Below are positions 1 through 64,000 of a DNA stretch of 64,000 bases, piece by piece. Below the pieces are notes generated by a model. That model saw only the letters and a list, made by a program, of their open reading frames with translations, did not search any database and had not been told where the DNA came from. Source of the DNA: a virus; IMG/VR virus record IMGVR_UViG_3300047320_000285, positions 124,001-188,000 of that record, one strand, 5' to 3'. Made by a program: the position numbers and the translations under genes. How positions within the stretch are numbered: position 1 is the stretch's first letter; every line of letters begins with the position of its first letter.

Positions 1-1057
1 TGCGATCCAGCACCGTTTCCCGATCCTTGTATTCGTCCATGGTGCGCTTGACCACCGCCTTCCAGAAGTCAATCACTGTGTCGGTCAGCTGGAAGACACC
101 GCTGCGCAGCTGGTCAAGCATCGCCAAAGCCTTCAGGATAGGCTGCAATTCCTTCCAGAACGCCGCATAGCCGTCCAGCATGGTCTTGGCCTTAGTACGG
201 AGTGCCTCATCGGTGCTCGCCCGTTCTGTAGCCTGTGTATGGCGCTGCGCCAGCTCCAGATCTTTCTCGATCAGTTCGATTTCTTTCTCCCACCGCATGA
301 ATGTTTCCACGGTAGCCGAGCCGGAGAGCGTCTGAGCCATCGCCGCCAATACTGCGGCCAGCTTGTCTGGGTTCGCAGGCAGCCGATCAGTGCCTTTGTT
401 CTTGTAGGCCACCGCAATCAGGTCGTGGATGGTCTGTAGTTTCTCAGGCAGACTTTCGAATTGAGCATGCACGGAGTCGATCTGCTTTTGCACGTTCTGG
501 GTATCATCGTCTTGCAACGGGTGGCTGGGTCCGAGCTTGGCGAGTGCCACCAACATCGCACTGGCCTTGACCACTTCGCTCTGGTTGCCGGTGTCGAGCA
601 TCTTCTCGACTGCTGCCACCGTCCCCAAGTAGGCCTTGGGGTCATCCAGCAAGGCGTGAGCGGTCGCAGACAGCTTGGCCGAATACTGCTTATCCAGACC
701 ATCGGCTTTTGCCACTGACTCCATGCGCGAGTCCGGATCAGCATCTTTGAAGCCGCGGATGGTTTCTTCCATCACCTCGTACTGATGGACGATCTCTTTG
801 TTGATCTTGCGACCCCGATCGCCCTTGACCTTGTTGAACAGCCACTTGGCGACACCTTTGATGGTAGCCAGCACCGCAGCGATCAGTTTAGCGATCTTGG
901 CCCAGATGGCGCGAGCCACGCCTTCCACCTTCTCGCCCAACGATTCCGTTGACAGCGCGAGCATGTCTTCCTGCGCACTCAGTGGCACCGCAATAAACAT
1001 CCCTTCAACAATCTCGACCTGCTCGCCTTCCAACGCGAGCTTGAGCAAACGTCCCAT
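1..1057 (-). CDS. Internal-head-like virion protein, C-terminus beyond the window
   Basis: The frame is open from an ATG at 1057 to the left edge, giving 352 codons without a stop, so the C-terminus is missing. An AAAGGATA Shine-Dalgarno lies upstream. After a short acidic N-terminus comes an amphipathic, lysine-rich helical segment (about residues 38-75, containing VARAIWAKIAKLIAAV) and then a long helical, alanine-rich body. This architecture, an acidic leader followed by an amphipathic helix and helical body, is typical of internal head or inner-body proteins of phiKZ-like phages. SAQE (27-30) and STE (36-38) fit the S/A/G-x-E pattern cut by phiKZ-type prohead proteases, so the leader may be removed. 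It heads a minus-strand run with two further presumed structural genes. The family assignment is inference. Confidence 0.6.
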   Translation of the reverse strand, partial: MGRLLKLALEGEQVEIVEGMFIAVPLSAQEDMLALSTESLGEKVEGVARAIWAKIAKLIAAVLATIKGVAKWLFNKVKGDRGRKINKEIVHQYEVMEETIRGFKDADPDSRMESVAKADGLDKQYSAKLSATAHALLDDPKAYLGTVAAVEKMLDTGNQSEVVKASAMLVALAKLGPSHPLQDDDTQNVQKQIDSVHAQFESLPEKLQTIHDLIAVAYKNKGTDRLPANPDKLAAVLAAMAQTLSGSATVETFMRWEKEIELIEKDLELAQRHTQATERASTDEALRTKAKTMLDGYAAFWKELQPILKALAMLDQLRSGVFQLTDTVIDFWKAVVKRTMDEYKDRETVLDR

Positions 1058-1070
1058 TATGCGTTATCCT

Positions 1071-1802
1071 TTACCAACGTTGATGTGGGGGGAGCGAGAG
1101 CAGATCGGCGTGGGCCATCTTGGCACTCAGGTAATCTTCCCGGGTGATCGGTTTCACCGTGAATTCTTTGTCATCCTGCCACGAGGAGACGTGCTGCTGG
1201 TAGGGGCCTTCCACTTTCCAGAAGCCGCGGTCCAGATGGTGGTTCTTGCTGAACTTCACCCCGCCTTCTTTGGTGATCTCGGCAAAGAGTTCCACTTCGG
1301 TGTAAGGCTTACGACCCGAGCGGGCAATCATGCGAATCGAGCGAAAGAACATCTTACCCGCATTGATCGCGGCGTACTCGACGGTTTCCGGGCTGTAGGT
1401 GGTGAGCCACGTCTCGTCCGATTGCTTGGCGTCGTACACCAGCTTGTTATTGGGCTTAAGTGCCGCGTCGAACGGAAACGCGTAGAGTTTCCAGCCGCCC
1501 TTGTAGGCTTCTTCTTCCTTGGTGCCATCACTGGCCAGCACCCGGAAGTCACCATCGGCCTGAGCGTAACCAATAAAGCAGCCCAAAATCGTCGGGGCCA
1601 CGGTAATGCGCGGCACCGTACGGTCTTCACTCGGTGCCTGACGACGACCAATCAGCGGGATCCATTTACGGATCGACGTGTTGGTGGACATATGCAGCAG
1701 GAAATCTTGCTCCAGCTCAACCGGAGTAACGATCTCCACATTGCGCTGGACCTTCTCCGACGCATGTTCCAGCCATTTTTCCAGTTGATCAACGGAGTCC
1801 AT
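1071..1802 (-). CDS. Hypothetical protein, probable virion component
   Basis: 243 residues. The start chosen is the ATG at 1802, which has AGGTG five bases upstream; a TTG at 1814 is a poorer alternative. I do not recognise a family. The protein is mixed alpha/beta, soluble, without signal peptide or membrane segment. It begins with a helical segment (DQLEKWLEHASEKV), has a hydrophobic central strand region (TVAPTILGCFIGYA, about residues 67-80), and ends in a charged tail. It lies 13 bp upstream of the gene at 1057 on the same strand and downstream of the 463-residue internal-head-like gene, so it is probably co-transcribed with virion genes. Confidence 0.55.
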   Translation of the reverse strand: MDSVDQLEKWLEHASEKVQRNVEIVTPVELEQDFLLHMSTNTSIRKWIPLIGRRQAPSEDRTVPRITVAPTILGCFIGYAQADGDFRVLASDGTKEEEAYKGGWKLYAFPFDAALKPNNKLVYDAKQSDETWLTTYSPETVEYAAINAGKMFFRSIRMIARSGRKPYTEVELFAEITKEGGVKFSKNHHLDRGFWKVEGPYQQHVSSWQDDKEFTVKPITREDYLSAKMAHADLLSLPPHQRW

Positions 1803-1833
1803 AATCACCTGCAAGTGAGGAAAATGTGAGAGG

Positions 1834-1845
1834 ATTTACATAAAA
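1834..1845 (-). promoter_or_regulatory. Candidate late promoter motif (TTTTATGTAAAT)
   Basis: Read on the minus strand, this AT-rich element with a central TATG lies 32 bp upstream of the ATG at 1802. A related minus-strand sequence, GCTATGTAAAA, lies 28 bp upstream of another minus-strand gene at 46826. phiKZ late promoters carry a TATG core. Short motif; support is position and recurrence only. Confidence 0.35.
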
Positions 1846-1853
1846 TCAGGCAA

Positions 1854-1890
1854 CGGCATAAAGCCCGGGGATTTCGCCCCGAGCCTTACG
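1854..1890 (-). terminator. Hairpin terminator, degenerate GGCATA family member
   Basis: GCCCGGGG (1863-1870) pairs with CCCCGAGC (1877-1884) with one mismatch. CGGCATA (1854-1860) flanks one side but its partner is degenerate (TTACGCG). It lies just after the stop of the minus-strand gene ending at 1902. Confidence 0.5.
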
Positions 1891-1901
1891 CGAGCCACGC
1901 T

Positions 1902-3293
1902 TCAGCGGGCTTGGAAGATCATCCGCAGCGACATGTAGTCGCAGTACTTCGCGCCCTTGATCGAACGAGCCATTTCCTTGGTCGCCGGGGACTTGAAACA
2001 CTCCTCGATGTTTTCCAAGAACTGCTGGACCTGACGAATCATGGCCGCCACTTCACGACCCGATTGCAGCTGATCCGAAGCGGTCTGTTCGAACTTGGTG
2101 AAAGTCGATTCGATCTTCTCGCCTTCTTGCTCGAACGCCTTGGCTTGCTTCAGATACGCGTCGACATGCTCCAGATACTGGAAGCCGGCATCGATAACCG
2201 TACCCACGTCTTCAGTGGTGAACTTGATGGTCATCTGTGCGCCCGACTTGATATTGCTGGCGTACGGAATCGCGTTCTTGGCAATCTTGAGGGCCGTGTG
2301 CTTCCAGCTGCCTGATTCGACCACTTTCTTGGGCGAGGCCAGTTCCGAGAGCTTGGCAAACGACTTGCCGCCAATCGACACGGGCTTGCGCTTGGTGCCG
2401 ACATCGACTTCCAGACCCGTGACCGAGAGGAACGGCTTACCGCCAATCAACGACCGATCGAACAACGCCGCCGGATGTTGCAAGCCTTCGATGGCTTGGG
2501 CAAGCCGAATCGCGTTGGCTTCGTCAGACAGCTTGGCTTGACCCAAGATGCCTTCGGCTTTGCCGTACAGCTCCGAGACCTTCTTCGGGTATTCGATCAA
2601 CACGTACGAGGACATCTTGACATCTTTCTCGATTTCCGGAATCAGGTCCTTCGCATCCCCATTATCGGTGGCAAAGTGATACCACATCTCGACGAGGTTG
2701 CCGGTGTGCTGGCGTTCGTGCCAGTCGTCTTTCTTGTGGTTGTACTCCGCCTTGCCCTTTTCCAGTCGCGTGCGGTACTTGCCGACGCGCGATTCGACGC
2801 TGCGAATCAAGTCGTTCCAGAAGTCACGGCTGTGCTTGCGCGAGACCACCCACTGCGTGGCCATGCGATGGAACCAGTTACGCAGAAACTCCAACGCCAT
2901 CTGGCCGCGTTGAGCCGGGGTGGTGTCGGCTTCCAGTGCCGGCAGCTCCATGGTTTCATCCACCCGGGCCAGTTCGTTGTTGATGCCGGTCTCAACCAGC
3001 TGCAACGCTTGGGGCGTACACTCGTCGGCTTCAAGCATCGACTCCAGTACAATCGCGTAGTCGTCAAGGTGTTCGAGCACGGCCGCAGTGGTTTCGATGT
3101 CGCGGCTTTGTGCAGCCAGTTCTTCGTCGGCATGCAGCAGATCTTCAACGAGGTTGTCGCCCCCGTCGATGAGAGCGGCTTCACCGACGTTGTCAGCGTG
3201 GTCCGTACTGGGTTCATCGCCCATACGGCTCCAAGTGCCACCACCGGGCGGTGGAAACTCTTCGACTGCAGGACGGCGGAGGGAGGAGCGCAT
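1902..3293 (-). CDS. Internal-head (inner-body-like) virion protein
   Basis: 463 residues; ATG start with AAGGAT a few bases upstream. The N-terminal 120 residues are strongly acidic and helical (NLVEDLLHADEELAAQ). They are followed by a basic, amphipathic helical stretch (about 133-190, with MALEFLRNWFHRMATQW) and then a mostly helical body with several predicted coiled-coil segments (about 355-440). ALE at 119-121 would be a natural S/A/G-x-E prohead protease site separating an acidic propeptide from the mature protein. The design matches the multi-copy internal head proteins of phiKZ-like phages and resembles the truncated gene at 1-1057; I infer that the two are paralogues. No enzymatic motif was seen. 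Confidence 0.6.
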   Translation of the reverse strand: MRSSLRRPAVEEFPPPGGGTWSRMGDEPSTDHADNVGEAALIDGGDNLVEDLLHADEELAAQSRDIETTAAVLEHLDDYAIVLESMLEADECTPQALQLVETGINNELARVDETMELPALEADTTPAQRGQMALEFLRNWFHRMATQWVVSRKHSRDFWNDLIRSVESRVGKYRTRLEKGKAEYNHKKDDWHERQHTGNLVEMWYHFATDNGDAKDLIPEIEKDVKMSSYVLIEYPKKVSELYGKAEGILGQAKLSDEANAIRLAQAIEGLQHPAALFDRSLIGGKPFLSVTGLEVDVGTKRKPVSIGGKSFAKLSELASPKKVVESGSWKHTALKIAKNAIPYASNIKSGAQMTIKFTTEDVGTVIDAGFQYLEHVDAYLKQAKAFEQEGEKIESTFTKFEQTASDQLQSGREVAAMIRQVQQFLENIEECFKSPATKEMARSIKGAKYCDYMSLRMIFQAR

Positions 3294-3332
3294 AAGAGAT
3301 CCTTAAATAGTTGAGTTAATACTCCAGAAGAT

Positions 3333-5357
3333 TTACCACGACAGCCATCTCGGCTTGCCGCGCAACTCCTGTGGATGGACGCCGACTAGATCACGAAACT
3401 CTTCAATCGCAATCGAGGGATCCATGGACTTCTTGCCCATGATTTGTTCCACCTGTTCCCGGCTCCACTGCATGATGTCCTTACTGCGGGTGGAGATATT
3501 GGGCAGGTTACCCGTGTCCAGATAGACGTTCCAGATGGTGCACGGAAACTTCTGGTCAAGTCGGTCGATGCGAGCGGTGGCCTGCTCGTACTCGTAGTCT
3601 CGAAACGGGGCGTTGGTCAGAATCGCGGTGGACGCCTCCACCACCGGCACGGCCGTGGAGAGTGAGTCGTACGTGGCCAGCAACGGATTGGCGTCTTCCT
3701 GTCGCTTAAACCGCTCCATGATCGCGGGTAAGTCCTTGTTGGTCTCACCATACACCACCAGCGGCTTATAACCCTCGCCTTGCAGATACGTCTCCATGGC
3801 TTTCACCACCGCTACGTACGAGGTGAAGATGATGGTCTTGCTGAGCGACGCATCGATCATCTCCGGCAGCCCCATGTGCGGCACCATGTCCACATGGCAC
3901 TGGGCGCGCTTCTTCCCCAGAATCCGACCCAAAGCTTCGCCCTGCACTTTCAGCTCGTAGTACTTCACCACCGAGCGGGCATCTAAGAACTGATGCTTCA
4001 GGTCACGCGGCAGGGTCGGGGCAATCATGCCTTTCTCGTACTTGTTACAGAACACCACCATGTCCTTCATGGTGGCTGGGTCGTAACCCGCGCGGATCGC
4101 ATCGACGTAGGCACGGTAAGTGCGGTACTGCTTGCGCTGCTCCTCGGCGTGCAGGGTCGCTTCAAACACCTGTAAGGCATCCCGGTAGACCTCGATAAAC
4201 AGCTCCATGTGCTCTTCGTAGTACGCCATGCGCTGCAAGATGAAACTCTTCATCTCCTCGCGGATCACGTCCAAGGTGTAGTCGCGACTGTTGGCAATCT
4301 GGATCTTGCGCTCGAAGGTCTGGGTCTGGTTATCGACCACATCCTTTTTCTCCACCTGAAACGTCAGCAGTCCCATGCGGTTACGCAGGATGTCATTGGC
4401 ACGGGCCGCGTTCTTCCCAAAGACGGCGAGGAACCGTTCTTTGGCATCTGCATCGAACAAGGTATCGATGGTCTCGAGCAAGGGCACCACTTCCTTACCG
4501 AGCGCCTTAAGCGGCGTACCGGAGGACCAGACGATATGCTTGGGGGTCAGCATCCGACACAGCTCAACGAACAGCTTGGAGCGGGTCGAATCCATCTCGT
4601 TGAGGTTATGCGACTCATCGAGCAGCACACACGGGTTGGTGACCATGTGGTGGCTGAACAACAGCTGGGCAAACGCCACCGCGCGATCGAGTTGCTCGTA
4701 GTGGAAGATGTAATACTTTTTGCCTGGCTTTAGCTCCTCACCACTCAAGGAATGCCAGTACGTCGGCGCTTTCTTGAAGCGATTCTTAAGCGTGGCTTCC
4801 CACACGTCGATCACCGAGTTCTTCGGCACGATCGCGATAGTGACATCGGCACGGGAGCACAGACTGATCGCCAGACAGCCAATTGTCTTGCCCGAACCCG
4901 GCACCGCCCCCAGCAGGTAGCCAGATAAGCCGTACTGGCTGACCTTCTGGTTGTAGGTCTCGAGGAACTCCTTCTGTTTAGGCAGCAGGTCAACCGTCAG
5001 TTGATCGAGCTGGCTGAAATCCAAGACATCCGGATGGTTCTGTTTAACCGAACGCATCCACGTATTCTGATAGATGAGATCCACGACACGCTGCAAGGCC
5101 CGGTAGTTCCGGACCGGATGCACGCGTTGCTCAAGCACTTGCTCAAGCGTGTAGACCACATCAGGCGCGAAAAACTTGTTGAACGTCAGGGAGCTGCGGT
5201 CATACTTGGTGAACATGTGCTGACCGACCTTGCTGGTCGACCAGATGTCCCGTATATCCCGCTGCACCGTCATCGCTGGCAAGCCTTCCACGACGATCTG
5301 GTCATGCACCTCATGCACCGAGATCGCTCCCACAAACCGCTTGACCGTGGAAAACAC
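3333..5357 (-). CDS. SNF2/DEAD-like superfamily 2 helicase
   Basis: 674 residues from a GTG start preceded by AAGGGG seven bases away. Helicase motifs are clear: Walker A GAVPGSGKT (150-158), a Walker B variant DESH (247-250), motif III SSGTP (278-282), and a C-terminal motif VI-like ATARIDRLDQK about 80 residues from the end. The order and wording fit SNF2-type ATPases, which translocate on double-stranded DNA; phage members act in recombination, replication restart or transcription remodelling. The preceding 120 residues are a phage-specific N-terminal domain. It follows the DnaB-like gene on the same strand, 90 bp downstream and separated from it by a strong hairpin. Helicase assignment is firm; the exact role is not. 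Confidence 0.85.
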   Translation of the reverse strand: MFSTVKRFVGAISVHEVHDQIVVEGLPAMTVQRDIRDIWSTSKVGQHMFTKYDRSSLTFNKFFAPDVVYTLEQVLEQRVHPVRNYRALQRVVDLIYQNTWMRSVKQNHPDVLDFSQLDQLTVDLLPKQKEFLETYNQKVSQYGLSGYLLGAVPGSGKTIGCLAISLCSRADVTIAIVPKNSVIDVWEATLKNRFKKAPTYWHSLSGEELKPGKKYYIFHYEQLDRAVAFAQLLFSHHMVTNPCVLLDESHNLNEMDSTRSKLFVELCRMLTPKHIVWSSGTPLKALGKEVVPLLETIDTLFDADAKERFLAVFGKNAARANDILRNRMGLLTFQVEKKDVVDNQTQTFERKIQIANSRDYTLDVIREEMKSFILQRMAYYEEHMELFIEVYRDALQVFEATLHAEEQRKQYRTYRAYVDAIRAGYDPATMKDMVVFCNKYEKGMIAPTLPRDLKHQFLDARSVVKYYELKVQGEALGRILGKKRAQCHVDMVPHMGLPEMIDASLSKTIIFTSYVAVVKAMETYLQGEGYKPLVVYGETNKDLPAIMERFKRQEDANPLLATYDSLSTAVPVVEASTAILTNAPFRDYEYEQATARIDRLDQKFPCTIWNVYLDTGNLPNISTRSKDIMQWSREQVEQIMGKKSMDPSIAIEEFRDLVGVHPQELRGKPRWLSW

Positions 5358-5407
5358 AGTATCCCCTTATGAGTATCGGTGAGTATGATTAATCAGAAGA
5401 TTGAGCA

Positions 5408-5445
5408 CGGCATAGAGCCACCCATAATGGGTGGCCGCTTATGCC
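5408..5445 (-). terminator. GGCATA-family double-stem terminator
   Basis: Inner stem GCCACCCA (5417-5424) / TGGGTGGC (5428-5435) with loop TAA is enclosed by a perfect outer stem GGCATA (5409-5414) / TATGCC (5440-5445). It sits directly after the stop of the minus-strand gene ending at 5448. No long T-tract. Confidence 0.65.
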
Positions 5446-5447
5446 CC

Positions 5448-7028
5448 TTAGGCAAAGAGTGCTTGCGCGTCTTGCGGTTGCTCGTTTTCCCAGAACGGGG
5501 TTTCCTTACCCGAACCAATCGCGCCACCGCCCGGGCGACGCAGGGTCGTGTCCGGTCCGTTGATGTCGTCCAGAATCCCCAGTTGCGGATGGAATTCATG
5601 CACACAGTACTGGTCGAGGATCGGAGTTTGACCAGTGATCCGGTGCTTGCCACGTTGGTAGGTCTGGAAAGCCCGGCCACCGACTTTCTCGATGTGCAGA
5701 TACAGCTCGCCATCCACCTCTTGGTCGATCTGTCCTGAACCCGCGAAATAGCCCTTACCCGGCAGATCCTTGACGAAGTCGGTCTTGCCCTCACGGATCA
5801 ACTGCTTGCCCCCTGTGGAGATCTGATGTGGGGTCCAGAAGGCAATCTTGCGCGGGTTAAAGAAGTTGCGCACTCGCCGGAACATGTCACGTACGTCATG
5901 ACCGGCCGGGCCTTGTGAGCAACCGGTAGTCGGCAACATGTACAGGTAGTCGGCGAAACACGAATGCACTTCAAAGCCATCGGCTTCCCATTCGAGAATC
6001 TTGTTGCACAGCGACCGGTAGTCCCACTTGGTCGGATCCACCCGCAGCATGGTCGACTCATAGCCCGACACGCGCATCTTCTCGTACACGTACTTGCTGA
6101 TTTCTTCGGCCGACAAAGACTTCAGCTCTTCCTCTGTGACCACCGTGCGATTCTCGTTGGCCTTGAGTTTCATGTAGATGTAGCGCATGTTTTGCTCGAT
6201 GGTGTTCTCAAAACTGAAGAACACATTGAGCGGGGTCTTCTGCCGGTCAATCATCAACGGGGTATTGTACTGATTGATCTGACGGAAGACGTCCAGCGTG
6301 AAACCGGACTTGTTCATGTGCGGCAGTGCCGGCACAATCCATTCTTCGCCCCGTCGCAAGCCACCACGCAACATGCGGTTGATGCCCTGCCAGCCGGTTT
6401 GCAGAATCGACGAGCCATCCGCGTCTTCTTTCACCGAGTTGTAGACCTTGGCGATGGATTCGATATTGCTGAAAGTCACCTGTGAGACAATCGCCGGATC
6501 CTGACTGACCGCGTCTTGCTGGTAGGGTTCCAGCTCGCCGACCAGCTCCGCGACGAACTTGCGCATGTCGGGAATGGTCTCGGGCTTGAATACCAGCGCC
6601 ACGTTGGCTTTGTGCACCAGCGTCTTGACGTTCTCATTACGCAGGTGGTTCATCAGCGTGCGGCGGATATTCAGACAGGCCTTCTTGATCGAGCCTTCCT
6701 TCAGTTCGGCGGAGATGCCGCGCTCGAAGGTTTCGAACAGGGGGAGGTCATCCAGACAGTAGAGCTTGAGCGTCTGGAGGATCTCGAATTCCTCATACGT
6801 GTGATCAGTCGGATCATCCGCCATCGACAGGGCGAGGCGTTTGAGGCCGTCGAGCGTTTGCGAGGTCGGGTCCAGTGTGAGCTGCGTATTGGGAAGTTTC
6901 ACTAGCTGCAAGGCGTTGCGGACCAGCGCGGAAGAACGCTCGGTAATCGAGGGCAGTTGCGATTCACGATACAGCAGTGTAATCGCATTGACCAGCAACA
7001 TCTTGCTATCCAGAGGTTTGTTATCCAT
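5448..7028 (-). CDS. DnaB-like RecA-fold replicative helicase
   Basis: 526 residues, ATG start. Residues 1-200 are helical, as in the DnaB N-terminal region. Residues 211-420 follow the DnaB C-terminal pattern: TGWQGINRMLRGGLRRGE (211-228) before the P-loop, a Walker A-like ALPHMNKSGF (234-243), FSFENT (271-276), a Walker B-like ADYLYMLP (359-366), and PHQIST (400-405) in the place of the DnaB sensor SQL. The P-loop glycine before lysine is replaced by asparagine (NKS instead of GKT/S), which is unusual. The protein probably unwinds phage DNA at forks, though a RecA/RadA-type role is possible. The neighbouring SNF2 helicase supports a DNA-metabolism block. Confidence 0.75.
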   Translation of the reverse strand: MDNKPLDSKMLLVNAITLLYRESQLPSITERSSALVRNALQLVKLPNTQLTLDPTSQTLDGLKRLALSMADDPTDHTYEEFEILQTLKLYCLDDLPLFETFERGISAELKEGSIKKACLNIRRTLMNHLRNENVKTLVHKANVALVFKPETIPDMRKFVAELVGELEPYQQDAVSQDPAIVSQVTFSNIESIAKVYNSVKEDADGSSILQTGWQGINRMLRGGLRRGEEWIVPALPHMNKSGFTLDVFRQINQYNTPLMIDRQKTPLNVFFSFENTIEQNMRYIYMKLKANENRTVVTEEELKSLSAEEISKYVYEKMRVSGYESTMLRVDPTKWDYRSLCNKILEWEADGFEVHSCFADYLYMLPTTGCSQGPAGHDVRDMFRRVRNFFNPRKIAFWTPHQISTGGKQLIREGKTDFVKDLPGKGYFAGSGQIDQEVDGELYLHIEKVGGRAFQTYQRGKHRITGQTPILDQYCVHEFHPQLGILDDINGPDTTLRRPGGGAIGSGKETPFWENEQPQDAQALFA

Positions 7029-7039
7029 GTTTGTATAGT

Positions 7040-7049
7040 GGCAGCGTAA
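7040..7049 (-). promoter_or_regulatory. Possible early-type promoter, weak match
   Basis: On the minus strand TTACGCTGCC lies 12 bp upstream of the ATG at 7028. It differs from the better copies (TTATACTGCC at 52457) at two positions and has similar spacing to the start codon. Weak on its own. Confidence 0.25.
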
Positions 7050-7084
7050 GGGGTATTCGTAGCTGTCAGTGTAAATATCACATC

Positions 7085-7090
7085 TTTATG
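7085..7090 (+). promoter_or_regulatory. Possible late promoter TTTATG upstream of the capsid operon
   Basis: TTTATG occurs in the divergent gap 7029-7215, about 125 bp before the first plus-strand gene of the capsid operon. The same hexamer precedes other virion genes (34534, and minus-strand copies near 1840 and 42866). Short and therefore weak. Confidence 0.2.
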
Positions 7091-7215
7091 ACTGCGATTA
7101 TTTCGCACAGACAGTCGTGTCAGGCAATATGACGAGCGGGTTAGTTCTTCCGCCCTGCATAAGAGAAGGCGACTGTGGAAAATTTTCATTCACTTCCTCT
7201 AAGGGCGGACCAGCG

Positions 7216-7788
7216 ATGACCCACAGGAAAGACATCATTATTGTGCCGTACTGGGTGTACGAGTCGTTGCACCGCCACGGCATGAATCTGAGCGACTGCT
7301 TGGATTTCGAAAAGATTCGCGGGGTGTTCTCCCAGTCGGATCTGGTGCAGTTCCTCTGCAACCAAGCCGACATGAAGTACATCACCGGAAACGAGCAGAC
7401 CGGCCTTGAAGCTGATGCCGGGCTGTGGGGTAAGTGGAATCAAACGCTCATGACCGAAGACGCGAAGAAGCTGTTGTACAACGCGGTTTCGCCCATGTCG
7501 ACCGATCCCACCTTCCAACAGGCGGCACGGGATCGCCTGTTCAGCCCGGCCGTTAAACGCGCGCGGGATGAAGAAGCTTTTATTACATATGACATTGCAC
7601 CTGAAGTCGGGGCGATCGTCGTGTATCCCGGGCACTTCACCTCGGCAGTACTCGGAGAGCTTCAGGTCCGCGCCCTGCAGGCTATTCTGAAAGTATTGTA
7701 TGTGTACAACACACAGCACGAGGTGTCGCGCACACCGTGGTTCCGGCAGTATCTGACGGGGCTGTCTCTCAAGCAGGCTGCTGCCTGA
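7216..7788 (+). CDS. Hypothetical protein preceding the capsid gene
   Basis: 190 residues from the ATG at 7216; an upstream in-frame GTG at 7117 would add 33 residues of unlikely composition. No recognised domain. The protein is compact alpha/beta with a beta-rich segment (ITYDIAPEVGAIVVYPGHF, about 117-135) and a C-terminal helix (GELQVRALQAILKVLYVYN). It lies 62 bp upstream of the major capsid gene on the same strand, the position of phiKZ gp119. Co-transcription with the capsid gene and a head role are plausible, but nothing in the sequence proves either. Confidence 0.6.
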   Translation: MTHRKDIIIVPYWVYESLHRHGMNLSDCLDFEKIRGVFSQSDLVQFLCNQADMKYITGNEQTGLEADAGLWGKWNQTLMTEDAKKLLYNAVSPMSTDPTFQQAARDRLFSPAVKRARDEEAFITYDIAPEVGAIVVYPGHFTSAVLGELQVRALQAILKVLYVYNTQHEVSRTPWFRQYLTGLSLKQAAA

Positions 7789-7850
7789 GGACGCTGCCAT
7801 TGGCTTCTTTGCCCCAATCAAGCCTCTATTCAACGTTAAGGAAGACGTTC

Positions 7851-10097
7851 ATGTCCAGTCCGTTTCAACTCCGTGACAAATCCAAGGCCGGCACGATCGG
7901 CCACATGGTCCAACAACTCCACTCGGCGCTGAACCGCTCGGGCGCGTCCTTCGCCAGCAACGCTGCTGTGAAGCGTGTGATCTCGATGGAAGGCCTGAGC
8001 GACACGCAACAGACCGAGTTCACGACTTCGCTCGAGTCGTTGCAACTGTCGATCGGCGAAGTCTCGAAGACTTTCGACGAAGGCAAGGGCAAGTACAAGG
8101 TTGCCACCGAAAGCGGTGAAGAACTGCGTTTCTCGTCGCACACGACGGAAGCTCAGAAGTTCGCCGGTATGGTGGCTGGTATGCTCGCCGCTGACGTGCC
8201 GGGTTTCCTCGGTCGCTCGGTGACGCAGCAACCCGCGATGGAGCAGGGCCAGATGTTCGTCCCGGCATCGGGTGCCGACATGCTCGAGAAGCGCACGCAC
8301 GCGCTCGAAGCATACGACGAGAAGGAAAACAAGGAAACGACCGTGTATTCGGTCGCGTACAACATGCAGGCCGCCACGCAGGACGAGTTCGGCGAAGCGC
8401 TGTTCCCGACCTGTATCGTGACGCCGGACCAGTACGGTCTGACGATCTCGATGCGCCTGATCATGGTGATGGACGACCTGCGCCGCAACGCGTCGGGCGA
8501 AGCCATCCGTGACTTCCAGCGCAAGAACATCATCCGCGCAGCGATCGATCCGGCAGTCCTCCGCAACGATCTGACGAAGATCTTCCCGGTCGTGACCGAC
8601 GACGGCGTGGCACTGGGCAACTTCGTCGACGCTGCACTCGTGCCGCCGCAAACGATCGTCCACGAAGGTCAGTCGATCGAAACGGCACCGCTCGCCATTG
8701 GCGCGCAGTTCGACCTGCTGGGCATCTCGCAAACGGAAGCGCTGCTGCAAACGGGCACGCTCGACACGACCGACGCGATCGACCCGAACATCGTGCTCGG
8801 CGCGCTGTACATGTCGATTCAAGGCACGGTGGCCACGGTTGCCACGACGGAAGTCATCAAGTTCGGTAACGTCGGCCTGATGCAAGGTTCGACGATGACG
8901 GCGGCGCCGCAAGGCAACTACCGTCAGCAAATGCTGAACTTCGTGACGGACTCGCTGGCCGTCAACAAGAACACGGTGCTGAACGACGGCGCGGCTTCGG
9001 CCCTGCTGACCTCGCTGGTTACGGCTGGCGCGCAAGTCAAGCTGGCTGTCACGGTGGGCGGTAACGTCAACCTGCAGACGGCTGAAACGTCGATCTGGTC
9101 GGGCAAGGTTCAAGTCGCGGAAGTGCGTGACGCGAACAACAACGTGCTCGACATGACGACCGGCACGGGTCTGGCGTACAAGAACCTGTTCAACGGCGCG
9201 GTGATCTTCGGTTACGACCTCGACGCACGTCGTGTGAACACGAACCGTCGCGAGCGCGGCCAGCTGCTGGACATCACGTATCAAAACGTGATTTACGGCG
9301 TGCCGCTTCTGTCGCCGATCACGGCACCGCGTCCGCCGGCAGGTCCGCAGCAAGACGAAGCGAACTACTTGGCAGGTCTGATCACGGCAACGCGTATCCG
9401 TACGTCGAACGCCGCAGTCGCCAAGCTGCTCGAAGCTGAAGAAGCGCTGAAGGCATTCGTCACGACGAACCTCGGCGACGACCAGTTCGTCAAGCCGGAA
9501 ATCCTCGGCGTGGGTGGCTGGCTGGTGCAGCCGCAGTACCTGCAAGAAGACTACGCTGCACCGTCGGTCGTCGACAGCATCAAGTCGTACGAACGCGCTG
9601 CTGACATTCAGGCTTCGCTGGTCAACATGATCCGCGAAATGGCCTACCGCATGTACCGCGACTCCGGCTACAAGGCCGCAGCCAACGCGATGCACGGCGG
9701 TATCGCGCCGATGCCGACGGTCATCATCGCAACCGACACGTACATCGCGTCGTACCTGCAGGTGACGGGTGACTTCCGTACGCTCGGTAACGAGTTCAAC
9801 GTGAAGGTCGTGTCGACGACGAACAAGCTGATGAAGGGCAAGATCCGCATCACGTTCGGTGAGTTCGGCGAAGGCAAGGAAAACACCCCGAACCCGCTGC
9901 ACTTCGGCGTGATGGCGTGGAAGCCGGAACTGACGCTGATTCTGCCGACGGTGCGTAACGGTTCGAACAGCCGTGAAATCTCGGTTTCGCCGGCATTCCG
10001 CCACATCGTGAACCTGCCGATCATGGCATCGATCGACGTGTCGGGTATCGACGAAGTCGTGAACGCGAAGGTCGCCGTCAACTTCCACACGATCTGA
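7851..10097 (+). CDS. Major capsid protein, phiKZ gp120-like
   Basis: 748 residues from the ATG at 7851, which has AAGGAAG upstream; an in-frame extension to 7737 lacks a ribosome site. The length is almost that of phiKZ gp120 (747). Codon choice is far more biased than in the neighbours, with ACG, TCG, CTG and GAA dominating, as expected for the most highly expressed virion gene. Residues 1-153 look like a cleavable N-terminal arm: S/A-x-E sites occur at SME 45-47, AME 129-131 and ALE 151-153. The following FGEALFPTCIVTPDQYG (180-196) starts a regular HK97-type-length domain. It assembles the head shell. The gene order capsid, one gene, then an RNAP-beta-like gene supports the assignment. 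Confidence 0.85.
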   Translation: MSSPFQLRDKSKAGTIGHMVQQLHSALNRSGASFASNAAVKRVISMEGLSDTQQTEFTTSLESLQLSIGEVSKTFDEGKGKYKVATESGEELRFSSHTTEAQKFAGMVAGMLAADVPGFLGRSVTQQPAMEQGQMFVPASGADMLEKRTHALEAYDEKENKETTVYSVAYNMQAATQDEFGEALFPTCIVTPDQYGLTISMRLIMVMDDLRRNASGEAIRDFQRKNIIRAAIDPAVLRNDLTKIFPVVTDDGVALGNFVDAALVPPQTIVHEGQSIETAPLAIGAQFDLLGISQTEALLQTGTLDTTDAIDPNIVLGALYMSIQGTVATVATTEVIKFGNVGLMQGSTMTAAPQGNYRQQMLNFVTDSLAVNKNTVLNDGAASALLTSLVTAGAQVKLAVTVGGNVNLQTAETSIWSGKVQVAEVRDANNNVLDMTTGTGLAYKNLFNGAVIFGYDLDARRVNTNRRERGQLLDITYQNVIYGVPLLSPITAPRPPAGPQQDEANYLAGLITATRIRTSNAAVAKLLEAEEALKAFVTTNLGDDQFVKPEILGVGGWLVQPQYLQEDYAAPSVVDSIKSYERAADIQASLVNMIREMAYRMYRDSGYKAAANAMHGGIAPMPTVIIATDTYIASYLQVTGDFRTLGNEFNVKVVSTTNKLMKGKIRITFGEFGEGKENTPNPLHFGVMAWKPELTLILPTVRNGSNSREISVSPAFRHIVNLPIMASIDVSGIDEVVNAKVAVNFHTI

Positions 10098-10105
10098 GGG
10101 AATAG

Positions 10106-10211
10106 CTTAGTCACGGTGACAGACTTGAGCGGCTTCCGGGAGTACTCCGCAGGGAGTTCCTGAAGTCAATGGGTCTGTCTGAAATAGGGGGCAGACCCAC
10201 CGTGACCTAAG
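10106..10211 (+). ncRNA. Candidate structured RNA with a three-way junction
   Basis: CTTAGTCACGGT (10106-10117) pairs with ACCGTGACCTAAG (10199-10211), leaving one bulged C. Inside are GACTT (10122-10126) / AAGTC (10163-10167) and GGGTCTG (10171-10177) / CAGACCC (10192-10198), giving a closed three-way junction. GACAGAC (10118-10124) could instead pair with GTCTGTC (10173-10179), so two folds compete. It begins 8 bp after the capsid stop codon. It could be a stable 3' UTR element, a processed small RNA or a conditional terminator. Confidence 0.45.
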
Positions 10212-10245
10212 GTGACTCTCAGCGGTAAGGCTTGTGGTTGGGGCT

Positions 10246-10286
10246 GTCCCACTCCCTCGGGTCTTCGGACTCGGGGGGTGTGGGAC
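10246..10286 (+). terminator. Strong C(TTCG)G hairpin after the capsid gene
   Basis: An 18-base arm (10246-10263) pairs with 10268-10286 across a TTCG tetraloop with a single bulged T and a few G-T pairs; the closing C-G pair makes the exceptionally stable C(UUCG)G loop. TTTATGCC follows. Probably ends or protects the capsid transcript. Confidence 0.65.
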
Positions 10287-10364
10287 TTTATGCCTGTAAA
10301 TTTTCTATCGCATGTTCTATGATCTGGAGGCAGTGCGCGAGTGCTGTCTTGCAGGGATCCGAAG

Positions 10365-10394
10365 GTAGACGGGAGCCTCACGGTTTCCGTCTAC
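10365..10394 (+). other. Inverted repeat GTAGACGG / CCGTCTAC
   Basis: A perfect 8-bp stem with a 14-base loop lies 36 bp before the promoter-like element and is followed by TTATGCCG at 10401. Could be a second terminator or an insulator before the downstream transcription unit. Confidence 0.45.
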
Positions 10395-10430
10395 TGGGTG
10401 TTATGCCGTTGCTGCATTTATTTTTGGCAA

Positions 10431-10439
10431 TATATTACC
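10431..10439 (+). promoter_or_regulatory. Candidate early promoter TATATTACC
   Basis: Contains TATATTAC exactly, the conserved element reported for phiKZ early promoters, preceded by an AT-rich stretch (ATTTATTTTTGG). It is 72 bp upstream of the ATG at 10511 and downstream of the capsid-gene hairpins. Confidence 0.5.
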
Positions 10440-10510
10440 AACTAGCATGAGAAGAGCCGGTAACAAGCTGGCCTGATAAGTTAAGCCGTGCAAGCTGTAG
10501 GAGTTTTGCC

Positions 10511-11713
10511 ATGAGTGCCCATTTTGGCCAGAACGTTTTCTTCGGCGCTCCGATTGTACGAGTAGGCGTGTATCCTGCTGAACGTGCGTACGATCTTTCT
10601 CCTGTGGAAATCAAGCAGGAGTTTATCAACGAGCTGCATGAGAACGTCACCATCGTGCTAAGGAATGGGTTGCCCTTTCAGATTCGCGGCAAGAAAGGAC
10701 AAGCCCGCCGAAGACTGACGGTCAATTACACCATCGTTATCAGTGGTGAAGCGGTACATGAGACTGCGAACGTGCTCGCTCAGATCACTTCCCGCAGTCC
10801 GGTGACTATGCGCATCCTGAAGGAGGCTTATGAATCCCACGCAAGGAATTATTCGCCCAACCAACCGATCGTACTCAAACTTGAGTACATCATCACCCGC
10901 GAGGAGTTGAGAAAATACGGCAATTCCCTCTATCATCACGGATTGGATTGCTGGATCAGTACTACCGAGAGCACCAACTACGCAGTGCATCCGTATTCCG
11001 AAGAGGGCATGCTGCAAGGCACGATCTGGAATAACACACCCGATGCAGTCAAAGGTGGGGGTGCGTTGTATGCCGTGGAGATTGTCGATAACCTCGGCAC
11101 GTTTGGCGATCGGTATCTGAATATTGCCAACGAGATCTATCCGGTTCGGGCCAAGAAAGATGCCAAGCGCACCGATGGCGTGTATATCACGCGCACGTTA
11201 CCGAGCGAAGGGGAGTTGGGACGCGGGGAGATTGTGGCAGCGCATTGGCCGTTTAACAAGGCCGATGGTGCAGACTTCGATTTCACTGAGTTCCATCTGT
11301 ATCGGACTTTCACCGATGCCAAGACGCTGGGCGACATTGCGTCGGCCCGCAAGGCGGAGTTGCAGAGCAAAGATCACGAGCTGCAGCTCGGGCGCAAAGA
11401 ACTGGAGGCACTCAAACAGGAGGCGGAACGGAACAAGGCGGACTTCGACAGGGATAAACAAGCGCAAGAACGTGAGAACCAGCGCCTGCAACAGGAGATC
11501 ACTGAAAAGGATCGCCGGTATAAGGAGCTAGAAGTTGAGCGCGAGCGCATCAAGCATGAGTTGGAGTTGGAAAGAATGCGCAAGAAGGATCAGTACGAGG
11601 AACGGTCATCCAAGCGTAAGGATACGAGCGAGATGGTGAAGATCTTACCTGCCTTGATACTGGGGGCAGCCGCGATTATCACCACGCTTATCAGCGTGAC
11701 AAGGTCTAAGTAG
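10511..11713 (+). CDS. Tail-anchored coiled-coil protein
   Basis: 400 residues, ATG start with AGGAG eight bases upstream. Residues 1-275 form a globular alpha/beta domain that I do not recognise. Residues about 277-374 are a continuous charged coiled coil (repeated EL/KE/ER heptads). Residues 377-395 (ILPALILGAAAIITTLISV) are a single C-terminal transmembrane helix with a short basic tail, as in tail-anchored membrane proteins. Its GC content is somewhat lower than that of the capsid gene. It sits between the capsid and the RNAP-beta-like gene and has its own early-type promoter, so it probably acts in the infected cell, not in the virion. It could tether a phage structure to a membrane; that is speculation. 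Confidence 0.7.
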   Translation: MSAHFGQNVFFGAPIVRVGVYPAERAYDLSPVEIKQEFINELHENVTIVLRNGLPFQIRGKKGQARRRLTVNYTIVISGEAVHETANVLAQITSRSPVTMRILKEAYESHARNYSPNQPIVLKLEYIITREELRKYGNSLYHHGLDCWISTTESTNYAVHPYSEEGMLQGTIWNNTPDAVKGGGALYAVEIVDNLGTFGDRYLNIANEIYPVRAKKDAKRTDGVYITRTLPSEGELGRGEIVAAHWPFNKADGADFDFTEFHLYRTFTDAKTLGDIASARKAELQSKDHELQLGRKELEALKQEAERNKADFDRDKQAQERENQRLQQEITEKDRRYKELEVERERIKHELELERMRKKDQYEERSSKRKDTSEMVKILPALILGAAAIITTLISVTRSK

Positions 11714-11737
11714 CGTCGATGTGTAAGGGCTGTGTAA

Positions 11738-11747
11738 AAATACTGCC
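11738..11747 (+). promoter_or_regulatory. Candidate early promoter AAATACTGCC
   Basis: Lies in the 143-bp gap before the RNAP-beta-like gene. With its flanks it closely matches the copy at 46874: both read A-rich, TACTGCCCG, then TCCAT four to five bases on. Confidence 0.5.
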
Positions 11748-11856
11748 CGGCTCCATCTTAGGGAGTGCGGTAAGGTAGTAATGTGGTCTACCGTACATGC
11801 CCGCGTGACGATGCCTTGTTTCTTACTTAAACAATACTTACACTGGAAGGCCGACA

Positions 11857-13509
11857 ATGGACGCAGAACTGGCACGGCTCATAGCCCAGGAAACACCGGA
11901 CCTCAACCCGGATTTGGCCAACGGGTTAGCAGTCAAGCATATCCCGGATGTGGAGCCGTATATTGACTCCATCTTCCGGGCGCTGCAAAAGGGATTTCCG
12001 GATGGGTTTTCTTACGTCACCTCCACCCGTTGCGGGCCACAGGGTGACTTTGATGAGCTGACCAAGAAGAAGAACGGCAGTAAGCGGTACTACGATGTGG
12101 CGACCAGCCAACTGTTCATGACGATGCTGGTGTTCAAGTATCGGGGTGAAGAGATCCGGCGGCCACTGCAACTGCCTTATGTGGAAGACGCAGGGGTCAT
12201 CTACTTGGGCGGTTCGCGGTTTGTGATCTCGCCGGTGCTCTCTGACCGGGTAATGTCAGTGGACCTGAACAGTATCTTTATCCGCTTTAACCGGGGTAAG
12301 GTGACCTTCGAGCGCTCACCGCAGTATTTCCGCGCGAACGACGTGCAGGAAACGGTGGACGTGGTACACGGCAAGATCTATAACCGTCCCACCAAACAGA
12401 CCGGCACAGCCAAGCCCACCGTCAAAGGTAACACGACGCTGGTGCATTATCTGTTCTGCAAGTTTGGGGTGCATGAAACGTTTGAACGGTTCGCTGGCAC
12501 GGTGCCGGTATTTGGCGATGCGGAGACGGTCAATCATCACACGCATCCGCAGGATCAGTGGGTGATCTGCGAAAGCAGCGGTATCAAGCCGCGCGGCGTT
12601 GGCGACAAGATCTGGGTGCCCAGCCCGATTCGACTCGCTGTGCGTCGTGATCAGTACACGGCCACGATGAAGAATTATATCGCTGGTCTGTACTATATCC
12701 TCGATCACTTCCCCCGTCGCGTGGAGCTGAATCAGTTCACCGACGAGAAGTTCCGCAATCACACGGGCCGCTGGCGCGTGCTGATGGGCTATCTGATCTT
12801 TGGTGGTAACATCATGGAAGGTCACCTGCATGATAACGTGACGGATCACATCGGCAGTCTCGATGAGTACGTTGACGAAATCATGCGCGTGAAGTTCCGC
12901 GAGATCAAAGTCCCGGTAGAAGACATCTACCAGTTCTTCGGCATCCTGATCGAGCGCTTTAACCAGTGGTTGCTCGATGGGGCGGACAAGATCAACAGCC
13001 TCTATGACAAGGAACTCGGTGTTCTGTATTACGTCATGGAAGATGTCACGATCATGATCAACACGTTCTATTTCAAGTTGATCGCCAGTGCCAAGAGCAA
13101 GCGGGAAATGGGTAAGGACTTGAAAAAGGACGACATCGTCGACCTGATGAACAAGTTCCTGCGCCCCGGGAAGATCTACTCGGTCACCAAGATGCACCAA
13201 GAGGTGTCGACCACTTCGTGCTCGGGTGACAACAAGGCATTCAAAATCACCTCGATGATGGTGCCTCAAGCCAAGACCTCGCGACGCGCGGGTCGTTCTG
13301 ACAGCGGCGCGATGACCGATCCGGCTAAGATTCTCCACACCTCCGTGGCCGAGATTGGCGGGTATGCCAACATGCCCAAGAGTGATCCGTCGGGTCACTC
13401 ACGGATCAATCTGTACGCGCAGATCGATCGTTTTGGGGTGGTGCTCCAGAATCCGGAGCTGGTGTCGATCCTCAAGCCGACCGAGGAAATGATCCGTCGC
13501 AAGCAGTAA
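11857..13509 (+). CDS. RNA polymerase beta subunit N-terminal part (nvRNAP, phiKZ gp123-like)
   Basis: 550 residues, ATG start with GGAAGG upstream. Two stretches track the bacterial beta subunit. Residues about 100-150 (LPYVEDAGVIYLGG, then RFVISPVLSDR) match the beta pattern of a PLM motif, a strand, ING-x-ERV and SQL. Residues about 460-525 (SRRAGRSD, LHTSVAEIGGYANMP, DPSGHSRINLYAQID) match the fork region ending in ETPEG-x-NIGL-I-N. phiKZ-like phages split beta and beta-prime over several genes, and gp123 is a beta N-terminal subunit of their non-virion polymerase encoded three genes after the capsid gene. The same position here supports that identity. The partner subunits are not in this window. 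Similarity was judged by eye. Confidence 0.65.
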   Translation: MDAELARLIAQETPDLNPDLANGLAVKHIPDVEPYIDSIFRALQKGFPDGFSYVTSTRCGPQGDFDELTKKKNGSKRYYDVATSQLFMTMLVFKYRGEEIRRPLQLPYVEDAGVIYLGGSRFVISPVLSDRVMSVDLNSIFIRFNRGKVTFERSPQYFRANDVQETVDVVHGKIYNRPTKQTGTAKPTVKGNTTLVHYLFCKFGVHETFERFAGTVPVFGDAETVNHHTHPQDQWVICESSGIKPRGVGDKIWVPSPIRLAVRRDQYTATMKNYIAGLYYILDHFPRRVELNQFTDEKFRNHTGRWRVLMGYLIFGGNIMEGHLHDNVTDHIGSLDEYVDEIMRVKFREIKVPVEDIYQFFGILIERFNQWLLDGADKINSLYDKELGVLYYVMEDVTIMINTFYFKLIASAKSKREMGKDLKKDDIVDLMNKFLRPGKIYSVTKMHQEVSTTSCSGDNKAFKITSMMVPQAKTSRRAGRSDSGAMTDPAKILHTSVAEIGGYANMPKSDPSGHSRINLYAQIDRFGVVLQNPELVSILKPTEEMIRRKQ

Positions 13510-13591
13510 CTACGCAGTAGACAAGTAAACACTTTTTTCATACGAGGGCTACAGGGACGCCTGTGGACCAATAAACAAGGAAGATAGCGCT

Positions 13592-15670
13592 ATGAGCAAT
13601 CAACAACTGCCGTTCGATCCCGAGAACTTGATGTGGCCAACCCAGTGGCTGAACATCGAGAATCCTCCGTTCGTCCCGCAGATCAACGTGGACCAACGTG
13701 CCGCGAATTATCTGCCGGTGATCTCGGGTCTGCTGATGCAGGAAATCCAGAACAACGCGCAACCGGGTCGACCGCTGCGCGTGTTCATGTATAACCTGTA
13801 TTCGAACAACGGTTGGGCGAACGAGAACTTCGCTCGTACCGTCGCAGGTATCTGTGACTGGTTCATTATGGCGATGGAGACGAATCAGTATCGCAGTGAG
13901 CAGGACTGTCTGACGGATATCGTGCCGAAGATGGCGGAGTTGGCCGCAGCAACCCAGCTGCGCGACTATCCGGCGTTGGAAGGCTACATCGACGCCAACA
14001 TGCATAACGCGACGGTTCAGCTGATCAACAACTTCGACGGCATCGCCCATCAGATCCAGAGCTACATGTCGCGTCAGCAGCAAGGTAGCCAGTGGGGCAA
14101 CCGCGGACAGCAGCAGCAAGGCGGGGGCTGGCAGGATCGTCAACGTGGTGACTGGCAAGGTCGGCGTCAAACGGGTGGAGGTAGCAACTGGGAAGGTTCA
14201 ACCCAGCGCCAGACCAAACCCCTCGACACGTTTGGCTCGGGTGGTTCCAATCTCTTCAGCGGTCGTCAGGCTGGTGGGGATCGTTGGGGCAAAAGTGGCT
14301 CGCAGGCCGAAGAAGGCAGCACGCGTTTCGATCGGCGTCGTGAAGAGCCGGCCCAATCGCGTTCCTCGGATGTCGAGGTGTCGGGTGGCGCAAAGATGGA
14401 TGACGGCTTTAACACCGGCTGGCGTCGCAAGGAGCAGCAACCGGCGGCGAAACCCACCCACGTCGAGATCGAGCAGACCGGTTCTACGCCGGCGCTGAAT
14501 AAGGGCAAGCTCGTCGAAGCGGTGCAGGAAGCGGTGGAAGTGCTGGCTGACGAAGCGAAGGCGGCCAAGCTGGTATGGAAGCCGAGTATCGATCAGCCGT
14601 ATCCGCTCGCCTACAACCCGCGTACGCAGTTGCTGTATCTGCGTAAGGAAACCAGCCACGCTGCTGTTATTCAAGTCGTCAAGGATCGTCAGGAAGGTTC
14701 CGTGGATTACGAAAAGCACAAGATCGTTCGCAGTTTTGGTCCGGGCGCGCGCAAGCTCTCGCCGGAAGAAAACCAGAAGAAACTCGAAGCCATGCGCCAG
14801 TCGCTGGAGCCGAGGAGCTTGGACGATCCGACCCTCACGGAAGAAGCACGTGCGCTCCTGAAGAACCGCGTGGTGTCCGACGCATGGATCATGGAAACGT
14901 CGCAAGATCTGGCGTGGGTCGTGGGTCTGGTCGGCAAGGAAGTCGACGGCATCGAAGGGACGTTGCCGGATGTCTATCATCGCCGCGCGAAGATCTGCGT
15001 GCCGGTTGTCGGGCTGGAAGATCAGTCCGCGATGATCCGCGAGCTGGGTGAGTGCGATACGTACGAAGCGCTGAAGCTCAAACTGCTGGCACTGGGTTCG
15101 ACAATGAATCCGGAGTTGTGGCAGCTGAGTGAGCTGAAGATGACGGAGGCGGTCAATCGCGTGCTGTCGCAACGCATGTCGATCGACGACATTCGCATCA
15201 CGTCGTTTATCGAAGACGTGACCGATGTGGTGCCGGTGATTGGCAAGGCGTATGGGCGCGTGTTTGTCGACGCGTTCAATGTTTCGGCGCAGGAAACCAT
15301 TGCCCAGACGTTCCAGACGGTGAACGACGGCATGGCCGAAGAGATTCGCCTGATGACCGACAACATCCTCGCGAACTACACGGGCGAAGCGCCCAACAAG
15401 CTCAAGTTCACGTATCTGATCTCGAACGTGACGATGACCTATCTCTCGTGCATGGCACAGGAGTTGGAAATCGAGCTGGATCCGAAGAAGGCGGTACTGG
15501 TGACCATCAACACGCCGTTTGTGCGTGAACTGCTGGCTGACATCCTCGAACGGGTGTCGGATGACTTCGAGTTCGATCGTCATTTCATCCGTACGGCTGA
15601 CGGTCGGGTGCTGGAGCTGACCCAAGGCTTGCTGGGGAGTAACTCGCTGTTGCTGCGCTGCGTGCGCTAA
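13592..15670 (+). CDS. Q/G/R-rich protein with a disordered middle, function unknown
   Basis: 692 residues, ATG start with AAGGAAG upstream. Residues 1-155 are a helical N-terminal domain. Residues about 160-300 are low-complexity and rich in Q, G, R, W and S (runs such as RQQQGSQWGNRGQQQQ), resembling RGG-type RNA-binding or condensate-forming linkers. Residues 310-692 form a folded alpha/beta domain of unknown family. The gene follows the RNAP-beta-like gene by 82 bp on the same strand and is closed by a strong hairpin. No enzymatic motif was found. It could be a transcription or nucleic-acid-associated factor, or a virion protein with a flexible hinge; the sequence does not decide. Confidence 0.7.
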   Translation: MSNQQLPFDPENLMWPTQWLNIENPPFVPQINVDQRAANYLPVISGLLMQEIQNNAQPGRPLRVFMYNLYSNNGWANENFARTVAGICDWFIMAMETNQYRSEQDCLTDIVPKMAELAAATQLRDYPALEGYIDANMHNATVQLINNFDGIAHQIQSYMSRQQQGSQWGNRGQQQQGGGWQDRQRGDWQGRRQTGGGSNWEGSTQRQTKPLDTFGSGGSNLFSGRQAGGDRWGKSGSQAEEGSTRFDRRREEPAQSRSSDVEVSGGAKMDDGFNTGWRRKEQQPAAKPTHVEIEQTGSTPALNKGKLVEAVQEAVEVLADEAKAAKLVWKPSIDQPYPLAYNPRTQLLYLRKETSHAAVIQVVKDRQEGSVDYEKHKIVRSFGPGARKLSPEENQKKLEAMRQSLEPRSLDDPTLTEEARALLKNRVVSDAWIMETSQDLAWVVGLVGKEVDGIEGTLPDVYHRRAKICVPVVGLEDQSAMIRELGECDTYEALKLKLLALGSTMNPELWQLSELKMTEAVNRVLSQRMSIDDIRITSFIEDVTDVVPVIGKAYGRVFVDAFNVSAQETIAQTFQTVNDGMAEEIRLMTDNILANYTGEAPNKLKFTYLISNVTMTYLSCMAQELEIELDPKKAVLVTINTPFVRELLADILERVSDDFEFDRHFIRTADGRVLELTQGLLGSNSLLLRCVR

Positions 15671-15677
15671 AGCTATG

Positions 15678-15703
15678 AGGGCCCGGGGGAAACCTCGGGC
15701 CCT
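15678..15703 (+). terminator. GC-rich hairpin after the Q/G/R-rich gene
   Basis: AGGGCCCG (15678-15685) pairs perfectly with CGGGCCCT (15696-15703), extended by three more pairs to a GAAA loop. The flanks (GCTATG / TGTGCCC) are a degenerate form of the GGCATA/TATGCC outer stem. Confidence 0.65.
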
Positions 15704-15727
15704 TGTGCCCTTTAACTGGAGAAACGC

Positions 15728-16030
15728 GTGAACAATTACGACCTGCTGAAACAGATTCTCGATGCAAGCGACGAGCACACCGAGCCGTTTGCCGTCGATG
15801 CCCGGATCGACATTCCCAATAACGAAGTGGTGATTCGCCGCACGCTGGGTCCGCTCTCACCGCGCACGCGCGTGGTCCGCTTCGCGCCGCTGGAAGTCGG
15901 TCACCAGATCGAGTACTCGGAAGTCAGCCACGGTGCGCCGCAACCGCCGACCAACGAGACCGCGGACACCACCCACGCGATGGAAGTCTCGCGGCTGGTT
16001 GGTCGGATCTGGACCCATCTGAAGGGATGA
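15728..16030 (+). CDS. Small hypothetical protein
   Basis: 100 residues from a GTG start with GGAG seven bases upstream. Acidic N-terminal helix (NNYDLLKQILDASDEHTE), a strand-rich middle (ARIDIPNNEVVIRRTLG, about 25-41) and a C-terminal helix. Not recognised. Its stop overlaps an ATG of the next frame (ATGA), so translation with the next gene is probably coupled. First of a run of small plus-strand genes between the RNAP-beta-like gene and the portal-like gene. Confidence 0.65.
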   Translation: MNNYDLLKQILDASDEHTEPFAVDARIDIPNNEVVIRRTLGPLSPRTRVVRFAPLEVGHQIEYSEVSHGAPQPPTNETADTTHAMEVSRLVGRIWTHLKG

Positions 16031-16032
16031 TC

Positions 16033-16461
16033 ATGCGCCAAGATCATTTCGTTTATCGCCCGGATTCCACCAAAGTGGGCAAGATGATCGCGATGTTCTT
16101 GGCCGGCAGACTACTGGGACCGGACTGGTCCCGTTATGCCGTCCACCAGTACAGCGAAAAGAACAACGCCTTCGACGGCACGAGCCGGATCCAGCTGCAA
16201 AGCCAGCACGCGACAGGTCCGCAGGAATCCCTACCGTATCTTAAGGTCATGGAACCGGGTGGCAACATCCAGCTCGCTCAAACCATCCGGCTGGAATTCT
16301 GGTCCAATGGCGAGAAGATTTGGGCGCGGCAGTTTCCGTGGGCAGACTTCGACATGGCTGAAGTCGTGGACATCTGGATCTGGCTGCGTTTGTGTGGCAA
16401 AGATGGCAAACTCTGTGGTGCTGAAGAAGGCATCCATCCTGATAATCGCGTTAAACTGTAG
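16033..16461 (+). CDS. Small hypothetical protein, paralogue of the next gene
   Basis: 142 residues. The second of two in-frame ATGs (16027, 16033) is chosen because AAGGG lies six bases before it. The N-terminus (YRPDSTKVGKMIAMFLAG) closely parallels that of the following gene (LRDDQNKAGRMLAMFLAH), so the two appear paralogous over about the first 25 residues. The rest is beta-rich with aromatic residues (WARQFPWADF, about 100-109). Function unknown. Confidence 0.65.
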   Translation: MRQDHFVYRPDSTKVGKMIAMFLAGRLLGPDWSRYAVHQYSEKNNAFDGTSRIQLQSQHATGPQESLPYLKVMEPGGNIQLAQTIRLEFWSNGEKIWARQFPWADFDMAEVVDIWIWLRLCGKDGKLCGAEEGIHPDNRVKL

Positions 16462-16473
16462 GAACTTTACACC

Positions 16474-16926
16474 ATGGCCACCAAAGCCGCCGTTATACCT
16501 GAACAAGAAGCCCCCAAGTATCGTTTCCCGCTGCGTGACGACCAGAACAAGGCCGGCCGCATGCTCGCGATGTTCCTCGCGCATTACGCCACCTCAGATA
16601 AGCGCGGCCAAGCACAGGTGCGCTTTGACGTCTACCAGACGATTCACGAGCGGGTTGGTGAGAAAGGCAAATTCGTCACGCTGCCGGTGTTTGTCAGTCG
16701 CATCTATGTGCAGCGCGACATCGACACTGACGATACGTTGCCCGGCCGTCCTTACCTACTGGTGGAAGAAACCCGCGGCGAAGTGATGGAAGACGACATC
16801 GTCATGGTCACCAAGGTCGAAATCGACGGCAAGGGTCGACCCAACCGTGATCGTCCCCATTCGCTCAAGCTCGATGAGCTGATGTTCAAAGCCGGCGAGA
16901 GCTACGAGTTTCTCGTCGGCATGTAA
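16474..16926 (+). CDS. Small hypothetical protein, paralogue of the previous gene
   Basis: 150 residues, ATG start. Shares the D-x-x-K-x-G-x-M-x-AMFLA N-terminal signature with the gene before it, then continues as a beta-rich domain (VTLPVFVSRIYVQRDI, about 67-82; DDIVMVTKVEID, about 107-118). No known family, signal peptide or membrane segment. Spaced 12 bp from the previous gene and 9 bp from the next, so clearly in one operon. Confidence 0.65.
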   Translation: MATKAAVIPEQEAPKYRFPLRDDQNKAGRMLAMFLAHYATSDKRGQAQVRFDVYQTIHERVGEKGKFVTLPVFVSRIYVQRDIDTDDTLPGRPYLLVEETRGEVMEDDIVMVTKVEIDGKGRPNRDRPHSLKLDELMFKAGESYEFLVGM

Positions 16927-16935
16927 GGAGGCGCC

Positions 16936-17466
16936 ATGAGCGTACTGGTGTCAGTGACGTCGCCTGATCACGACCAAGACCAGATGAACGCGGTCGCCTC
17001 GGTCATCTTTGCGGATCTGATGGCAGATGGCTTTACCGATGTGCGGCTGGCCTTGGAGTATCCGGAAGGCAACGAAAAGATGATCGCGGAAGGCGGGGAT
17101 GACTATGCGTTTAACCCGCAGACCGTGCTCGAGGAATTGAAGCTGTCGCACGCGGAACTGTTCCAGAAGCCGGTGGTGATCACGGTGCCGGTTTTGGAGA
17201 TGCAAGGGCGGACGTGGGAAGTGATGGCCGATAGCCGGAACCCGGCACCCGAGGACATGGAGCCGGATGAGTATCCGTCCGATTATCTACCTGAGAACCG
17301 CCGCTGGCTGAATCTGGAGCCGAACGGGGATTGGGCACGAGGAATCGAACCTCCGCCGCCACCGCCCGAACCGACCGCGCAAGAGCGGGCACAGGCCGAG
17401 AAAGACAGCCTGATCGCCTACGGTCAGTCAGTCCTCGCCAAGGTCCGCAACAAAACATCGCGTTAA
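16936..17466 (+). CDS. Small paralogous-family protein, member 1 of 6
   Basis: 176 residues, ATG start with a perfect AGGAGG. The N-terminal 85 residues share a pattern with five neighbouring genes: a first strand (VLVSVTS), a helix ending in ADGF, a strand (DVRLALEYP), a second helix ending in HAELFQKPV, and a final strand (VITVPV). The C-terminal half is proline- and glutamate-rich (PPPPPPEPTAQERAQAEK), then basic. Function unknown. Six divergent copies in tandem suggest a fast-evolving accessory family or a hetero-oligomer. Confidence 0.65.
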   Translation: MSVLVSVTSPDHDQDQMNAVASVIFADLMADGFTDVRLALEYPEGNEKMIAEGGDDYAFNPQTVLEELKLSHAELFQKPVVITVPVLEMQGRTWEVMADSRNPAPEDMEPDEYPSDYLPENRRWLNLEPNGDWARGIEPPPPPPEPTAQERAQAEKDSLIAYGQSVLAKVRNKTSR

Positions 17467-17475
17467 GGAGGCCTT

Positions 17476-18009
17476 ATGGGCATGGTAACGGTAAAGGTCG
17501 AAGGTGACGATCAAGAGCAGGTCAGTGGCGTTGCGGCTGGTGTGATGGTGGGGCTGGAGAACACCGGCTTTAAGAACGTGAAGCTGGGGGTCGAGTACGA
17601 AGCCAGCAACATGGAAGCGATTATCAATCGCGATCGATCGCTGGATGCACCCAGTACCCTACTGGCGACGCTGAAGATGCGTAATCCGGATCTGTTCGAG
17701 CAACCGGTGATGGTGCACGTGCCGGTGGTGAAGCCGACAGGTGGGTTGACGGTGTACGCTACCGAGGACAACATCATCCTCGAGGAAAAGGATGAGCATC
17801 CTCACCATCAGCCGATGCGGCTCGATCCTGCGCCCCAAGACGACATAGCGGAAATCTCGATCAAGTTCGCGGGCCGCAAGCATGTGTGCTGGGTCGGCGA
17901 TACCGAGAACGTGCAAGCCTGCTTTATCGATGGCAAGTGCTACGCACTGCCCGGGGCCTTTGTCGAGGGTCTGACAACCGTACTCGAGCCTCATCTGGCC
18001 AAGGATTGA
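17476..18009 (+). CDS. Small paralogous-family protein, member 2 of 6
   Basis: 177 residues, ATG start with AGGAGG four bases away. N-terminal family domain: VTVKVEG strand, helix with GVMVGLENTGF, strand VKLGVEYE, then TLLATLKMRNPDLFEQPV and the strand MVHVPV. The C-terminal 90 residues are unlike member 1 and contain a beta segment (ISIKFAGRKHVCWVG, about 125-139) and a cysteine-containing stretch (VQACFIDGKCYALPG). Function unknown. Confidence 0.65.
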   Translation: MGMVTVKVEGDDQEQVSGVAAGVMVGLENTGFKNVKLGVEYEASNMEAIINRDRSLDAPSTLLATLKMRNPDLFEQPVMVHVPVVKPTGGLTVYATEDNIILEEKDEHPHHQPMRLDPAPQDDIAEISIKFAGRKHVCWVGDTENVQACFIDGKCYALPGAFVEGLTTVLEPHLAKD

Positions 18010-18015
18010 ACCCAG

Positions 18016-18040
18016 ATCTCCCAGTGGCTGACGGGGAGAT
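18016..18040 (+). other. Inverted repeat ATCTCCC / GGGAGAT
   Basis: Perfect 7-bp stem just after the stop at 18009, followed by TAAAAAATG, an A-tract and not a T-tract. May be a weak terminator or an RNA-stabilising hairpin. Confidence 0.4.
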
Positions 18041-18069
18041 TAAAAAATGACGTCGGCCATCCATCCAAT

Positions 18070-18078
18070 GCATTACCC
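18070..18078 (+). promoter_or_regulatory. Candidate early-type promoter GCATTACCC
   Basis: Resembles TATATTACC at 10431 in its last six bases and lies 35 bp before the ATG at 18113, in the only sizeable gap of this small-gene run. Confidence 0.3.
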
Positions 18079-18112
18079 GTAGTACCTATCTACAATCAAG
18101 GAGAGTAGTAGA

Positions 18113-18397
18113 ATGGACGCAGCAAACATCAACATCACCGCAGAATCCGAAGTCCTCGCTAACGCCATCTCCGTCGCGGTAAGCCAAGGCCTGTCCCAAG
18201 CCGGCTTCACCAACGTGATGAGCGTGACGGAAGTGCTGGAACCGGATTCGTTGCTGGCGCAAGTGCGTAACACCGCACCGGAACTCTTCGACACGGCGAT
18301 CGAGATCACCCAGAACGCGATCATCCCGAACGAAGAAATCGACGACGACGAAGGTCCCACGGCTGACGACCTGCCGGCGGACGAAGTCCCTGCGTAA
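18113..18397 (+). CDS. Small acidic paralogous-family protein, member 3 of 6
   Basis: 94 residues, ATG start with GGAGAG upstream. It is the minimal form of the family: first strand INITAESE, helix with GLSQAGFTNV, SLLAQVRNTAPELFDTAIEI, and then an acidic tail (NEEIDDDEGPTADDLPADE). The codon bias is as strong as that of the capsid gene, which suggests high expression. It has its own candidate promoter and is followed by a strong hairpin, so it may be transcribed as a single gene. Function unknown. Confidence 0.7.
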   Translation: MDAANINITAESEVLANAISVAVSQGLSQAGFTNVMSVTEVLEPDSLLAQVRNTAPELFDTAIEITQNAIIPNEEIDDDEGPTADDLPADEVPA

Positions 18398-18414
18398 GCG
18401 GGTTTAAGCAGGAC

Positions 18415-18436
18415 GGCGGGGGCTTCGGCTCCCGCC
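18415..18436 (+). terminator. C(TTCG)G hairpin terminator
   Basis: GGCGGGGGC (18415-18423) pairs with GCTCCCGCC (18428-18436) across TTCG. A T-rich stretch (TTTCTTTT) follows about 14 bases later. Confidence 0.75.
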
Positions 18437-18475
18437 TCTGTGCCGCACCTTTCTTTTATACGAACTAATACGAAC

Positions 18476-18937
18476 ATGAACCAATTTAGCCGTCATCGCA
18501 ATAACATCGTGGGCCAAACGCTGTGCGAACGCGTACGCGCCAGCGTCATGAAAGAGCTGATCGCCGCCCGTGGCCCGGGTAAGCTGTTGCCGGTGTCGCA
18601 ATTCTTGGCGCTCCCCACGGCATGGGGGCCGCCGGAATTCCGTCTCTCGTTTCTGTATGCCAAGGAAACGGGTCAGCGCGAAATCCGCTTTACCGAATAC
18701 GCGGGCGCGAATTTCTTCAGCTGGTCGTTTAACCTGAACGACGACATCCGGCTGGAACACTACGTGCCGGTGACCCTGACGACCGAGCAGCAAGAGATCG
18801 TGCGGCAAGCGATCCACAAATACTTCCTGACGGGCTCGTATGTCGTGCATGGCTACGAAGCGCTCTTCATGACGGGGACGGATTTGTACCACGCATGGAT
18901 GAACAACACGCAAGTCAACGAGGCCCAAGCGGCCTGA
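18476..18937 (+). CDS. Hypothetical protein
   Basis: 153 residues from the ATG at 18476; a GTG at 18440 would place the start almost inside the preceding terminator. No clear Shine-Dalgarno is seen, but TTTATAC lies 15 bp upstream, so the transcript may have a very short leader. Begins with a basic helix (RHRNNIVGQTLCERVRASVMKEL, about 4-27), followed by a beta-rich core with aromatic residues (GANFFSWSFNLNDDIRLEH, about 77-95) and a C-terminal helix. Not a member of the six-gene family beside it. Function unknown. Confidence 0.65.
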   Translation: MNQFSRHRNNIVGQTLCERVRASVMKELIAARGPGKLLPVSQFLALPTAWGPPEFRLSFLYAKETGQREIRFTEYAGANFFSWSFNLNDDIRLEHYVPVTLTTEQQEIVRQAIHKYFLTGSYVVHGYEALFMTGTDLYHAWMNNTQVNEAQAA

Positions 18938-18947
18938 GGAGGCCATG

Positions 18948-19370
18948 ATGGAAGAAGATCAGGATCCGGTCAAGATCACTGTAGCAGGTGGTGGTTATGG
19001 GGCCAACACGCTGGTGTTTGGTGTGGTGCATGACGCGCTGGTGAAAGCGGGCTTTCACAGCGTGCGACCCAGCGAAATGCGCGGCTTTAACGAAGACGCG
19101 GGTCGGATGACTTCCCTGCTCGATGTGGTGCGGTCGATTCATCCGCATCTGTTCTATACGCCCGTCCACGTGCATCAGGATCTGGAGCAGGTGCGCTTTA
19201 CCGATGACGAGACCTTTCCGACGACTGCCGCATTGGAGGAAACTATTCACAAGGTCGTGCGCAAAGACTACGTGGATTACTACTCGGTGGTCACCGATCA
19301 GAATCTCGGCAACAGTCGGCATCTGGAAGAACTCCTAGATGCTCCGCCGATTGAGAGGGGCGTGATATGA
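18948..19370 (+). CDS. Small paralogous-family protein, member 4 of 6
   Basis: 140 residues. Two adjacent ATGs exist (18945, 18948); the second has the better distance (five bases) from AGGAGG. Family pattern: VKITVAGGGYGANTLVFG, helix ending KAGFHSV, then SLLDVVRSIHPHLFYTPV and the strand HVHQDL. The GG-x-x-x-x-N-x-LV signature is shared most clearly with members 5 and 6. The stop overlaps the ATG of the next gene (ATGA), giving translational coupling. Function unknown. Confidence 0.65.
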   Translation: MEEDQDPVKITVAGGGYGANTLVFGVVHDALVKAGFHSVRPSEMRGFNEDAGRMTSLLDVVRSIHPHLFYTPVHVHQDLEQVRFTDDETFPTTAALEETIHKVVRKDYVDYYSVVTDQNLGNSRHLEELLDAPPIERGVI

Positions 19371-19795
19371 CCAAGCCTTTGAAGATCACCATCGAGGGCG
19401 GGAGTTTCGTCACCAACGTGGCGGCGTTTAATCTGGTCCATGATGCACTCGAAGGCGATGATCGGTTTCGCGACGTACGCTTCGAGCATCCGTTGGGCAC
19501 CGAACGGCCGTTGGTCGGTACGCCCGTTAGTCTACTAAAGACCCTGCAACGGAAGTACTGGGATCTGTTTGACGAGCCGGTGACGATTGTGCAGGACCTT
19601 GCAGGGGTGTCGGGTTACGACGAGGTCGACTGGGGTGAGCGACGTATCTTACTGGATATCGCCTACAAGACAGGCTTCTGTGCGGGTGAGTTAGACAACC
19701 GGGACGCAGTGGAAGCCGCCATCAAAGCAGCCATTGCTGGTTTAAAAGGAGAGCAAGATGGAAAAGAAAGAAGCACTTCAGCCGCTGAAGGTTGA
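19367..19795 (+). CDS. Small paralogous-family protein, member 5 of 6
   Basis: 142 residues, ATG overlapping the previous stop. Family pattern: LKITIEGGSFVTNVAAFNLVHDALE, RFRDVRFEHP, SLLKTLQRKYWDLFDEPV and the strand TIVQDL. The C-terminal part (WGERRILLDIAYKTGFCAG, about 90-108) resembles the matching region of member 6 (WGQPTHLVESFVYGADEY), so members 5 and 6 are probably the most recent duplicates. Its last 38 bases overlap the next gene in another frame. Confidence 0.65.
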   Translation: MTKPLKITIEGGSFVTNVAAFNLVHDALEGDDRFRDVRFEHPLGTERPLVGTPVSLLKTLQRKYWDLFDEPVTIVQDLAGVSGYDEVDWGERRILLDIAYKTGFCAGELDNRDAVEAAIKAAIAGLKGEQDGKERSTSAAEG

Positions 19796-20360
19796 AGTTT
19801 CGGGCGGTAGTCAAGTCGCCAACACACTCGTCTACGGGTTGATTCAGACGACCTTGCGAGGCGCTGGGTTCGATGATCTGAAACTGCAGCACCCCTACGG
19901 GTCTGCGGAGTCTGCGGATTCAGACGACATGGTGAGCCTGTTGGAAGTCTTGCAAGTCTCGAACCCGCAGTTGTTCGAAGTCCCGGTAACCTTGGTCCAG
20001 AAGGTCACCGACCGGACCTACGACTGGGGACAGCCGACGCATTTGGTCGAAAGCTTCGTGTACGGTGCTGACGAATACGAAGGTAAAGACTGTTCGAATG
20101 CCGAAATCTATCGCACCGAACAAGCCAAGGCTTTCCTCGCGAAGGTGCATGCCAACCAGACCCCAGCGGATCGTGCAGCGGCTGATGCCGAAGAACTCGC
20201 GATGGAAAGCAAGTTCTTGAAGCACATGAGCAATCCGGCGGTTCGCGAGGTACTGGAAGATCTGTTCGACGAAAAGATCAGCGAGACAGAATTGGCCGAG
20301 TTGCGCGCGAGCGTGGAAGCTAAGCAGAAAGCGGCTAAACAAGAAGCGTCTACGGCATAA
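19758..20360 (+). CDS. Small paralogous-family protein, member 6 of 6
   Basis: 200 residues; the ATG at 19758 lies inside the previous gene with AAAGGAGAG upstream. Family domain in residues 1-80: LKVEVSGGSQVANTLVYG, LRGAGFDDLKLQHPYG, SLLEVLQVSNPQLFEVPV, then TLVQKV. A helical C-terminal extension (about 115-200) rich in A, E and K ends the protein, so this is the longest member. The stop codon lies inside the outer arm of the downstream GGCATA-type terminator. Function unknown. Confidence 0.65.
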   Translation: MEKKEALQPLKVEVSGGSQVANTLVYGLIQTTLRGAGFDDLKLQHPYGSAESADSDDMVSLLEVLQVSNPQLFEVPVTLVQKVTDRTYDWGQPTHLVESFVYGADEYEGKDCSNAEIYRTEQAKAFLAKVHANQTPADRAAADAEELAMESKFLKHMSNPAVREVLEDLFDEKISETELAELRASVEAKQKAAKQEASTA

Positions 20361-20403
20361 GCCTCCGAGCCCTCTACCTTTTGGGGTAGAGGGACGTATG
20401 CCG
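20353..20403 (+). terminator. GGCATA-family double-stem terminator
   Basis: Inner stem CCCTCTACC (20370-20378) / GGTAGAGGG (20385-20393); outer stem CGGCATA (20353-20359) / TATGCCG (20397-20403), extendable by one pair. CCTTTCTTTTTT follows. The stop codon of the preceding gene is part of the outer arm. Confidence 0.8.
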
Positions 20404-20453
20404 TCCTTTCTTTTTTGGCTTAATCTGATGTCCCCCTCATTCCAAGGATCGTC

Positions 20454-20804
20454 ATGTACCTGCCTTTGCAACCCCCGCCGGGCCCTTACGCCAGCCAAGA
20501 GACGCTCTTCGAGTGGCTCAAAGCGAACTGTCGCGACGCCACCTTACCGGCGACTATTTTCGCGCTGTGGAGTTACCCGCTCGCCGTCGTCCTCAAATAC
20601 AAGGTGGCCAAAGTGCGGGACTCTGCCAGTGCCTTAGCTGCTGACCCGACTAACAATCCCGCCCGGGGTGGGCGGGTCGACATTATCGTGCTGGAAGATG
20701 TCGATAACGATTGTGCGTTGTTTCACGTCGTGCTGGATACCGCCTTCAATACCAACCAGACGGGTGAGTGGATTACCGGTATCAACCCCCTGACAAGTGC
20801 CTAG
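20454..20804 (+). CDS. Small hypothetical protein
   Basis: 116 residues, ATG start with AAGGATC nine bases upstream. N-terminus proline-rich, then a helix (QETLFEWLKANC), a hydrophobic segment (TIFALWSYPLAVVLKYKVAKV, about 36-56) too mixed for a sure membrane helix, and a beta-rich end with VDIIVLEDVDND (about 77-88). Not a member of the neighbouring paralogous family. Last gene of the plus-strand run, bounded on both sides by GGCATA-type hairpins, so possibly a separate transcript. Function unknown. Confidence 0.6.
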   Translation: MYLPLQPPPGPYASQETLFEWLKANCRDATLPATIFALWSYPLAVVLKYKVAKVRDSASALAADPTNNPARGGRVDIIVLEDVDNDCALFHVVLDTAFNTNQTGEWITGINPLTSA

Positions 20805-20805
20805 A

Positions 20806-20838
20806 GCATAAGCCCAGCCCGAAGGCTGGGCGCTATGC
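20806..20838. terminator. GGCATA-family bidirectional terminator
   Basis: Inner stem GCCCAGCC (20812-20819) / GGCTGGGC (20824-20831), loop CGAA; outer stem GCATA (20806-20810) / TATGC (20834-20838). Lies between convergent genes, so it can serve both. Confidence 0.8.
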
Positions 20839-20850
20839 CGTTACGCCAGA

Positions 20851-23658
20851 TTACAGCTTGAAACCGCTATCGTCTTCGAGGGGGTTGTCACCCTTGTTCT
20901 CGTCGTTAGCGTTGGCGTCAGGATTCTCTTCAGTCGGACCACCCAAACCGCCCAGACCATCATCCAGACCCCCCAGACCCGTATCCAAGCCACCGAGTCC
21001 GTCGTCGAAACCACCCCCAAAGCCACCGCCACTGCCCGCGCTCGAAGTCGAGGTCGCTTCCGAGGTGGTGGCTTCTGCCCCGCCCTCAGTCGTATCGGCT
21101 TCTTTGCGTTTGGCTTCAGCAGCGTTGGCTTCCTTCTTGAGTTCAGTCATCTTATCCAAGAAGTGGTTGATGGTGGCGCCCATCGCCTTGGCGTGCTCGC
21201 TACTGACGTTGTACAGATCGACCCGCGGCTTGCCTTCTTCGTCGGTGGACACGAGTTCCGACAACTCCGAGAGCATGCCCGTTTCGGCCATGTACTTACG
21301 CGCGTAGTAGGCCTTGATGTTCTCCTTGACCATGTCGACGTGTTCCGACACATCGCCAATCGTATCAGCATTGAGGATGTTGGTCGAGACATAGTAATCG
21401 AGCGCCTTCTCCAGCGTTTCCATGTACTTGTCGAACGCCGCTGCTTGGTTCTCCAGCGACACCGAGTTCGGTCGTGGCAACGAGACCTTAAAGCCCAGCA
21501 CGAAGTCGTACAGCGCCTCGCGGATGATCAGCTCCTTCAGCTGGTCCTTGCTACCCTCAGCCAGCCGCGAGAAGCGTGCTTTCATCTCCTCATCGTTCTC
21601 GTAGCGACGCAAAATCGCGTCGTACTTGGATTCGATGATCTTGCGCAGATCTTTGATGAGACCTTCATCGTTCATCGCCACTTTGTGCAGGTGATCTTCC
21701 ACCAGCGGCACGAACTGATCCTGCAAGCTGATCACGTTCTTCGAGATCAGGATGTTGTTGGTCACGATCGAGGTGGCAAACTCCGCCTCATAGCCCGCAT
21801 CCACCACCTGTGCCGGCAGACCAAACTTCTGGATCGAGCGCTTGCGCAAGTCCTCTTCCAGCTCCGTGTCCGGCTTCACGTAGTTGCTGTTCTTCTCCGT
21901 GAATTCCACCGACGTATCCGGCATCCGGGGGTGACCCGAGAAGCTGAACTCGAATGCGGCCCGCTGCATGTAATCCGTCAGGTCCACCGGTGAGGTGACG
22001 CCGATCGGGAAGGCTTGCTGACGCGTGCGGGCGATTTCGTGCATGTAGCGCTCAATCGTCTTTTGCGGATCCGGATCGGTTTCATCCAGCTTGATCGCCA
22101 CGCCGGTGCGGCCGATGGAGTTCTTCATCGCCGCCATGGTGTTGGAGAACGTCAGCATCGAGCGCAGCGACGACAGGATCTTCATCTCGTCGAGTACCGA
22201 GCGACCGATCCCATCCGGGCTGAACTTGAACGCAAAGTACGTCATCAGCTCAATCGGCAGGAACAGCATCTGCGTGTGCTGTGAGGCCAGCGCGCGTGCC
22301 AGCATGATCCGGTAGACTTCCGGCTTATTCGCCAGTGCTACGCCGTTGGTGTAGATGCCGTTACGCAGACGACTGAGCAGATCCTGCTCCACCATCGCGC
22401 CATACACCTGAGCCGAGTAAGCCAGATGTTGCCGGTTACCGGTATCAAAGCCGCTGATGTTGGCCTTGACCTTGTTCAGCATCGCGGTGGCAAACGAACC
22501 ACCGGAGTTCATCCGGTTCCCCATCTGGGAGTAGATATCTTCCGGATTCTGACGGGTCAAGGGATTGCCGTCTTCGTCGATCAGCACAAAGAAGCCCACC
22601 TGCTGCTTGACGTTGCCCGGCACATACACCGGAATCACCGCTTCGCTGGGCAAGTGCATGATCAGCGGCGCACCCACCGTGCGACGGTTCAGGCGCTCCT
22701 GCGTGACGATCGTATCGATGGGCCGGTACTGACGGTTCGGGCTCTTGTAGAGCAGGTTATGCAGTTCCCGATCCGACAGTTTGGAGGGATCTTCCGCATA
22801 CTTCTCCAGCGCCATGCCGCCTAGCGCGCCCTTGACGCGCTCTTCGCGGATCTTCTGGTTGACCTGCGGGATCTTCAACAGGTTCTGGTTGTCAATTACC
22901 GAGGTGAAGGTATCCTGCGCCTTGCCACCGAAGTGGTCTTCCAGTGCCAGATATGAATCGTACTCCGGACCTTTGCGCCGGGACGGATCGTTAAACGACT
23001 CCATCGACAGCGAGGCTTGCTTGCCGCCGACCACGCTCTGCTGGCCCTTCTTGGTCGGATTACCCAGCAAGCCCTTACACTTGATCGAGCCATCGGCGTT
23101 GATGTCCGAGGACAGACTTTCCATCTTGATAAAGCGATTGTTGTTAATCACTTCATCGATGGCGTTTTCCGGAATCACCGCCACCGGGTAAGAACCCGTG
23201 TGCAGAATCATGTCCTTGAGCCACGAGGACATAAGCGGTTTAATGTTATAGTCGGTCTCGAAATACTTCCCCAACCGATCCACCAAGGCAGCCGCCACGT
23301 CAGGAGGCAAGCTGCCCTCCGGGGCGCTATAATTCACCTCGGTGGTCATCATGTCTTTCGGGGACAGGATACACGAAATCAGGATGGTTGCCGCCAGTTC
23401 CGTTTCCGGCAGCACTTGCATCACGGTCTCGGCGTCCGTAATGTCGCGCCCAATCCGCTCCGACAGATTCCGCAGTTCGAAGACGTTCGGTTCACCCGGT
23501 TGCATTTCGCCACGTTGGCTGAACTTGGCGGGTTCGCGGCCGGGAATCAGCTTGGAAAGCATTGCCGCCAGTTCCGGTTCATTCCGTACCAACGGCATGA
23601 CCGGATACTGTTTCCCCTTGCTCGCCAGGCCGATTGCGGTCTTAAGCGCTTTTGACAT
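20851..23658 (-). CDS. Portal vertex protein, large phiKZ-like type
   Basis: 935 residues, ATG start, a size typical of giant-phage portals (phiKZ gp129 is of similar size). Early part: LPETELAATILISCILSPKD (85-104) and a long mixed domain. Centre: YFAFKFSPDGIGRSVLDE (about 482-499) followed by helices rich in K and E, like the region around the tunnel loop and crown helices of portals. Residues about 860-935 are a low-complexity glycine/aspartate tail with GGLDTGLGGLDDGLGG repeats. The portal forms the dodecameric DNA channel at the head vertex. The assignment rests on size, pattern and position near the capsid operon; a direct comparison was not possible. Confidence 0.6.
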   Translation of the reverse strand: MSKALKTAIGLASKGKQYPVMPLVRNEPELAAMLSKLIPGREPAKFSQRGEMQPGEPNVFELRNLSERIGRDITDAETVMQVLPETELAATILISCILSPKDMMTTEVNYSAPEGSLPPDVAAALVDRLGKYFETDYNIKPLMSSWLKDMILHTGSYPVAVIPENAIDEVINNNRFIKMESLSSDINADGSIKCKGLLGNPTKKGQQSVVGGKQASLSMESFNDPSRRKGPEYDSYLALEDHFGGKAQDTFTSVIDNQNLLKIPQVNQKIREERVKGALGGMALEKYAEDPSKLSDRELHNLLYKSPNRQYRPIDTIVTQERLNRRTVGAPLIMHLPSEAVIPVYVPGNVKQQVGFFVLIDEDGNPLTRQNPEDIYSQMGNRMNSGGSFATAMLNKVKANISGFDTGNRQHLAYSAQVYGAMVEQDLLSRLRNGIYTNGVALANKPEVYRIMLARALASQHTQMLFLPIELMTYFAFKFSPDGIGRSVLDEMKILSSLRSMLTFSNTMAAMKNSIGRTGVAIKLDETDPDPQKTIERYMHEIARTRQQAFPIGVTSPVDLTDYMQRAAFEFSFSGHPRMPDTSVEFTEKNSNYVKPDTELEEDLRKRSIQKFGLPAQVVDAGYEAEFATSIVTNNILISKNVISLQDQFVPLVEDHLHKVAMNDEGLIKDLRKIIESKYDAILRRYENDEEMKARFSRLAEGSKDQLKELIIREALYDFVLGFKVSLPRPNSVSLENQAAAFDKYMETLEKALDYYVSTNILNADTIGDVSEHVDMVKENIKAYYARKYMAETGMLSELSELVSTDEEGKPRVDLYNVSSEHAKAMGATINHFLDKMTELKKEANAAEAKRKEADTTEGGAEATTSEATSTSSAGSGGGFGGGFDDGLGGLDTGLGGLDDGLGGLGGPTEENPDANANDENKGDNPLEDDSGFKL

Positions 23659-23675
23659 TATAAACCCTCTTGAAT

Positions 23676-23684
23676 AATTACTGG
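23676..23684 (+). promoter_or_regulatory. Weak promoter-like AATTACTGG
   Basis: In the 33-bp divergent gap before 23692. Similar to the TTACTGCC motif at 46874 but one base off, and it precedes a virion gene, not an early-type gene. Low confidence. Confidence 0.2.
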
Positions 23685-23691
23685 AATCGTC

Positions 23692-26052
23692 ATGGCGAAC
23701 TCAAACTATTACCAAATCTACATCGGTAAAGTCCTTCAGCTCGCTGCGACCATTGTGATTAAATCGACAGATTTTGCACAAGCAATCAACGCTGGCTTGC
23801 AGGCGCAGGCCATGGCCGCTGGGCTTTCCGCGGATTCGGCGGTCGATCTGACCGATCCGACAACGTGGAAGTACTATATGAATTTGGCAGGCGCGTATCA
23901 TCCGACCGATACCCCGATGCAAGTGGTGTCCATGGATACGCTGGAAACCATCGATTTTACGGTGGCGAACCTCGCAATCCATCGGGCGACCAATCGCGCC
24001 TACCAGTACGGCACCCGCCAGTACAATGAGTTGCTCTCGCTCTACCCGCAACAGGAAATGCTGATCCGCGGCATTCTCTACCCGGTCGATCTGGCGACGG
24101 CGATTGCCGCGGACGACTACACGATTCTGGGCGGTTACCCGGCGGGGCTGGTGGAAGCGAACGAATACACCCTGATCGAGCGTTTGCAGACGTGGATCAA
24201 CGGCACCATGCTGCGCTGGTACAACCGCGCCTACACGGTGTCGGACAATCTGTACTGTGCGGCGCACTGGGGCAAGGTGTATTTGTTTCTCGTCCCGGCG
24301 ATTTTGAACCTGCGCCTCGAGAAGTGTAAAACCAATGAGGCTCATAGTTTTCACGTACGTCAGTATCTGGCCTCGCATGGCGGGCTGGATGCGTTCTTTG
24401 AACAGCTCACCACCGCCCAATCGCTGGCGCTGTATCGCAACATCGCCTACCTCGAACGCCATCCGGGGCAACAGGCGAGCTTTACGTATCTGGTCCGCAA
24501 GCTGCTCACCGAGCGTAACTTGCCGCTGGCCGAGTACGACATGAAGCACGATACGTCACAGATGGATGGCTTTGATCCGGTGCTCTCCGGCACCGAAGGC
24601 AATCGGGGGAGCGACATCCAACCGACCATCTTCTTTGAACGTACCCCGCTGAACTTGGGCTTTAGCTTCGACACGGCCAACATCGCCACACTCGATCAGT
24701 TGCTGACCAAGGAACAGCCCACCGCTCGGGATAACGCAGAGTTTCAGACCGACGTGGAACCTGCGATCCGCTCGCAGATGGCGTACTCGCTGGGTAACAA
24801 GCTCAAGACCAAGGCGCTGGAATCGGCCATGGTGGACTACACCGATGCGTCGCCCTACACGCTCACCTCGACCCTACTCAATCACTGGTTGTGGCTGGCG
24901 CACTCCGGCTACTACACCGCGGTGGTGAATGTGGCCAATCCGGTCACCGGGGAACGGATCGCCTTACCGGCGCTTGACGCATATGCTTTCATGTGGTACG
25001 CGTTCTGCCAGACCATCGGTCTCGTGCTCGATGAGATCCCACCGGTGTTGGCCACCCACGTCCAGCGGATCCCCACGCCCTCGCCGTCGGACCTGATGAG
25101 CGTGGTGGATACCAGCATGGTGGGGATTGACCGCGCCAAGTGGTTGCTCTCGTATCAGCCGGTGATCACCAACATGATCTCCACCGATGCGTTCTACGCC
25201 ATGTGTCAACAGATCTGGCGTGCGGAGAATATCCAAGCCAATATCGTCGCGCTGGAGGAGCATCAGGTTAAACGCGCCTACGTGGATAACATGATGAATC
25301 GCATCTACGCCGATGTGCTGGTGCCGCTGTCGACACCGGGGGATAATTACAAGGCATGGTTTGCCGCGCGCAACATCGATCTGACCGGCTGGTCGAAAGA
25401 TGACTTCGGGCTGGTGTACACGAGTCTGGTGGCCACCGCCACGGGGCAGGACTTGACCACCAATAACTCGGTGGCGGCGTTGCAAAAGGCCATGATCGGG
25501 ATCATGCAACAGCTCTCGTCCTACAGCGTGCAGTACCTTGCGTACATCAACAGCGGGGCGATTGTACCGCTCGACTGGCCGATGGTGCGACTGGGCGACA
25601 TCAACGCCAAGATCTTGGGCGAGTATGAAATCCCCAACCTGAACGTCCGCCTGCTGGACTTTGGCAGTACCTTGCGCCGCGTGCTGAAGCTGCCGATCTG
25701 GTACAACGACTTTGACATGAGCCTGATGGTCAAGGTCAAGGACGGCTACCGTTACGAGATGAAAGACCTGATCCGGTTCGCCAAAGCACCGGCCACGGTG
25801 TACAAGCAGAAGCTGGACATCCCGGTGGACATCACATGGGAGGGTGCGGAAGCCACCAATGATCTGGGGATTTTCCCGGTACTGGGGATCGACCAATATT
25901 TGCAGTTGACCCCGGATCAGCAGCAGAACTTCAAGGATGTGTATGGCTCGTGCTGGACACCTGAGAATCCGCAATATGTACAACTGTCAACGCTCGTGCG
26001 CGCGACGGACCTCAATGGTCTGGTCTACGTGCAGCCGACACAGCAACCCTAG
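23692..26052 (+). CDS. Large virion structural protein
   Basis: 786 residues, ATG start with only a weak ribosome site. No enzymatic motif, signal peptide or membrane helix. It is a large, mostly helical N-terminal region (1-300) followed by mixed alpha/beta. The aromatic-rich, tyrosine-rich composition with many short loops is typical of tail or neck proteins of this phage group. It is transcribed divergently from the portal-like gene, and the next gene is also structural in style, so a role in the neck, tail sheath/terminator or baseplate is likely. I cannot assign it further. Confidence 0.55.
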   Translation: MANSNYYQIYIGKVLQLAATIVIKSTDFAQAINAGLQAQAMAAGLSADSAVDLTDPTTWKYYMNLAGAYHPTDTPMQVVSMDTLETIDFTVANLAIHRATNRAYQYGTRQYNELLSLYPQQEMLIRGILYPVDLATAIAADDYTILGGYPAGLVEANEYTLIERLQTWINGTMLRWYNRAYTVSDNLYCAAHWGKVYLFLVPAILNLRLEKCKTNEAHSFHVRQYLASHGGLDAFFEQLTTAQSLALYRNIAYLERHPGQQASFTYLVRKLLTERNLPLAEYDMKHDTSQMDGFDPVLSGTEGNRGSDIQPTIFFERTPLNLGFSFDTANIATLDQLLTKEQPTARDNAEFQTDVEPAIRSQMAYSLGNKLKTKALESAMVDYTDASPYTLTSTLLNHWLWLAHSGYYTAVVNVANPVTGERIALPALDAYAFMWYAFCQTIGLVLDEIPPVLATHVQRIPTPSPSDLMSVVDTSMVGIDRAKWLLSYQPVITNMISTDAFYAMCQQIWRAENIQANIVALEEHQVKRAYVDNMMNRIYADVLVPLSTPGDNYKAWFAARNIDLTGWSKDDFGLVYTSLVATATGQDLTTNNSVAALQKAMIGIMQQLSSYSVQYLAYINSGAIVPLDWPMVRLGDINAKILGEYEIPNLNVRLLDFGSTLRRVLKLPIWYNDFDMSLMVKVKDGYRYEMKDLIRFAKAPATVYKQKLDIPVDITWEGAEATNDLGIFPVLGIDQYLQLTPDQQQNFKDVYGSCWTPENPQYVQLSTLVRATDLNGLVYVQPTQQP

Positions 26053-26104
26053 CGCGTCAATTGTGTGACGTATCCTGTATAAAACTTTAAGCAAGGACCT
26101 TATT

Positions 26105-26974
26105 GTGAAGCTGATCACAAGAACCGCGTATGGTGGCTTTCTGCAAACCACGCAATTGACGGGGCGACCGTTCGCGTTGGTGCCGAACACCACGCTGAAT
26201 GAAAAGTTTGGCGTACTGTCGGGGCAGATTCCGGCCGCTGGTACGATTCCGTTTCTGGATTATTTCGTGATCGGTAACGGCGGTCACAAGTGGTCCAGCA
26301 CAACCACCACCACGGGCCAGATCATCGGTAAGCCTGAGCCTGTGCAACACCGCGCCACCGATGCGGCGCTCTACAACCAGATCCCGTTCGTCTTGCGCGA
26401 GCCGGGTAATGACCTGACGCAAGCCCAGATGCAGGCGTATCGCATCCGGGTGCCGATCGTCATCGCCGGCGTGAACTACATCGCCTACTACGCCAAGGTG
26501 TTTGACTACACCGGGGTGGCGGCGGCGATGCAACTGATCACCACCAACTCGGATGGCTCGACTACCGTGACGCCATTTGTCCCGGACTCGTCGAACCTGA
26601 ACCCGACCCCGCCCGACTTGTCGAGCACCGGGGTGAACGTGGTGACCGGTCAGTACGTGACGTCCAGCGCGAAGCTGCCGCTGAACCTTACGGCTAATGA
26701 CCAGCAAGAGCTGCTCAATGTCGCCAACATTCTGTACGGCGACCCTGAGCTGGCCATCATCTCCGAAATCGGGCTGTGTTCGGGGGTGGACAAAGTGGTG
26801 GCAGGGGGAGGTTCGGGTCAACCGACGTTCAACTACACCGAGGCTCTCGCCTGCCAGATCGTCTCGTTCTTCAACTCGTTCTACGCGATGGAGTTCGCCG
26901 ACGACGGTATTCAAGTGTTGCTCGATGTCGGCGCAACCGAACCGCTCCTGAAGCTTGCAGGAGTGAACGCGTAA
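26105..26974 (+). CDS. Virion structural protein
   Basis: 289 residues from a GTG start with AAGGAC upstream. Beta-rich N-terminus with FLDYFVIGNGGHKW (about 50-63), then long beta regions and a serine/threonine-rich loop (TTNSDGSTTVTPF, about 144-156). Composition and the IGNGGH motif suggest a tail, head-tail connector or baseplate component. It lies 52 bp after the large structural gene and 10 bp before a RuvC-like gene. No enzymatic signature. Confidence 0.5.
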   Translation: MKLITRTAYGGFLQTTQLTGRPFALVPNTTLNEKFGVLSGQIPAAGTIPFLDYFVIGNGGHKWSSTTTTTGQIIGKPEPVQHRATDAALYNQIPFVLREPGNDLTQAQMQAYRIRVPIVIAGVNYIAYYAKVFDYTGVAAAMQLITTNSDGSTTVTPFVPDSSNLNPTPPDLSSTGVNVVTGQYVTSSAKLPLNLTANDQQELLNVANILYGDPELAIISEIGLCSGVDKVVAGGGSGQPTFNYTEALACQIVSFFNSFYAMEFADDGIQVLLDVGATEPLLKLAGVNA

Positions 26975-26984
26975 GAGGTGTAGC

Positions 26985-27566
26985 ATGCTGGTGATTCCTA
27001 ACACCAGCCCGCTCAGCGCTACCTTGGTCGGTCACGACCCGGGTAGTGATACCTTTGGGGTGGGCATCTTGGAATTCAATATCCTCAGTCTGGAGATTGA
27101 ATCCACCGAGGCGTTCACCCTGAAGGGTGCTAAGCTGGGCCGAGGAACGTGGGACACCGAGCTTCAGGGCGATATGATGGGTCGCATCTGGGCGCTCGAG
27201 GAAGAGTTGGGCCAGATCTATCGTCGGTACAATCCGTTTATGGTTGGCAGTGAATCCCCCTTTATCAGTCGCAAGTTCCCACAAGCGGGGCTGGTGCTGA
27301 CCCGGGTGATGTGCTCGATTCATAACGCGCTGTATGACTACGATCGTTGGAAAGTACTGCACACCTACGAACCGGGCGTCGTCAAGAACGCCGCGGGTGC
27401 GTCAGGCCGTGCAGGTAAAGACCCGGTGAGGGATGCGTTACTGGTCCATCCCGGATTACACTATCGCGGTGACGTGGCCCTCAAAGATCTCGACGAGCAC
27501 TCCATCGACGCGCTCGCGGTGTGTCTGGCCATGTTGCAAGAATTAAGAAAAGAGGCCGGACTATGA
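26985..27566 (+). CDS. RuvC-like Holliday junction resolvase
   Basis: 193 residues, ATG start with GAGGT upstream. The RNase H-fold RuvC pattern is complete: first strand VGHDPGSDTFGVGIL with catalytic Asp18; Glu90 in VGSESPF; the Y-x-P-x-x-VK region as YEPGVVKNAAGASGRAGKD (around 125-145); and the final DEHSIDALAV with His172 and Asp175, the His/Asp pair seen in Thermus RuvC. It would cut branched replication and recombination intermediates before packaging, alongside the RecA-like, SbcC-like and helicase genes in this window. Its stop overlaps the next start (ATGA). Confidence 0.85.
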   Translation: MLVIPNTSPLSATLVGHDPGSDTFGVGILEFNILSLEIESTEAFTLKGAKLGRGTWDTELQGDMMGRIWALEEELGQIYRRYNPFMVGSESPFISRKFPQAGLVLTRVMCSIHNALYDYDRWKVLHTYEPGVVKNAAGASGRAGKDPVRDALLVHPGLHYRGDVALKDLDEHSIDALAVCLAMLQELRKEAGL

Positions 27567-28087
27567 CACTCCAAGTCAAAGCAATTATCGGGGCAGTACT
27601 CTTCGCCATTATCGCCGGGCTCGGCTGGTTTGGCTACCACATGGTCCACGTGTGGGCGGATCAGAAAATGATTACCGGTGAGCAAACCACGGTGATCAAG
27701 GATCAGAGCCAGACGATCCAGCTCAACGCCTCGAGCGCGGCGATCACGGACGCGGCCACTGCCAACGCGGCGAGTCAAGCGCAAGCGGTGCAAGACACCC
27801 AAGGCAAGATCGATCAGTCGACCGAAGCCCAGATCAAGAACTTGGCGCAGCAGTATGCCGGCCAAACGATGACGCCGAACGTGACTTACACGCCCGTCAC
27901 GCCGAGCACGGCGAGCCCCGCACCGAAACCGGTCCCAGTTACCGTACCTGCAACCACACCCAGCCAACCGACCCCTTACGAGGTCGCGGTCAGTCAAGTG
28001 CGCATCACGGGCGTGTGGCAAACCTACTGTGCAGGCAATCCCTCGGACCCGGACTGCCAAGGCGTCCCGGCGCCGCAAGCCCAGTAG
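27563..28087 (+). CDS. Probable i-spanin (Rz-like inner membrane protein)
   Basis: 174 residues from the ATG at 27563, which overlaps the stop of the resolvase gene; an in-frame GTG-type extension to 27521 is unlikely. One N-terminal transmembrane helix (AIIGAVLFAIIAGLGWFGYHM, about 7-27) with cytoplasmic N-terminus, a periplasmic helical region (about 30-100), then a proline-rich linker and a short C-terminal segment with two cysteines (YCAGNPSDPDC). Together with the lipoprotein 25 bp downstream it has the layout of a two-component spanin pair that fuses inner and outer membranes in the last step of lysis. No sequence identity to a known Rz was shown. Confidence 0.55.
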   Translation: MTLQVKAIIGAVLFAIIAGLGWFGYHMVHVWADQKMITGEQTTVIKDQSQTIQLNASSAAITDAATANAASQAQAVQDTQGKIDQSTEAQIKNLAQQYAGQTMTPNVTYTPVTPSTASPAPKPVPVTVPATTPSQPTPYEVAVSQVRITGVWQTYCAGNPSDPDCQGVPAPQAQ

Positions 28088-28112
28088 CGACACTACTTTA
28101 CAAGGATGGATC

Positions 28113-28448
28113 ATGAAAAAAACCATACTGAGCGCGCTATGCGTAGCGATGCTCGCGGGGTGTGCTGGGAACATTCAGTACGTGGATAAGCCAGTGTATG
28201 TGCCGATTCCAAAAGCTTTGCTGGGGACCTGCAAGACCGAAGCGCCGCCGGGTCGCGGCACGTATCCTACACTGTCATGGCCGGATAAGGAACAGGCATG
28301 GACGACGTATTCGACCAAACAGATCAACGACAACACGACCTGCAACGCTCGGAGCGCGCAGCTGATCCAGTGGGACAGTCAACAACAGGCACTGTACAGC
28401 GGAGCAAGCGCGCCGGCAGCCGCCTCCGCTCCCGGGGTGGCAAAGTGA
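28113..28448 (+). CDS. Probable o-spanin (Rz1-like outer membrane lipoprotein)
   Basis: 111 residues, ATG start with AAGGATGGA upstream. Signal peptide MKKTILSALCVAMLAG followed by lipobox cysteine (LAGC, Cys17). The mature protein starts with a proline-rich stretch (KPVYVPIPKALLGTC), has a central W/P/D region, and ends with a cysteine and helical segment (CNARSAQLIQWDSQQQAL) as in many phage o-spanins. Pairing with the preceding membrane protein supports a spanin complex. The alternative is an unrelated phage lipoprotein. Confidence 0.6.
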   Translation: MKKTILSALCVAMLAGCAGNIQYVDKPVYVPIPKALLGTCKTEAPPGRGTYPTLSWPDKEQAWTTYSTKQINDNTTCNARSAQLIQWDSQQQALYSGASAPAAASAPGVAK

Positions 28449-28453
28449 ATCTG

Positions 28454-28906
28454 ATGGCGACAGTGCTGACCGATATCAACGATGACGCGCTGGTGCTTAA
28501 TCACAAGTCACCCGAGTCCGCCATGGCTCGGCTGGTGCGGGAATACGGCACATACTCCCAGCGCATCGACCGGCTGCCAGACATGTGCGCCACCTCCACG
28601 GGCAAGGATTTGAAAACGGCCATTCTCACGATGGCGCCGGAAGATCAGATCAAACTTGCCTATCACTATTACCTCAATACGGGCACACTGGAAGATGACC
28701 AAGCCGAGGAGGTGGAAGAGCGCAAGCTCAAACACTTCGTCGTGAGGATCATCGTGATCGTCGCGGCTGCGATGGTGCTGCTGCTCGTCGGTGGCGCAGT
28801 GGTCTACACGCACCAGTGCGCCTCAGAAACCGGTGAGCCCGTAATCAATGGTTTCTTGTCGACTGCCGCTGAGATCGCCAAGATTCTGTTGTCTTTTGGA
28901 GAATGA
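28454..28906 (+). CDS. Single-pass membrane protein, possible holin-type
   Basis: 150 residues from the ATG at 28454; a GTG at 28445 overlapping the previous stop (GTGA) is an alternative. A soluble helical N-terminal domain (1-95) is followed by one strong transmembrane helix (VVRIIVIVAAAMVLLLVGGAVVY, about 99-121) and a short C-terminal amphipathic helix (FLSTAAEIAKILLSF). It directly follows the probable spanin pair, so a lysis role such as holin or antiholin is worth considering, but one membrane span and a large soluble domain are not typical. Function open. Confidence 0.5.
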   Translation: MATVLTDINDDALVLNHKSPESAMARLVREYGTYSQRIDRLPDMCATSTGKDLKTAILTMAPEDQIKLAYHYYLNTGTLEDDQAEEVEERKLKHFVVRIIVIVAAAMVLLLVGGAVVYTHQCASETGEPVINGFLSTAAEIAKILLSFGE

Positions 28907-28909
28907 CCG

Positions 28910-29878
28910 ATGGCTTCCTTGATGCGCCGAGCGCTTGAGAGCGAACTTGTACACCCGGACTCAGCACCGGAAGATGATGACATGATGGTGCTGTTCCAGA
29001 CGCATTTCCCCGAGCACTTCGGTGGGGCGTCTGCTTACTCGCTGGAAGAGCGTTCGGACGGCAAGGCAGGCGATGAATTCGAGCACACGATCTACGCCAA
29101 GCTCACCGACCCGAGCCAGCTCAACCAGTCGAAATCGATGGAGCACCACTCGCAGTGGGAGATCCGCGTCGAGAAGACCGAAAAGAACGCTGGCAAGGGT
29201 TCGTTTCGCGTGCGTAAGACGTGGGTCGACGGTGGCGACCCCGACTACGTCGCCGTGTTGAAGATTCCGCTCGATCCGAATGGCAGCAATGCCAAGAAGA
29301 AAGAGATCCCGATTCCGGCCACGGAAGACTGGTTTATCGGTTTGCAGTTCTTGGCCGATCAGGGCATGATCAAGGATCGTTACCACTTTCCGATCATCGG
29401 TTCCGATCTGGTCTGGGAAGTCGACTGCTATCCGAAAGAAGGCGGTGGCTACCACGAGTGGGTGAAGATCGATCTGGAAGTCAAGGACTTGAGCGCGCCG
29501 TTGCCCGAGTTCCCGATCCAGTTCGAAGAGATCATCCTGCCGGTGGGCGTGGGTAAGCTCAGCAAGGAAGAGCACGATGCGCAAGTCTCCAAGCTGTACG
29601 ACGAGTGCTTTATTTCGCCCAATCCGTTCAAGTCGGGCGCGATCCGCAAGCAGGTCGAACAGACCGGTGTGAACTTGGGCGACGGTGAGGACAGCCAGAC
29701 GCCGCAAGGCGGTGAGCAGCAGCCCGCTCAGACCAACCCACCGGCTGCGCCCAAAGAGGACAACGCGGACACCGAAGGCAAGGAAGGCGGCACCCAAGAT
29801 AAGGAAGGCGTGGAAGACGCGTCGACTGAATCCGGTGGTGACGGCTCCGATGCGGCCGGTGCTTCGGGTGAGCCTTGA
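28910..29878 (+). CDS. Protein with a CYTH-like domain and acidic tail
   Basis: 322 residues, ATG start with GGAG upstream. Residues about 45-225 follow the order of a CYTH/triphosphate tunnel domain: an E-x-E near FEHTIYAKL, GSFRVRKTW, VAVLKIPL, KEIPIP, IKDRYHFPI, WEVDCYP, WVKIDLEV and LPEFP. In known members these strands line a charged tunnel that binds triphosphates. The classical E-x-E-x-K start is not fully kept, so activity is uncertain. Residues 245-322 are a disordered, acidic, Q/P/E/D/G-rich tail. It may be an internal or decorative virion protein or a nucleotide-handling enzyme. The fold call is by pattern only. Confidence 0.5.
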   Translation: MASLMRRALESELVHPDSAPEDDDMMVLFQTHFPEHFGGASAYSLEERSDGKAGDEFEHTIYAKLTDPSQLNQSKSMEHHSQWEIRVEKTEKNAGKGSFRVRKTWVDGGDPDYVAVLKIPLDPNGSNAKKKEIPIPATEDWFIGLQFLADQGMIKDRYHFPIIGSDLVWEVDCYPKEGGGYHEWVKIDLEVKDLSAPLPEFPIQFEEIILPVGVGKLSKEEHDAQVSKLYDECFISPNPFKSGAIRKQVEQTGVNLGDGEDSQTPQGGEQQPAQTNPPAAPKEDNADTEGKEGGTQDKEGVEDASTESGGDGSDAAGASGEP

Positions 29879-29907
29879 GCGAGTCGTACTGAGAACGCTG
29901 TAGAAGC

Positions 29908-29954
29908 GTCATAACGCCCTCAGCCGCCCTGACGGGTAGCTGAGGGCTTATGCC
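29908..29954. terminator. GGCATA-family bidirectional terminator
   Basis: Inner stem GCCCTCAGC (29916-29924) / GCTGAGGGC (29939-29947) with a further CCC/GGG inside; outer GTCATAA (29908-29914) / TTATGCC (29948-29954) with one mismatch. Between convergent genes. Confidence 0.8.
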
Positions 29955-29978
29955 GGTTACCAGCGGCGTGGCGGGGCC

Positions 29979-30479
29979 TTAGGGCGCTTCCACGAATCCT
30001 TCTAGTTCGATCTGGCTCACTGACTGGGTGAGAGCGAGGACCAGCGGATCGGCCACTCCCTCACCATGATAGCAGAGCGAGCCCGGCTGGAAGGTGATCG
30101 TCAGCGGATTGACCAGCGCAAGGTACGTGTAGTTGACCAGATCAGCCTGCGTCCACTGCGTCCCGTAGTACGCATTGAGACTGGGGAGCAACTCGTAGGT
30201 GGTAATCGGGAAGACTGGGACGTTAATACCGGTCCCCACCGGCGTGATTTCATCCAGCCCCACCCGTCGGTACATAAAACCCGTGTCACCTTGGTAGCGC
30301 TTGGCCGTGTCGGGGACAGAGATCGGAATGAAGGTATTGGGGTCACCCGGCGTATCGGCCGTCGCGTCCAGCGCTTGGGGTGACCCAAACTCCACCTCCG
30401 CTTCGTTAAAGCGGATCCCGTTGCTAAAGAAGATCAGGTCGAGCAGAATGTCTTTGGCGGCTTTATTCAGGTCATACAT
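29979..30479 (-). CDS. Tail-fibre-cluster structural protein
   Basis: 166 residues, ATG start. Beta-rich, with several PIS/PIT turns and aromatic residues (YLALVNPLTITFQPGSL, about 123-139), no membrane segment and no enzymatic motif. Last gene of a minus-strand block of fibre genes (34505 to 29979), so probably a fibre-associated or baseplate-proximal protein. Identity not recognised. Confidence 0.5.
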   Translation of the reverse strand: MYDLNKAAKDILLDLIFFSNGIRFNEAEVEFGSPQALDATADTPGDPNTFIPISVPDTAKRYQGDTGFMYRRVGLDEITPVGTGINVPVFPITTYELLPSLNAYYGTQWTQADLVNYTYLALVNPLTITFQPGSLCYHGEGVADPLVLALTQSVSQIELEGFVEAP

Positions 30480-30497
30480 AACGGTCCTTCACACAAG

Positions 30498-30506
30498 GCA
30501 TAAAAG
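30498..30506 (-). promoter_or_regulatory. Possible late promoter CTTTTATGC
   Basis: On the minus strand CTTTTATGCC lies about 20 bp before the ATG at 30479. It could equally be one arm of a degenerate GGCATA-type element. Confidence 0.25.
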
Positions 30507-30510
30507 GTAC

Positions 30511-30549
30511 AACCGATTCCCCACGTGCGGCTGGTGTGAGAAATCGGTT
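30511..30549 (-). terminator. Hairpin between fibre genes
   Basis: AACCGATT (30511-30518) pairs with AATCGGTT (30542-30549); long loop. Directly downstream of the minus-strand gene ending at 30554. Confidence 0.5.
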
Positions 30550-30553
30550 GGTC

Positions 30554-31063
30554 TTAAGGATTGGCAGTCAGCATGATGTTGACCACGACATCAGTGGCAC
30601 CACCCCACGGGTTATCGTCGAAGTGCGCGATACACGCGAAGTTAGGCACCGGTGCGCCCGTCTGGATCGACACGTTCGAGCGTCCCGACACCTTGGCGAT
30701 GCCGGTGCTCCAGCTGGAGTACGCATTGAGGTTGCTCACCGGCGGATAGACCTGCGTGTACGAGCGCAGGCCCGGTCCATGGTCACCGTTAAAGTCATGC
30801 GGATTGAACGCCCCGGTCTGGAAGTTCACGTCTACCGAGCCATTGCGGTCCACGTACACATGAATCTGGGCGAAGACCACATTGTTAATCGGCACCAGAT
30901 GCGTCTTGCCGTACCAGAAACTCCACGCGAAACGGCCACCCGAGCCGACCCCGGCCAGCCCCGACAGCGCGCTGGAACCGGCGTTGTAACGCTGGGGAAT
31001 ACCGATCCCGCACTCAAGCATCGCCTGACCCATGCTGATGGGTCCGGAACTTTGCATGGTCAT
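30554..31063 (-). CDS. Glycine/serine-rich fibre-associated protein
   Basis: 169 residues, ATG start with GGAGG on the minus strand, 3 bp after the S74-type fibre gene. Glycine-, asparagine- and aromatic-rich with no hydrophobic core segment long enough for a membrane. Beta-sheet character, e.g. VVFAQIHVYVDRNGSVDVNF (about 62-81). It could be a fibre tip or adhesin, since small proteins of this style often sit just after a large fibre gene. Function inferred from position. Confidence 0.5.
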   Translation of the reverse strand: MTMQSSGPISMGQAMLECGIGIPQRYNAGSSALSGLAGVGSGGRFAWSFWYGKTHLVPINNVVFAQIHVYVDRNGSVDVNFQTGAFNPHDFNGDHGPGLRSYTQVYPPVSNLNAYSSWSTGIAKVSGRSNVSIQTGAPVPNFACIAHFDDNPWGGATDVVVNIMLTANP

Positions 31064-31066
31064 GGC

Positions 31067-32626
31067 TTAGACCTCCGCGTACTGGTACAGATTGATCTCG
31101 CTTTCCAGTTGATCCAGCTCCTGCTGGGCGGCGCCTTCGACGGCGTCCTTCAGGCCCAGATGCTCCAGCAAGATATCCAGCTTCAGATCCGACTCACGAA
31201 TCGCTTCGTTAAGCAGGGCGCAATACTTATCGTACTGGATCGTCAGATAGTTCTTGCCCGACTTGGACTTGCCGGTCACAGGGTCACGGTCAAACGGCGC
31301 CAGCCCGACGATTTCTGGACAGACCTTTTGCACCTGCTGCGCAATAAAGCCTTGGTAGTCGCGGTCTTCCATGCCCAGCTCGAGTTGCCACTGCGGCGTG
31401 TACTGATACACGATCCCCCACACCGCCTTGACTTTCTTGAGCGCGTCCTTGATGCGACCGAAACGATGCTTGAGTCGACCGTCAGAGTTGAACGCCCAGA
31501 TGTCATTGGCCGAGAACATCGTCCCGTTGGCGAAGATGTCCCAGAACGACACCGACTGGTTGACACCGGTCTGCGCGTACGGCCCATTCGGTGCTTTACC
31601 GTTAATCTGGTTTTGCAGGTTGGCGATGTTGTTGTTGAACTCCGTCTGGGCAATCAGGCCACCCAAGTCGGTCGAATCCACCGTAGCCCGCAACCGGGTA
31701 CCGTCCCACCCCAGCTTGACCTTGTTGTTGCCCTGACTGACACCCCCGCCTTGCTGCACCGGCGTAAAGCCCAGTGTCACCGTGGCAATCGCGGCTGCAA
31801 TCGCCGCTTGCGTTTGTGCAATGGTCCACGCCCCCACTTGTGCTGCTGTGGTGTTGTGCGGGTTGGCGGTGTTGCCGACGTGGTTAGCCAGACTCAGCGA
31901 GATCGCATTGGTGATGGCATCGGCCTGCGGGATCGTGTAGACATTCAACTGACTCGCCGAGACTCTGTGCGGGTTGTCGAAGTCGTTCACGTGCGCGGTG
32001 AGCTGCGCCTGAATCCCATTGGCCGTGCCTTGCAGCTGCGCAATCGCGGTGTCGATGTAGGCGTAGATGATGTCGTGCGACGCTTGGTCACCGATCTCGA
32101 TCGCATCGCGAATCCGGTCGAGCGCGTGCACCACGTACTCGAAGCCGTACACGTCACCGATATCGTGCAAGTGCTTGGAGGGCGGGAACTCACTGGGCTT
32201 GCCAATGATGTCGCCCCATGCCACCGGCCGGTTATCCAGCCCCAGCGCATCGATCATCTGGATGATGGCCTGTGCACTGGTGCCGTACGGGCCGCCGAGG
32301 GTCTGGTAGTTGATCGTGACGTTGTTGGACACCGCCGGATCGGTGATCATGATGATCGCACAGATCTCCTGACCATAGCGTTCCGAGGGCAGTTCGTAAT
32401 ATTCGCACGCGTAGTACTGCTGGACGGTCCCGTTGGAGCCGTCGGTCAGCAGCTGGCCGTTGGCCGCATCGTAGACCTTCAGGCTGGCCGTGAAGAAGCC
32501 GCCATAATTCGGCGCAATCGCCCGGAAGGTTCGATTGGCAATCAGCGCATGCGGCTCATTCTGAACGAGGTTGTTCGGATTCACCCCGGTCGGATCGAGC
32601 GGATACTGAATGACTAAAGGCGTCAT
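31067..32626 (-). CDS. Tail fibre with S74 intramolecular chaperone
   Basis: 519 residues, ATG start. The N-terminal 140 residues share features with the next fibre gene (YQTLGG, a PPSKHLHD motif, VVHALDRI), a probable virion-attachment domain. The middle holds fibre repeats of the NPH-x-x-T/S-A-x-Q-x-G type (FDNPHRVSASQLN, TANPHNTTAAQVG). The C-terminal part (about 375-519) begins SDGRLKHRFGRIKDALKKV and continues GFIAQQVQKVCPEIV, the hallmarks of the S74 endosialidase-type chaperone that trimerises fibres and then cuts itself off at the serine. It mediates host attachment. Confidence 0.85.
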   Translation of the reverse strand: MTPLVIQYPLDPTGVNPNNLVQNEPHALIANRTFRAIAPNYGGFFTASLKVYDAANGQLLTDGSNGTVQQYYACEYYELPSERYGQEICAIIMITDPAVSNNVTINYQTLGGPYGTSAQAIIQMIDALGLDNRPVAWGDIIGKPSEFPPSKHLHDIGDVYGFEYVVHALDRIRDAIEIGDQASHDIIYAYIDTAIAQLQGTANGIQAQLTAHVNDFDNPHRVSASQLNVYTIPQADAITNAISLSLANHVGNTANPHNTTAAQVGAWTIAQTQAAIAAAIATVTLGFTPVQQGGGVSQGNNKVKLGWDGTRLRATVDSTDLGGLIAQTEFNNNIANLQNQINGKAPNGPYAQTGVNQSVSFWDIFANGTMFSANDIWAFNSDGRLKHRFGRIKDALKKVKAVWGIVYQYTPQWQLELGMEDRDYQGFIAQQVQKVCPEIVGLAPFDRDPVTGKSKSGKNYLTIQYDKYCALLNEAIRESDLKLDILLEHLGLKDAVEGAAQQELDQLESEINLYQYAEV

Positions 32627-32654
32627 GAAGAAGACTCCGTGTTATTTGCTCGCC

Positions 32655-32676
32655 CGGAGACCGTAGTCCCCGGGAC
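32655..32676 (-). terminator. Hairpin between the two long fibre genes
   Basis: CCCGGAGAC (32655-32663) pairs with GTCCCCGGG (32668-32676), one mismatch, loop CGTA. Positioned just before the start of the downstream S74 fibre gene. Confidence 0.5.
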
Positions 32677-32681
32677 CGACA

Positions 32682-34505
32682 TTAGCTGGCAGCCAGCGTG
32701 GTGGTGAGGTTGTTGAACATCGTGGTCATCGCCGTCAACACCGCATTGACGTCCGACATCCGGGCGTAGGCATCGGTAGTCGCGTAGGTGATGCTGGCTG
32801 GTGCCACCGCGACCCGGTTGTTGGTGATGATCGTCTCGGAACTGCCTGACAGCGTCGTCACACACAGACCGTCGAGGTTCGGGCCAGTATGCAGCCATAC
32901 ACGTGCGACGAGGTTGCCATTCACCGTTTCAACCGTGTAACCGAACTGGTTCGCAGGGATCGGCGTGTTGCCTTGCGGATCCAGACGCGAGACATCCATC
33001 GTCACTTGGTTCGGCGTCGTACCCCGCACGTTGACGCTCACGTAATACGTAGCGGACTGCAGGGCACCATTCGAATCGCCCCCCGACACCAGCCAGCGGA
33101 CATCGGCAAAGGTCGAGGCCGTGTCACCGCTCAACGGTAACGGCACTTGGGCCAGCTCCGTCCAGTAATCGGTCAGCGCTTCACCCGAGGTCGGCTGATA
33201 CAACGTGGCCTTGGCAAAGCTCCCGCCACCGGAGGCCGCCTGTGCGACGATCTGGTCCACCGTCAACCCTTCCAGCAGACTGGCGTTCGCTGCCGGACCG
33301 TTCTGGGTTAGCACCCACGTGGCAAACGCCGCCGGGCTCATCCCGTTCACGTTGGCGGTGTTGTTGGCCGTGCCGTTGTTGAGTACCCATGCGGCAAAGG
33401 TCGGTGCATCCATGCCGTTGAATTCGAACGTATCGGCGGCTTTCCCGGCGAGTGTATCCGAAATCACTTGGGCATAGGTACGACCACCCAGCTCGTTAGA
33501 GTTCGCTGCCGTGCCTTGCAACACCTGAGCCGCATACGCCGCCGGGCTCAGGCCATCGAACAGCGTCGAGTTCGCCGCGGTCTGGGCCAGTACGAATTGC
33601 GCGTACGCATTCTGGTCCATGCCGTTGAATTTCAGCGTGTCGCCTGCGGTATCATTCGGCCCCAACTTGCCTGCGAGCAGGTTGTTCATGGTCGGAATGT
33701 CGTAGGCATTCACTTGGGCAGCGGTGACCACGTGCGGGTTGGTGTGGTCGTTGATGTGCGTCTGCAGCGCCGCGCCCGGACCGGCTGCACCATTGATCGC
33801 TTGCGCCACCAAGAACGGCGTCACGTACAACTGATTGCTCGTGCCGTTTTGCATGTCGGTGAGCGTCGCAATGCCGTAGTTCTGTACATTGCCCAAGCCC
33901 ACTTGGGTGGACGTGGTGTGGTGCGGATTACCGAAGTCGGCCAAATGCTGCGCCAGCCCGCCACCGTTTTGCGCGAGGATCGCCTGCTGGATCGCAGTCA
34001 GGGCATTGACCACATCGGTTGCGCCCACCAGATCGACGAGATCCCATTCGTGATCGATCGGCGGGAATGCAATCGGTTGCTCGATCACTTCTTCCCACGC
34101 GGTCACCCGCGGATCATGCAGGTTGTAGGCGAGCAGTTCAGCAATCTGTTGTTCGTTGATGGCCCACACACCCCCCAACGTCTGGTACTGCATGATGAGC
34201 ACACCGGAGAGCTGCGTATTGAGCAGACTCACGCCACCCCAGATCGGTGCTGCGCAGGCACGCGAGGCCGAGATAAATTCGAAACAGCCATACCAGTCGA
34301 TACCCAAGACCAACGGCCGGGTGGTCCCGTCGCTGTTCTGGAGGGTGATCCTCATGCTGTCGAGGAAATACGGGGCAAGCTGCGGTACCACGAAATGGTA
34401 GTCTCGGTAGTTCACTGCCGAGATCACGACCTGTTCATTCGTGATAAGGTTGGAAGCAAGCTGACCCGTGGGATCGAACGGATAGCTCAGGGTAGGTGTT
34501 GACAT
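32682..34505 (-). CDS. Long tail fibre with internal repeats
   Basis: 607 residues, ATG start. The N-terminal 200 residues parallel the S74 fibre (YQTLGGVW, FPPIDHEWDL, VVNALTAIQQAI). Two NPH-x-x-T-x-x-QVG/N repeats follow (GNPHHTTSTQVG, TNPHVVTAAQVN). Residues about 290-430 contain five imperfect copies of a 25-30-residue repeat with cores FNGMDQNAYAQFVL, FDGLSPAAYAAQVL, FNGMDAPTFAAWVL, VNGMSPAAFATWVL and LEGLTVDQIVAQ. The last 170 residues are a beta-rich tip. No S74 domain, so this fibre must fold differently or use another chaperone. Confidence 0.75.
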   Translation of the reverse strand: MSTPTLSYPFDPTGQLASNLITNEQVVISAVNYRDYHFVVPQLAPYFLDSMRITLQNSDGTTRPLVLGIDWYGCFEFISASRACAAPIWGGVSLLNTQLSGVLIMQYQTLGGVWAINEQQIAELLAYNLHDPRVTAWEEVIEQPIAFPPIDHEWDLVDLVGATDVVNALTAIQQAILAQNGGGLAQHLADFGNPHHTTSTQVGLGNVQNYGIATLTDMQNGTSNQLYVTPFLVAQAINGAAGPGAALQTHINDHTNPHVVTAAQVNAYDIPTMNNLLAGKLGPNDTAGDTLKFNGMDQNAYAQFVLAQTAANSTLFDGLSPAAYAAQVLQGTAANSNELGGRTYAQVISDTLAGKAADTFEFNGMDAPTFAAWVLNNGTANNTANVNGMSPAAFATWVLTQNGPAANASLLEGLTVDQIVAQAASGGGSFAKATLYQPTSGEALTDYWTELAQVPLPLSGDTASTFADVRWLVSGGDSNGALQSATYYVSVNVRGTTPNQVTMDVSRLDPQGNTPIPANQFGYTVETVNGNLVARVWLHTGPNLDGLCVTTLSGSSETIITNNRVAVAPASITYATTDAYARMSDVNAVLTAMTTMFNNLTTTLAAS

Positions 34506-34533
34506 TCGTTACTCCCGTACGGGTTCGGCGACA

Positions 34534-34547
34534 TTTTATGATCAAAA
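34534..34547 (+). promoter_or_regulatory. Candidate late promoter TTTTATGATCAAAA
   Basis: AT-rich TATG element 46 bp before the ATG at 34593 in the divergent gap between two virion genes. Confidence 0.35.
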
Positions 34548-34592
34548 GTCTAACAGACATAGTATTTCCTTCTTTTTTCCACAGGAGTGGCC

Positions 34593-35852
34593 ATGTACTC
34601 GTTGGTCTCGGCGATTGCCAAATCCTTTTCTTCCCTAGGGCGTTGGGAATCGGTCGATATCAGCCAGATGACCTTCGCTCAGTTGTTTGCTTCTTACACC
34701 CGTGTCACGGCGGTGTTGACCAATCCGTTTATCGACGGACCCGTGGCGCTTGACTTGGCCAGCATTCTCGGTCAGGTGGGGGACACCAACACCACGGTGA
34801 CCGCGTTCTTGACGGCAAACGCTAATAACGCGCTGCCGACCTTCACCCCGGTGCCGGTGCTCAAGCACAAGCATGTCCAGTATCGGGATGCGTTTCGGGC
34901 AGGCTACTCGGTGCAACCGGTCGGTCCGTATCAAGCTCCCGACGCCCAGCTGCCGGCGAAGGACAAGACCTACCTGCACATCACCAACCCGAATGTGGCT
35001 GACTTCCGGGAGTTCTACAAGTACTGTCTGGTCTCGGTCAATGGCTATCTCCATCGTACCGACGCCGATCAGAACGGGGCGTGGGTGATTGACGGCACCA
35101 AGAGCTTGTGGAAGTCGAACCGCAACCAGATTGGCTTTCTGAACTTCCAAGGTGTGTCGACGCTAAATTTCGTCCCGATTACGCCGCAAATGGTCTACAA
35201 GCAATCGTCTAGTCAAGCCTTGGCTAACCAGATGCGGATCGACGTCGGACAGGACCTCAGCAACAAAGGCCTGATGTTGGTGTTGGGTGGCTATCTGCAT
35301 TTCCTTGATGAGCGGACCTTCCGCCGGATCGGCGATCAGCAGATCCTGATCGACTTCAACAACCTGCCGTTGTTCGAACGCTACCACGAGTCGCGTGAGG
35401 TGCTCGATTACAGTGGTTTGCCGTTCCAGACCACGACACGTAATCCGTCGCAGATCGCCGTGGCGGACTTCCTGAGTGACGCCAACCTCACGGCCTACGT
35501 CACCATGAGTCAGTCGTTTCTGGTGATCATGGATAATCCGGAAGTCTATCGGGACAGCGCGTTCGTCCAGACGGTGGCCGGTCCCGGCATGCTGGTGGCG
35601 CATCAGTTCCCGGACAAGCCCCTGATGAACGGCATCGGCAAGCTGGCTGATTACTGGTCCGTGTTTGAGGACCAGCAGTGGTCGGTGCGGGTGGTGGATA
35701 ACAACTGGAACCGGCGCGTCTACGGTACGATGCAGAAGTCCTACTGGACCAACATCGCTGACAGTCGTCTCACGCAGGACCCCGTACGTTACAGTCGGGC
35801 GCAGTTCATGGTGATTGGCACCGATCTGGCGTATCAAGAATCCACGTCGTAA
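34593..35852 (+). CDS. Virion structural protein
   Basis: 419 residues from the ATG at 34593, five bases after AGGAG; a GTG at 34587 is inside that site. Mixed alpha/beta without enzymatic motif, signal peptide or membrane helix. Tyrosine- and asparagine-rich, e.g. FREFYKYCLVSVNGYLHR (about 144-161) and GLMLVLGGYLHFLDERTFRRI (about 228-248). Transcribed alone between minus-strand fibre and spike genes, with its own candidate late promoter and a strong bidirectional terminator. A baseplate or tail role is likely from the neighbours. Confidence 0.5.
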   Translation: MYSLVSAIAKSFSSLGRWESVDISQMTFAQLFASYTRVTAVLTNPFIDGPVALDLASILGQVGDTNTTVTAFLTANANNALPTFTPVPVLKHKHVQYRDAFRAGYSVQPVGPYQAPDAQLPAKDKTYLHITNPNVADFREFYKYCLVSVNGYLHRTDADQNGAWVIDGTKSLWKSNRNQIGFLNFQGVSTLNFVPITPQMVYKQSSSQALANQMRIDVGQDLSNKGLMLVLGGYLHFLDERTFRRIGDQQILIDFNNLPLFERYHESREVLDYSGLPFQTTTRNPSQIAVADFLSDANLTAYVTMSQSFLVIMDNPEVYRDSAFVQTVAGPGMLVAHQFPDKPLMNGIGKLADYWSVFEDQQWSVRVVDNNWNRRVYGTMQKSYWTNIADSRLTQDPVRYSRAQFMVIGTDLAYQESTS

Positions 35853-35858
35853 CCACAA

Positions 35859-35898
35859 GGGCATAGGACCCCGGGGGCGACCCCGGGGCTTATGTCCC
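35859..35898. terminator. GGCATA-family bidirectional terminator
   Basis: Inner stem CCCCGGGG (35869-35876) / CCCCGGGG (35881-35888) around the loop GCGA; outer GGGCATA / TATG(T)CCC (35891-35898) with one bulged T. Between convergent genes. Confidence 0.8.
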
Positions 35899-35919
35899 TG
35901 TTGCTTAAGTCGCTCCTGA

Positions 35920-36894
35920 TCAGGGCAGGTTTTCGTAGCTCTGGAAGTCGGCGGTCTGGCCTTGGACCGTACCTTGGGTCGAGATGCCCGCATCCGCGCT
36001 CATATGGCCCTTGGTGCTGAAGTCCCCCGAGCTGACCATGTTACCCGGGGTACCGGAGGTGCCTTCACCGGTATTCAGGTTACCCTTATGCAAGGTCTCG
36101 GTGGTCATTTCGTTGGAGGTGGACTTCAGTGAGCTGCTCTCGGTCTGATGACTGATCGACTGGCTGGCATTGACCGAATACGTCTCCGACTCTACCGAAT
36201 ACGCTTTAGTCTTGAAGTCAATCGAGTCGGCCGCATACCCCGTGATCGCATTCTTGGTCAGGTCGATAAACGAACCGTCGGCATTCTCGAGATGGATCTG
36301 GTGGTCGTCCGAATTGATGTACACCGTGTTGTTGGCGGTGTCAACGATCGTGAAGGTCCCCGCGTCCGTATCCAGCGTGATGTCGTAGCCATAGGGCTCG
36401 CCGTTGGCTTGAGGCGTATGGATCCACAGCTTCTTCTGATGGGTGGAAACGCCGATCACGTAAGTGGTGTCATCGCTGACCGCGTCGCCTTCCGTTTGCG
36501 TGCCACTAAAGCCCCAGATTACCGTCTCCAGTTTGCGCACACTCAGGTCATTACGCATGGTGACCCAGAAGTACTTGCTGGTATCATCCCCGAAGCGATA
36601 CAGCATTACCTGCTCGCCACGGCGCACATCGGGGGCGGTCTGGCGGTTGGCATTACCAATTGGCAGCCATGTGGCGGTCACGGTATTGGACTGGGCGGTC
36701 TGGCTCTGGTAAGCGCTCCCGGATGCATCGGTACCGGACGCTTGGAATTGCGTCAGGTTATCGGTGATCTGACCGTCCAGCATCGGCAGGTCCTCGACCG
36801 GGGTGACTTCTACTTTCCACGTATTGAGCGGTTTGTTCGCCGCCACCACCCCGTATGAATACGGGTGGAACTGACTGAGTCGTAATGTATCCAT
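35920..36894 (-). CDS. Baseplate central spike protein, gp5/gpV-like
   Basis: 324 residues, ATG start. An N-terminal OB-fold-like part (PDVRRGEQVMLYRFGD, about 86-101) precedes a long run of short beta strands (about 150-260): VSTHQKKLWIHTP, GYDITLDTDAGTFTIVD, NTVYINSDDHQIHLENADG and DSIDFKTKAYSVESETYSV. This is the triple beta-helix pattern of contractile-tail spikes (T4 gp5, P2 gpV), in which Asp-Gly turns alternate with hydrophobic strands. The C-terminus is glycine/serine-rich. The spike pierces the outer membrane when the tail contracts. Confidence 0.65.
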   Translation of the reverse strand: MDTLRLSQFHPYSYGVVAANKPLNTWKVEVTPVEDLPMLDGQITDNLTQFQASGTDASGSAYQSQTAQSNTVTATWLPIGNANRQTAPDVRRGEQVMLYRFGDDTSKYFWVTMRNDLSVRKLETVIWGFSGTQTEGDAVSDDTTYVIGVSTHQKKLWIHTPQANGEPYGYDITLDTDAGTFTIVDTANNTVYINSDDHQIHLENADGSFIDLTKNAITGYAADSIDFKTKAYSVESETYSVNASQSISHQTESSSLKSTSNEMTTETLHKGNLNTGEGTSGTPGNMVSSGDFSTKGHMSADAGISTQGTVQGQTADFQSYENLP

Positions 36895-36951
36895 GTTAAT
36901 TTTGTTCCAAGCGGACTATTGTTTGATGAGAACCAATAAACAGACTATCCC

Positions 36952-39444
36952 ATGCCTATCACAAGCATAGAACTCACCGGATTCAAGCCGTTAAATCCGG
37001 TAGCTCAGATCAAGAAACTCACCATTGTCTTTACGGAGCGTCTGCAGTTGCTGTTGGGTTCGAACGGGGTGGGTAAGTCGGCGGTGATGGGGGAACTCAC
37101 GCCACTACCTGCCGATAAGGACGATTACTACGAAGGTGGCTCCAAACTCGTCCATTACGATCACCTCCGTGCGCACTACGTGCTGCGCAGCACCATGAGT
37201 GCCACCCCGCGTCATAGTTTTCTTAAAGATGGCGAGGAACTCAACAAAGGCGGCACCCAGAGCGTCCAGAAAGAACTGGTGCTGCAACACTTTGGAATCA
37301 CCACCGAGATTCGGGATCTGTTGCTGGGTCGGGAACGGTTCACCGAGATGGAACCGCGCCGTCGGCGTGAGTGGTACACCAAGCTCGCGGAGGTCGATTA
37401 CGACTATGCGCTCGGGGTCTTCAATCGCTTGCGCAAACGGGCCAATGAAATCAGTGGGGCACTGAAGGACAACAAGAAGCGGCTGGTGGTCGAGCAAGCC
37501 CGGATTATCCCGGAAGTTGATCAGGTGCGCCTGCGGCTTGAACTCGAGGCGCTCCACACCGAACTGGAGATCCTGCGCGCCAACCAAGCACCGCTAGTGT
37601 CGGAAGCAGCGGGTTATGCCAATCAGTACGAGCGGCTGACGCAGGACTTGAATGGCTTGTCTGACAACGTGCTGAGGCTGAAAGGGCGGCTCCTCGGGCT
37701 GGAGCAGTTTGACTCGCCCGAAGCCCTGGATGCGACATTAGAAGAGGTGAAGCATGCGGTGACCGCGAAGTCCACCTTGTTGGCGGCCAGCACCAAGCAT
37801 CACGAAGGTTTGCAAAAGCAGTTTGATATCCTTAAGCAAACTGGCGAAGCGGGGCTGGCTGATCTGAAAGCGCGCATGCAAGAGAAACGCACCCAGCGTG
37901 ATGAGCTGCTCAAGGCACGCGCCATGGGGCTGGAGGGCATGGATCCGGATCTGGCGATCTCGGCGCTGAATTCGGTACGCGACGTGCTGGTGGAGGTGTT
38001 TATCCATCTGCCCTCGAATTCGGACCGGACTTTCTCCCGTGAGCGTAACCTCAAGGATCAGCAGGAGCAGGAACGTCTGATGATCCTGAAAGACCAGCAG
38101 ACCCGTCAGTATGCTGAGCTGGTAGCCAAGAAGCAGGTGATGGAGTCCCATAAAGCCATGGGGCATCAGCACTGTCCGAACTGTGGTCACAAGTGGATCA
38201 ATGGCTACAGTGATGAACGCATGGCGGAACACCTCGAAGCCATGGAACGGCTCTCCCGAGCGATCGATGAAACCGACAAACTGTTGGTGGTCAATAAGCG
38301 TGCGCAGGACGATTTCCATGCCTACCTGACCCAGTACATGCTCTTTAGCCGCACCGTCAAGGCGTGGCCGGTCTTGCAACCGTTCTGGGACTTCTTGCTG
38401 GCGGGCAATGTGGTGGTGGATTATCCGCGCAAAGCACAGGGTTGGATGGAAACGCTCGAGCATGATCTGCAACTCGATCTGGCGGCGAAGCGGGTCCAAG
38501 GGGAAATCAACGAGCAGATGCGGCTGATTGAACAGGCGGCGCAACTCGGCGATGTGAACCTGATTAGCGTGCAAGCGCAGCTGCACGATTCGGAGTTTCA
38601 GATCCAGACCTATACCCGGGAACTCACCGCGGCGCATCAGGAACAGCAACGCCTCACCGTACTGCGTCGCCACCTGAATGAGTATCAGGAGCTGGGTAAC
38701 CGGATTGAAGCGCAACTGATTCGCATGGGCGAGCTGACCGATCAGCGGGTGGAAGCGTTGCGGCGGGAAGTCATCCACGAACAGATCCGTCAGACCTCGG
38801 TGGCGATTGGGACCCGCGCCAAGCTGCTCGATGAAGTCGAGTTGCAAAAACGTACGGTCGCGGGACTGGAGTTCCATCTGGAGGAATTGCAGCTGCAAGC
38901 CGAAGCCACCAAGCTGATGATCGACGGACTCTCCCCGACCGATGGCCTGATTGCCGACGGCTTGTTGGGCTCGATCCAGAACTACACGGCGTCAATGAAC
39001 GGACTGATCAAGAAGATCTGGACCTATCCGTTTGAGATTCTGCCGTGTGGAACCTCGACGGAAATCGGTGCCGAGCTGGATTACAAGTTCCCGTTGTATG
39101 TGAACGGTGAACTGGTGCCCGACATCAAGCGCGGGAGCACGGGGCAGCGCGAAGTCATCGATCTGTCGTTCCGGGTCGTGGCGACCACGCGACTGGGCTT
39201 GATCGAGCCGCAACTGATGCTGGATGAGTTTGGCGCTGGGCTGGACTACATGCACCAGCGCGCGGCGGCAAGTGCGATCCAGCATTTGGTCGATTCGGGT
39301 CTATTCAGCCAAGTTTTTATGGTGTCGCACTATGAAGCGAGTTACGGTGCGCTGACGCAGTCTGAAATCGCGGTGCTGTGTCCCGACAATATCGTCGTGC
39401 CGCACAACGTGCCGTTTAATCAACATGTGACAATCGAAAACTAA
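36952..39444 (+). CDS. SbcC/Rad50/T4 gp46-like recombination ATPase
   Basis: 830 residues, ATG start. Walker A GSNGVGKS (36-43); long coiled-coil arms; a zinc-hook CPNC (Cys408, Cys411) at the apex; ABC signature RGSTGQRE (727-734); Walker B LMLDEFG with Asp758 and Glu759; and a final MVSHYEASYG. This is the full SMC-like layout of SbcC, Rad50 and gp46, which with a nuclease partner (SbcD/Mre11/gp47) resects double-strand ends for recombination-dependent replication. The nuclease partner is not in this window. The stop overlaps the next start (TAATG). Confidence 0.9.
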   Translation: MPITSIELTGFKPLNPVAQIKKLTIVFTERLQLLLGSNGVGKSAVMGELTPLPADKDDYYEGGSKLVHYDHLRAHYVLRSTMSATPRHSFLKDGEELNKGGTQSVQKELVLQHFGITTEIRDLLLGRERFTEMEPRRRREWYTKLAEVDYDYALGVFNRLRKRANEISGALKDNKKRLVVEQARIIPEVDQVRLRLELEALHTELEILRANQAPLVSEAAGYANQYERLTQDLNGLSDNVLRLKGRLLGLEQFDSPEALDATLEEVKHAVTAKSTLLAASTKHHEGLQKQFDILKQTGEAGLADLKARMQEKRTQRDELLKARAMGLEGMDPDLAISALNSVRDVLVEVFIHLPSNSDRTFSRERNLKDQQEQERLMILKDQQTRQYAELVAKKQVMESHKAMGHQHCPNCGHKWINGYSDERMAEHLEAMERLSRAIDETDKLLVVNKRAQDDFHAYLTQYMLFSRTVKAWPVLQPFWDFLLAGNVVVDYPRKAQGWMETLEHDLQLDLAAKRVQGEINEQMRLIEQAAQLGDVNLISVQAQLHDSEFQIQTYTRELTAAHQEQQRLTVLRRHLNEYQELGNRIEAQLIRMGELTDQRVEALRREVIHEQIRQTSVAIGTRAKLLDEVELQKRTVAGLEFHLEELQLQAEATKLMIDGLSPTDGLIADGLLGSIQNYTASMNGLIKKIWTYPFEILPCGTSTEIGAELDYKFPLYVNGELVPDIKRGSTGQREVIDLSFRVVATTRLGLIEPQLMLDEFGAGLDYMHQRAAASAIQHLVDSGLFSQVFMVSHYEASYGALTQSEIAVLCPDNIVVPHNVPFNQHVTIEN

Positions 39445-40763
39445 TGAAACTTGTCTTCTTAAACATACCGTATCGAGAGGATGGCGCCGAAGCTCAGTTT
39501 GTCTGTACCTGTGGCCAGCTAAGCGATGCCGTGGTGGTGCGATCCATCGAGCAGTTTATCTTGGAGTCCAGCCTGGTCTACGATTACGGTTGGCTGGAGG
39601 TGTTCGACTGCCGTGATCAGAAGTGGTATCGCGGCACGCTTCACTACGACCAGTCGTATGAGAATGATGAGTCGGACCAGCGTACGGTGCGTCTCACCCG
39701 TTTCGAGCCGCGTACGCTGCATGCGGATTTCTTTAGTACCTTTACTCTTCAACAAGGAAACAACAAGATGGTTACTGGCCAAGCCCAAGAAGTCATGCAT
39801 GATGCACTGCGTCGTATGGAGAACCTGAGTGCTGCGCTCACCAGCGCTCAGCAAGCGCAGATCGCTGCCCAGAAGGCGGCGACCGAAGCGAGCAAAGCGA
39901 TCGACGCGGTGATGCAAGTGCAAGGTGATGTGGTGTTCCTGCACAACTTGCTGCAGCAATTCAGCGGCATGTTCGGTACGATGGACGCGAGTGCGTCGGG
40001 TCCGACGGAAGATACCCCAGCGGGTCTGCCGCCGGTGAACACCGAACCGGATCCGCGTTTGCCGGTCCGTGGCACGGCGGGTGCCCTGCTCGGTCAGGAA
40101 CCGGCTGTACCGGCGGCTTTCCGTCCGACGACTCAGGCCGCGCCCGCGCGTCGTGCCTTGCCGGCTTCGCCTGCACTGGAAGGCCTGTCGCAAGCCGCCG
40201 AACGGATGGTCACCGAACTCGGCCGACATCGTGCCGCCGTACAAGCTGAGCAGGCTGCGCCGACCCGTCGGGGTCCGCAAGAAGAAGGCGTCACCGAACG
40301 TCGGCATCCGGGCGCAACCGAAGACAACAGCCAGTACATCGGTCACTTCGCCGGTGCGCACAGCCTGTTCGTCCGCTTCCTGCATCCGGAAGTGACCACC
40401 GGTGGGCGTGGCTTCGTCAAGCCCGGCTATGCGGGTCTGAAGCAGTACAAGCAGGACATCTCGCAGATCTCGGCCGATGTGCTCAAAGCGGAACAAGACT
40501 GGTTGACTGGCTTCTACCGCAATGGTACGACCGGGACGCGTCAGCTCTTTGTCCGTCTGGGTTCGGCGATGGTGCTGGTGGATAACCCGATGATGCCGAA
40601 CAACATGCCGCTGGTGGCGTTTACCATTGGGGCTGGACCGGTTACGTGGCGACAGATTCGTTCGCTCAGCGTTGACGAGCTGCAAACCGTGCACGATGAA
40701 ATCCTCGCGGAATTCCACCGTCTGGAACAAGTCGACCAGCAGTTGCCGCAAGCCCGCGCGTAA
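39444..40763 (+). CDS. Protein of unknown function, possibly with an internal second start
   Basis: 439 residues; the ATG overlaps the stop of the SbcC-like gene. Residues 1-105 form a small beta-rich domain with two close cysteines (FVCTCGQLSDAV, about 19-30). Residues 115-180 are helical and alanine-rich, followed by a proline/alanine-rich linker (about 185-290) and a C-terminal folded domain (about 300-439). Met109 (39768) has AAGGAAA upstream and starts the part with much stronger codon bias, so a shorter second product may be made. The coiled-coil-like middle suggests self-association. Function unknown. Confidence 0.6.
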   Translation: MKLVFLNIPYREDGAEAQFVCTCGQLSDAVVVRSIEQFILESSLVYDYGWLEVFDCRDQKWYRGTLHYDQSYENDESDQRTVRLTRFEPRTLHADFFSTFTLQQGNNKMVTGQAQEVMHDALRRMENLSAALTSAQQAQIAAQKAATEASKAIDAVMQVQGDVVFLHNLLQQFSGMFGTMDASASGPTEDTPAGLPPVNTEPDPRLPVRGTAGALLGQEPAVPAAFRPTTQAAPARRALPASPALEGLSQAAERMVTELGRHRAAVQAEQAAPTRRGPQEEGVTERRHPGATEDNSQYIGHFAGAHSLFVRFLHPEVTTGGRGFVKPGYAGLKQYKQDISQISADVLKAEQDWLTGFYRNGTTGTRQLFVRLGSAMVLVDNPMMPNNMPLVAFTIGAGPVTWRQIRSLSVDELQTVHDEILAEFHRLEQVDQQLPQARA

Positions 40764-40777
40764 CACCGACGCAGCAA

Positions 40778-40823
40778 CGGCATAAAAAACGGGAGAGGCC
40801 GCGCGCCTCTCCCCAATATGCCG
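40778..40823. terminator. GGCATA-family bidirectional terminator
   Basis: Inner stem GGGAGAGGC (40791-40799) / GCCTCTCCC (40805-40813); outer CGGCATA (40778-40784) / TATGCCG (40817-40823), perfect. An AAAAAA run lies in the left spacer. Between convergent genes. Confidence 0.85.
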
Positions 40824-40827
40824 CAGT

Positions 40828-41463
40828 TTAACCGGGTGAAGCCGGTGGATTGTTTTTGATGTAATCCTGCAACAACGTGATCTGCTGCTGGGCAGCGGCC
40901 AGTGCGGTTTGTGCCGCGATCAACTTGGCGTTGTCGGTGGTGCTGTTGGTGATGTTGGCTTGGCGCGCGGCTTCGTAGCGTTGCGAGGTCGCCTGATCGA
41001 CCAGCGTGATTTCCGTCAACTGGACTTCGGTGATCGTCGCGTCCATGCCGAGCGTGTCCTTGACAATCGCGATGATCTGCGTTTTGCACGGACCCAGATC
41101 GAGCGACTCCGGAATCGCCGGAATCTGTACCGCCATACACATCACCGCATACGGGACACCCCCAGCAGCCGGGAACGACTGGATATACGTCGAGGGGACG
41201 TAGACCGGCGTACCACTGGCTGAGAACAGCGAGACGATCTGGACCCCCGCCGCCACATCCGCATTGTACGTCGTCCGATCGATCGGCGTGCCGGTCGGGT
41301 TGTAGTACGTCGCATACGGATCCACCCCACTGGCCAGCAAGTCGTCAATCGTGCGGACGGCTTTACAGGTGTAGTTGGTGTTGGGAGTCAGCTTGGTGTC
41401 GAACGGCGCCAGCAGGGTGTAGATCCCCGCTGCGCCGATCTGTGGGACTAAAGAAGCGCCCAT
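40828..41463 (-). CDS. Virion-type structural protein
   Basis: 211 residues, ATG start with GGAGGT. N-terminal beta-rich domain (PQIGAAGIYTLLAPFDTKL, about 6-24), a central segment with VYVPSTYIQSFPA (about 93-105), and a C-terminal helical coiled coil (about 150-205, AAQQQITLLQDYIKN). No enzymatic motif. It is 11 bp downstream of the 437-residue gene on the same strand, so the two are probably made together as tail or baseplate proteins. Specific identity unknown. Confidence 0.5.
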   Translation of the reverse strand: MGASLVPQIGAAGIYTLLAPFDTKLTPNTNYTCKAVRTIDDLLASGVDPYATYYNPTGTPIDRTTYNADVAAGVQIVSLFSASGTPVYVPSTYIQSFPAAGGVPYAVMCMAVQIPAIPESLDLGPCKTQIIAIVKDTLGMDATITEVQLTEITLVDQATSQRYEAARQANITNSTTDNAKLIAAQTALAAAQQQITLLQDYIKNNPPASPG

Positions 41464-41474
41464 CGGTTACCTCC

Positions 41475-42788
41475 TTAACTGCTCGCCGGGAAGTTGAACT
41501 TCGCCGCCACGAGGTAATGGATATTGTCGTAGCTCGCCACGATAAACAGCTGGTTGTTGCGCGTGAGGCGCGTCATACCGGCCGGAATCGAGGTGAACGG
41601 TCCCATGGTCTCGGCTACAATCAGCATCTGTTCGAGCAGCTCTGCCCAGCCTTGCGTGTCTTGCGACATACGGGCGAAGTCGGTGGACTGTGACGACACC
41701 GCGATAAAGTCCGGGAAGATCTGTACCAGTTCGTACAGATTGTCACGATTCTGGTCCGAGCCGACCGCCCCAATCGCCAGCGACTTGTACGGGTGACCAA
41801 AGGCCGCCGCATGCGCATTGATATGGACCGTGGGGTAACTGCTGCAATACGCGATAACCTGGCTCATCATCGCCGTCAGATTAGCGAACGGCGAGTAGAT
41901 GCCCGACTCGACTTCCCGGTTGGGAATCGCATAGTTACCCCAGTTTGGGACGATCGTTACTTCCGTGCGTTTAAAGATGTCCGGAAAGATCTGGGTCCAC
42001 TCGGCTTGCGTATGGGACGTGTTCGCCAAGATGTAAGCGACCAGCGCGTCCTTGATCGAGTCGATGTTGTTGCCGGCCATGCCGTAGATCAGCACGGTCC
42101 ACTGGGCGGGCACCAGATGGGTGGGCTGCAACGGATCGTTCCAGTCGTACTCGTCGGTGCGCATGATGGTTTCAGGGAAACCCTGCTTGGCGGCCTGCGC
42201 GTTGGCCACCAGCTGACTCATCGTCACCGCATTCACTTCCGCTTCCACCGCACTGCCCGTCTTGAAGAAGTCGTCAAGCGGAGTAATCGGTGGCACCACC
42301 ACAATGCTGAACTCGTCGTACTGCGCGGCGAACGACGCATCAGCAAACCAGATGCGCACGAAGTTGCTGCTGTCGGTGGTGTCGAGCGTATCGGACCAGC
42401 TGACCCACTCGGGGATGAAGTGACCCGCGGCATCGCTGACAATTGCCCCGCACTGGAAGTTCGAGGCCTTGCCTTGGAACGCCGCCAACACTTGACCGAG
42501 GAACACGTCGGCAAACATCTGGCCGCTTTCGGTCAGCGCCAAGTTGTAGATCCACTCGATGATGGTCATCGTGCGGGTCGCGAAGTCCGCGTCGATGGGG
42601 ATGGCAGTCCCGTCACGTGCACTGAGGAACGAGAGCAGCGTCACATTCGGGGCTACCGCGTTGACATACTGGCCCAGTTCCTTCGAATAGGTGAGAGACT
42701 GGTTCGAGATCTCACCGATAGCGTTGTTGGAGCCGGGCGTGTTGTTGGCCAGCAACGCATGATTAGCAAAGCCCTTCAGGACGTACAT
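41475..42788 (-). CDS. Virion-type structural protein
   Basis: 437 residues from the ATG at 42788, eight bases after GGAGA; an earlier in-frame start at 42815 lacks a ribosome site. Mixed alpha/beta, with long loops, no membrane or enzymatic signature. Aromatic-rich core segments include FVRIWFADASFAAQYDEFSIVVVPP (split at about 140-165). Together with the 211-residue gene after it, it forms a minus-strand pair between phage DNA-metabolism and membrane genes. Probable tail component by style only. Confidence 0.5.
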   Translation of the reverse strand: MYVLKGFANHALLANNTPGSNNAIGEISNQSLTYSKELGQYVNAVAPNVTLLSFLSARDGTAIPIDADFATRTMTIIEWIYNLALTESGQMFADVFLGQVLAAFQGKASNFQCGAIVSDAAGHFIPEWVSWSDTLDTTDSSNFVRIWFADASFAAQYDEFSIVVVPPITPLDDFFKTGSAVEAEVNAVTMSQLVANAQAAKQGFPETIMRTDEYDWNDPLQPTHLVPAQWTVLIYGMAGNNIDSIKDALVAYILANTSHTQAEWTQIFPDIFKRTEVTIVPNWGNYAIPNREVESGIYSPFANLTAMMSQVIAYCSSYPTVHINAHAAAFGHPYKSLAIGAVGSDQNRDNLYELVQIFPDFIAVSSQSTDFARMSQDTQGWAELLEQMLIVAETMGPFTSIPAGMTRLTRNNQLFIVASYDNIHYLVAAKFNFPASS

Positions 42789-42862
42789 TGATGATCTCCA
42801 ACTTAAAGGGCACACTCATTCGGGGTTGATGAGTGCGATCAAATCTGGTAAAATAAGACAAG

Positions 42863-42869
42863 CATAAAA
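42863..42869 (-). promoter_or_regulatory. Candidate late promoter TTTTATG (minus strand)
   Basis: On the minus strand GTATTTTATGC lies about 75 bp before the ATG at 42788. It overlaps the plus-strand early-type motif at 42866, so the two divergent genes may use the same AT-rich core. Confidence 0.3.
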
Positions 42870-42875
42870 TACTGC
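42866..42875 (+). promoter_or_regulatory. Candidate early promoter AAAATACTGC
   Basis: Matches the AAATACTGCC copy at 11738 in nine bases and lies 19 bp before the ATG at 42895, like the spacing at 52457 and 53030. Confidence 0.4.
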
Positions 42876-42894
42876 TGCTTTTGAGGGGTTTCGT

Positions 42895-43320
42895 ATGATT
42901 TTCGAAGTGATGAAGTTACTGTGGCCGTTTCTGAAGGAGTTTTTCCTTGGCAAGGAAGGCTCGATCGGACAAACGGTCAAGAAACGGGAATGGAAGAAGT
43001 TGGGGATGCTGTTCCTGATGACCTTCTCGGTAATCGCAAACCTCTTCCTGTTTCCCAAGTCGATCATGCTGAGCGACCAGGTGATGAAGCTGCAGCATGA
43101 AGTCAAACGTTTGAAGGATGAACTCCCGCCGGCTCCCGATCCGGATCATCCGGATAACACCAGTCGGGATGTGGCGGCACCGCCTCCCGAGCCACCGGCT
43201 CAGCCTACGCAAACGGCGAGTGAGACCGTGGCGGGTCCGCCGCCGTTTAAGGGTGCGGCGTACCAAGAACGCTTGAACAGTATCATGACCCGGGCCCAGC
43301 AGCTCGATCATGGGCGCTAA
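42895..43320 (+). CDS. Single-pass inner membrane protein with periplasmic helix
   Basis: 141 residues, ATG start with GAGGGG upstream. A basic cytoplasmic N-terminus (VKKREWKK) precedes one transmembrane helix (LGMLFLMTFSVIANLFLF, about 36-53), a short coiled coil (LSDQVMKLQHEVKRLKDEL, about 59-77), then a proline-rich linker (PPAPDPDHPDNT) and a C-terminal helix. It is followed 17 bp later by a lipoprotein gene. This repeats the layout of the spanin pair at 27563-28448, so it may be a second spanin-like or envelope-spanning pair. Confidence 0.6.
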   Translation: MIFEVMKLLWPFLKEFFLGKEGSIGQTVKKREWKKLGMLFLMTFSVIANLFLFPKSIMLSDQVMKLQHEVKRLKDELPPAPDPDHPDNTSRDVAAPPPEPPAQPTQTASETVAGPPPFKGAAYQERLNSIMTRAQQLDHGR

Positions 43321-43337
43321 CACAAAAGGGGTTGACA

Positions 43338-43775
43338 ATGCGCTTTTGGAAATTCATCGGGGGTGTGGCGGTGATGTTCGCGGGCTGCAGCAGCTTTAAT
43401 CGCTACACGTACATTACCCCACAACAACAGCAACAGCAAGCTGAGCAAGCTCAGCAACAACAGCAAGCTCAGCAAGAAGCCAAACAGATCGAACAGAAGG
43501 CCACCGACATCGTCCTGAAGAACGTGTGTCCGAAGGCGGCCTTCAAGAAACTGCCCAAAGAACCGACGATTGATCGTGGGCGCTGGGCAAGCGCGCCGGA
43601 TGACAAAGCTTTAGAGGGGGCGATGATGGACCACATCGCCGCCCAGCAGCGCTACATTGCGTCGCTCAAAGCGCAGGTTATTCAGGAACGCACCGACTAC
43701 AGCGCGAGATGCGAGCAGTTTGCGCGCGAACAAGCCGACCGGAGTAATCCGTCGTTACCGGCGCCACCTCAGTAG
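43338..43775 (+). CDS. Phage lipoprotein with glutamine-rich coiled coil
   Basis: 145 residues from the ATG at 43338 (AAAGGGG upstream). Signal peptide MRFWKFIGGVAVMFAG ending in a lipobox cysteine (FAGC, Cys17). Residues 27-55 are a glutamine-rich coiled-coil segment (PQQQQQQAEQAQQQQQAQQ), followed by a charged helical body with two cysteines and a short proline-rich end. Likely anchored in the outer membrane and paired with the preceding inner-membrane protein. Role unknown; spanin-like function is one possibility. Confidence 0.65.
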   Translation: MRFWKFIGGVAVMFAGCSSFNRYTYITPQQQQQQAEQAQQQQQAQQEAKQIEQKATDIVLKNVCPKAAFKKLPKEPTIDRGRWASAPDDKALEGAMMDHIAAQQRYIASLKAQVIQERTDYSARCEQFAREQADRSNPSLPAPPQ

Positions 43776-43840
43776 ACGTCTTTTTACGGATCCTCTCTAT
43801 GGCATAGCAGGCAAACGCCGTAGACTGGAGAAAGGTTAGC

Positions 43841-45433
43841 ATGAGTAAATCAAAAAAGAAAGAGGGTGCAGTGGAAGAAGTCGTCGAACGCCACGGTATC
43901 GTGGTGTGGACTGACGGAGGCGCACGCCCGACTAATCCCGGCCCGGCTGGCTGGGGAGTGCATGGTTACATGTTCAATGCTATCAAGCCGAAGAAGGGCT
44001 CGGGTAACGCCGAGCATTTGTTGACCACCCACGGTTACGTATTGAAAACGGAGGCGGGCAAGATCAACACGGGCGAGTACGCCGAGAAGCATTGGGAAGC
44101 GGTGATCGAGGGTTCCGGCAAGCCCCTCGAAATCACCCCGGTGCACTACATCGACGGGTACGGTTCGTTCACGCAGTATGAATCGAACAACGTGGCGGAG
44201 CTGATGGCTACCACCAAGGCGCTGGAGTACGCGCGCGATTACGATGTCAAGCTGGTGCAGGTCTACACGGACAGCAAGTACGTGCAAGAAGGCATCATGC
44301 AGTGGATCGGGGGTTGGGAGCGCAACAACTGGATCAAGCGCGACGGTACGGAAGTCGCGAACGCGCAACACTGGAAGCACCTGCAAGCCACCCGTAAGAT
44401 GCTCGAGCAGCGCGGCGTAAAGGTGACGGTGTCGTGGATCAAGGGTCACAACGATCACTTGGGCAACGATAGCGCGGACTTGCTGGCGACGATTGGCGCG
44501 GTGACCTCCAAAGAGATCCTCGAGAATCCCAACAGCCCGCATGCGTTGCATCAGTTCATCACCAGCGTCCCGGAAGGCTACTGGAAGTACGATAACAACA
44601 AGCACCCGATGATCTCGCACCGCCGGATGTATTTCAATACCGACCCGGAGTATGTGAAACCCGGTGAGTACTTCCTCGGTGACCATGGCAAGGACGATGA
44701 ACTGCTGGGCAAGCGCGTGGCCACCGGTGCCTTTGCGGTGGTGCGGCTACGGGTACCGGACTCGACCTTGGAGCTGATTCGCAATCGGCAGATCGCGTTC
44801 AGTAAGGGTTCGAACACGGTCATCATGGCGCGACTGGATGAAGCCTTCAACGCCGATACGCATAAAGTCTTGTCGGAGTATGGTGAGCGCGCCATTCAGT
44901 TGTCGTTCCATTCCCGGATCGACACCGTGTGTATCAACAAGCGCCCGCTGACCCGGGAGTTGAATCCGGCCCGACTCGCGCATCGGGTGGCGGAAAGCGT
45001 GGGCGACATGGATTCGGTGCTACAGTTGTACTTGGCCAAGGATCCCAAAATTACGGTCACGGACTTGACGTCTATTCTCTATGAGCAGACGGTGAAAGTT
45101 AAGGTCGTTAAAAAAGGGGAACCGCCTGCTACGCCGGAGCCGCTGTTCAAGCTCTTGCCGAAGTACAACGTCGGCTTTGCTTCGCTACAGGTCGACGCGC
45201 AGTATCTTGCTTCCGAAGGTGACGTAAAATCGGCTCCGGTGATCCTTGTCTTGGGCATCGATCTCGTGGATCGTAACACCTTGAAACGCTTGGAGGAATA
45301 CCAACCCAAGGTCAGTCTGGTCACGTGGATGGAATCGGAGAAGGTCTTTCGATTTGCTACCATCATCGAGGCCGGTGAAGACGTAGGCATCTGGGCGGGA
45401 TACTATTCCAATACGCGCGTCTTGGGTTCCTAG
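43841..45433 (+). CDS. RNase HI with long C-terminal extension, phiKZ gp155-like
   Basis: 530 residues, ATG start. Residues 18-220 are a complete RNase HI domain: Asp25 in WTDGGARPTNPG, Glu120 in NNVAELMA, Asp144 in VYTDSKYV, His203 in IKGHNDH, and Asp213 in NDSADLLA. It cleaves RNA in RNA-DNA hybrids such as primers and R-loops. The remaining 310 residues form an extra domain of unknown fold that other phage RNases H do not need; it may bind DNA or a partner. A similarly placed RNase H is known in phiKZ (gp155). The neighbouring RecA-like gene supports a replication and recombination cluster. Confidence 0.9.
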   Translation: MSKSKKKEGAVEEVVERHGIVVWTDGGARPTNPGPAGWGVHGYMFNAIKPKKGSGNAEHLLTTHGYVLKTEAGKINTGEYAEKHWEAVIEGSGKPLEITPVHYIDGYGSFTQYESNNVAELMATTKALEYARDYDVKLVQVYTDSKYVQEGIMQWIGGWERNNWIKRDGTEVANAQHWKHLQATRKMLEQRGVKVTVSWIKGHNDHLGNDSADLLATIGAVTSKEILENPNSPHALHQFITSVPEGYWKYDNNKHPMISHRRMYFNTDPEYVKPGEYFLGDHGKDDELLGKRVATGAFAVVRLRVPDSTLELIRNRQIAFSKGSNTVIMARLDEAFNADTHKVLSEYGERAIQLSFHSRIDTVCINKRPLTRELNPARLAHRVAESVGDMDSVLQLYLAKDPKITVTDLTSILYEQTVKVKVVKKGEPPATPEPLFKLLPKYNVGFASLQVDAQYLASEGDVKSAPVILVLGIDLVDRNTLKRLEEYQPKVSLVTWMESEKVFRFATIIEAGEDVGIWAGYYSNTRVLGS

Positions 45434-45460
45434 TCTTTTTTATCCACTCCTGTTGGCGGT

Positions 45461-45477
45461 GCTCTCCCGGGGGGAGC
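45461..45477 (+). terminator. Hairpin after the RNase H gene
   Basis: GCTC (45461-45464) pairs with GAGC (45474-45477), continued inward by TCC / GGG with a CGG loop. The flanks lack a T-tract downstream; TCTTTTTTAT lies upstream of the hairpin. Weak terminator. Confidence 0.4.
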
Positions 45478-45500
45478 CCTGCTACCACTAGGCCATCGAC

Positions 45501-45938
45501 ATGTCAACTCTTTCTTTGAACCTCAGGGCGACCCTGGGCGCCATTGGCCAGCACATGCTGTCGCGACGAATGAAACGCTTGATCCTCTTTTCCTCGTTGA
45601 CCGCAGTCCTTAAGCAGGACGACGAGCTGGACAAACAGACCCTCGAGAAACTCAATCTCGTGATGGGGCTGTCGAGCGACGTTGAAGCGATGAAGTTTCC
45701 GGTCTATATTCGATCGGCGATCTGGAAGGGTGGCGCACCCATTCAGGTCCCGGGCGAACTGTTTGCGAAGAATCCCTCCGAGCAGACAGTGCAGACCATG
45801 TTGAGCGAGCTAGTCTCGAAGATCCCGCGTTATTTGCGGTTCGGCACTGATGCGGAAATGAAGTCCGATTTCGAACGCTATCTCACGCATGGTCGCGAGT
45901 ATCTCGATCGTCGCCGTGGTTCTCGTGTGAATGCCTGA
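45501..45938 (+). CDS. Small hypothetical helical protein
   Basis: 145 residues, ATG start with a weak ribosome site. Basic and helical at the start (RATLGAIGQHMLSRRMKRLILF, about 8-29), with a charged middle and a basic end (REYLDRRRGSRVNA). No known domain, signal peptide or convincing membrane helix. It follows the RNase H gene on the same strand and is closed by a GGCATA-type bidirectional terminator. Function unknown; the basic ends could bind nucleic acid. Confidence 0.55.
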   Translation: MSTLSLNLRATLGAIGQHMLSRRMKRLILFSSLTAVLKQDDELDKQTLEKLNLVMGLSSDVEAMKFPVYIRSAIWKGGAPIQVPGELFAKNPSEQTVQTMLSELVSKIPRYLRFGTDAEMKSDFERYLTHGREYLDRRRGSRVNA

Positions 45939-45947
45939 TTTCACAGA

Positions 45948-45989
45948 GCGGCATAGACGCCCGGGGCGACCCCCCGGGCTTTATGCCGC
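45948..45989. terminator. GGCATA-family bidirectional terminator
   Basis: Inner stem GCCCGGGG (45959-45966) / CCCCGGGC (45972-45979); outer stem GCGGCATA (45948-45955) / TATGCCGC (45982-45989), eight perfect pairs. Between convergent genes. Confidence 0.85.
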
Positions 45990-45995
45990 CATCCC

Positions 45996-46826
45996 TTAAG
46001 CGCGCAGCTTGAGGATGTTCTTGGTGGTCCGGTCGATCGAGGTGGTCAGTGCCATGATGCGGTAATAAACAGTCGCGAAAAACTCCACTTCGCTGGCAAT
46101 CTGAAACGCGCCGTCAGCCAGTTCGGAGAGCATCGTCGGGCTGGCGCCTTTGAAGTCATCCTTCTTGGCCGCTTCGATCAGGCGGTCCATCAGGTGCACG
46201 GTGTCTTGCAAGGTCTTGGCCAGCACCTTACGATTGACGCCGTTCATCTTGTCCGACAGTTGCGCGGCGGATGAGAACACCAGCGTCCAGTCATTGTTAC
46301 GTTCCACTACGTCGCCGTAACGGACGTCCGTATCGTGGCTGCCGGTTTGGAAGCACGCACCCAGATCCTTGTTAAAGGTCGCGCGTTGGGCTTCCAGTCC
46401 TTGGTAGACCACCGCACTGTTGGCTGTCGAGAAGCGCTCATCCTTGTTGGTGAGCAACATCGCGATATAGGTGCTGTAGTCCGACAGGCGTTCCTGAATC
46501 TTCGACACGTGTTCGGTGACCGGACCGAGTGCCGCCATGTACGCCAGATAGGTGACTTCCAGACCTTCCGGGACGTACGCGACGATCGGGGCCAAGTCCA
46601 TGTACTTATGCGTTTCCGCCACCCGCATAAACGCACGCTGGTCGCGCGTGAGGACAATGCCTTCGCTGTCCGCATGGAACTTCGACACCAGACCGGCGAA
46701 GACACCCCGGGCGTTGGGCAGAAAACGGTGGATCAGATCCGAGAAGTTGATCGACAGGGAGTGCTCGGACTCGATCGCAATCCATTCACGATCGTGCCGC
46801 AGCGTGTTCATCAAAGTGGCGTCCAT
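45996..46826 (-). CDS. Helical protein, possible internal-head component
   Basis: 276 residues, ATG start. Almost entirely helical, with amphipathic segments but no coiled-coil core long enough to name (e.g. LAKTLQDTVHLMDRLIEAAKKDDF, split around 205-228, and ASEVEFFATVYYRIMALTTSI, about 243-263). It lies alone on the minus strand, divergent from the RecA-like gene, with a TATGTAAA late-type motif upstream. The helical style resembles the internal-head-like proteins at 1-3293, so a virion role is a reasonable guess. No enzymatic signature. Confidence 0.5.
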   Translation of the reverse strand: MDATLMNTLRHDREWIAIESEHSLSINFSDLIHRFLPNARGVFAGLVSKFHADSEGIVLTRDQRAFMRVAETHKYMDLAPIVAYVPEGLEVTYLAYMAALGPVTEHVSKIQERLSDYSTYIAMLLTNKDERFSTANSAVVYQGLEAQRATFNKDLGACFQTGSHDTDVRYGDVVERNNDWTLVFSSAAQLSDKMNGVNRKVLAKTLQDTVHLMDRLIEAAKKDDFKGASPTMLSELADGAFQIASEVEFFATVYYRIMALTTSIDRTTKNILKLRA

Positions 46827-46853
46827 AGCAACCTTTATTGGGGGTCAAGAGAG

Positions 46854-46864
46854 TTTTACATAGC
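46854..46864 (-). promoter_or_regulatory. Candidate late promoter GCTATGTAAAA
   Basis: Minus strand, 28 bp before the ATG at 46826. Shares TATGTAAA with the minus-strand element at 1834-1845, which lies at nearly the same distance from its gene. Confidence 0.35.
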
Positions 46865-46873
46865 ATCTGTGAG

Positions 46874-46884
46874 AAATTACTGCC
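46874..46884 (+). promoter_or_regulatory. Candidate early promoter AAATTACTGCC
   Basis: 61 bp before the RecA-like gene. Its extended sequence (A-rich, TACTGCCCG, then TCCAT) matches the copy before the RNAP-beta-like gene almost base for base. Confidence 0.5.
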
Positions 46885-46944
46885 CGCGTCCATTATCTGG
46901 CAAGAATCACCCGTTCATACCTAACACAACAAGCGAGTCAAACA

Positions 46945-48351
46945 ATGGATTTCCAACAACCAGTCATGGAGCAGGCGCCAGCGATTCGACCGATGGTCAA
47001 TCTCGGGGCGACGCTTGACATTATCACTGGCAAGTATCTGATGGGCAAGCACGGCGAGATGATCCTGATTGGGGGAGCGCCGCCGACCGTCGGGGTGGTG
47101 GGGATGCCGAACGCCTTCAAGTCGGCGTTTATCCGTTACATGTCACTGACCATTCTGGCACGTATCAAGGAAGCCTCAGGCGCGACCTATGATACCGAGT
47201 CGACCGTGATGGAAGATCGCTATCGCGAACTGGCCTCGTTTATCGAAGGGCTGGAAGATCAGGACATCTTCGATATGCATCGCTGGTTTATCACCAACAG
47301 CGACGTGTTGCCGGGTGAGAAGTGGTTCGACAAACTGTGTGACTTCTTGAAGTCCCGGATCGATGGTCGCAAGAAGGGCGAGAAGCTGCTGAAGACGCCA
47401 TTTATGGACCGCGACAAGACCAGCAACTTCATGATGCTGCCGCCTTACATTCAGGAACTCGATTCGATCTCCGAGTGGGCGTCGTCGGCCAATCAGCGCA
47501 TGGCTCAGGAAAACGAGATCGGTGAGGGCGGGCAGACGCTCTTCATGCAACAGGGTTTGCACAAAACCCGTTTGATGCAGGAGTTGCCGCGCTTGGCCGC
47601 AGCAGGTCATGCGTTTGTGTTTATCACGGCGCACTTGGGTAAAGAGATCCCGATGGATCCGCGCTCGCCCCCCGCCAAGACCCTGCAGTACCTGAAACAA
47701 GGCATCAAGATCAAAGGTGCGCCGCCCAAGTTTGAATACCTGACGCATCTGTCGTGGCTGGCGAACTCGGCGCCACCGCTGGTGACCAAGGAGAAAACGC
47801 CGCTCTATCCGCGTGACTCGGATGACAACATGGAGGGCGACACCGATCTGGTGTGCGTGACCATGACGATTCTGCGTAACAAGTCGGGTCCGTCGGGTTT
47901 GCAAACGCAGGTGATCTATTCGCAGCTCGAAGGTCTGCTGCCTTCGCTGACTGAATTCCACTACATCAAGGAGTGGGACAAGTTCGGCATTCAGGGCAAT
48001 GACCGCAACTACCAGCTCGAACTGCTGCCGGATGTGAGCCTGTCGCGCACTTCGGTACGGGGCAAGATCGACAGCGATCCGAAGCTGCGCCGGGCGCTGA
48101 ACATCAGCGCTGAGCTGTGCCAAATGCACAATCACTGGCACCATTTGGGTGAGATGCTGTGCACTCCTAAAGAACTCTATGAGGACCTGCGCAAACTTGG
48201 CTACGATTGGGACGTGCTGTTGAACACTCGGGGATGGTGGACAACGGACGAGAATCACCCGCTGCCGTTCCTGTCGACGATGGATTTGCTGAGGATGCGC
48301 AAGGGTCTTTATCACCCGTATTGGATGGAGCCCCTCAAGAAGGCGGCTTAA
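46945..48351 (+). CDS. RecA/UvsX-like recombinase
   Basis: 468 residues, ATG start. RecA-core signs: LGATLDIITGKYLMGKHGEM (20-39) before the P-loop, a P-loop-like GMPNAFKS (53-60), and TYDTESTVMEDRYREL (81-96) corresponding to the RecA IDTE-x-x-x-x-x-R segment. A later HAFVFITAHLGKE (about 219-231) fits the strand before the sensor glutamine. The P-loop has Phe where glycine precedes the lysine, so nucleotide binding may be altered. It would pair homologous DNA in phage recombination, consistent with the RuvC-, SbcC- and RNase H-like genes in the window. A DnaB-like helicase is the alternative. Confidence 0.7.
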   Translation: MDFQQPVMEQAPAIRPMVNLGATLDIITGKYLMGKHGEMILIGGAPPTVGVVGMPNAFKSAFIRYMSLTILARIKEASGATYDTESTVMEDRYRELASFIEGLEDQDIFDMHRWFITNSDVLPGEKWFDKLCDFLKSRIDGRKKGEKLLKTPFMDRDKTSNFMMLPPYIQELDSISEWASSANQRMAQENEIGEGGQTLFMQQGLHKTRLMQELPRLAAAGHAFVFITAHLGKEIPMDPRSPPAKTLQYLKQGIKIKGAPPKFEYLTHLSWLANSAPPLVTKEKTPLYPRDSDDNMEGDTDLVCVTMTILRNKSGPSGLQTQVIYSQLEGLLPSLTEFHYIKEWDKFGIQGNDRNYQLELLPDVSLSRTSVRGKIDSDPKLRRALNISAELCQMHNHWHHLGEMLCTPKELYEDLRKLGYDWDVLLNTRGWWTTDENHPLPFLSTMDLLRMRKGLYHPYWMEPLKKAA

Positions 48352-48388
48352 GCCAAGACGGTCTGAGGGAATCTTTGGGGTCACGGCT

Positions 48389-48583
48389 ATGTTGTATCGC
48401 GCACAAAACACGTTGCTTGATTCGGAAACGGATCAGCGTTTCACGGTCACCGGCACTCCGCGTGATCACTTTCTGGAGGGCTCCTCGAAAGGTGTCTATT
48501 CACTGGAAGATCCGGATGGCAATACCGTGATCTTCCATCGCGACATCGTTGAGAGCGAGCGCTTTACTCTGGTTGCAGCGTAA
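48389..48583 (+). CDS. Very small hypothetical protein
   Basis: 64 residues, ATG start with a weak G-rich site. Compact beta-rich sequence (QRFTVTGTPRDHFLEG; GVYSLEDPDGNTVIFHRDIV, split at about 35-55), perhaps a single SH3-like or barrel fold. It lies 37 bp after the RecA-like gene and before a hairpin, so it probably shares that transcript. It could be a small recombination or regulatory factor; nothing specific is visible. Confidence 0.5.
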   Translation: MLYRAQNTLLDSETDQRFTVTGTPRDHFLEGSSKGVYSLEDPDGNTVIFHRDIVESERFTLVAA

Positions 48584-48608
48584 GCGTTCAACACCACCCT
48601 TCGTTTCA

Positions 48609-48633
48609 GGCGGGTCCCCACAAGGGGCCCGTC
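48609..48633 (+). terminator. GC-rich hairpin
   Basis: GGCGGG(T)CCCC (48609-48619) pairs with GGGGCCCGTC (48624-48633) around ACAA, with one bulged T. A modest T-content follows. Ends the RecA-like transcription unit. Confidence 0.6.
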
Positions 48634-48660
48634 ATCCCCTGTATCTTTGAGAGAACTACC

Positions 48661-48990
48661 ATGACTAAGGCAACGGTCATCGCACCTGACGCGAAACTGA
48701 AGGACGTCATTATCAACCGCCTGCAGGAGTTGGGTCACCCCAATCCGCACGCCCCGCTCGAGGGTCTCTTTGAAGACCAGCATTCGGCGATCGATCAAGG
48801 CATCGAGCAGTTCCAGATCAACCGCACGCTGCGACGCTATCTGGGCAAGTTCGAGACCAGTACGCTGGCTGCGCGCACCTGTCTGACCGACGATGCCGCG
48901 CCGACTGACTGGTTCTACAACGTCGAGCGCGCGGTGCTGCCGATCATCGTCGAGCACGACTGCCCGAAGGTCGAAACCGCGCCGGCATAA
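48661..48990 (+). CDS. Small hypothetical protein
   Basis: 109 residues, ATG start with GAGAG upstream. Helical, with a well-conserved-looking N-terminus (DVIINRLQELGHPNPHAPLEGL, split around 15-35) and one aromatic core segment (TDWFYNVERAVLPIIVEHD, about 82-100). No domain recognised. It starts a run of closely spaced small genes (spacings of 10 bp or overlaps) up to 50978. Confidence 0.55.
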   Translation: MTKATVIAPDAKLKDVIINRLQELGHPNPHAPLEGLFEDQHSAIDQGIEQFQINRTLRRYLGKFETSTLAARTCLTDDAAPTDWFYNVERAVLPIIVEHDCPKVETAPA

Positions 48991-49000
48991 AGGAGGCCCC

Positions 49001-49270
49001 ATGGCCCGTGTCAGTTCAGTGTTGGTCTGGGGCACCGAAGTCACGCTCGGCTCACCCGAAGCGTTCGGGGAGGTGATGCGGATAGTCAAGAATATCGGCC
49101 TCGAGCAGGCGGACGACCACAACGCTCACGTGATTTCAGCATACGAAGCGATGGAGCGGCCGTGGGATTGCGGCTATGTCGGCATCTCGGTGGGGCTGAT
49201 GTCGGCCATGGATCGTTATCGGGAGGCAACCGGTGTCGGGATACCAGTGTCAGCTCGCGCGGCTGATTGA
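49001..49270 (+). CDS. Small hypothetical protein
   Basis: 89 residues, ATG start with a perfect AGGAGG four bases away. Contains a possible helix-strand-helix (EVTLGSPEAFGEVMRIVKNIG, split around 13-34) and a glycine-rich region near residue 65 (CGYVGISVGLMSAMDRY). Its last 38 bases overlap the next gene in another frame, so translation is probably coupled. Function unknown. Confidence 0.6.
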   Translation: MARVSSVLVWGTEVTLGSPEAFGEVMRIVKNIGLEQADDHNAHVISAYEAMERPWDCGYVGISVGLMSAMDRYREATGVGIPVSARAAD

Positions 49271-49730
49271 GCAACGCGAAGCCCGTAAGCATCAGTGGCA
49301 GCAGATCTACGGCTCGATTGTGATCGTAGCTGGCTCCCGCACCTTTCACCATGACTACCCGCTGTTTTGCTCGGTGATGGACGAATGGAAGAAAGACCAC
49401 GGCCACACCTTGGATACGCTCTGGACGTTTCTCTCCGGCGATGCGAGGCGTGGGGCGGACTTTTTGATCAAACGCTACTGTGGTCTGATCGATCAGGACG
49501 GCAACCCGCTGGTTCAGAACGACATGGATGACCGTTGTGAACTGCTTCCTGCTCTATGGAATGAGTATGGCAAACGAGCCGGCATGTTGCGGAACCACGA
49601 GATGGGGGATATTGCGACCCACTTGGTGGTTTTCTGGGACAAGAAGTCCTCAGGTACCAAAGACATGCTCGACTACGGACGTCAGAAAAAGTTACACGTG
49701 ACCGAAGTGTGGGTCAGTCCAGACGAATAG
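49233..49730 (+). CDS. SLOG/YspA-like (DUF2493) nucleotide-sensing-type protein
   Basis: 165 residues from a GTG start with GGGAGG six bases upstream, inside the previous gene. The Rossmann-like SLOG pattern is evident: IVIVAGSRTFHHD (about 29-41), LSGDARRGADFLIKRY (about 67-82), then YGKRAGMLRNHEMGDIA (about 112-128), THLVVFWDKKSSGTKDMLDYG and a final strand VTEVWV. Proteins of this family bind nucleotides or their derivatives; phage copies have no established role but occur among early genes. It could sense or sequester a signalling nucleotide used in host defence, which is speculation. Confidence 0.75.
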   Translation: MSGYQCQLARLIEQREARKHQWQQIYGSIVIVAGSRTFHHDYPLFCSVMDEWKKDHGHTLDTLWTFLSGDARRGADFLIKRYCGLIDQDGNPLVQNDMDDRCELLPALWNEYGKRAGMLRNHEMGDIATHLVVFWDKKSSGTKDMLDYGRQKKLHVTEVWVSPDE

Positions 49731-49742
49731 GAGCGGTGCATA

Positions 49743-50417
49743 ATGGCGGGCAACCGAGACGCTACCGAGCAGTTCATTCTCAAGTGGATTGGGAAGATCA
49801 TGCCCGGTGGCGAAAACGTGAAGATCTACAAAGATCTGTTCGCCTCGATGTCCGATAAGGATTTCGAGGCCTTTATGACCTCGATCGAGTCAGGCGAAGA
49901 GATGCTGGCAGTCATCATGCCGAACCTCGCCGAGGACAAGATCACGGTTGAAAACAACCTGAAGCTGGGCGATGAACTGGGCCACGACTTCTACCAGCGT
50001 ATCTGGATTGACGAAGGTAATGGCGATCCGCCCTACCTGACGCCCAAGCGTTATCTGGTCACCTTGCAGCCCTTGCGCCGACAAGCGCAGTTGCTGATCA
50101 AGAAGATCTCGATTCCGGAAGACAACCGCTCGATTAACGACTTGACGGGTCAACCGTCCAGTACTGGCAAGTCGCGCGGCTCGAAGATCTCCTACCCGGA
50201 AACGCAGATCATGGCGGCCTTGAATCTGGACAACTCGCTGATCGAGATGCTCAAATATCGCGGCGGTGATCAAAAGGGCTTCGTGGCGATGAACAAGGCC
50301 ATCAGCCAGACCGGCGGCGTGTCGCTCGAGGCGCTGAACAAGCTGGGCACGCGGGTCAAGTCGACCGATACGCTGCGCACCTTCCTGACTTGCATGCATT
50401 TCGAAGTCGACCTTTAA
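49743..50417 (+). CDS. Conserved-looking phage protein of unknown function
   Basis: 224 residues, ATG start with AGGAG. Residues 1-75 are helical and acidic (DKDFEAFMTSIESGEEML). Residues 88-224 contain a dense, basic pattern: YLVTLQPLRRQAQLLIKK, NDLTGQPSSTGKSRGSK, SYPETQIMAALNL, SLIEMLKYRGGD, and MHFEVDL at the end. The order QP-L/G-Q, GKS-like loop, E near the start of a helix, and a C-terminal strand is faintly like the end of RNA polymerase beta, but the match is not convincing. Other options include a virion assembly or DNA-binding protein. Confidence 0.5.
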   Translation: MAGNRDATEQFILKWIGKIMPGGENVKIYKDLFASMSDKDFEAFMTSIESGEEMLAVIMPNLAEDKITVENNLKLGDELGHDFYQRIWIDEGNGDPPYLTPKRYLVTLQPLRRQAQLLIKKISIPEDNRSINDLTGQPSSTGKSRGSKISYPETQIMAALNLDNSLIEMLKYRGGDQKGFVAMNKAISQTGGVSLEALNKLGTRVKSTDTLRTFLTCMHFEVDL

Positions 50418-50432
50418 CACTAGGATAACACA

Positions 50433-50978
50433 ATGAGTTATACCAACGCCGATACCGACATTGTCGGGGGCGCGATTCAGGCTGCGTGGCGCACGGTCGA
50501 AGGCCAAGTCTCCCCCGAGACGCGTCTGAAGCTCTACGAGTGGCTGATGAACTTTATCAGCGGGGAGAAGCCGTATCTGTGGGCTTCACCGGAGAACATC
50601 CCCCGCATCGTGCAGATGGTGTACAGCGACGAGCTGGTGCGAGACTTCGTGCATTCGTTGCAGTTTCACTTCATGTTGCGCTGGGGAGAAGCTAGTACAA
50701 AATTTACAGGGTTGGTCGATGTATTGAGCTGGAGCATTGGGTCCCATGGGTTGGATACCGAACACTCCGGTCGGAATCGAAAAGAGGATCACGGTGCTAT
50801 CCCCGAAGACATCCGCATGCGTCTCTCCTCACGCGAAGACGTGAAAGAACTGCTGCTGGACAATCCGTGGATGGTGTGTCTGCTGCTATTGCGCAGCTTC
50901 GTCAGTTTGGTCGATCCGACCAAACTCAAATCGCCTTATGGCGACTCGCCTGATGTGAAGACGATCGAGGCCCCGTAG
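50433..50978 (+). CDS. Hypothetical protein
   Basis: 181 residues, ATG start, 15 bp after the previous gene. Helical throughout, with a long aromatic helix (LKLYEWLMNFISGEKPYLW, about 32-50), FVHSLQFHFMLRWG (about 72-85) and WMVCLLLLRSFVSLV near residues 146-160, which is hydrophobic but short for a membrane helix. No family recognised. It ends before a pair of strong RNA hairpins, so it is probably the last gene of its transcript. Confidence 0.55.
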   Translation: MSYTNADTDIVGGAIQAAWRTVEGQVSPETRLKLYEWLMNFISGEKPYLWASPENIPRIVQMVYSDELVRDFVHSLQFHFMLRWGEASTKFTGLVDVLSWSIGSHGLDTEHSGRNRKEDHGAIPEDIRMRLSSREDVKELLLDNPWMVCLLLLRSFVSLVDPTKLKSPYGDSPDVKTIEAP

Positions 50979-50986
50979 AAGAAACG

Positions 50987-51004
50987 GCGACACGGGGGTG
51001 TCGC
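50987..51004 (+). terminator. GCGACAC / GTGTCGC hairpin
   Basis: Perfect 7-bp stem with a GGGG loop, 8 bp after the stop at 50978. Followed by TTAACGGGTTTCTTAACTC. Confidence 0.6.
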
Positions 51005-51029
51005 TTAACGGGTTTCTTAACTCTTTAGT

Positions 51030-51058
51030 AGCTCGGTCTCGCCGTGAGACACCGAGCT
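51030..51058 (+). promoter_or_regulatory. Leader hairpin immediately before the start codon at 51070
   Basis: AGCTCGGT (51030-51037) pairs perfectly with ACCGAGCT (51051-51058), continued inward by CTC / GAG. It ends 11 bases before the ATG and occupies the space just upstream of a weak AAAG site, so it may control translation. No T-tract follows, so it is a poor terminator. Confidence 0.45.
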
Positions 51059-51069
51059 GAAAGACCCTA

Positions 51070-51903
51070 ATGAATAAACAAGAACAGGCGCTGATGATCG
51101 AGCTTGATTGTTTGCTCGATACTCGCTTAGCGACCATTGCTCGCATTAGCGAGCAGGCAGCGGTAGATGTCTTGAAGAATGACTACCACAAGCGTAAAGC
51201 CGATTGGTTTGAGCCTGTGGTCGATATGGACCAGTACACGAGCTTGTATCGAGCACGTGACGTCGACACGCTAAAACTGGCGCACCCTACTGAAGGGTTC
51301 CGGTTCGTGCGCGAGATGGTCAAGTTGTATCGGGAGCAGGCTGTTGACACCAACAGTCCGTATAGCGGCAAGATCAAAATTGCTGTCAATACGTATCCCT
51401 ATCAGCTCAATGCTGAACTGACCGACCTCATCGGCAGAGCTTTGGCAGTAAGGTTCGGGGCGATCGCGTCCTGTGAACTGGTCAGCCTCTCACCTGCAGA
51501 ATTGACGCCGGAATTAGTTCGCGCGAGATTTTGCATGCTCATGATGTACGAGTACGATCCTTGGTTGAGCATGCACTACGATATTGATCCGTCGAAGCTC
51601 TCGGCGGGTGAAATGAAACAAGTCTTGAAGAGTCTGTTGCTCGATGTGACGCTGTTTGCACCTGCAGTGTATTACAAAAAGCCACCGACACAAGACGAAG
51701 TGGAAGAGGTGATGAAGGATACACATCACCCATTAGAAGTTATCGAAATGATGGGCACGACCGTGATCGGTCTCCATCTGCTCGATGTTACTTCTTTCAG
51801 TGTCATTCGACCTGCGCGGCCACAAATGCCCACCTCCACCACAGCTGCTCCTAGTGAGCCGGCTGTGGTGGAGGAAGGCTTACAGGATCCGATGCAGGAC
51901 TAA
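51070..51903 (+). CDS. Hypothetical protein with lower GC than neighbours
   Basis: 277 residues, ATG start with a weak AAAG ribosome site under a strong leader hairpin. Helical N-terminus (MNKQEQALMIELDCLLDTRLATI, split), a central alpha/beta part, and a proline/threonine-rich C-terminal tail (PTSTTAAPSEPAVVEEG). Codon use includes more AT-ending codons (TTA, GAT, ACT, GAG mix) than the capsid or terminator-flanked genes. This, with the isolated leader, suggests a moron-like accession or a weakly expressed gene. Function unknown. Its stop overlaps the end of the convergent next gene by four bases. Confidence 0.55.
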   Translation: MNKQEQALMIELDCLLDTRLATIARISEQAAVDVLKNDYHKRKADWFEPVVDMDQYTSLYRARDVDTLKLAHPTEGFRFVREMVKLYREQAVDTNSPYSGKIKIAVNTYPYQLNAELTDLIGRALAVRFGAIASCELVSLSPAELTPELVRARFCMLMMYEYDPWLSMHYDIDPSKLSAGEMKQVLKSLLLDVTLFAPAVYYKKPPTQDEVEEVMKDTHHPLEVIEMMGTTVIGLHLLDVTSFSVIRPARPQMPTSTTAAPSEPAVVEEGLQDPMQD

Positions 51904-52379
51904 CTGGGTTCAGTCTCGTCAGCTACGGCTGGCTTGAACTGGGCTTGGAAAGCTTCGAATGTCAGCTGAAGCGGCGACTGCGACAATTCCCCTTCCACTA
52001 ACACCGGCTCGGGTACATCACTGCCCAGCTCCGGAGCGACGCGAGTCACTCCGGGGTTTGTGGCCCCTTGCTGAAAGAATGTCGCATCTTTGGAGCGCTT
52101 GAGCATTTCGGCCACCAGCCCCGTCATGGCGGAGCCCGTCTTGTTGGCCTGCTCATCCACCTTGATCCGTTTGCGACCCAGCGCGTTGCGATCCATGCCG
52201 TCGAGCGCGCCGAGAATCAGGTTGACGTCTTTGGTGTCGCCGGGCAGAGCCGTGCCGTTTTGTGTGAGCTTGTCGATCACAAAGCGACGTTGTTGTTGGG
52301 TATAATTGAGGACTTGGTCCTCATCCATCGCAGGCGGCAAGACCTGCACTTCAGTTTGCGGTGCGGTGATTTCAGACAT
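51900..52379 (-). CDS. Hypothetical protein, acidic ends
   Basis: 159 residues, ATG start. N-terminal residues 1-20 are disordered and proline-rich, followed by a helical region (NYTQQQRRFVIDKLTQNG, about 25-42), a basic middle (ALGRKRIKVDEQANKTG, about 66-82) and an acidic C-terminus. Only minus-strand gene between 46826 and 55665, and the only convergent pair without an intervening terminator: the two genes overlap by four bases. A TATGTGG sequence upstream may be its promoter. Function unknown. Confidence 0.5.
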   Translation of the reverse strand: MSEITAPQTEVQVLPPAMDEDQVLNYTQQQRRFVIDKLTQNGTALPGDTKDVNLILGALDGMDRNALGRKRIKVDEQANKTGSAMTGLVAEMLKRSKDATFFQQGATNPGVTRVAPELGSDVPEPVLVEGELSQSPLQLTFEAFQAQFKPAVADETEPS

Positions 52380-52456
52380 AATAGCCTCGTGATGTATTGG
52401 ATTTCAACCACATATCATCCTTTTGTAGTTGCACCATGCTGTGCAGTCAAACTCCC

Positions 52457-52466
52457 TTATACTGCC
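52457..52466 (+). promoter_or_regulatory. Candidate early promoter TTATACTGCC
   Basis: 22 bp before the ATG at 52489. The extended sequence ACTCCCTTATACTGCCA is nearly identical to ACTTCCTTATACTACCA at 53024, before the next gene. Confidence 0.5.
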
Positions 52467-52488
52467 ACCACCTTACACGGGGTTCCTC

Positions 52489-53013
52489 ATGCGCCTAATG
52501 CGTAGAATCGTTCAGCCGTTGCGATACCAGTATCTGGAATATCGGCAAGCGGCTACGGGCGGGGTCCAGACACCGGATCGCGCGTACATGACAGAGTTGG
52601 TGAAACTGCTCCATCCTGTGGACTTTGAAACCTACCGTACCGAGCACGGCTTGGCGGCCACCGTGACCGTCCAGCATGCCAACATCGGCGAGATGTCGGA
52701 CTTTCTGAAACGCGCCGCCGATCTGTTAGCCGCGGGTCAGATGGTGCCGATTGAAGAGCTGCAGGCGCGCCAGACGACGGTGTCGCTCGACGAGTGGCTC
52801 ACGGTAGCCAATGGCTTTTATGTCAGCCCGGTCGGTGGCTTGACATTGTTTCTGGACCACGCGCGGCGATTACTGAAAGTCGTCGCTGCGCACGAACACG
52901 AGAAGGTTGGTGTCTATACCGCGAGCTGGCGGCAGATGCGCAACTTTTACGTGAGCTTGCAGGCGTTGTTGGTGTGTCTGGTGCAAGCCAGCCACGAGTG
53001 CCTGAAGGCGTAA
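52489..53013 (+). CDS. Hypothetical protein
   Basis: 174 residues from the ATG at 52489; an in-frame extension to 52429 would run through the promoter-like element. Basic N-terminal helix (MRLMRRIVQPLRYQYLEYR), a helical core (GEMSDFLKRAADLLAAG, about 64-80) and aromatic C-terminal helices with a hydrophobic end (FYVSLQALLVCLVQASH, about 153-169). It could bind membranes or nucleic acid through the basic start. It has its own motif-type promoter and a short leader. Function unknown. Confidence 0.55.
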   Translation: MRLMRRIVQPLRYQYLEYRQAATGGVQTPDRAYMTELVKLLHPVDFETYRTEHGLAATVTVQHANIGEMSDFLKRAADLLAAGQMVPIEELQARQTTVSLDEWLTVANGFYVSPVGGLTLFLDHARRLLKVVAAHEHEKVGVYTASWRQMRNFYVSLQALLVCLVQASHECLKA

Positions 53014-53029
53014 TTGCCGTAACACTTCC

Positions 53030-53039
53030 TTATACTACC
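53030..53039 (+). promoter_or_regulatory. Candidate early promoter TTATACTACC
   Basis: 19 bp before the ATG at 53059. Twin of the element at 52457 (14 of 17 bases or better over the extended motif). Confidence 0.5.
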
Positions 53040-53058
53040 ATGACACTGAGGTAACAAT

Positions 53059-53523
53059 ATGACACGAAGAAAGAATCGCGTCGAGGATATACTCGGCGAA
53101 AAAGACAAGCGTGCAGGTCAGACTTGGGGCATCGGGGGCATCTTGGCCAGTCTGTATCGCACGATTCTCGCTGATTGGAATATCGGCACGATGGAGTGGG
53201 GCAGACTGATGCACCGCTACCTGAATGACCCGACCAACACACGACGGAACAAACCCGGCGCAGATCAGGCCAGTACCCGGGCCAATATCGCTAAAGAGCT
53301 ATTGGACGAGCAGATGACGTGGAAAGTCTTCTGTAAAGGCTTGGTCTTTTTGCGCTTCTCTAAAATGCGTTTTAGCGTCGAGCTGACGCACCGAACGGGC
53401 CGTACCAAAGTGCACTTTATCGACGTGGACTTTGGACTAAAGGAAAACGCGCCCGAGAGCGAGGAACATCATGATAAACGAAACGAAGCGGCGGCCGACC
53501 AACGTGAGGCCCGCGATGAATGA
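53059..53523 (+). CDS. Hypothetical protein
   Basis: 154 residues, ATG start with GAGGTAA upstream. Basic N-terminus (MTRRKNRVEDILGEKDKRAG), a helical centre (WGRLMHRYLNDPTNTRR) and a beta segment (FLRFSKMRFSVELTHRTGRTK, split around 97-117) that could form a small DNA-binding fold. The end is acidic and overlaps the next gene by 53 bases in another frame. Transcribed from its own motif-type promoter, so probably early. Function unknown. Confidence 0.55.
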   Translation: MTRRKNRVEDILGEKDKRAGQTWGIGGILASLYRTILADWNIGTMEWGRLMHRYLNDPTNTRRNKPGADQASTRANIAKELLDEQMTWKVFCKGLVFLRFSKMRFSVELTHRTGRTKVHFIDVDFGLKENAPESEEHHDKRNEAAADQREARDE

Positions 53524-54130
53524 ACACCAAGCCTGCGCATTGACGCAAACCCGTACGCCGTTCTTTGCGGACGTGCTGAACCGGAGCAACGTGATGGAAG
53601 CCGAGGTGGATATGGTAACGCTGGACGACACGGCCAAGAGCAAGGTAGAACTGGACGGGGTCACCCACATCAACATCGACAAACGCGGTCGCACTGAACT
53701 GGGCCAGATGCTTACGCATATGTCACGGTCGCAGTTTGACCACCCGGAGTTCGGGCCGTTTCAATCGGTGGAAGGCTTTATCGGCTTTATCCGTAGTGGT
53801 GCCACTGACGATCAGTTTCATTACGTGCACGGCATGAACGCACGCTACCGGGCGAAGAATCAGAATTCGGATTTCATCCGGGGCTTTCGCGAGCTGGTGA
53901 TGCAGGCGAACTACCTGAAGATCGTGCAGAACGACTCGTTGCGCCGGGCCTTCAGGGACAGCATGCTGCCGTTCGATCACTACTATCTGCTGGGCAATGG
54001 TCGGCCGGTGCAGCCCCGCAATGCCCAATGGATCATCCCGGGCTTTGAAGAGCTGCGGCGTTTGATCAAGGCCGATCAGCCGTACCCGACCGTGGACTAC
54101 ACGGGTGTGCAGGAAATCGGTCGCGAGTAA
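53471..54130 (+). CDS. NADAR-like phage protein
   Basis: 219 residues, ATG start with GAGGA upstream, overlapping the previous gene. Residues about 90-215 carry a pattern seen in NADAR-related phage proteins: FGPFQSVEGFIGFIRSG, DDQFHYVHGMNARYRAKN, FRELVMQANYLKIVQND, LRRAFRDSMLPFDHYYL, and WIIPGFEELRRLI. NADAR domains act on ADP-ribose-type nucleotides, and phage members have been linked to countering NAD-based defences. The N-terminal 70 residues are of unknown fold. The family call is by pattern and is uncertain. Confidence 0.5.
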   Translation: MINETKRRPTNVRPAMNEHQACALTQTRTPFFADVLNRSNVMEAEVDMVTLDDTAKSKVELDGVTHINIDKRGRTELGQMLTHMSRSQFDHPEFGPFQSVEGFIGFIRSGATDDQFHYVHGMNARYRAKNQNSDFIRGFRELVMQANYLKIVQNDSLRRAFRDSMLPFDHYYLLGNGRPVQPRNAQWIIPGFEELRRLIKADQPYPTVDYTGVQEIGRE

Positions 54131-54142
54131 CTTCGCGCTCGT

Positions 54143-54175
54143 AGAGCGCCCCTTCGGGGGCTGCTCTTTTTTTTT
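54143..54175 (+). terminator. Classical rho-independent terminator
   Basis: AGAGCGCCCC (54143-54152) pairs with GGGGCTGCTCT (54157-54167) around TTCG, with one bulged C, followed by eight or more T residues. The clearest host-type terminator in the window. Confidence 0.9.
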
Positions 54176-54197
54176 GTTCATTTCAAGGATCGAAGCG

Positions 54198-55592
54198 ATG
54201 GCTGGAACAACTATTGGTACCGCGGTGCAAAGCGCCACTGCGGCGGCGAGTAAAGTGGCCAGTCAAACGGCTGCTGCCGTCAATCAAGCAGCATCCCAAC
54301 TCCCCACGACCCTCGGCGGCTTGACGGCTAACCTGAGTGGCAATACGTGGACTTCCTCCGCGAAAGATGCACTGGCGGTTAAAGACGTCTATACCGGGGT
54401 AGATGGCAAGAGTGTCCTCACCAGTGTCCAGAACCTGTTCAGTGACATCGGCCTGAATCTGTCGGATGTGCTGCGCGGGGGGAAGTGGGTCGCCGCACAG
54501 ATCCCGCTGATTACCTCGCTGGTCAAACAAGGCGAAGCAGTCCTGTCACAAAAAGGCCTTGTGGCCCGGGTGATGAGTGCGTCAGGCTTGGCGACGGGTG
54601 CCTTGTCACGACTGACCGCAGGCGCCACTGATGGCATCTTGGGCGAGATCAAGGACTTCGGGCAGGTGTACGCGTCGTTTAATGGCGTGCTGCAACGGGT
54701 GGCGTCGACCGATCTGACCAACATGAATGCCGTGGGTGGGCTGATCAATTCATGGACGGGTCAGAATGGCTTGTTTGCCTCCGACGACCAAGACGGGAAG
54801 GTCGGCTTTATCACGGGGCTGATCCATGACTGTACCAGCTACGGGATTCCCAATTCGTTTGGTTCGCTGGTGTCTCAGCTGGAGAATACCAATCTGGTGT
54901 CGCAGGTGACCAATCGGGTGCTGCCGTCCGTGATTGGGGCGAGTGACATCAGCTCGCTGAAGTCGATGGCCTTCACCCTCGGCGACAAAGCGATCACCGC
55001 CCTGAACCCGAATGCGGTGTCGCATTTCTCTTCGGCGTTCAGTATGCCACCGCTCTCGACGGCCACGGATAACTCCGCCAAGTTCGATGAACTGATCGAT
55101 GCGTACTCAACGGTGGATTCGACATGGAACACCAATGTCCGCAATACGGCCAACGGTTCGGTGTCGACCCTGAACCTGACCAGTGTGATGAATGGTTCGG
55201 ATGACTTCAATGTAGTGCTCAACCAAGGTTCGATGAGTGCGCCGCCCCCCACTGATCCCGCGCAGGTCAATCCGCAGCTGTATCAGCTGGCCACCAAACT
55301 GTCGACTCCGGACCCGGTGAGTACGCTGATGCAGCAGTTTCCGGCGACCCTGTATCAGCCGAATACGATCGCCGCTCAGCCGAGCACCGATGCCGATACG
55401 ATCGGCGCCAACCCATCCTTGGCCGCCGCGAGTGCCAACCCGACCTCGCAACAGCATATCTTGCTGGGTCACAGCCAAGGGGGCACACCAGTGTATTCGG
55501 ACGACCAGTACCGGGCCGGTATGATGATCGATATCACGCCGCAAGGTAAGGCCTATATCGATTCGAAGATTGCTGCCGGTCAGCCGTGGTAA
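54198..55592 (+). CDS. Virion structural protein
   Basis: 464 residues from the ATG at 54198, preceded by AAGGATCG; upstream in-frame codons cross the terminator. The N-terminal 35 residues are alanine-rich and helical. The rest is alpha/beta with repeated glycine-rich turns and no enzymatic motif (e.g. VGFITGLIHDCTSYGIPNSF, about 196-215). The C-terminus has a low-complexity P/T/Q stretch and ends SDDQYRAGMMIDITPQGKAYID. It faces the tail-lysin pair across a bidirectional terminator, which suggests a tail or baseplate role. Confidence 0.5.
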   Translation: MAGTTIGTAVQSATAAASKVASQTAAAVNQAASQLPTTLGGLTANLSGNTWTSSAKDALAVKDVYTGVDGKSVLTSVQNLFSDIGLNLSDVLRGGKWVAAQIPLITSLVKQGEAVLSQKGLVARVMSASGLATGALSRLTAGATDGILGEIKDFGQVYASFNGVLQRVASTDLTNMNAVGGLINSWTGQNGLFASDDQDGKVGFITGLIHDCTSYGIPNSFGSLVSQLENTNLVSQVTNRVLPSVIGASDISSLKSMAFTLGDKAITALNPNAVSHFSSAFSMPPLSTATDNSAKFDELIDAYSTVDSTWNTNVRNTANGSVSTLNLTSVMNGSDDFNVVLNQGSMSAPPPTDPAQVNPQLYQLATKLSTPDPVSTLMQQFPATLYQPNTIAAQPSTDADTIGANPSLAAASANPTSQQHILLGHSQGGTPVYSDDQYRAGMMIDITPQGKAYIDSKIAAGQPW

Positions 55593-55601
55593 GTCGCTCA
55601 A

Positions 55602-55640
55602 GGTCATAAGCCCCCTCCCGACCGGGAGGGGGTCTATGCC
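55602..55640. terminator. GGCATA-family bidirectional terminator
   Basis: Inner stem CCCCCTCCC (55611-55619) / GGGAGGGGG (55624-55632); outer GGTCATA / TATGCC (55635-55640) with one bulge. Between convergent genes. Confidence 0.8.
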
Positions 55641-55664
55641 GTTGTTTCTTTTTTCTCTAGGCCG

Positions 55665-57782
55665 CTAACGGACGGTACCGCGATAGAAGGCACTCACGAT
55701 ACGCGACGGCCACATGTCACCGACAAAAGAGGCCATGTGCGAGGGTGACTTCCAGCTGTCGAACGCCACCAGCTTTTGCGTGAGGTTGCGTTTAAAACGC
55801 CGCATCTGGTAGATCTGATCGGCCAGCCCCACACTGCCCAGCACGTTCATATAGTCGGTAAAGACGGTATCTTCGTCAAATACCCCCGCCGCCGCTGCCG
55901 CACCCAGTGCTGCCCCCGCAACGGCGCCGCCCGCGCCCCCTACCAGCGTGCCAGCAGGCCCGCCAAGGCTGCCGATTACACCACCGACACCTCCGCCCCC
56001 AATCGCCCCGGCAACGGCACCCGTGGCCGTATTGACCGCGGTATTGAAGTTAAAGCCGGCGGTAATTGGCATGTGCATCACCGACGACATGTCCACCACC
56101 GAGAAGGTGACTTCCATGCCCAGACATTCCCCATCGGCATTCCAACCCGTGTTACCGACCCCGCGGGTAATCGACAGCTGATCAATCATCCCCAACCGGG
56201 TCTGACAGCGACCCTTGTCGTACAGCTCCACCAAGAACGGCGAGCAGTAGGACTGCTTACCGGAGGACAGCGGCAACGAGCCTGCGAGCAACATCGCCAG
56301 CGGAATGTAGATGTTCATCAACTGCGAGAACGGATTGCCGTAAGGCGAGCGCAACTGGATCGTGTAGCTGGCCCGGGGTAGTGAGGCAGCCGAGGACTGC
56401 CACACCTTGGGGATGTCGACAAACGCGGCTCCACCCAGCACCGCGAGGCCTGAGAGCTGCAACTGATCGGTGACGCCCTTGACCAGATCGCCGACGGCGC
56501 CGAACGCCGCCGAGGCCATCGACCCCAGTGCGCCCCCCACGACGTTGCCGTTCATGAAGTTAAAGCTGGTTGAGCGCGACGAGGAAGCGACGTTGTTGAT
56601 CTTTTGCTGGATCTCCGACTCACCCACCTGATTGCTGAACGACTCAGCGACGCTGCCGGTATGATCGACCCGGAACGACGCAAACGCCCCACCATCATCC
56701 AGTTCACCCTTCAAGAAGTTCATGAAGGCGGACACTGGATTACTCGGATTGGTCATCTGATCCAAGTTTTCAATGCTGGAGTCTGACGCCGGCGGTGCGG
56801 CAGCGCCACCGTCATTGGCAGCATTGGACACCGCGGCCCCGATCTGCGCATCCGAACTCCCAGCCGCCGTTCCGGCAGGCTGCGCCGCTTCCGAGGACAA
56901 CCAGCTATTCAGATAGGTTTGGAAGTCCGCCCCCGGAACCTGCATCTGCTGGCTGTAGATGCGCTGGATATTCGAGGCGATGTCGGCATTATCCGAATCG
57001 TCGAAGGTCTGCAGCAAGGCCTTTTCCTGCGCGCGCACCATCCGCTGTGCCCGCGTGGCCATGGCGTACACGTCGATCGAGCCCGAGGAGGCAAACATCG
57101 CCGGGAACTGTTGATGGAGTTTGTCGATATCGGCTTGCGAGAACTGATACTGCTGGTTCATCACCGACTGCGCCGGGTTGCCTCCCACGCGCGGCACGAT
57201 CCCCTTGTTGACCGCGATTTGGTTGACGATGGTTTGCACCGCGTTCCAGTACAGCGGCATCGCCGGTTTCATGTAGTAATACTTGCTATTGGGCTTATCA
57301 CGCAGCAAGCTCAGGCCAAAGCCCAGCAAGTGCACCGCCAACAGTTTCCACGACAGCAGCGAGACCACGAAGGTCCCCGCGCGCCCAATCGCGTAAAACA
57401 GCCCGGGTGAACGACCCGTGCGGGCCAGCGAACCCGAGTCGGAGTTATAGAACCCCGAGAAGAAGTTCGTCATGCTGTTAAAGGCAGGCTGCCCAAACCG
57501 CATGTAGATAATCTGGTTGTGATCGTCGATGGCTTCCGAGTAGTAACGCCCCATCCCCGAGGAGTTGCTATTACGACTCTTGTTCGCCGGTCGCAAATCC
57601 GCATACCGCGTGAACTGCGGCGGCGGGTTGATACAGATATTGCCCCCGAGCGATGCGTCAGTGAACTTGATCTGGGCGGTACTGAAGGTCCGGTTCTGCT
57701 GGTCCACCGCTTCGAGCTGATCCTGACTCACCAAAAAGGCTTGCCGTACCCATTGCGAGTCAATGGTAAGTGGACTCGGCAT
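55665..57782 (-). CDS. Baseplate or tail structural protein with glycine-rich segment
   Basis: 705 residues from the ATG at 57782, five bases after GGAG. A mixed N-terminal region (1-330) is followed by SITRGVGNTGWNADG (about 562-576) and EVTFSVVDMSSVMHMPI (about 581-597), a pattern found in tail-tube or baseplate-hub assembly proteins of giant phages. Then comes a long alanine/glycine-rich, hydrophobic stretch (about 605-655, GAVAGAIGGGGVGGVIGSL) that could insert in a membrane or pack inside a tube. It ends with basic residues. It directly follows the tail lysin on the same strand, so it is likely a baseplate partner. Precise identity unknown. Confidence 0.55.
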   Translation of the reverse strand: MPSPLTIDSQWVRQAFLVSQDQLEAVDQQNRTFSTAQIKFTDASLGGNICINPPPQFTRYADLRPANKSRNSNSSGMGRYYSEAIDDHNQIIYMRFGQPAFNSMTNFFSGFYNSDSGSLARTGRSPGLFYAIGRAGTFVVSLLSWKLLAVHLLGFGLSLLRDKPNSKYYYMKPAMPLYWNAVQTIVNQIAVNKGIVPRVGGNPAQSVMNQQYQFSQADIDKLHQQFPAMFASSGSIDVYAMATRAQRMVRAQEKALLQTFDDSDNADIASNIQRIYSQQMQVPGADFQTYLNSWLSSEAAQPAGTAAGSSDAQIGAAVSNAANDGGAAAPPASDSSIENLDQMTNPSNPVSAFMNFLKGELDDGGAFASFRVDHTGSVAESFSNQVGESEIQQKINNVASSSRSTSFNFMNGNVVGGALGSMASAAFGAVGDLVKGVTDQLQLSGLAVLGGAAFVDIPKVWQSSAASLPRASYTIQLRSPYGNPFSQLMNIYIPLAMLLAGSLPLSSGKQSYCSPFLVELYDKGRCQTRLGMIDQLSITRGVGNTGWNADGECLGMEVTFSVVDMSSVMHMPITAGFNFNTAVNTATGAVAGAIGGGGVGGVIGSLGGPAGTLVGGAGGAVAGAALGAAAAAGVFDEDTVFTDYMNVLGSVGLADQIYQMRRFKRNLTQKLVAFDSWKSPSHMASFVGDMWPSRIVSAFYRGTVR

Positions 57783-57829
57783 ATGCACTCCAAGGAAGAA
57801 GTCCGACCCCCGCAGGAGCCGGACTGTTT

Positions 57830-60800
57830 TTAGAACGAAGTCCTGCGCGCCATGCTGATCGGCGCCTTTGACGCTTGTTGCGGGACCTGACGGGCGGCGG
57901 GTTGCGTGGTGGTACCCGCGTCAGCCGTGGCGCCAGCCGTAGCCGGTTGCGCGGCACCTTGCTTGTTCACGGCCTCGAAGATCTTGGACAGCCACGTGTT
58001 GGTTTGCACGGCCTGTTCCAATTGCTTATTCAGCACATCCGACGCTTCAGCTTGGGCCGGTGCTTGCGCAGCGGCCTGTGACTTCTGCTGCGAACTGATC
58101 TGCAAGGAACGCGGGTTGACGCCTTGCGACATGGCGGCCGAGGCCACCGTATTACCGACACTGCCCAGATAGCCACCCCCCGTGCCGCTGGCGGGTGTGG
58201 TGTCCGCCACCGGAATCACCGGCTTACCGGCGCCCGGCTTGGTCGGCGCGGCCGGAGACTGTGCCGGGGTACTGGACGGGGTACCCGTACTGGCGGCTCC
58301 CGGGCCCGTGACAGAACCCGGCGCTACGACACCCGGCGTGTTGCTGGTGTCACCCGGTTTCATGTCCTTGGCAAACTTGGGCGGACCCATGTCGCCAGCA
58401 TTACCTTTGACCGTGCTATCCGGCGCCGCTCCCGCGGAGGCCGCTTGGGCAGCAGCCGAGGCACCCGGCTTCATGCCTTCTGAACCGTCATCCGAGCCCA
58501 GCCCATACTTCGATCCCGCTGAACGCACCCGCCGGTTAATCTCGGCGTACACTTCAGCCACCGTACGAGGCTGGCCGTTGTTCATGAAGATCGGTGCATT
58601 GGCCCGGGCCGCATCCGGCATCAGCTGCACGGCGTTGGCATTCGGGCTGGCACTCAGCAACTTCTTCGCCCCGCCTGCACCCAAGAAGTGAGCCAGATAC
58701 AGATCGGTGTCAGTCAGCTGAGGCTTAACGCCCTTCAGGGCCGCGGCATTCTCCTTGATGAATTCAGCCCCCATCAAAGCAGACGCACGCGGATCGGTGG
58801 GCTGGGTGTTCATCGGAATCCCGTACTTGGGCCCATACTTCTTCAGCATGGTTTGCCACGTACTGTTGATGAACTGGAACAGGCCTGTCGCAGACGATGT
58901 CCCTGCCTTGACCTGCCAGTTAAAGCCCGACTCGATCGCGGCCATGGTCGCCATCAGTTTCGGGTCGACGCCAGCCATTTTAGCGGCCGCGTAGATCAGG
59001 TCCTTGGTGTTGGCCCAGCCAATCCCTTTCGGCATCGGCAGGTTATCGAGCTGGCCGCCGGTGGGCTGACCATTCATGTCCACCATGGACCCGCCTGTCA
59101 TGGCGGCGCCCTGATTGTACTCGGCTGCTCCGACTGCCGTGAAGGCCCGTTGCAGGCCCCCCAGAATTCCGGTGCCCCGCTTATTGCCATCACTCAGGGT
59201 CCCGAAGATCTTCCCCATGATGCTGGTCGGTTCATTGACCTGCGGTGTGGATGATCCCGCCTGATTACCGGCTGCTGAGTTCGCCGCCGAGGTCTTGCGC
59301 TCGAAAGCGGTTTGCTCGGCGAGCTTGTCGGTTTGCGCGGCATCCTTCAGCCCCTTCATGTTCCCGTCGGTGGTGGCGGATTCGGCATTCAGCTCGTAAC
59401 CCGGCCACGGCGACATCGGCAACTGCCAGACACTGGTAACCGTGCCATTGTAACGCGAGGTGGTGGTGAGGACGGCTTGCGCCACGCCCACCGAGTCCTG
59501 CGGCTTGAGTGCCTTGAAGCCTCCATCGGCATCATCCTTACCGGTGGCACTGCGCAAGGCAGTCCGGTAGTTCAAATACGTCGGCAAGAACCGCAAGTTA
59601 AACCAGCTCATCCAGTTATAGCCGTTGGTGTTGTTCACCCCATCGACGCCAAAGGATGGACCCGCCTTCGCGATAATGTCTTCAGGCTTGCCATTCCAAC
59701 CGGCCACCTTCTTGGCCGAGAACGACACGCCCTTATCCACCAGATCTTCCAGCTTGGAGAGCGCACTGACTTTGTCCGCATCCATGTCCTTCAACCCGTA
59801 GGCCTTGAAACGAATCGCGGACACCGCATCCACCCGACCATTCCAGCCTTGGTTCAAGGCACCGGCACCGCCCGCCACATACAGCAAGCCGCGATTACTC
59901 TGCACGCCGTCCACGTCACCGCCCGACAGACTGGCGGTCTTCAGTGCTTGCAGCGCCGGGGAACTCGCCAATGTCGCGCCGGGCTTGGCGGCACCCGGAT
60001 TGGCGAGGTTGGCTTCCGGTATGCCGGCCATCGCAAAGTCTGCGGCCAGTCCAGCTTCGCTGACCTTGGCATCCTTCTTGTCATCCGGCAACTTACCGAT
60101 TACGGCATCGGTTGCAGCGATCACCGCCTTGACTTCTTCCGGACCCGAGGGCAAGGTCTTCAGATCGGCGACCGGTGAAGTCAGTTCACCGTAGGGACCC
60201 GACGCGTACTTGGCCCCCGAGAAGTACTTCTTCTTCTCGGAGTTGTTCAGTTTGCTGTCAACGTCCTTCAGGGCAGTCCCCGGCTTGACGGTATTGAGCA
60301 CCGATACGGCCGTCAGGTACACGGGCTTAAAGCGCTTGGCAAACCACGAGATCCAGTTATTGACTGCTTGGGTGTCCTTGGTATCGACGTCAAAACCTTC
60401 CAACGCTTTCTTCCAGTCCACCTTCTTGTCATTGATCCCTGCCACGCCATTCTTGAACACCAAACCCGGCGCGATAAGATCTTCCAGATCGAACACCTTT
60501 GACACGTAATCCGTCACGTTGCCATCAAAGCCGTACTGCACGTAACGCATTTTCGACAACGTATCGAGGTTGTTCTTGGTGAAGTGCTTGTAGAGCATGT
60601 AGCCTCCGGCACCCACCGCAGCCGTCCCCGCCACCGCCAACAACACTGGTGATGCAGCAATCGCACCAATCGCGGTGAGCAACCCACCCCCGACGGCCCC
60701 GGCCAGTCCGAGCGCACCACCTTCGATGCCCAACAACCCGGCGGCACCAGAAGCCAGTCCCCAGCCGGTGGCCACATCACTACCGACATTCAGCGCTGAA

Positions 60801-63800
60801 CCAATCGTGTCATGTCCGGTGGCATTAGCCAAGCTACTGGCCACTCCCAGCCCGGCGCCGATGCCCAGTCCTTTCCCAAGGCCGGACTTCATCACGCCAC
60901 CCAACGCAGACCGCACCAAACCCTGCTTGGCGGCCTGACCCGCGGCGCCTTCGACGGCGGCTTCCGCCGCTTTGGCCGCACCCTTCTTACCAAACAGACG
61001 ACCGACCCCGGGGATCTTGGAGAGCAGCCGACCGAACTTGCCGGTGGCTTTCTCCCCCAGATACTGCGCGGCACCCGACTCAAGGTCGTCCACCACGCCG
61101 CCTTCGCCGTCTTTCTTCTCGTCGTCCTCGCCTTTCTTTTTCTTGAACATCGAGAACAACTTGCCGAGCGGACCCAAACCCTTGACGCCACCCTCTTCGC
61201 CCTTGAGCTTGGCCTCACGATTCGCATCGTCCTTGGCTTCTTCGTCCTCCCGAGCTTTGCGTTTGTTGTTCAGGTCTTCCACCGACCCCACGCGCAGCTT
61301 ACGACCCGGCAGCCGTTCATCGAGCAGGTCACGGATCTGTTCCACCGTCGAGAGCAATTGCTTGCCCCCGGAGAAGATCAAGCCGTCCTTACCGACAAAC
61401 GTGCCAAACAGCTTGCCCATGAAGGCCTTGACGCCCGAGAGCGCCTGACCGGCTATGCCACCGGCTTGCTGGAGCAAACCAAAACCCCCCATGATGGTGT
61501 CATGCGCAGCCTGCACCAGCTTGTCCATGCCGGTGCGCAGCGGCTTGCCATCGGAACCCAACAGCCCTGCCTTGATATCCGCCGCCGTCAACTGAATCTC
61601 GGGCTTGCCATCCACCATCATCGCCACCGGGCCTTCGATGTCGCCGATCTTCTTGATCTTCTTGTCGGGATTCTTGGCATCGAAATACTCACCGGCACGC
61701 ATCAACCGGGCCAGCAATTGCGGTCCATCCTTACGACCCTTGACGTACACGTCCGCCGGGCCATCCAGATAGTCCTTGATCAACGAGGTGGCCGTCGACA
61801 TCACCATGCCGTAGACACTGCGCGCCCGCGTGATCCCTTCGAGGGCGGTGTCCTTCCCCCACTGCAGGGCGGCACCCATGGCCTTCAAGGTCTTCTCACC
61901 GATACCCGACTTGATGATAGCCTGCTTGGCTTCTTCCGCCGTCATGACGATATTGCCCTGCAGGTCTACCACGGCACCCGAGATGTCGCTCCACTTCTCG
62001 ATCACCTTACCAGTGGCTTGGTCTTTGTACTCACCAGCTTTGAGCTTCCACGCGGTGATACGCGGCAGGACCTCACCCTTGATGTACACGTCCCGGAAAC
62101 CACGGGCTTTGTCCACGCCGACCTTGGCCCAATGCGTGGTCTGGTCTTTCAACCAGCCAGCGGGCTTGCCGAATACCTGCAGGCCACGCGCGCGCACGTC
62201 CTTGAGGGCGTTACGTGCCAAACCAAAGCCCTTGCTGCCAAAGTGCGTGGCGTGCCCCCACAGCGTCCGAGCACCGGCTTTACCCGCGGTGACGCCTGCG
62301 CCCGCCGCCGACATGGCTTTGTCGTACTGGGCCTGCATCTTCTCGAACACTTCGTTCGACACCATCAACGAGGGGATCCCCGTTTCCAGCTTCAACGCAA
62401 TGCGCTCAAGCAGTCCCAGCGCCTGAATGGCCTCCGCTTTGGACGACGCTTCCCGGACGGCTTTGATCAGCGGGTCGTCTTCTTCGTAGCCTTCGTGCGG
62501 CGGCGGAGCCGGAACTTCCATCGTGAAACCCGCGCTGCGGCGAGGAGCCGTTTCGTGCGCCCAACGAATCGGTGCACGGCGTTTGCGACGCGGACCCCGA
62601 TTGATCGTGAACCCTGCCTTAGCCGCAGACGCACCACCCACACCTTCCGACCCCGGCTCATAGCCGTCTCCGTAGTAGTACGAGTAGAGTTTCTCGACGT
62701 CAATCAAGTCTCCCTTCGCATTGACAATCCCCATTTCCTGCAGGGCTTCACCCTGACCCAGATGGACCAACCGTTGCACCAGCTCGCGTGAGTCACCCGT
62801 GTAACGACCGAGTGCGTTAAAACGACTGGACGCTTCGTAGAGTTTACTCTTGTCCGGATCGTTGTCGAGGTGATCCTTAAAGAGATTGGCAAACGTCTTG
62901 GCATGCGCTTCGCCCGGGCCACCCACGTAGGACTGCGGGTTGGTCAAACGTTCCTTGGTGAAACCCTTACCGCCGACGTTGTCATGCAGCATCTGCTTGC
63001 CGAAGGCTTTCTTCTGCTCCGCGGTCAGCTTGTCGCCACCAATCTGCGAGATAAAACGATCGATGTCATCGGTGGTGTATTTCTTGCCGTCATCGGTGAT
63101 GATCGACTTGAACATATTGCGCCGATAGTTGCCGCGCGTATCAAACCGGTTCTTGGTGTGGTCGTACTCGGTCAGCTCGGTTTTCTCATCGCCCGTGCGC
63201 ATTACCTGCAGCTCACGGTAGATCCGGGCCAGATAGCCCGGGATAATGTCGGTGATGCTCTTGCTGACATGGCGGTCAAACGTCGCCGGCTCTTGCAAGC
63301 CCGCAATGTTATCGCGGTCCAGTCCCTTCTCCACCCCGGGCATGCCCTTGATACCTTGCTTCAGGAACGAGATGATCGGGCTGAGTGCCGACCACTTGCC
63401 GCCCTCCTGACGACCGGACTTGGCCCAGTCCTGCAACAACGGTCCCATGTTCTCGATGCCGTACTGCAGCAGGTTGCCGCCCCTGCGGATCTTGGTGTTC
63501 CGGTTCAGATGCGGGTAGAGCTTGCGGGCTAACCACTGACCGGCTTGGTTCGCGCCAAACTGCCCGGCCATCTCGCCACCCATTTCGAGCGGGTCCATCT
63601 CGATGCCCATCTCGCGCGCCATGTCCCGGCTATCGAGCAGCATGTCGGCGGCATTGATCCCTTGACGAAAGCCGCCGGCCGCTTGGACGATCTTTTGCTG
63701 CGCCTGCTTTTGCAAGGAACCCACCAAGTCCCGAGCAAAACCCCGCTTCTGATCAAACGCCGAGCGCATCGCCCCGCCAATAAAGCGGTTACGCATCATC

Positions 63801-64000
63801 TTGCGCTTTTCTGGCGAGTTGTTCAGCTTGACAATGTCGGGCAGCGCCGTGTTCTTCATGATCGCATCGAGATGCGCATGGACGATGGCATTGGCGCGCT
63901 TGGTTTCAGCGAGCATGTCCATCTGCATGAAGTACGAACGGTACTGGATCTCCAGCGACTTGCGCTGGTAGTTCGCGTTGGCCGAGGTGGTATAAGCCGC
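57830..64000 (-). CDS. Giant tail lysin with lytic transglycosylase domain, N-terminus beyond the window
   Basis: The frame is open from the right edge (64000) to the stop at 57830, so the N-terminus is missing; the first internal ATG is at 63928, giving at least 2,032 residues. Numbered from that Met, residues about 1660-1800 are an SLT transglycosylase domain: AAIESGFNW with catalytic Glu1666, SSATGLFQF, ASALMGAEF and YLAHFLGAGGA. A glycine/alanine-rich hydrophobic region lies at about 1020-1110 (minus strand near 60590-60860). Two diverged copies of a 130-residue module precede the SLT domain. The C-terminus is low-complexity A/P/G/T. It resembles phiKZ gp181, which cuts peptidoglycan during DNA entry. 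Confidence 0.8.
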   Translation of the reverse strand, partial: AAYTTSANANYQRKSLEIQYRSYFMQMDMLAETKRANAIVHAHLDAIMKNTALPDIVKLNNSPEKRKMMRNRFIGGAMRSAFDQKRGFARDLVGSLQKQAQQKIVQAAGGFRQGINAADMLLDSRDMAREMGIEMDPLEMGGEMAGQFGANQAGQWLARKLYPHLNRNTKIRRGGNLLQYGIENMGPLLQDWAKSGRQEGGKWSALSPIISFLKQGIKGMPGVEKGLDRDNIAGLQEPATFDRHVSKSITDIIPGYLARIYRELQVMRTGDEKTELTEYDHTKNRFDTRGNYRRNMFKSIITDDGKKYTTDDIDRFISQIGGDKLTAEQKKAFGKQMLHDNVGGKGFTKERLTNPQSYVGGPGEAHAKTFANLFKDHLDNDPDKSKLYEASSRFNALGRYTGDSRELVQRLVHLGQGEALQEMGIVNAKGDLIDVEKLYSYYYGDGYEPGSEGVGGASAAKAGFTINRGPRRKRRAPIRWAHETAPRRSAGFTMEVPAPPPHEGYEEDDPLIKAVREASSKAEAIQALGLLERIALKLETGIPSLMVSNEVFEKMQAQYDKAMSAAGAGVTAGKAGARTLWGHATHFGSKGFGLARNALKDVRARGLQVFGKPAGWLKDQTTHWAKVGVDKARGFRDVYIKGEVLPRITAWKLKAGEYKDQATGKVIEKWSDISGAVVDLQGNIVMTAEEAKQAIIKSGIGEKTLKAMGAALQWGKDTALEGITRARSVYGMVMSTATSLIKDYLDGPADVYVKGRKDGPQLLARLMRAGEYFDAKNPDKKIKKIGDIEGPVAMMVDGKPEIQLTAADIKAGLLGSDGKPLRTGMDKLVQAAHDTIMGGFGLLQQAGGIAGQALSGVKAFMGKLFGTFVGKDGLIFSGGKQLLSTVEQIRDLLDERLPGRKLRVGSVEDLNNKRKAREDEEAKDDANREAKLKGEEGGVKGLGPLGKLFSMFKKKKGEDDEKKDGEGGVVDDLESGAAQYLGEKATGKFGRLLSKIPGVGRLFGKKGAAKAAEAAVEGAAGQAAKQGLVRSALGGVMKSGLGKGLGIGAGLGVASSLANATGHDTIGSALNVGSDVATGWGLASGAAGLLGIEGGALGLAGAVGGGLLTAIGAIAASPVLLAVAGTAAVGAGGYMLYKHFTKNNLDTLSKMRYVQYGFDGNVTDYVSKVFDLEDLIAPGLVFKNGVAGINDKKVDWKKALEGFDVDTKDTQAVNNWISWFAKRFKPVYLTAVSVLNTVKPGTALKDVDSKLNNSEKKKYFSGAKYASGPYGELTSPVADLKTLPSGPEEVKAVIAATDAVIGKLPDDKKDAKVSEAGLAADFAMAGIPEANLANPGAAKPGATLASSPALQALKTASLSGGDVDGVQSNRGLLYVAGGAGALNQGWNGRVDAVSAIRFKAYGLKDMDADKVSALSKLEDLVDKGVSFSAKKVAGWNGKPEDIIAKAGPSFGVDGVNNTNGYNWMSWFNLRFLPTYLNYRTALRSATGKDDADGGFKALKPQDSVGVAQAVLTTTSRYNGTVTSVWQLPMSPWPGYELNAESATTDGNMKGLKDAAQTDKLAEQTAFERKTSAANSAAGNQAGSSTPQVNEPTSIMGKIFGTLSDGNKRGTGILGGLQRAFTAVGAAEYNQGAAMTGGSMVDMNGQPTGGQLDNLPMPKGIGWANTKDLIYAAAKMAGVDPKLMATMAAIESGFNWQVKAGTSSATGLFQFINSTWQTMLKKYGPKYGIPMNTQPTDPRASALMGAEFIKENAAALKGVKPQLTDTDLYLAHFLGAGGAKKLLSASPNANAVQLMPDAARANAPIFMNNGQPRTVAEVYAEINRRVRSAGSKYGLGSDDGSEGMKPGASAAAQAASAGAAPDSTVKGNAGDMGPPKFAKDMKPGDTSNTPGVVAPGSVTGPGAASTGTPSSTPAQSPAAPTKPGAGKPVIPVADTTPASGTGGGYLGSVGNTVASAAMSQGVNPRSLQISSQQKSQAAAQAPAQAEASDVLNKQLEQAVQTNTWLSKIFEAVNKQGAAQPATAGATADAGTTTQPAARQVPQQASKAPISMARRTSF

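Follow-up and report, generated by a model that had tools for sequence, protein, structure and literature searches.

We report that the gap behind the major capsid protein (MCP) gene of a phiKZ-like jumbo phage (positions 10098-10510) is likely, as judged from sequence comparison, to be the 3' end of the capsid mRNA, where readthrough of the UGA stop codon of the gene, a three-way RNA junction and transcription termination at two hairpins, T1 and T2, would operate jointly. The codons that directly follow the UGA encode a short peptide whose pattern of conservation indicates that the extension is under selection as protein, and we lean cautiously towards the view that UGA readthrough of the MCP is an old and overlooked trait of the phiKZ family, phiKZ included, in which a minority of capsid subunits would carry a C-terminal tag encoded by the 5' half of a dual-use RNA, the untranslated 3' half folding back on that half to set the rate. 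Coat genes whose stop codon is read through are themselves known; the case of a phiKZ-like capsid is apparently unreported, and the literature that we searched, which lay mostly outside subscription papers, holds no report of readthrough for phiKZ-like capsids.

Work on the phage nucleus and on giant capsids takes the phiKZ-like phages as its model. A conserved and apparently unreported extended form of the capsid protein, if true, would change the parts list of the virion and provide a natural site for a C-terminal tag, and it could be checked in existing proteomic and cryo-EM data.

The phage and its capsid locus

The window, that is, the whole stretch of 64,000 nucleotides analysed here, comprises bases 124001-188000 of a virus record of 253,740 bases (labelled G000). 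The phage is a phiKZ-like jumbo phage of the nucleus-forming Chimalliviridae: its record encodes a phiKZ-type MCP, a relative of the nuclear shell protein (28%, E 9.3e-20) and a relative of gp68, the sigma-like subunit of the nvRNAP (24%, E 2.8e-41). The capsid locus is arranged as follows.

7851..10097, + strand: MCP gene, phiKZ gp120 family (Pfam PhiKZ_MCP PF25620, E 4.4e-186; PHROG 3231, major head protein), with the stop codon UGA at 10095-10097
10098..10160, + strand: in-frame C-terminal MCP extension GNSLVTVTDLSGFREYSAGSS, 21 codons or 63 nt (conserved peptide and codon-position pattern, 8 distinct sequences)
10161..10163, + strand: second stop, TGA, which would terminate the extended capsid protein (translation)
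10511..11713, + strand: next gene, PHROG 7727, function not assigned (PHROG match)
11857-13509: PHROG 2943 'polymerase' gene, after the PHROG 7727 gene (PHROG match)

A tblastn search with the MCP matched 200 phage records, the nearest named relative being Burkholderia phage FLC9 (55.9%), which has an identical gene order around the capsid gap, there 429 nt long. The gap DNA itself gave no match in near or distant DNA searches of the phage collection. Amongst viral contigs, a search with a single MCP found no relative, a search with a two-sequence alignment gave 49 loci and a 12-sequence alignment added L084 only; an alignment search with the next gene (PHROG 7727) gave 4 loci, all on contigs already known. 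A search of genome contigs gave 4 further MCP loci. The phiKZ-type capsid genes of L102-L105 lie on contigs of 144-286 kb in assemblies of Caballeronia, Paraburkholderia and Sulfuriferula, and these contigs are likely to be jumbo phages, co-assembled or carried. Some AT-rich relatives have homing-endonuclease genes inside the gap behind the capsid gene, GIY-YIG with NUMOD3 or I-TevI-type motifs in L060 (5202-6113) and L062 (5190-6086) and HNH in L058 (5209-6255).

A conserved peptide behind the capsid stop codon

The original prediction described the gap as noncoding, which does not hold for its first 63 nt: they continue the capsid reading frame and show conservation at the protein level. A peptide of 18 codons, xxxLVxVTDLxGFxxYSG, is common to eight distinct sequences, none of which has an in-frame stop within it; the extension is translated as GNSLVTVTDLSGFREYSAGSS in the window, RTRLVEVTDLDGFKVYPG in FLC9, TQGMVSVHDLSGFRPYSG in L069, TQGMVNVHDLNGFTPYSG in L051 and IPGWVNVHDLNGFLPYSG in L105. 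Our first reading was of conservation of the first 50 nt as RNA only, and it was dropped once translation showed the conserved in-frame peptide. Read in a fixed register from the MCP stop, 25-32 of these 50 bases match those of seven relatives without a gap, where shuffles match about 13, and such gap-free identity in a fixed register is a sign of a reading frame. Over codons 5-18 of the eight sequences, the differences at first, second and third codon positions are 0.28, 0.26 and 0.61, respectively, the third being more than twice the first or second. Furthermore, pN/pS of the extension is 0.46 in the MCP frame compared with 1.16 and 1.58 in the other two frames (8 sequences); when the columns of the extension were shuffled, 0/500 shuffles were as low in pN/pS and 25/500 were without a stop.

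The identity of the MCP stop codon goes with the extension. Amongst 61 records examined, a tally that includes near-identical records, UGA ends the MCP gene in all 14 that carry the window-type extension, and the 47 without it have UAA (37), UAG (2) or UGA (8). UGA is a minority stop codon in these phages, ending 15/52 of the ORFs of at least 100 codons in the window, 20/108 in the phiKZ pieces and 6/40 in FLC9. The window, L051, L105, 201phi2-1 and Psa21 also use it as their second stop, implying that UGA is not simply recoded.

The conserved codons might instead form a small ORF of their own, whose translation would depend on reinitiation or coupling and whose product would not be fused to the capsid protein. 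An ATG is the fourth extension codon in L051 and L069, TTG occurs in some others, and the annotators of Viktualia placed a small CDS that overlaps the end of the MCP gene, but the window has TTA at this position and no start codon, and 8/8 window-type sequences retain the frame and have no gap between it and the UGA. Conservation in the phiKZ clade, described below, begins right beside the UGA (xGKG), where no start codon lies. Given this, together with the gap-free frame of the window type, we regard a separate ORF as very unlikely. Since the frame behind the UGA is conserved, UGA is a minority stop that is not recoded and a separate ORF is so improbable, readthrough at a modest rate would be the best explanation.

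The extension in the phiKZ clade and in other lineages

Seven Pseudomonas jumbo phages of the phiKZ clade (phiKZ, PA1C, PhiPA3, 201phi2-1, Viktualia, Phabio and Psa21) have 26-30 open codons directly after the MCP stop, which is UGA in 7/7. Their extensions, of which that of Psa21 is the most diverged, align as xGKGxxRYxEDGTxxRYxEDGxARRLE and differ from the window-type peptide. Over 25 ungapped codons their pN/pS is 0.60; 2/400 column shuffles gave a value this low. A query of 78 residues spanning the MCP stop matched 68 Pseudomonas phage records, with 80% or more of the query covered in 68/68, and among the matches listed (60 of 68) the alignments run to the last or last-but-one residue of the query. 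Many of these records are near-identical, so that the 68 are not 68 independent events, and the count rests on the protein match, the stop codon having been confirmed as UGA in the seven phages named. Noxifer also has a UGA at the end of its MCP gene, followed by an extension that is diverged yet recognisable. The deposited sequence of the solved phiKZ gp120 capsid chain (8y6v), with which we compared these, has 747 residues and is without the extension, a point against readthrough.

Within the 61 records, the MCP of FLC6, LucasX, RAY and most AT-rich relatives ends with UAA and the extension is absent; with UAA and little or no open frame in many relatives, the extension would be dispensable in those lineages. 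No conserved extension was recognised by eye in L053 and L104 (UGA, with 97 and 91 open codons) or in EL (59), and these were left out of the readthrough tally. Goslar has 28 open codons after its MCP UGA, and no close relative with that extension was found.

The MCP of Erwinia phage pEa_SNUABM_37 carries an uninterrupted C-terminal tail that is weakly like the post-UGA sequence of Goslar (36%, E 8e-3); the match pairs L113:301-483 with L089:23356-23562 (-), and both end in PAP. An alignment of this kind would be expected if the extension were a decayed capsid C-terminus, the relic of a longer ancestral MCP cut by a UGA. A dead tail would, however, lose its frame, whereas purifying selection acts past the stop in diverged lineages and the stop is always UGA, and we consider decay to be highly improbable.

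A conserved three-way junction across the second stop

Strong folding of the gap had been predicted and was borne out, with z about -5.5 against dinucleotide shuffles: -5.50 for 10098-10510 (0/100 as good) and -5.56 for 10098-10300 (0/200 as good). The inverted repeats were also found where they had been placed, amongst them 10110-10118/10198-10206 with 9/9 pairs. The junction consists of the following parts.

10106..10118, + strand: 5' strand of P1, lying within the extension codons and separated from the UGA by 8 nt (folding; comparison with L051/L069)
10122..10167, + strand: P2 arm, base GACUU (10122-10126)/AAGUC (10163-10167) (U-A to C-G compensatory change relative to L051/L069)
10171..10198, + strand: P3 arm GGGUCUG/CAGACCC (inverted repeat; comparison with L051/L069)
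10198..10211, + strand: 3' strand of P1, past the second stop, with one bulged C (folding; comparison with L051/L069)

The closed three-way junction that had been proposed is the minimum free energy structure of 10104-10213 taken alone (-53.7 kcal/mol), but P1 is not part of that structure in the longer transcript. Most pairs of P1 have a probability of about 1.0 within 9998-10300 and within 10098-10215; the value drops to about 0.2 for 10098-10245 and for 10098-10300, in both of which a competing fold is preferred. The pairs G10118-C10198 (P1) and G10171-C10198 (P3) are mutually exclusive. The proposed alternative pairing of GACAGAC with GTCTGTC does exist in the window (10118-10124/10173-10179), but no 7-bp counterpart could be seen by eye in L051 or L069.

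The covariation analysis of capsid downstream regions that had been suggested as a check revealed compensatory changes, with the structure conserved and the terminators adjoining it. Relative to L051/L069, with hand-set helices and three sequences, both sides have changed in 5/13 pairs of P1, with 0/39 broken cells, and in 1/5 pairs of P2; P1 was counted with hand-set helix strings because MAFFT misaligned its 3' strand in the window. Changes on both sides affect 6/31 pairs of the structure shared by L069, L051 and L105, in which 91.4% of cells pair compared with 26-45% when slid, and 7/46 pairs of the FLC9-clade structure, terminator hairpin included, in which 97.8% of cells pair and the slid controls are lower. 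The stretch of the capsid 3'UTR before the terminator has a mean fold z of -2.78, with 16/24 below -2 (L054 and the 23 of 46 de-redundant 3'UTRs in which the terminator is preceded by 40 nt or more), against means of -0.67 (4/24 below -2) and -0.65 (2/24) for control pieces of equal length from the same MCP genes.

The covariance model R1 (FLC9 clade) recovered the UGGGGCU-terminator part in L064, L044 and L084 (E 4e-10 to 2e-9); unrestricted, it did not recover the window element significantly, with E 0.84 at 10193-10298 in one run and no match there in another. Model R2 (L069, L051 and L105), when restricted to the gap, aligned 10098-10219 end to end (E 0.027), and in two unrestricted searches it gave no match and E 1.5 at 10098-10219, respectively. 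Rfam 15 gave no match at the gathering score. The structured RNA behind the capsid gene is real and, partly, evolutionarily conserved, and its position suggests that the three-way junction may stimulate readthrough.

Such an RNA could also be the whole of the matter, in which case the gap would be a purely noncoding structured 3'UTR, conserved because it stabilises or localises the mRNA or binds a protein, and its open frame would be a by-product. The strong folding and compensatory pairs fit this reading, as do the UGGGGCU motif specific to capsid 3' ends (see below) and the persistence of a structured 3'UTR in some relatives with UAA (L064, and L084 with a long open frame). Selection on RNA only, however, predicts no codon periodicity in the MCP frame, and it is therefore contradicted by the third-position bias and by the in-frame pN/pS of 0.46, as low as which no shuffle fell; the phiKZ clade, with a conserved peptide of its own after the UGA, counts against it too. 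We think a purely noncoding role unlikely and keep to readthrough of an mRNA that is both coding and folded.

Probable terminators with an unusual tail

A hairpin with a C(UUCG)G loop and a further inverted repeat had been predicted; both were located, with arms at 10246-10256/10276-10286 and 10365-10377/10382-10394, and they correspond to T1 and T2.

10246..10286, + strand: terminator hairpin T1, C(UUCG)G loop (inverted repeat)
10287..10294, + strand: T1 tail TTTATGCC, phage-type terminator tail (recurrence in the record and in relatives)
10327..10350, + strand: GNRA-loop hairpin between T1 and T2 (alignment places a GNRA hairpin of the FLC9 clade at the equivalent position)
10365..10394, + strand: terminator hairpin T2 (inverted repeat)
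10401..10407, + strand: T2 tail TTATGCC (inspection of the sequence after the hairpin)

As in Rho-independent (intrinsic) terminators, which are often bidirectional between convergent genes, a GC-rich hairpin lies directly after a gene end in T1 and T2. Unlike those terminators, which have a U tract, T1 and T2 have the short tail UUUAUGCCGU: a U tract is absent, UUU or UU being followed by AUGCC only, and a T-tract scan misses both. A terminator behind the capsid gene of LucasX is annotated by ARNold.

The tail recurs with its hairpin throughout the family. There are 30 copies of TTTATGCC in the record (6 for the reversed control), and a strict script finds a hairpin directly before 17/30, compared with 90/2000 random positions; T1, being bulged, is amongst the 13 sites that the strict rule misses. 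A hairpin directly precedes TTATG[CT] in 7/33 cases in the window, 8/17 in FLC9, 20/100 in phiKZ, 7/27 in FLC6, 14/29 in LucasX, 4/39 in Goslar, 13/33 in RAY and 12/25 in Noxifer, a share of 10-48% in these eight phages against 0.5-7% for permuted words, and EL (0/26) and AR9 (0/72) have no hairpin-TATG tail. Behind the hairpins of EL (L090) stand sequences such as TTATACCG or TATT instead of TATGCC, possibly a clade-specific variant. Classified by script, 46 de-redundant capsid 3'UTRs comprise 29 with a TATG-tailed terminator, 8 with a T-rich tail, 2 with neither and 7 with no terminator. From position and recurrence we infer that T1 and T2 are terminators of a family-wide, non-canonical type, a GC hairpin with UUUAUGCCGU. 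With this signature, annotators could place operon ends that escape T-tract tools, and the literature on terminators that we searched, mostly outside subscription papers, yielded no description of the tail.

Sites with a hairpin and TTATG[CT] number 85 in nine pieces of eight phages, and 78 of them are intergenic; 54 of the latter follow the end of a same-strand gene, 34 of these between convergent genes. At convergent sites of the window outside genes the complement, GGCATA, is present on the other side in 5/6, as for bidirectional terminators. Bidirectional terminators of the form GGCATAAA-hairpin-TTTATGCC occur across the record, for example at G000:201186-201228 and 229892-229942.

According to Yakunina 2015 (PMC4666361), TATG with a G at +1 is required at the late promoters of the phiKZ nvRNAP, being necessary but not sufficient, and PMC7598289 describes TATG as the start-site motif of phiKZ late promoters. 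The tails of T1 and T2 both contain TATG and might thus be late promoters, from the G of which the nvRNAP would start, and no part of a terminator. Against this, the gene that 48/78 intergenic sites face lies on the opposite strand (34 sites are convergent, and at 14 both flanking genes are on the opposite strand) and 28/78 precede a same-strand gene, and the motif, by Yakunina 2015, does not suffice for a promoter; a promoter in place of a terminator is, we believe, improbable. If T1 and T2 are terminators, the presence of TATG in their tails and in late promoters is either a coincidence or a real link, and the signature bears on how these phage RNA polymerases terminate, since its TATG is the motif that their late promoters need. 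A pause of the sigma-like gp68 at the TATG of the tail is no more than an idea, since the register fits poorly, the base of the hairpin lying about 5 nt from the G.

A capsid-specific motif and the downstream boundary

Two further features frame the terminators.

10238..10245, + strand: UUGGGGCU motif, directly 5' of the T1 hairpin (of the terminators examined, those at capsid 3' ends alone have it)
10420..10442, + strand: early (virion-RNAP type) promoter-like sequence with TATATTAC (recurs at G000:198 kb)

GGGGCU stands right before the terminator hairpin, 40-50 nt before TATG, in 14/46 de-redundant capsid 3'UTRs. It is found at 14/147 distinct sites with a hairpin and TTATG[CT], a set outside which the T1 of the window falls because of its bulge, and 14/14 are capsid 3' ends. 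A small hairpin, AGCU-NUUGG-GGCU, is possible at several of the GGGGCU motifs.

The record holds 8 copies of ATATTACNNA (0 for the reversed control), and in EL a 'putative phage promoter' is annotated within the corresponding gap. An early-type promoter at 10420-10442 implies that the gap separates the capsid unit from an early-type unit; the assignment of the MCP to the late class and of the next unit to the early class is presumed, being carried over from phiKZ.

This boundary bears on the attenuator or riboswitch-like element that the original prediction had put forward as one option, a switch controlling a terminator. The window does contain two mutually exclusive pairings with two terminators downstream, but the alternative pairing is without a counterpart in L051 and L069, the arms of T1 and T2 take part in neither fold, so that neither competes with the terminator hairpins, the next gene has an early-type promoter of its own and no Rfam match was obtained. 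A switch is not supported and is extremely unlikely.

Proposed readthrough and comparable systems

We propose that a fraction of ribosomes reads through the MCP UGA, adds the short conserved C-terminal extension of 21 residues and stops at the second stop codon, which would give a minority of extended capsid subunits. The junction, whose 5' strand consists of extension codons and whose 3' strand is untranslated RNA, would most probably set the frequency of readthrough and/or shield the 3' end. Transcription by the multisubunit phage RNA polymerase would end at T1, with T2 as a backup and the UUUAUGCCGU tail in place of a long U tract. T1 and T2 would thereby insulate the capsid unit from the downstream unit that starts at the 10420-10442 promoter and includes the gene of the phage polymerase family.

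In phage Qbeta, a leaky UGA that ends the major coat gene yields A1, a minor, C-terminally extended coat protein. The window is alike in the putative readthrough of a UGA that closes the major coat gene; Qbeta, however, is an RNA phage with a long extension, whereas here a dsDNA jumbo phage of the phiKZ capsid family has 18-30 codons, and a structured RNA straddles the second stop. Gene 10A/10B of T7 produces a minor capsid form by a frameshift and is similar as a case of recoding at the end of the major capsid gene of a tailed phage, though in the window readthrough in frame is proposed. In gag-pol of murine leukaemia virus, a stop codon is read through with an 8-nt spacer and a downstream pseudoknot. 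The order of stop, short spacer (8 nt in the window) and folded RNA is the same here, but the fold in gag-pol is a pseudoknot, and the ribosomes concerned here are bacterial and the stimulation putative.

It is possible, by analogy, that a discrete small RNA arises from the capsid 3' region. PMC8545117 describes an RNA of about 100 nt, derived from the 3'UTR of phiKZ PHIKZ298, with a stem-loop and a terminator stem-loop. The region in the window is comparable as a phage 3'UTR with a stem-loop and a terminator stem-loop, but the PHIKZ298 RNA belongs to another gene and its hairpin is followed by TTATATTC, not TTATGCC. The GNRA-loop hairpin at 10327-10350 could be part of a small RNA ending at T2.

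What the first reader, a model, noticed from the sequence alone, without database searches (positions are those of the whole stretch)
20353..55640. A family of double-stem terminators with a conserved GGCATA...TATGCC outer stem
At least eight gene ends carry a GC-rich inner hairpin of unrelated sequence enclosed by the same outer arms, CGGCATA and TATGCCG: 5408, 20353, 20806, 29908, 35859, 40778, 45948 and 55602, with degenerate forms at 1854 and 15678. Six of the seven convergent junctions have it; the seventh (51900) is an overlap with no space. Inner stems and loops vary freely while the outer 5-8 pairs and the spacing are kept, which is what selection on a protein- or polymerase-recognised sequence would give. 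Most lack a T-tract, so they may suit the phage's own RNA polymerase or be processing sites. Each arm also contains TATG, the core of phiKZ-type late promoters.
Basis: partly seen in the sequence, partly recalled or inferred. Interest (0 to 1): 0.75.

Follow-up and report, generated by a model that had tools for sequence, protein, structure and literature searches.

The report
Phage terminators sharing the promoter word
In giant phiKZ-type phages, the hairpins that end genes are followed, about five bases on, by TATG, the same four-letter word that phiKZ's own RNA polymerase uses as its late start signal; this suggests that one polymerase pocket may read the word both to start and to stop transcription.

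Summary
The elements are real. Every convergent gene junction with room for one (6 in the window, 6 in other held stretches of the same record) has a GC hairpin flanked by CATA and TATG. Where genes run in tandem, often only one arm is present. Where both arms occur, their variable outer bases do not covary: 34 pairs observed against 33.7 in shuffles, and pooled over relatives there are fewer pairs than in shuffles. The kept feature is strand-specific: hairpin, about 5 nt, then TATG (consensus TTTATGCCGT). Two-sided elements carry this motif once per strand. TATG ending 4-6 nt after the stem occurs at 25 of 75 gene-end hairpins (0.3 expected) and at 100 of 395 in 53 relatives (2.7 expected). 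Most one-base variants are at or below chance. phiKZ has it; T4, PB1 and AR9 do not. [quoted passage not shown] Best explanation: phage-specific intrinsic terminators whose U-tract is largely replaced by the polymerase's own recognition word, acting as a pause and release site. Termination and pocket involvement are inferred, not shown.

The parts
1855..1895 (-). One-armed terminator on the minus strand: GC hairpin followed by TTTATGCCG
   Evidence: fold z -4.1
5409..5445 (-). Two-armed terminator after gene 5448-7028(-): GGCATA...TATGCC
   Evidence: fold z -3.5
10365..10407 (+). One-armed terminator after the major capsid gene region: hairpin + GTTATGCC (longer spacer), 24 nt before an early-type promoter
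   Evidence: fold z -4.1
10431..10438 (+). TATATTAC early-type promoter motif directly behind a TATG terminator
11857..13509 (+). Homologue of phiKZ GP123, the beta-like subunit of the non-virion RNA polymerase whose pocket binds non-template TATG
   Evidence: PDB chain 7ogp_E PHIKZ123, E=2e-73; pocket residues compared
15675..15712 (+). Degenerate terminator: hairpin + TTGTGCC (no TATG)
18415..18445 (+). Degenerate terminator: hairpin + TCTGTGCCG (no TATG)
20354..20402 (+). Two-armed terminator at a tandem junction; the stop codon TAA of gene 19758-20360 lies inside the 5' arm
   Evidence: fold z -3.7
20805..20839 (.). Bidirectional terminator, convergent junction: AGCATA...TATGCC
   Evidence: fold z -4.1
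29908..29954 (.). Bidirectional terminator, convergent junction: GTCATA...TATGCC
   Evidence: fold z -5.3
35860..35896 (.). Bidirectional terminator, convergent junction: GGCATA...TATGTC
   Evidence: fold z -6.4
40779..40822 (.). Bidirectional terminator, convergent junction: GGCATA...TATGCC
   Evidence: fold z -4.5
45950..45987 (.). Bidirectional terminator, convergent junction: GGCATA...TATGCC
   Evidence: fold z -6.6
55603..55640 (.). Bidirectional terminator, convergent junction: GTCATA...TATGCC
   Evidence: fold z -5.8

Best explanation
These are transcription terminators of a phiKZ-like jumbo phage. The functional unit is strand-specific: a GC-rich RNA hairpin of free sequence, then about five nucleotides of T-rich sequence, ending in the word TATG (consensus TTTATGCCGT) on the sense, i.e. 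non-template, strand. At convergent junctions the unit is present on both strands around one shared hairpin, which creates the GGCATA...TATGCC palindrome; the outer stem is a by-product. Proposed mechanism (inferred): when the phage's non-virion RNA polymerase has transcribed the hairpin, the TATG in its melted non-template strand enters the GP123 beta-lobe pocket, the same pocket that fixes the start site at TATG late promoters. The polymerase stays tethered there and pauses, possibly scrunching a few bases further, long enough for the hairpin to fold and strip the RNA from the template. The recognition word thus does the work that a U-tract does for host polymerase. Shown here: placement, strand-specificity, spacing, four-base specificity, family-wide occurrence, absence in controls, no outer-stem covariation. 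From literature: phiKZ nvRNAP needs TATG, and GP123 binds it. Inferred: that the sites terminate transcription, and that GP123 reads TATG during elongation.
For: TATG is the most enriched tetramer after gene-end hairpins: window 14/24 vs 0.6 expected (P=5e-17), other stretches of the same record 26/51 vs 1.1 (P=7e-30). It is first or second also in FLC9, LucasX, FLC6, Noxifer and 201phi2-1, Moabite and PhiEaH1; in phiKZ 22/42 vs 3.0. Pooled over 53 dereplicated phiKZ-like loci: 192/395 vs 14.7. Ending 4-6 nt after the stem: 25 vs 0.3 (own) and 100 vs 2.7 (relatives). Of the nine one-base variants that keep the final G, six are below chance in the relatives (exceptions TTTG 13 vs 4.6, TGTG 6 vs 3.4, TAGG 4 vs 2.0); other NNYG words are depleted (88 vs 160), which argues against a general Y-1G+1 pause signal. 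Spacing mode 5 nt. Convergent junctions with room: 12/12 two-armed in the own record. Tandem junctions favour the downstream arm: 47 downstream-only vs 21 upstream-only; own record 11 vs 3. Genic hairpins 5/322. phiKZ late promoters are TATG with G as +1 and all four bases needed (PMC4666361; PMC7598289). GP123 binds non-template TATG at -3..+1 (PMC12809450). The window encodes a GP123 homologue with S144, F151, K158, N186, K190, H331, S334 and Q466 kept. Early-type promoters TATATTAC often follow such a terminator (3/4 own, 4/10 phiKZ).
Against: No RNA 3' ends were mapped; termination is inferred from position and hairpin. TATG as late promoter is not established for this phage: divergent intergenic regions hold 19 TATG vs 12.9 expected, and one 33-bp divergent gap has none. 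Many tandem hairpins lack TATG (123 of 215 lack both arms), so it is not universal. In several relatives upstream arms are as frequent as downstream arms at tandem junctions, which a purely downstream signal explains only if antisense transcription is also stopped, or partly by stop codons within CATAA. The link to the GP123 pocket is confounded by phylogeny: EL-like phages, with a changed pocket, still show a weaker excess (27/94 vs 2.7). Geometry: if TATG sits at -3..+1, only about 5 nt of RNA separate stem and active site, shorter than the 7-8 U of bacterial terminators, so scrunching or partial stem melting must be assumed.
Confidence: 0.58

Rival explanations
1. The hairpin plus TTTATGCCGT is a terminator or 3'-end processing signal read in another way: by an RNA-binding protein or nuclease acting on the UUUAUGCC tail, or by a property of the phage elongation complex unrelated to the promoter pocket. 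The identity with the promoter word is coincidence.
For: The consensus extends beyond TATG to CCGT, whereas no conservation downstream of TATG was detected in phiKZ late promoters (PMC4666361). EL-like phages with a diverged pocket keep part of the signal. No biochemistry is available.
Against: The four invariant positions are exactly the four bases needed for initiation, most one-base variants are at or below chance, and phages using other polymerases (T4, PB1, AR9) lack it.
Confidence: 0.27
2. One reading: a double-stem structure in which the outer arms are conserved because they pair.
For: Two-armed elements do fold with an outer stem; two-armed sites are the rule at convergent junctions; arms co-occur at tandem sites more than chance (odds ratio 3.2).
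Against: One-armed elements at tandem junctions; outer positions do not covary (own 34 pairs vs 33.7 shuffled; relatives 67 vs 79.8); the spacing constraint is stem-to-TATG.
Confidence: 0.05
3. The TATG words are late promoters (for the next gene or for antisense RNAs) placed behind hairpins, not part of the terminator.
For: TATG is the phiKZ late promoter word.
Against: Most frequent at convergent junctions, where there is no downstream gene on that strand (12/12 sites); fixed 5-nt spacing from a hairpin; only a weak excess upstream of divergent genes.
Confidence: 0.06
4. Ordinary intrinsic terminators with a short degenerate U-tract, TATG being an accident of base composition or inheritance from an ancestral repeat.
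For: Hairpins are typical and TTTAT is T-rich; some records annotate such sites as Rho-independent terminators.
Against: Hairpin sequences are unrelated while TATG recurs; TATG exceeds expectation about 40-80-fold at the right spacing and TTTT is rarer; it holds across loci down to 27% GP123 identity.
Confidence: 0.04

Closest known systems
Intrinsic (Rho-independent) terminators of bacteria
   Same: GC-rich hairpin at gene ends, T-rich bases after the stem, frequent bidirectional use
   Different: The run of U is mostly replaced by a fixed word TATG(CCGT) about 5 nt after the stem; only 3 of 40 have TTTT before it
phiKZ late (nvRNAP) promoters, 5'-TATG-3' with G as +1 (PMC4666361, PMC12809450)
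   Same: Same four bases on the same (non-template) strand, all four positions fixed
   Different: Here the word lies downstream of a hairpin at gene ends, mostly where no gene follows on that strand; it is extended by CCGT
Sigma70-dependent pausing at promoter-like sequences, and the core recognition element (reviewed in PMC4496710)
   Same: An elongating polymerase halted by re-reading a promoter-like word
   Different: Proposed here for a core beta-like subunit and coupled to a hairpin for release; not shown experimentally
Terminators built from DNA uptake sequences in Neisseria and Pasteurellaceae (PMC1852404)
   Same: A repeated conserved word in inverted orientation at terminators
   Different: There the word forms the hairpin stem itself; here it lies outside a hairpin of free sequence and tandem sites often have one copy

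Membership tests
Intrinsic terminator | Stable GC-rich RNA hairpin just after the stop codon | tested here: met
   Ten window elements fold with z -3.5 to -6.6; gene-end placement
Intrinsic terminator | Run of U directly after the stem | tested here: not met
   TTTT between stem and TATG in 3 of 40; T5 within 18 nt after TATG in 8 of 40
Intrinsic terminator | RNA 3' ends at the site without protein factors | not testable with these tools
   No transcript or in vitro data held
phiKZ-type nvRNAP recognition word | Exact TATG on the non-template strand | tested here: met
   100 observed vs 2.7 expected at 4-6 nt in relatives, most one-base variants at or below chance
phiKZ-type nvRNAP recognition word | Phage encodes the GP123-type pocket | tested here: met
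   Homologue at 11857-13509, E=2e-73 to 7ogp_E; most pocket residues kept, others such as Y399 and S402 not
phiKZ-type nvRNAP recognition word | Same word is the late promoter in this phage | tested here: inconclusive
   19 TATG vs 12.9 expected in divergent intergenic regions
Double-stem element (reader) | Outer arms covary | tested here: not met
   34 pairs vs 33.7 shuffled; 67 vs 79.8 in relatives
Bidirectional terminator | Signal on both strands at convergent genes | tested here: met
   12 of 12 convergent junctions with room
phiKZ-like phage | phiKZ-type major capsid protein | tested here: met
   PF25620 PhiKZ_MCP, E=4.4e-186

The most novel reading that the evidence does not exclude
A multisubunit RNA polymerase uses one core-subunit pocket (GP123) and one four-base word, TATG, both to choose where to start and, when the word follows a hairpin, where to stop; promoter and terminator specificity of these phages would then evolve together.
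Probability: 0.45. Interest if true: 0.85.

Novelty: new variant of a known kind. Interest (0 to 1): 0.68.

Why it matters
The polymerases of nucleus-forming jumbo phages are well studied in structure, but how they terminate was not described in any paper I could read. If TATG is a stop word as well as a start word, it helps with an open puzzle stated in the literature: how so short a promoter word can be specific, since context (hairpin or not) would decide what it does. It gives an immediate in vitro test with an existing purified enzyme, a way to predict transcription-unit ends in hundreds of jumbo phage genomes, and a correction to the idea that the outer palindrome is an RNA structure.

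Tried and rejected
Outer-stem selection: rejected by one-armed sites and lack of covariation. General Y-1G+1 elemental pause: rejected because other NNYG words are depleted. Uptake, packaging or partition repeat: TATGCCG occurs mostly intergenically (32 of 50) and at hairpins, and the spacing is fixed to the stem. Proving TATG as late promoter in this phage from divergent regions: inconclusive. Early (virion polymerase) versus late terminator classes in phiKZ: early-region hairpins tend to end TTTTATTT rather than TTATG, but numbers are too small and early/late lists were not at hand. Correlation with pocket residue 186 within phiKZ-like loci (182/359 vs 10/36, P=0.009) is confounded by relatedness. 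First view that only the downstream arm is kept at tandem sites: true on balance, not strictly. No paper found describing the signal; subscription papers on phiKZ, EL and OBP transcription were not readable.
Full report
WHAT WAS CHECKED. The window is positions 124001-188000 of a 253,740-bp virus record. A phiKZ-type major capsid protein (PF25620, E=4.4e-186) and a GP123-type polymerase subunit at 11857-13509 (E=2e-73 to the solved phiKZ chain) place it among phiKZ-like jumbo phages; the closest annotated record is Burkholderia phage FLC9 (56% capsid identity). I made a gene map (59 genes) with a simple codon-usage caller, and listed all strong hairpins in the window and in six further 20-kb stretches of the same record.

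THE OBSERVATION. All eight main sites exist. Over the whole record the strict pattern occurs 12 times against 0 for the reversed control.

THE OUTER STEM IS NOT THE POINT. The arms vary at their outer positions (GTCATA, AGCATA, TATGTC, TATGAC, TATGCT). If pairing were selected, changes on one side would be matched on the other. They are not: 34 pairs observed, 33.7 expected from shuffling arms among the 18 two-armed sites. In 66 two-armed sites of relatives pairing is even lower than in within-phage shuffles (67 against 79.8). At tandem junctions single arms are common: own record 11 downstream-only, 3 upstream-only, 6 both, 32 neither; relatives 47, 21, 24 and 123. The two-armed elements do fold with an outer stem, but that follows from placing the same strand-specific word on both strands.

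WHAT IS KEPT. After gene-end hairpins TATG is the most enriched of all 256 tetramers in this phage. It ends 4-6 nt after the stem 25 times against 0.3 expected; in 53 dereplicated phiKZ-like metagenome loci 100 against 2.7. Of the nine one-base variants that keep the final G, six are below chance in the relatives; TTTG (13 vs 4.6), TGTG (6 vs 3.4) and TAGG (4 vs 2.0) are the modest exceptions, and TATT (17 vs 3.7) and TATA (8 vs 2.3) also exceed chance, as expected where T-rich tails occur. Other words ending in pyrimidine-G are depleted (88 against 160). The wider consensus is TTTATGCCGT. The signal is present in FLC9, LucasX, FLC6, Noxifer, 201phi2-1 and phiKZ itself, in Moabite and PhiEaH1 and in relatives down to about 27% GP123 identity. 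It is absent from T4, PB1 and AR9, absent or nearly so in SPN3US-like and Aphrodite-like phages, which use T-runs, and weaker in EL-like phages.

THE LINK TO THE POLYMERASE. phiKZ late promoters carry TATG with G as the start site, and every one of the four bases is needed by the non-virion polymerase (PMC4666361; PMC7598289). A 2026 structure shows the beta-like subunit GP123 holding the four bases of the non-template strand at -3 to +1 in a pocket (PMC12809450). The terminator word has the same four bases on the same strand. Because GP123 is part of the core, the pocket travels with the elongating enzyme; the paper notes that the pocket is incomplete in the transcribing complex and opens by an 8-degree lobe rotation, so re-engagement during elongation would need that movement. 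In bacteria, re-reading of promoter-like words by sigma70 pauses elongating polymerase (reviewed in PMC4496710). I therefore propose that TATG after a hairpin is a pause word that holds the enzyme while the hairpin releases the RNA. The pocket residues named in the paper are mostly kept in this phage and in TATG-rich relatives, and more changed in SPN3US, EL and Aphrodite1; this agrees with the idea but is confounded by general divergence.

WHAT IS NOT SHOWN. No transcript ends were available. TATG as late promoter of this particular phage was not established. If TATG is held at -3 to +1, the stem ends about five nucleotides from the active site, closer than in bacterial terminators, so forward scrunching or partial melting of the stem must be assumed. 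Many tandem hairpins lack TATG. A reading through an RNA-binding factor or nuclease remains possible.

OTHER SUPPORT. Early-type promoters TATATTAC in the own record often lie just behind such a terminator (3 of 4; list), as expected if these sites insulate transcription units.

VERDICT.

Noticed in passing
window 10431-10438; also L030 3054, L031 5959, L031 12739, L033 11134: phiKZ-type early promoter motif TATATTAC in intergenic space, usually directly behind a hairpin-TATG terminator.
   Followed up: partly
L053 (phiKZ 1-50 kb) 3735, 7334, 8924, 32922: Hairpins after phiKZ early-region genes end in TTTTATTT-like tracts instead of TTATG; possibly a second terminator class for the virion polymerase.
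   Followed up: partly
window 15675-15712 and 18415-18445: Hairpins followed by TTGTGCC and TCTGTGCCG inside a tandem gene run look like decayed or attenuated versions.
   Followed up: no
window 20402-20420, 55640-55656; L028 9988; L031 15036: A run of five or more T lies within 18 nt after TATG in 8 of 40 elements, a possible second stop for another polymerase.
   Followed up: partly
SPN3US (L043), Aphrodite1 (L051): These divergent phiKZ-like phages use T-runs after hairpins and have changed GP123 pocket residues; their late promoter words may differ.
   Followed up: partly
66 two-armed sites in relatives (L054-L132): Outer positions of the two arms pair less often than within-phage shuffles (67 vs 79.8), as if a longer outer stem were avoided.
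   Followed up: no
window 20354-20360: The stop codon of the upstream gene (TAA) lies inside the 5' arm GGCATAA; stop codons may account for some upstream CATAA arms at tandem sites.
   Followed up: no
window 36952-39444 and 57830-63928: SbcC-like ATPase gene and a 2032-aa tail fibre protein with a transglycosylase domain.
   Followed up: no
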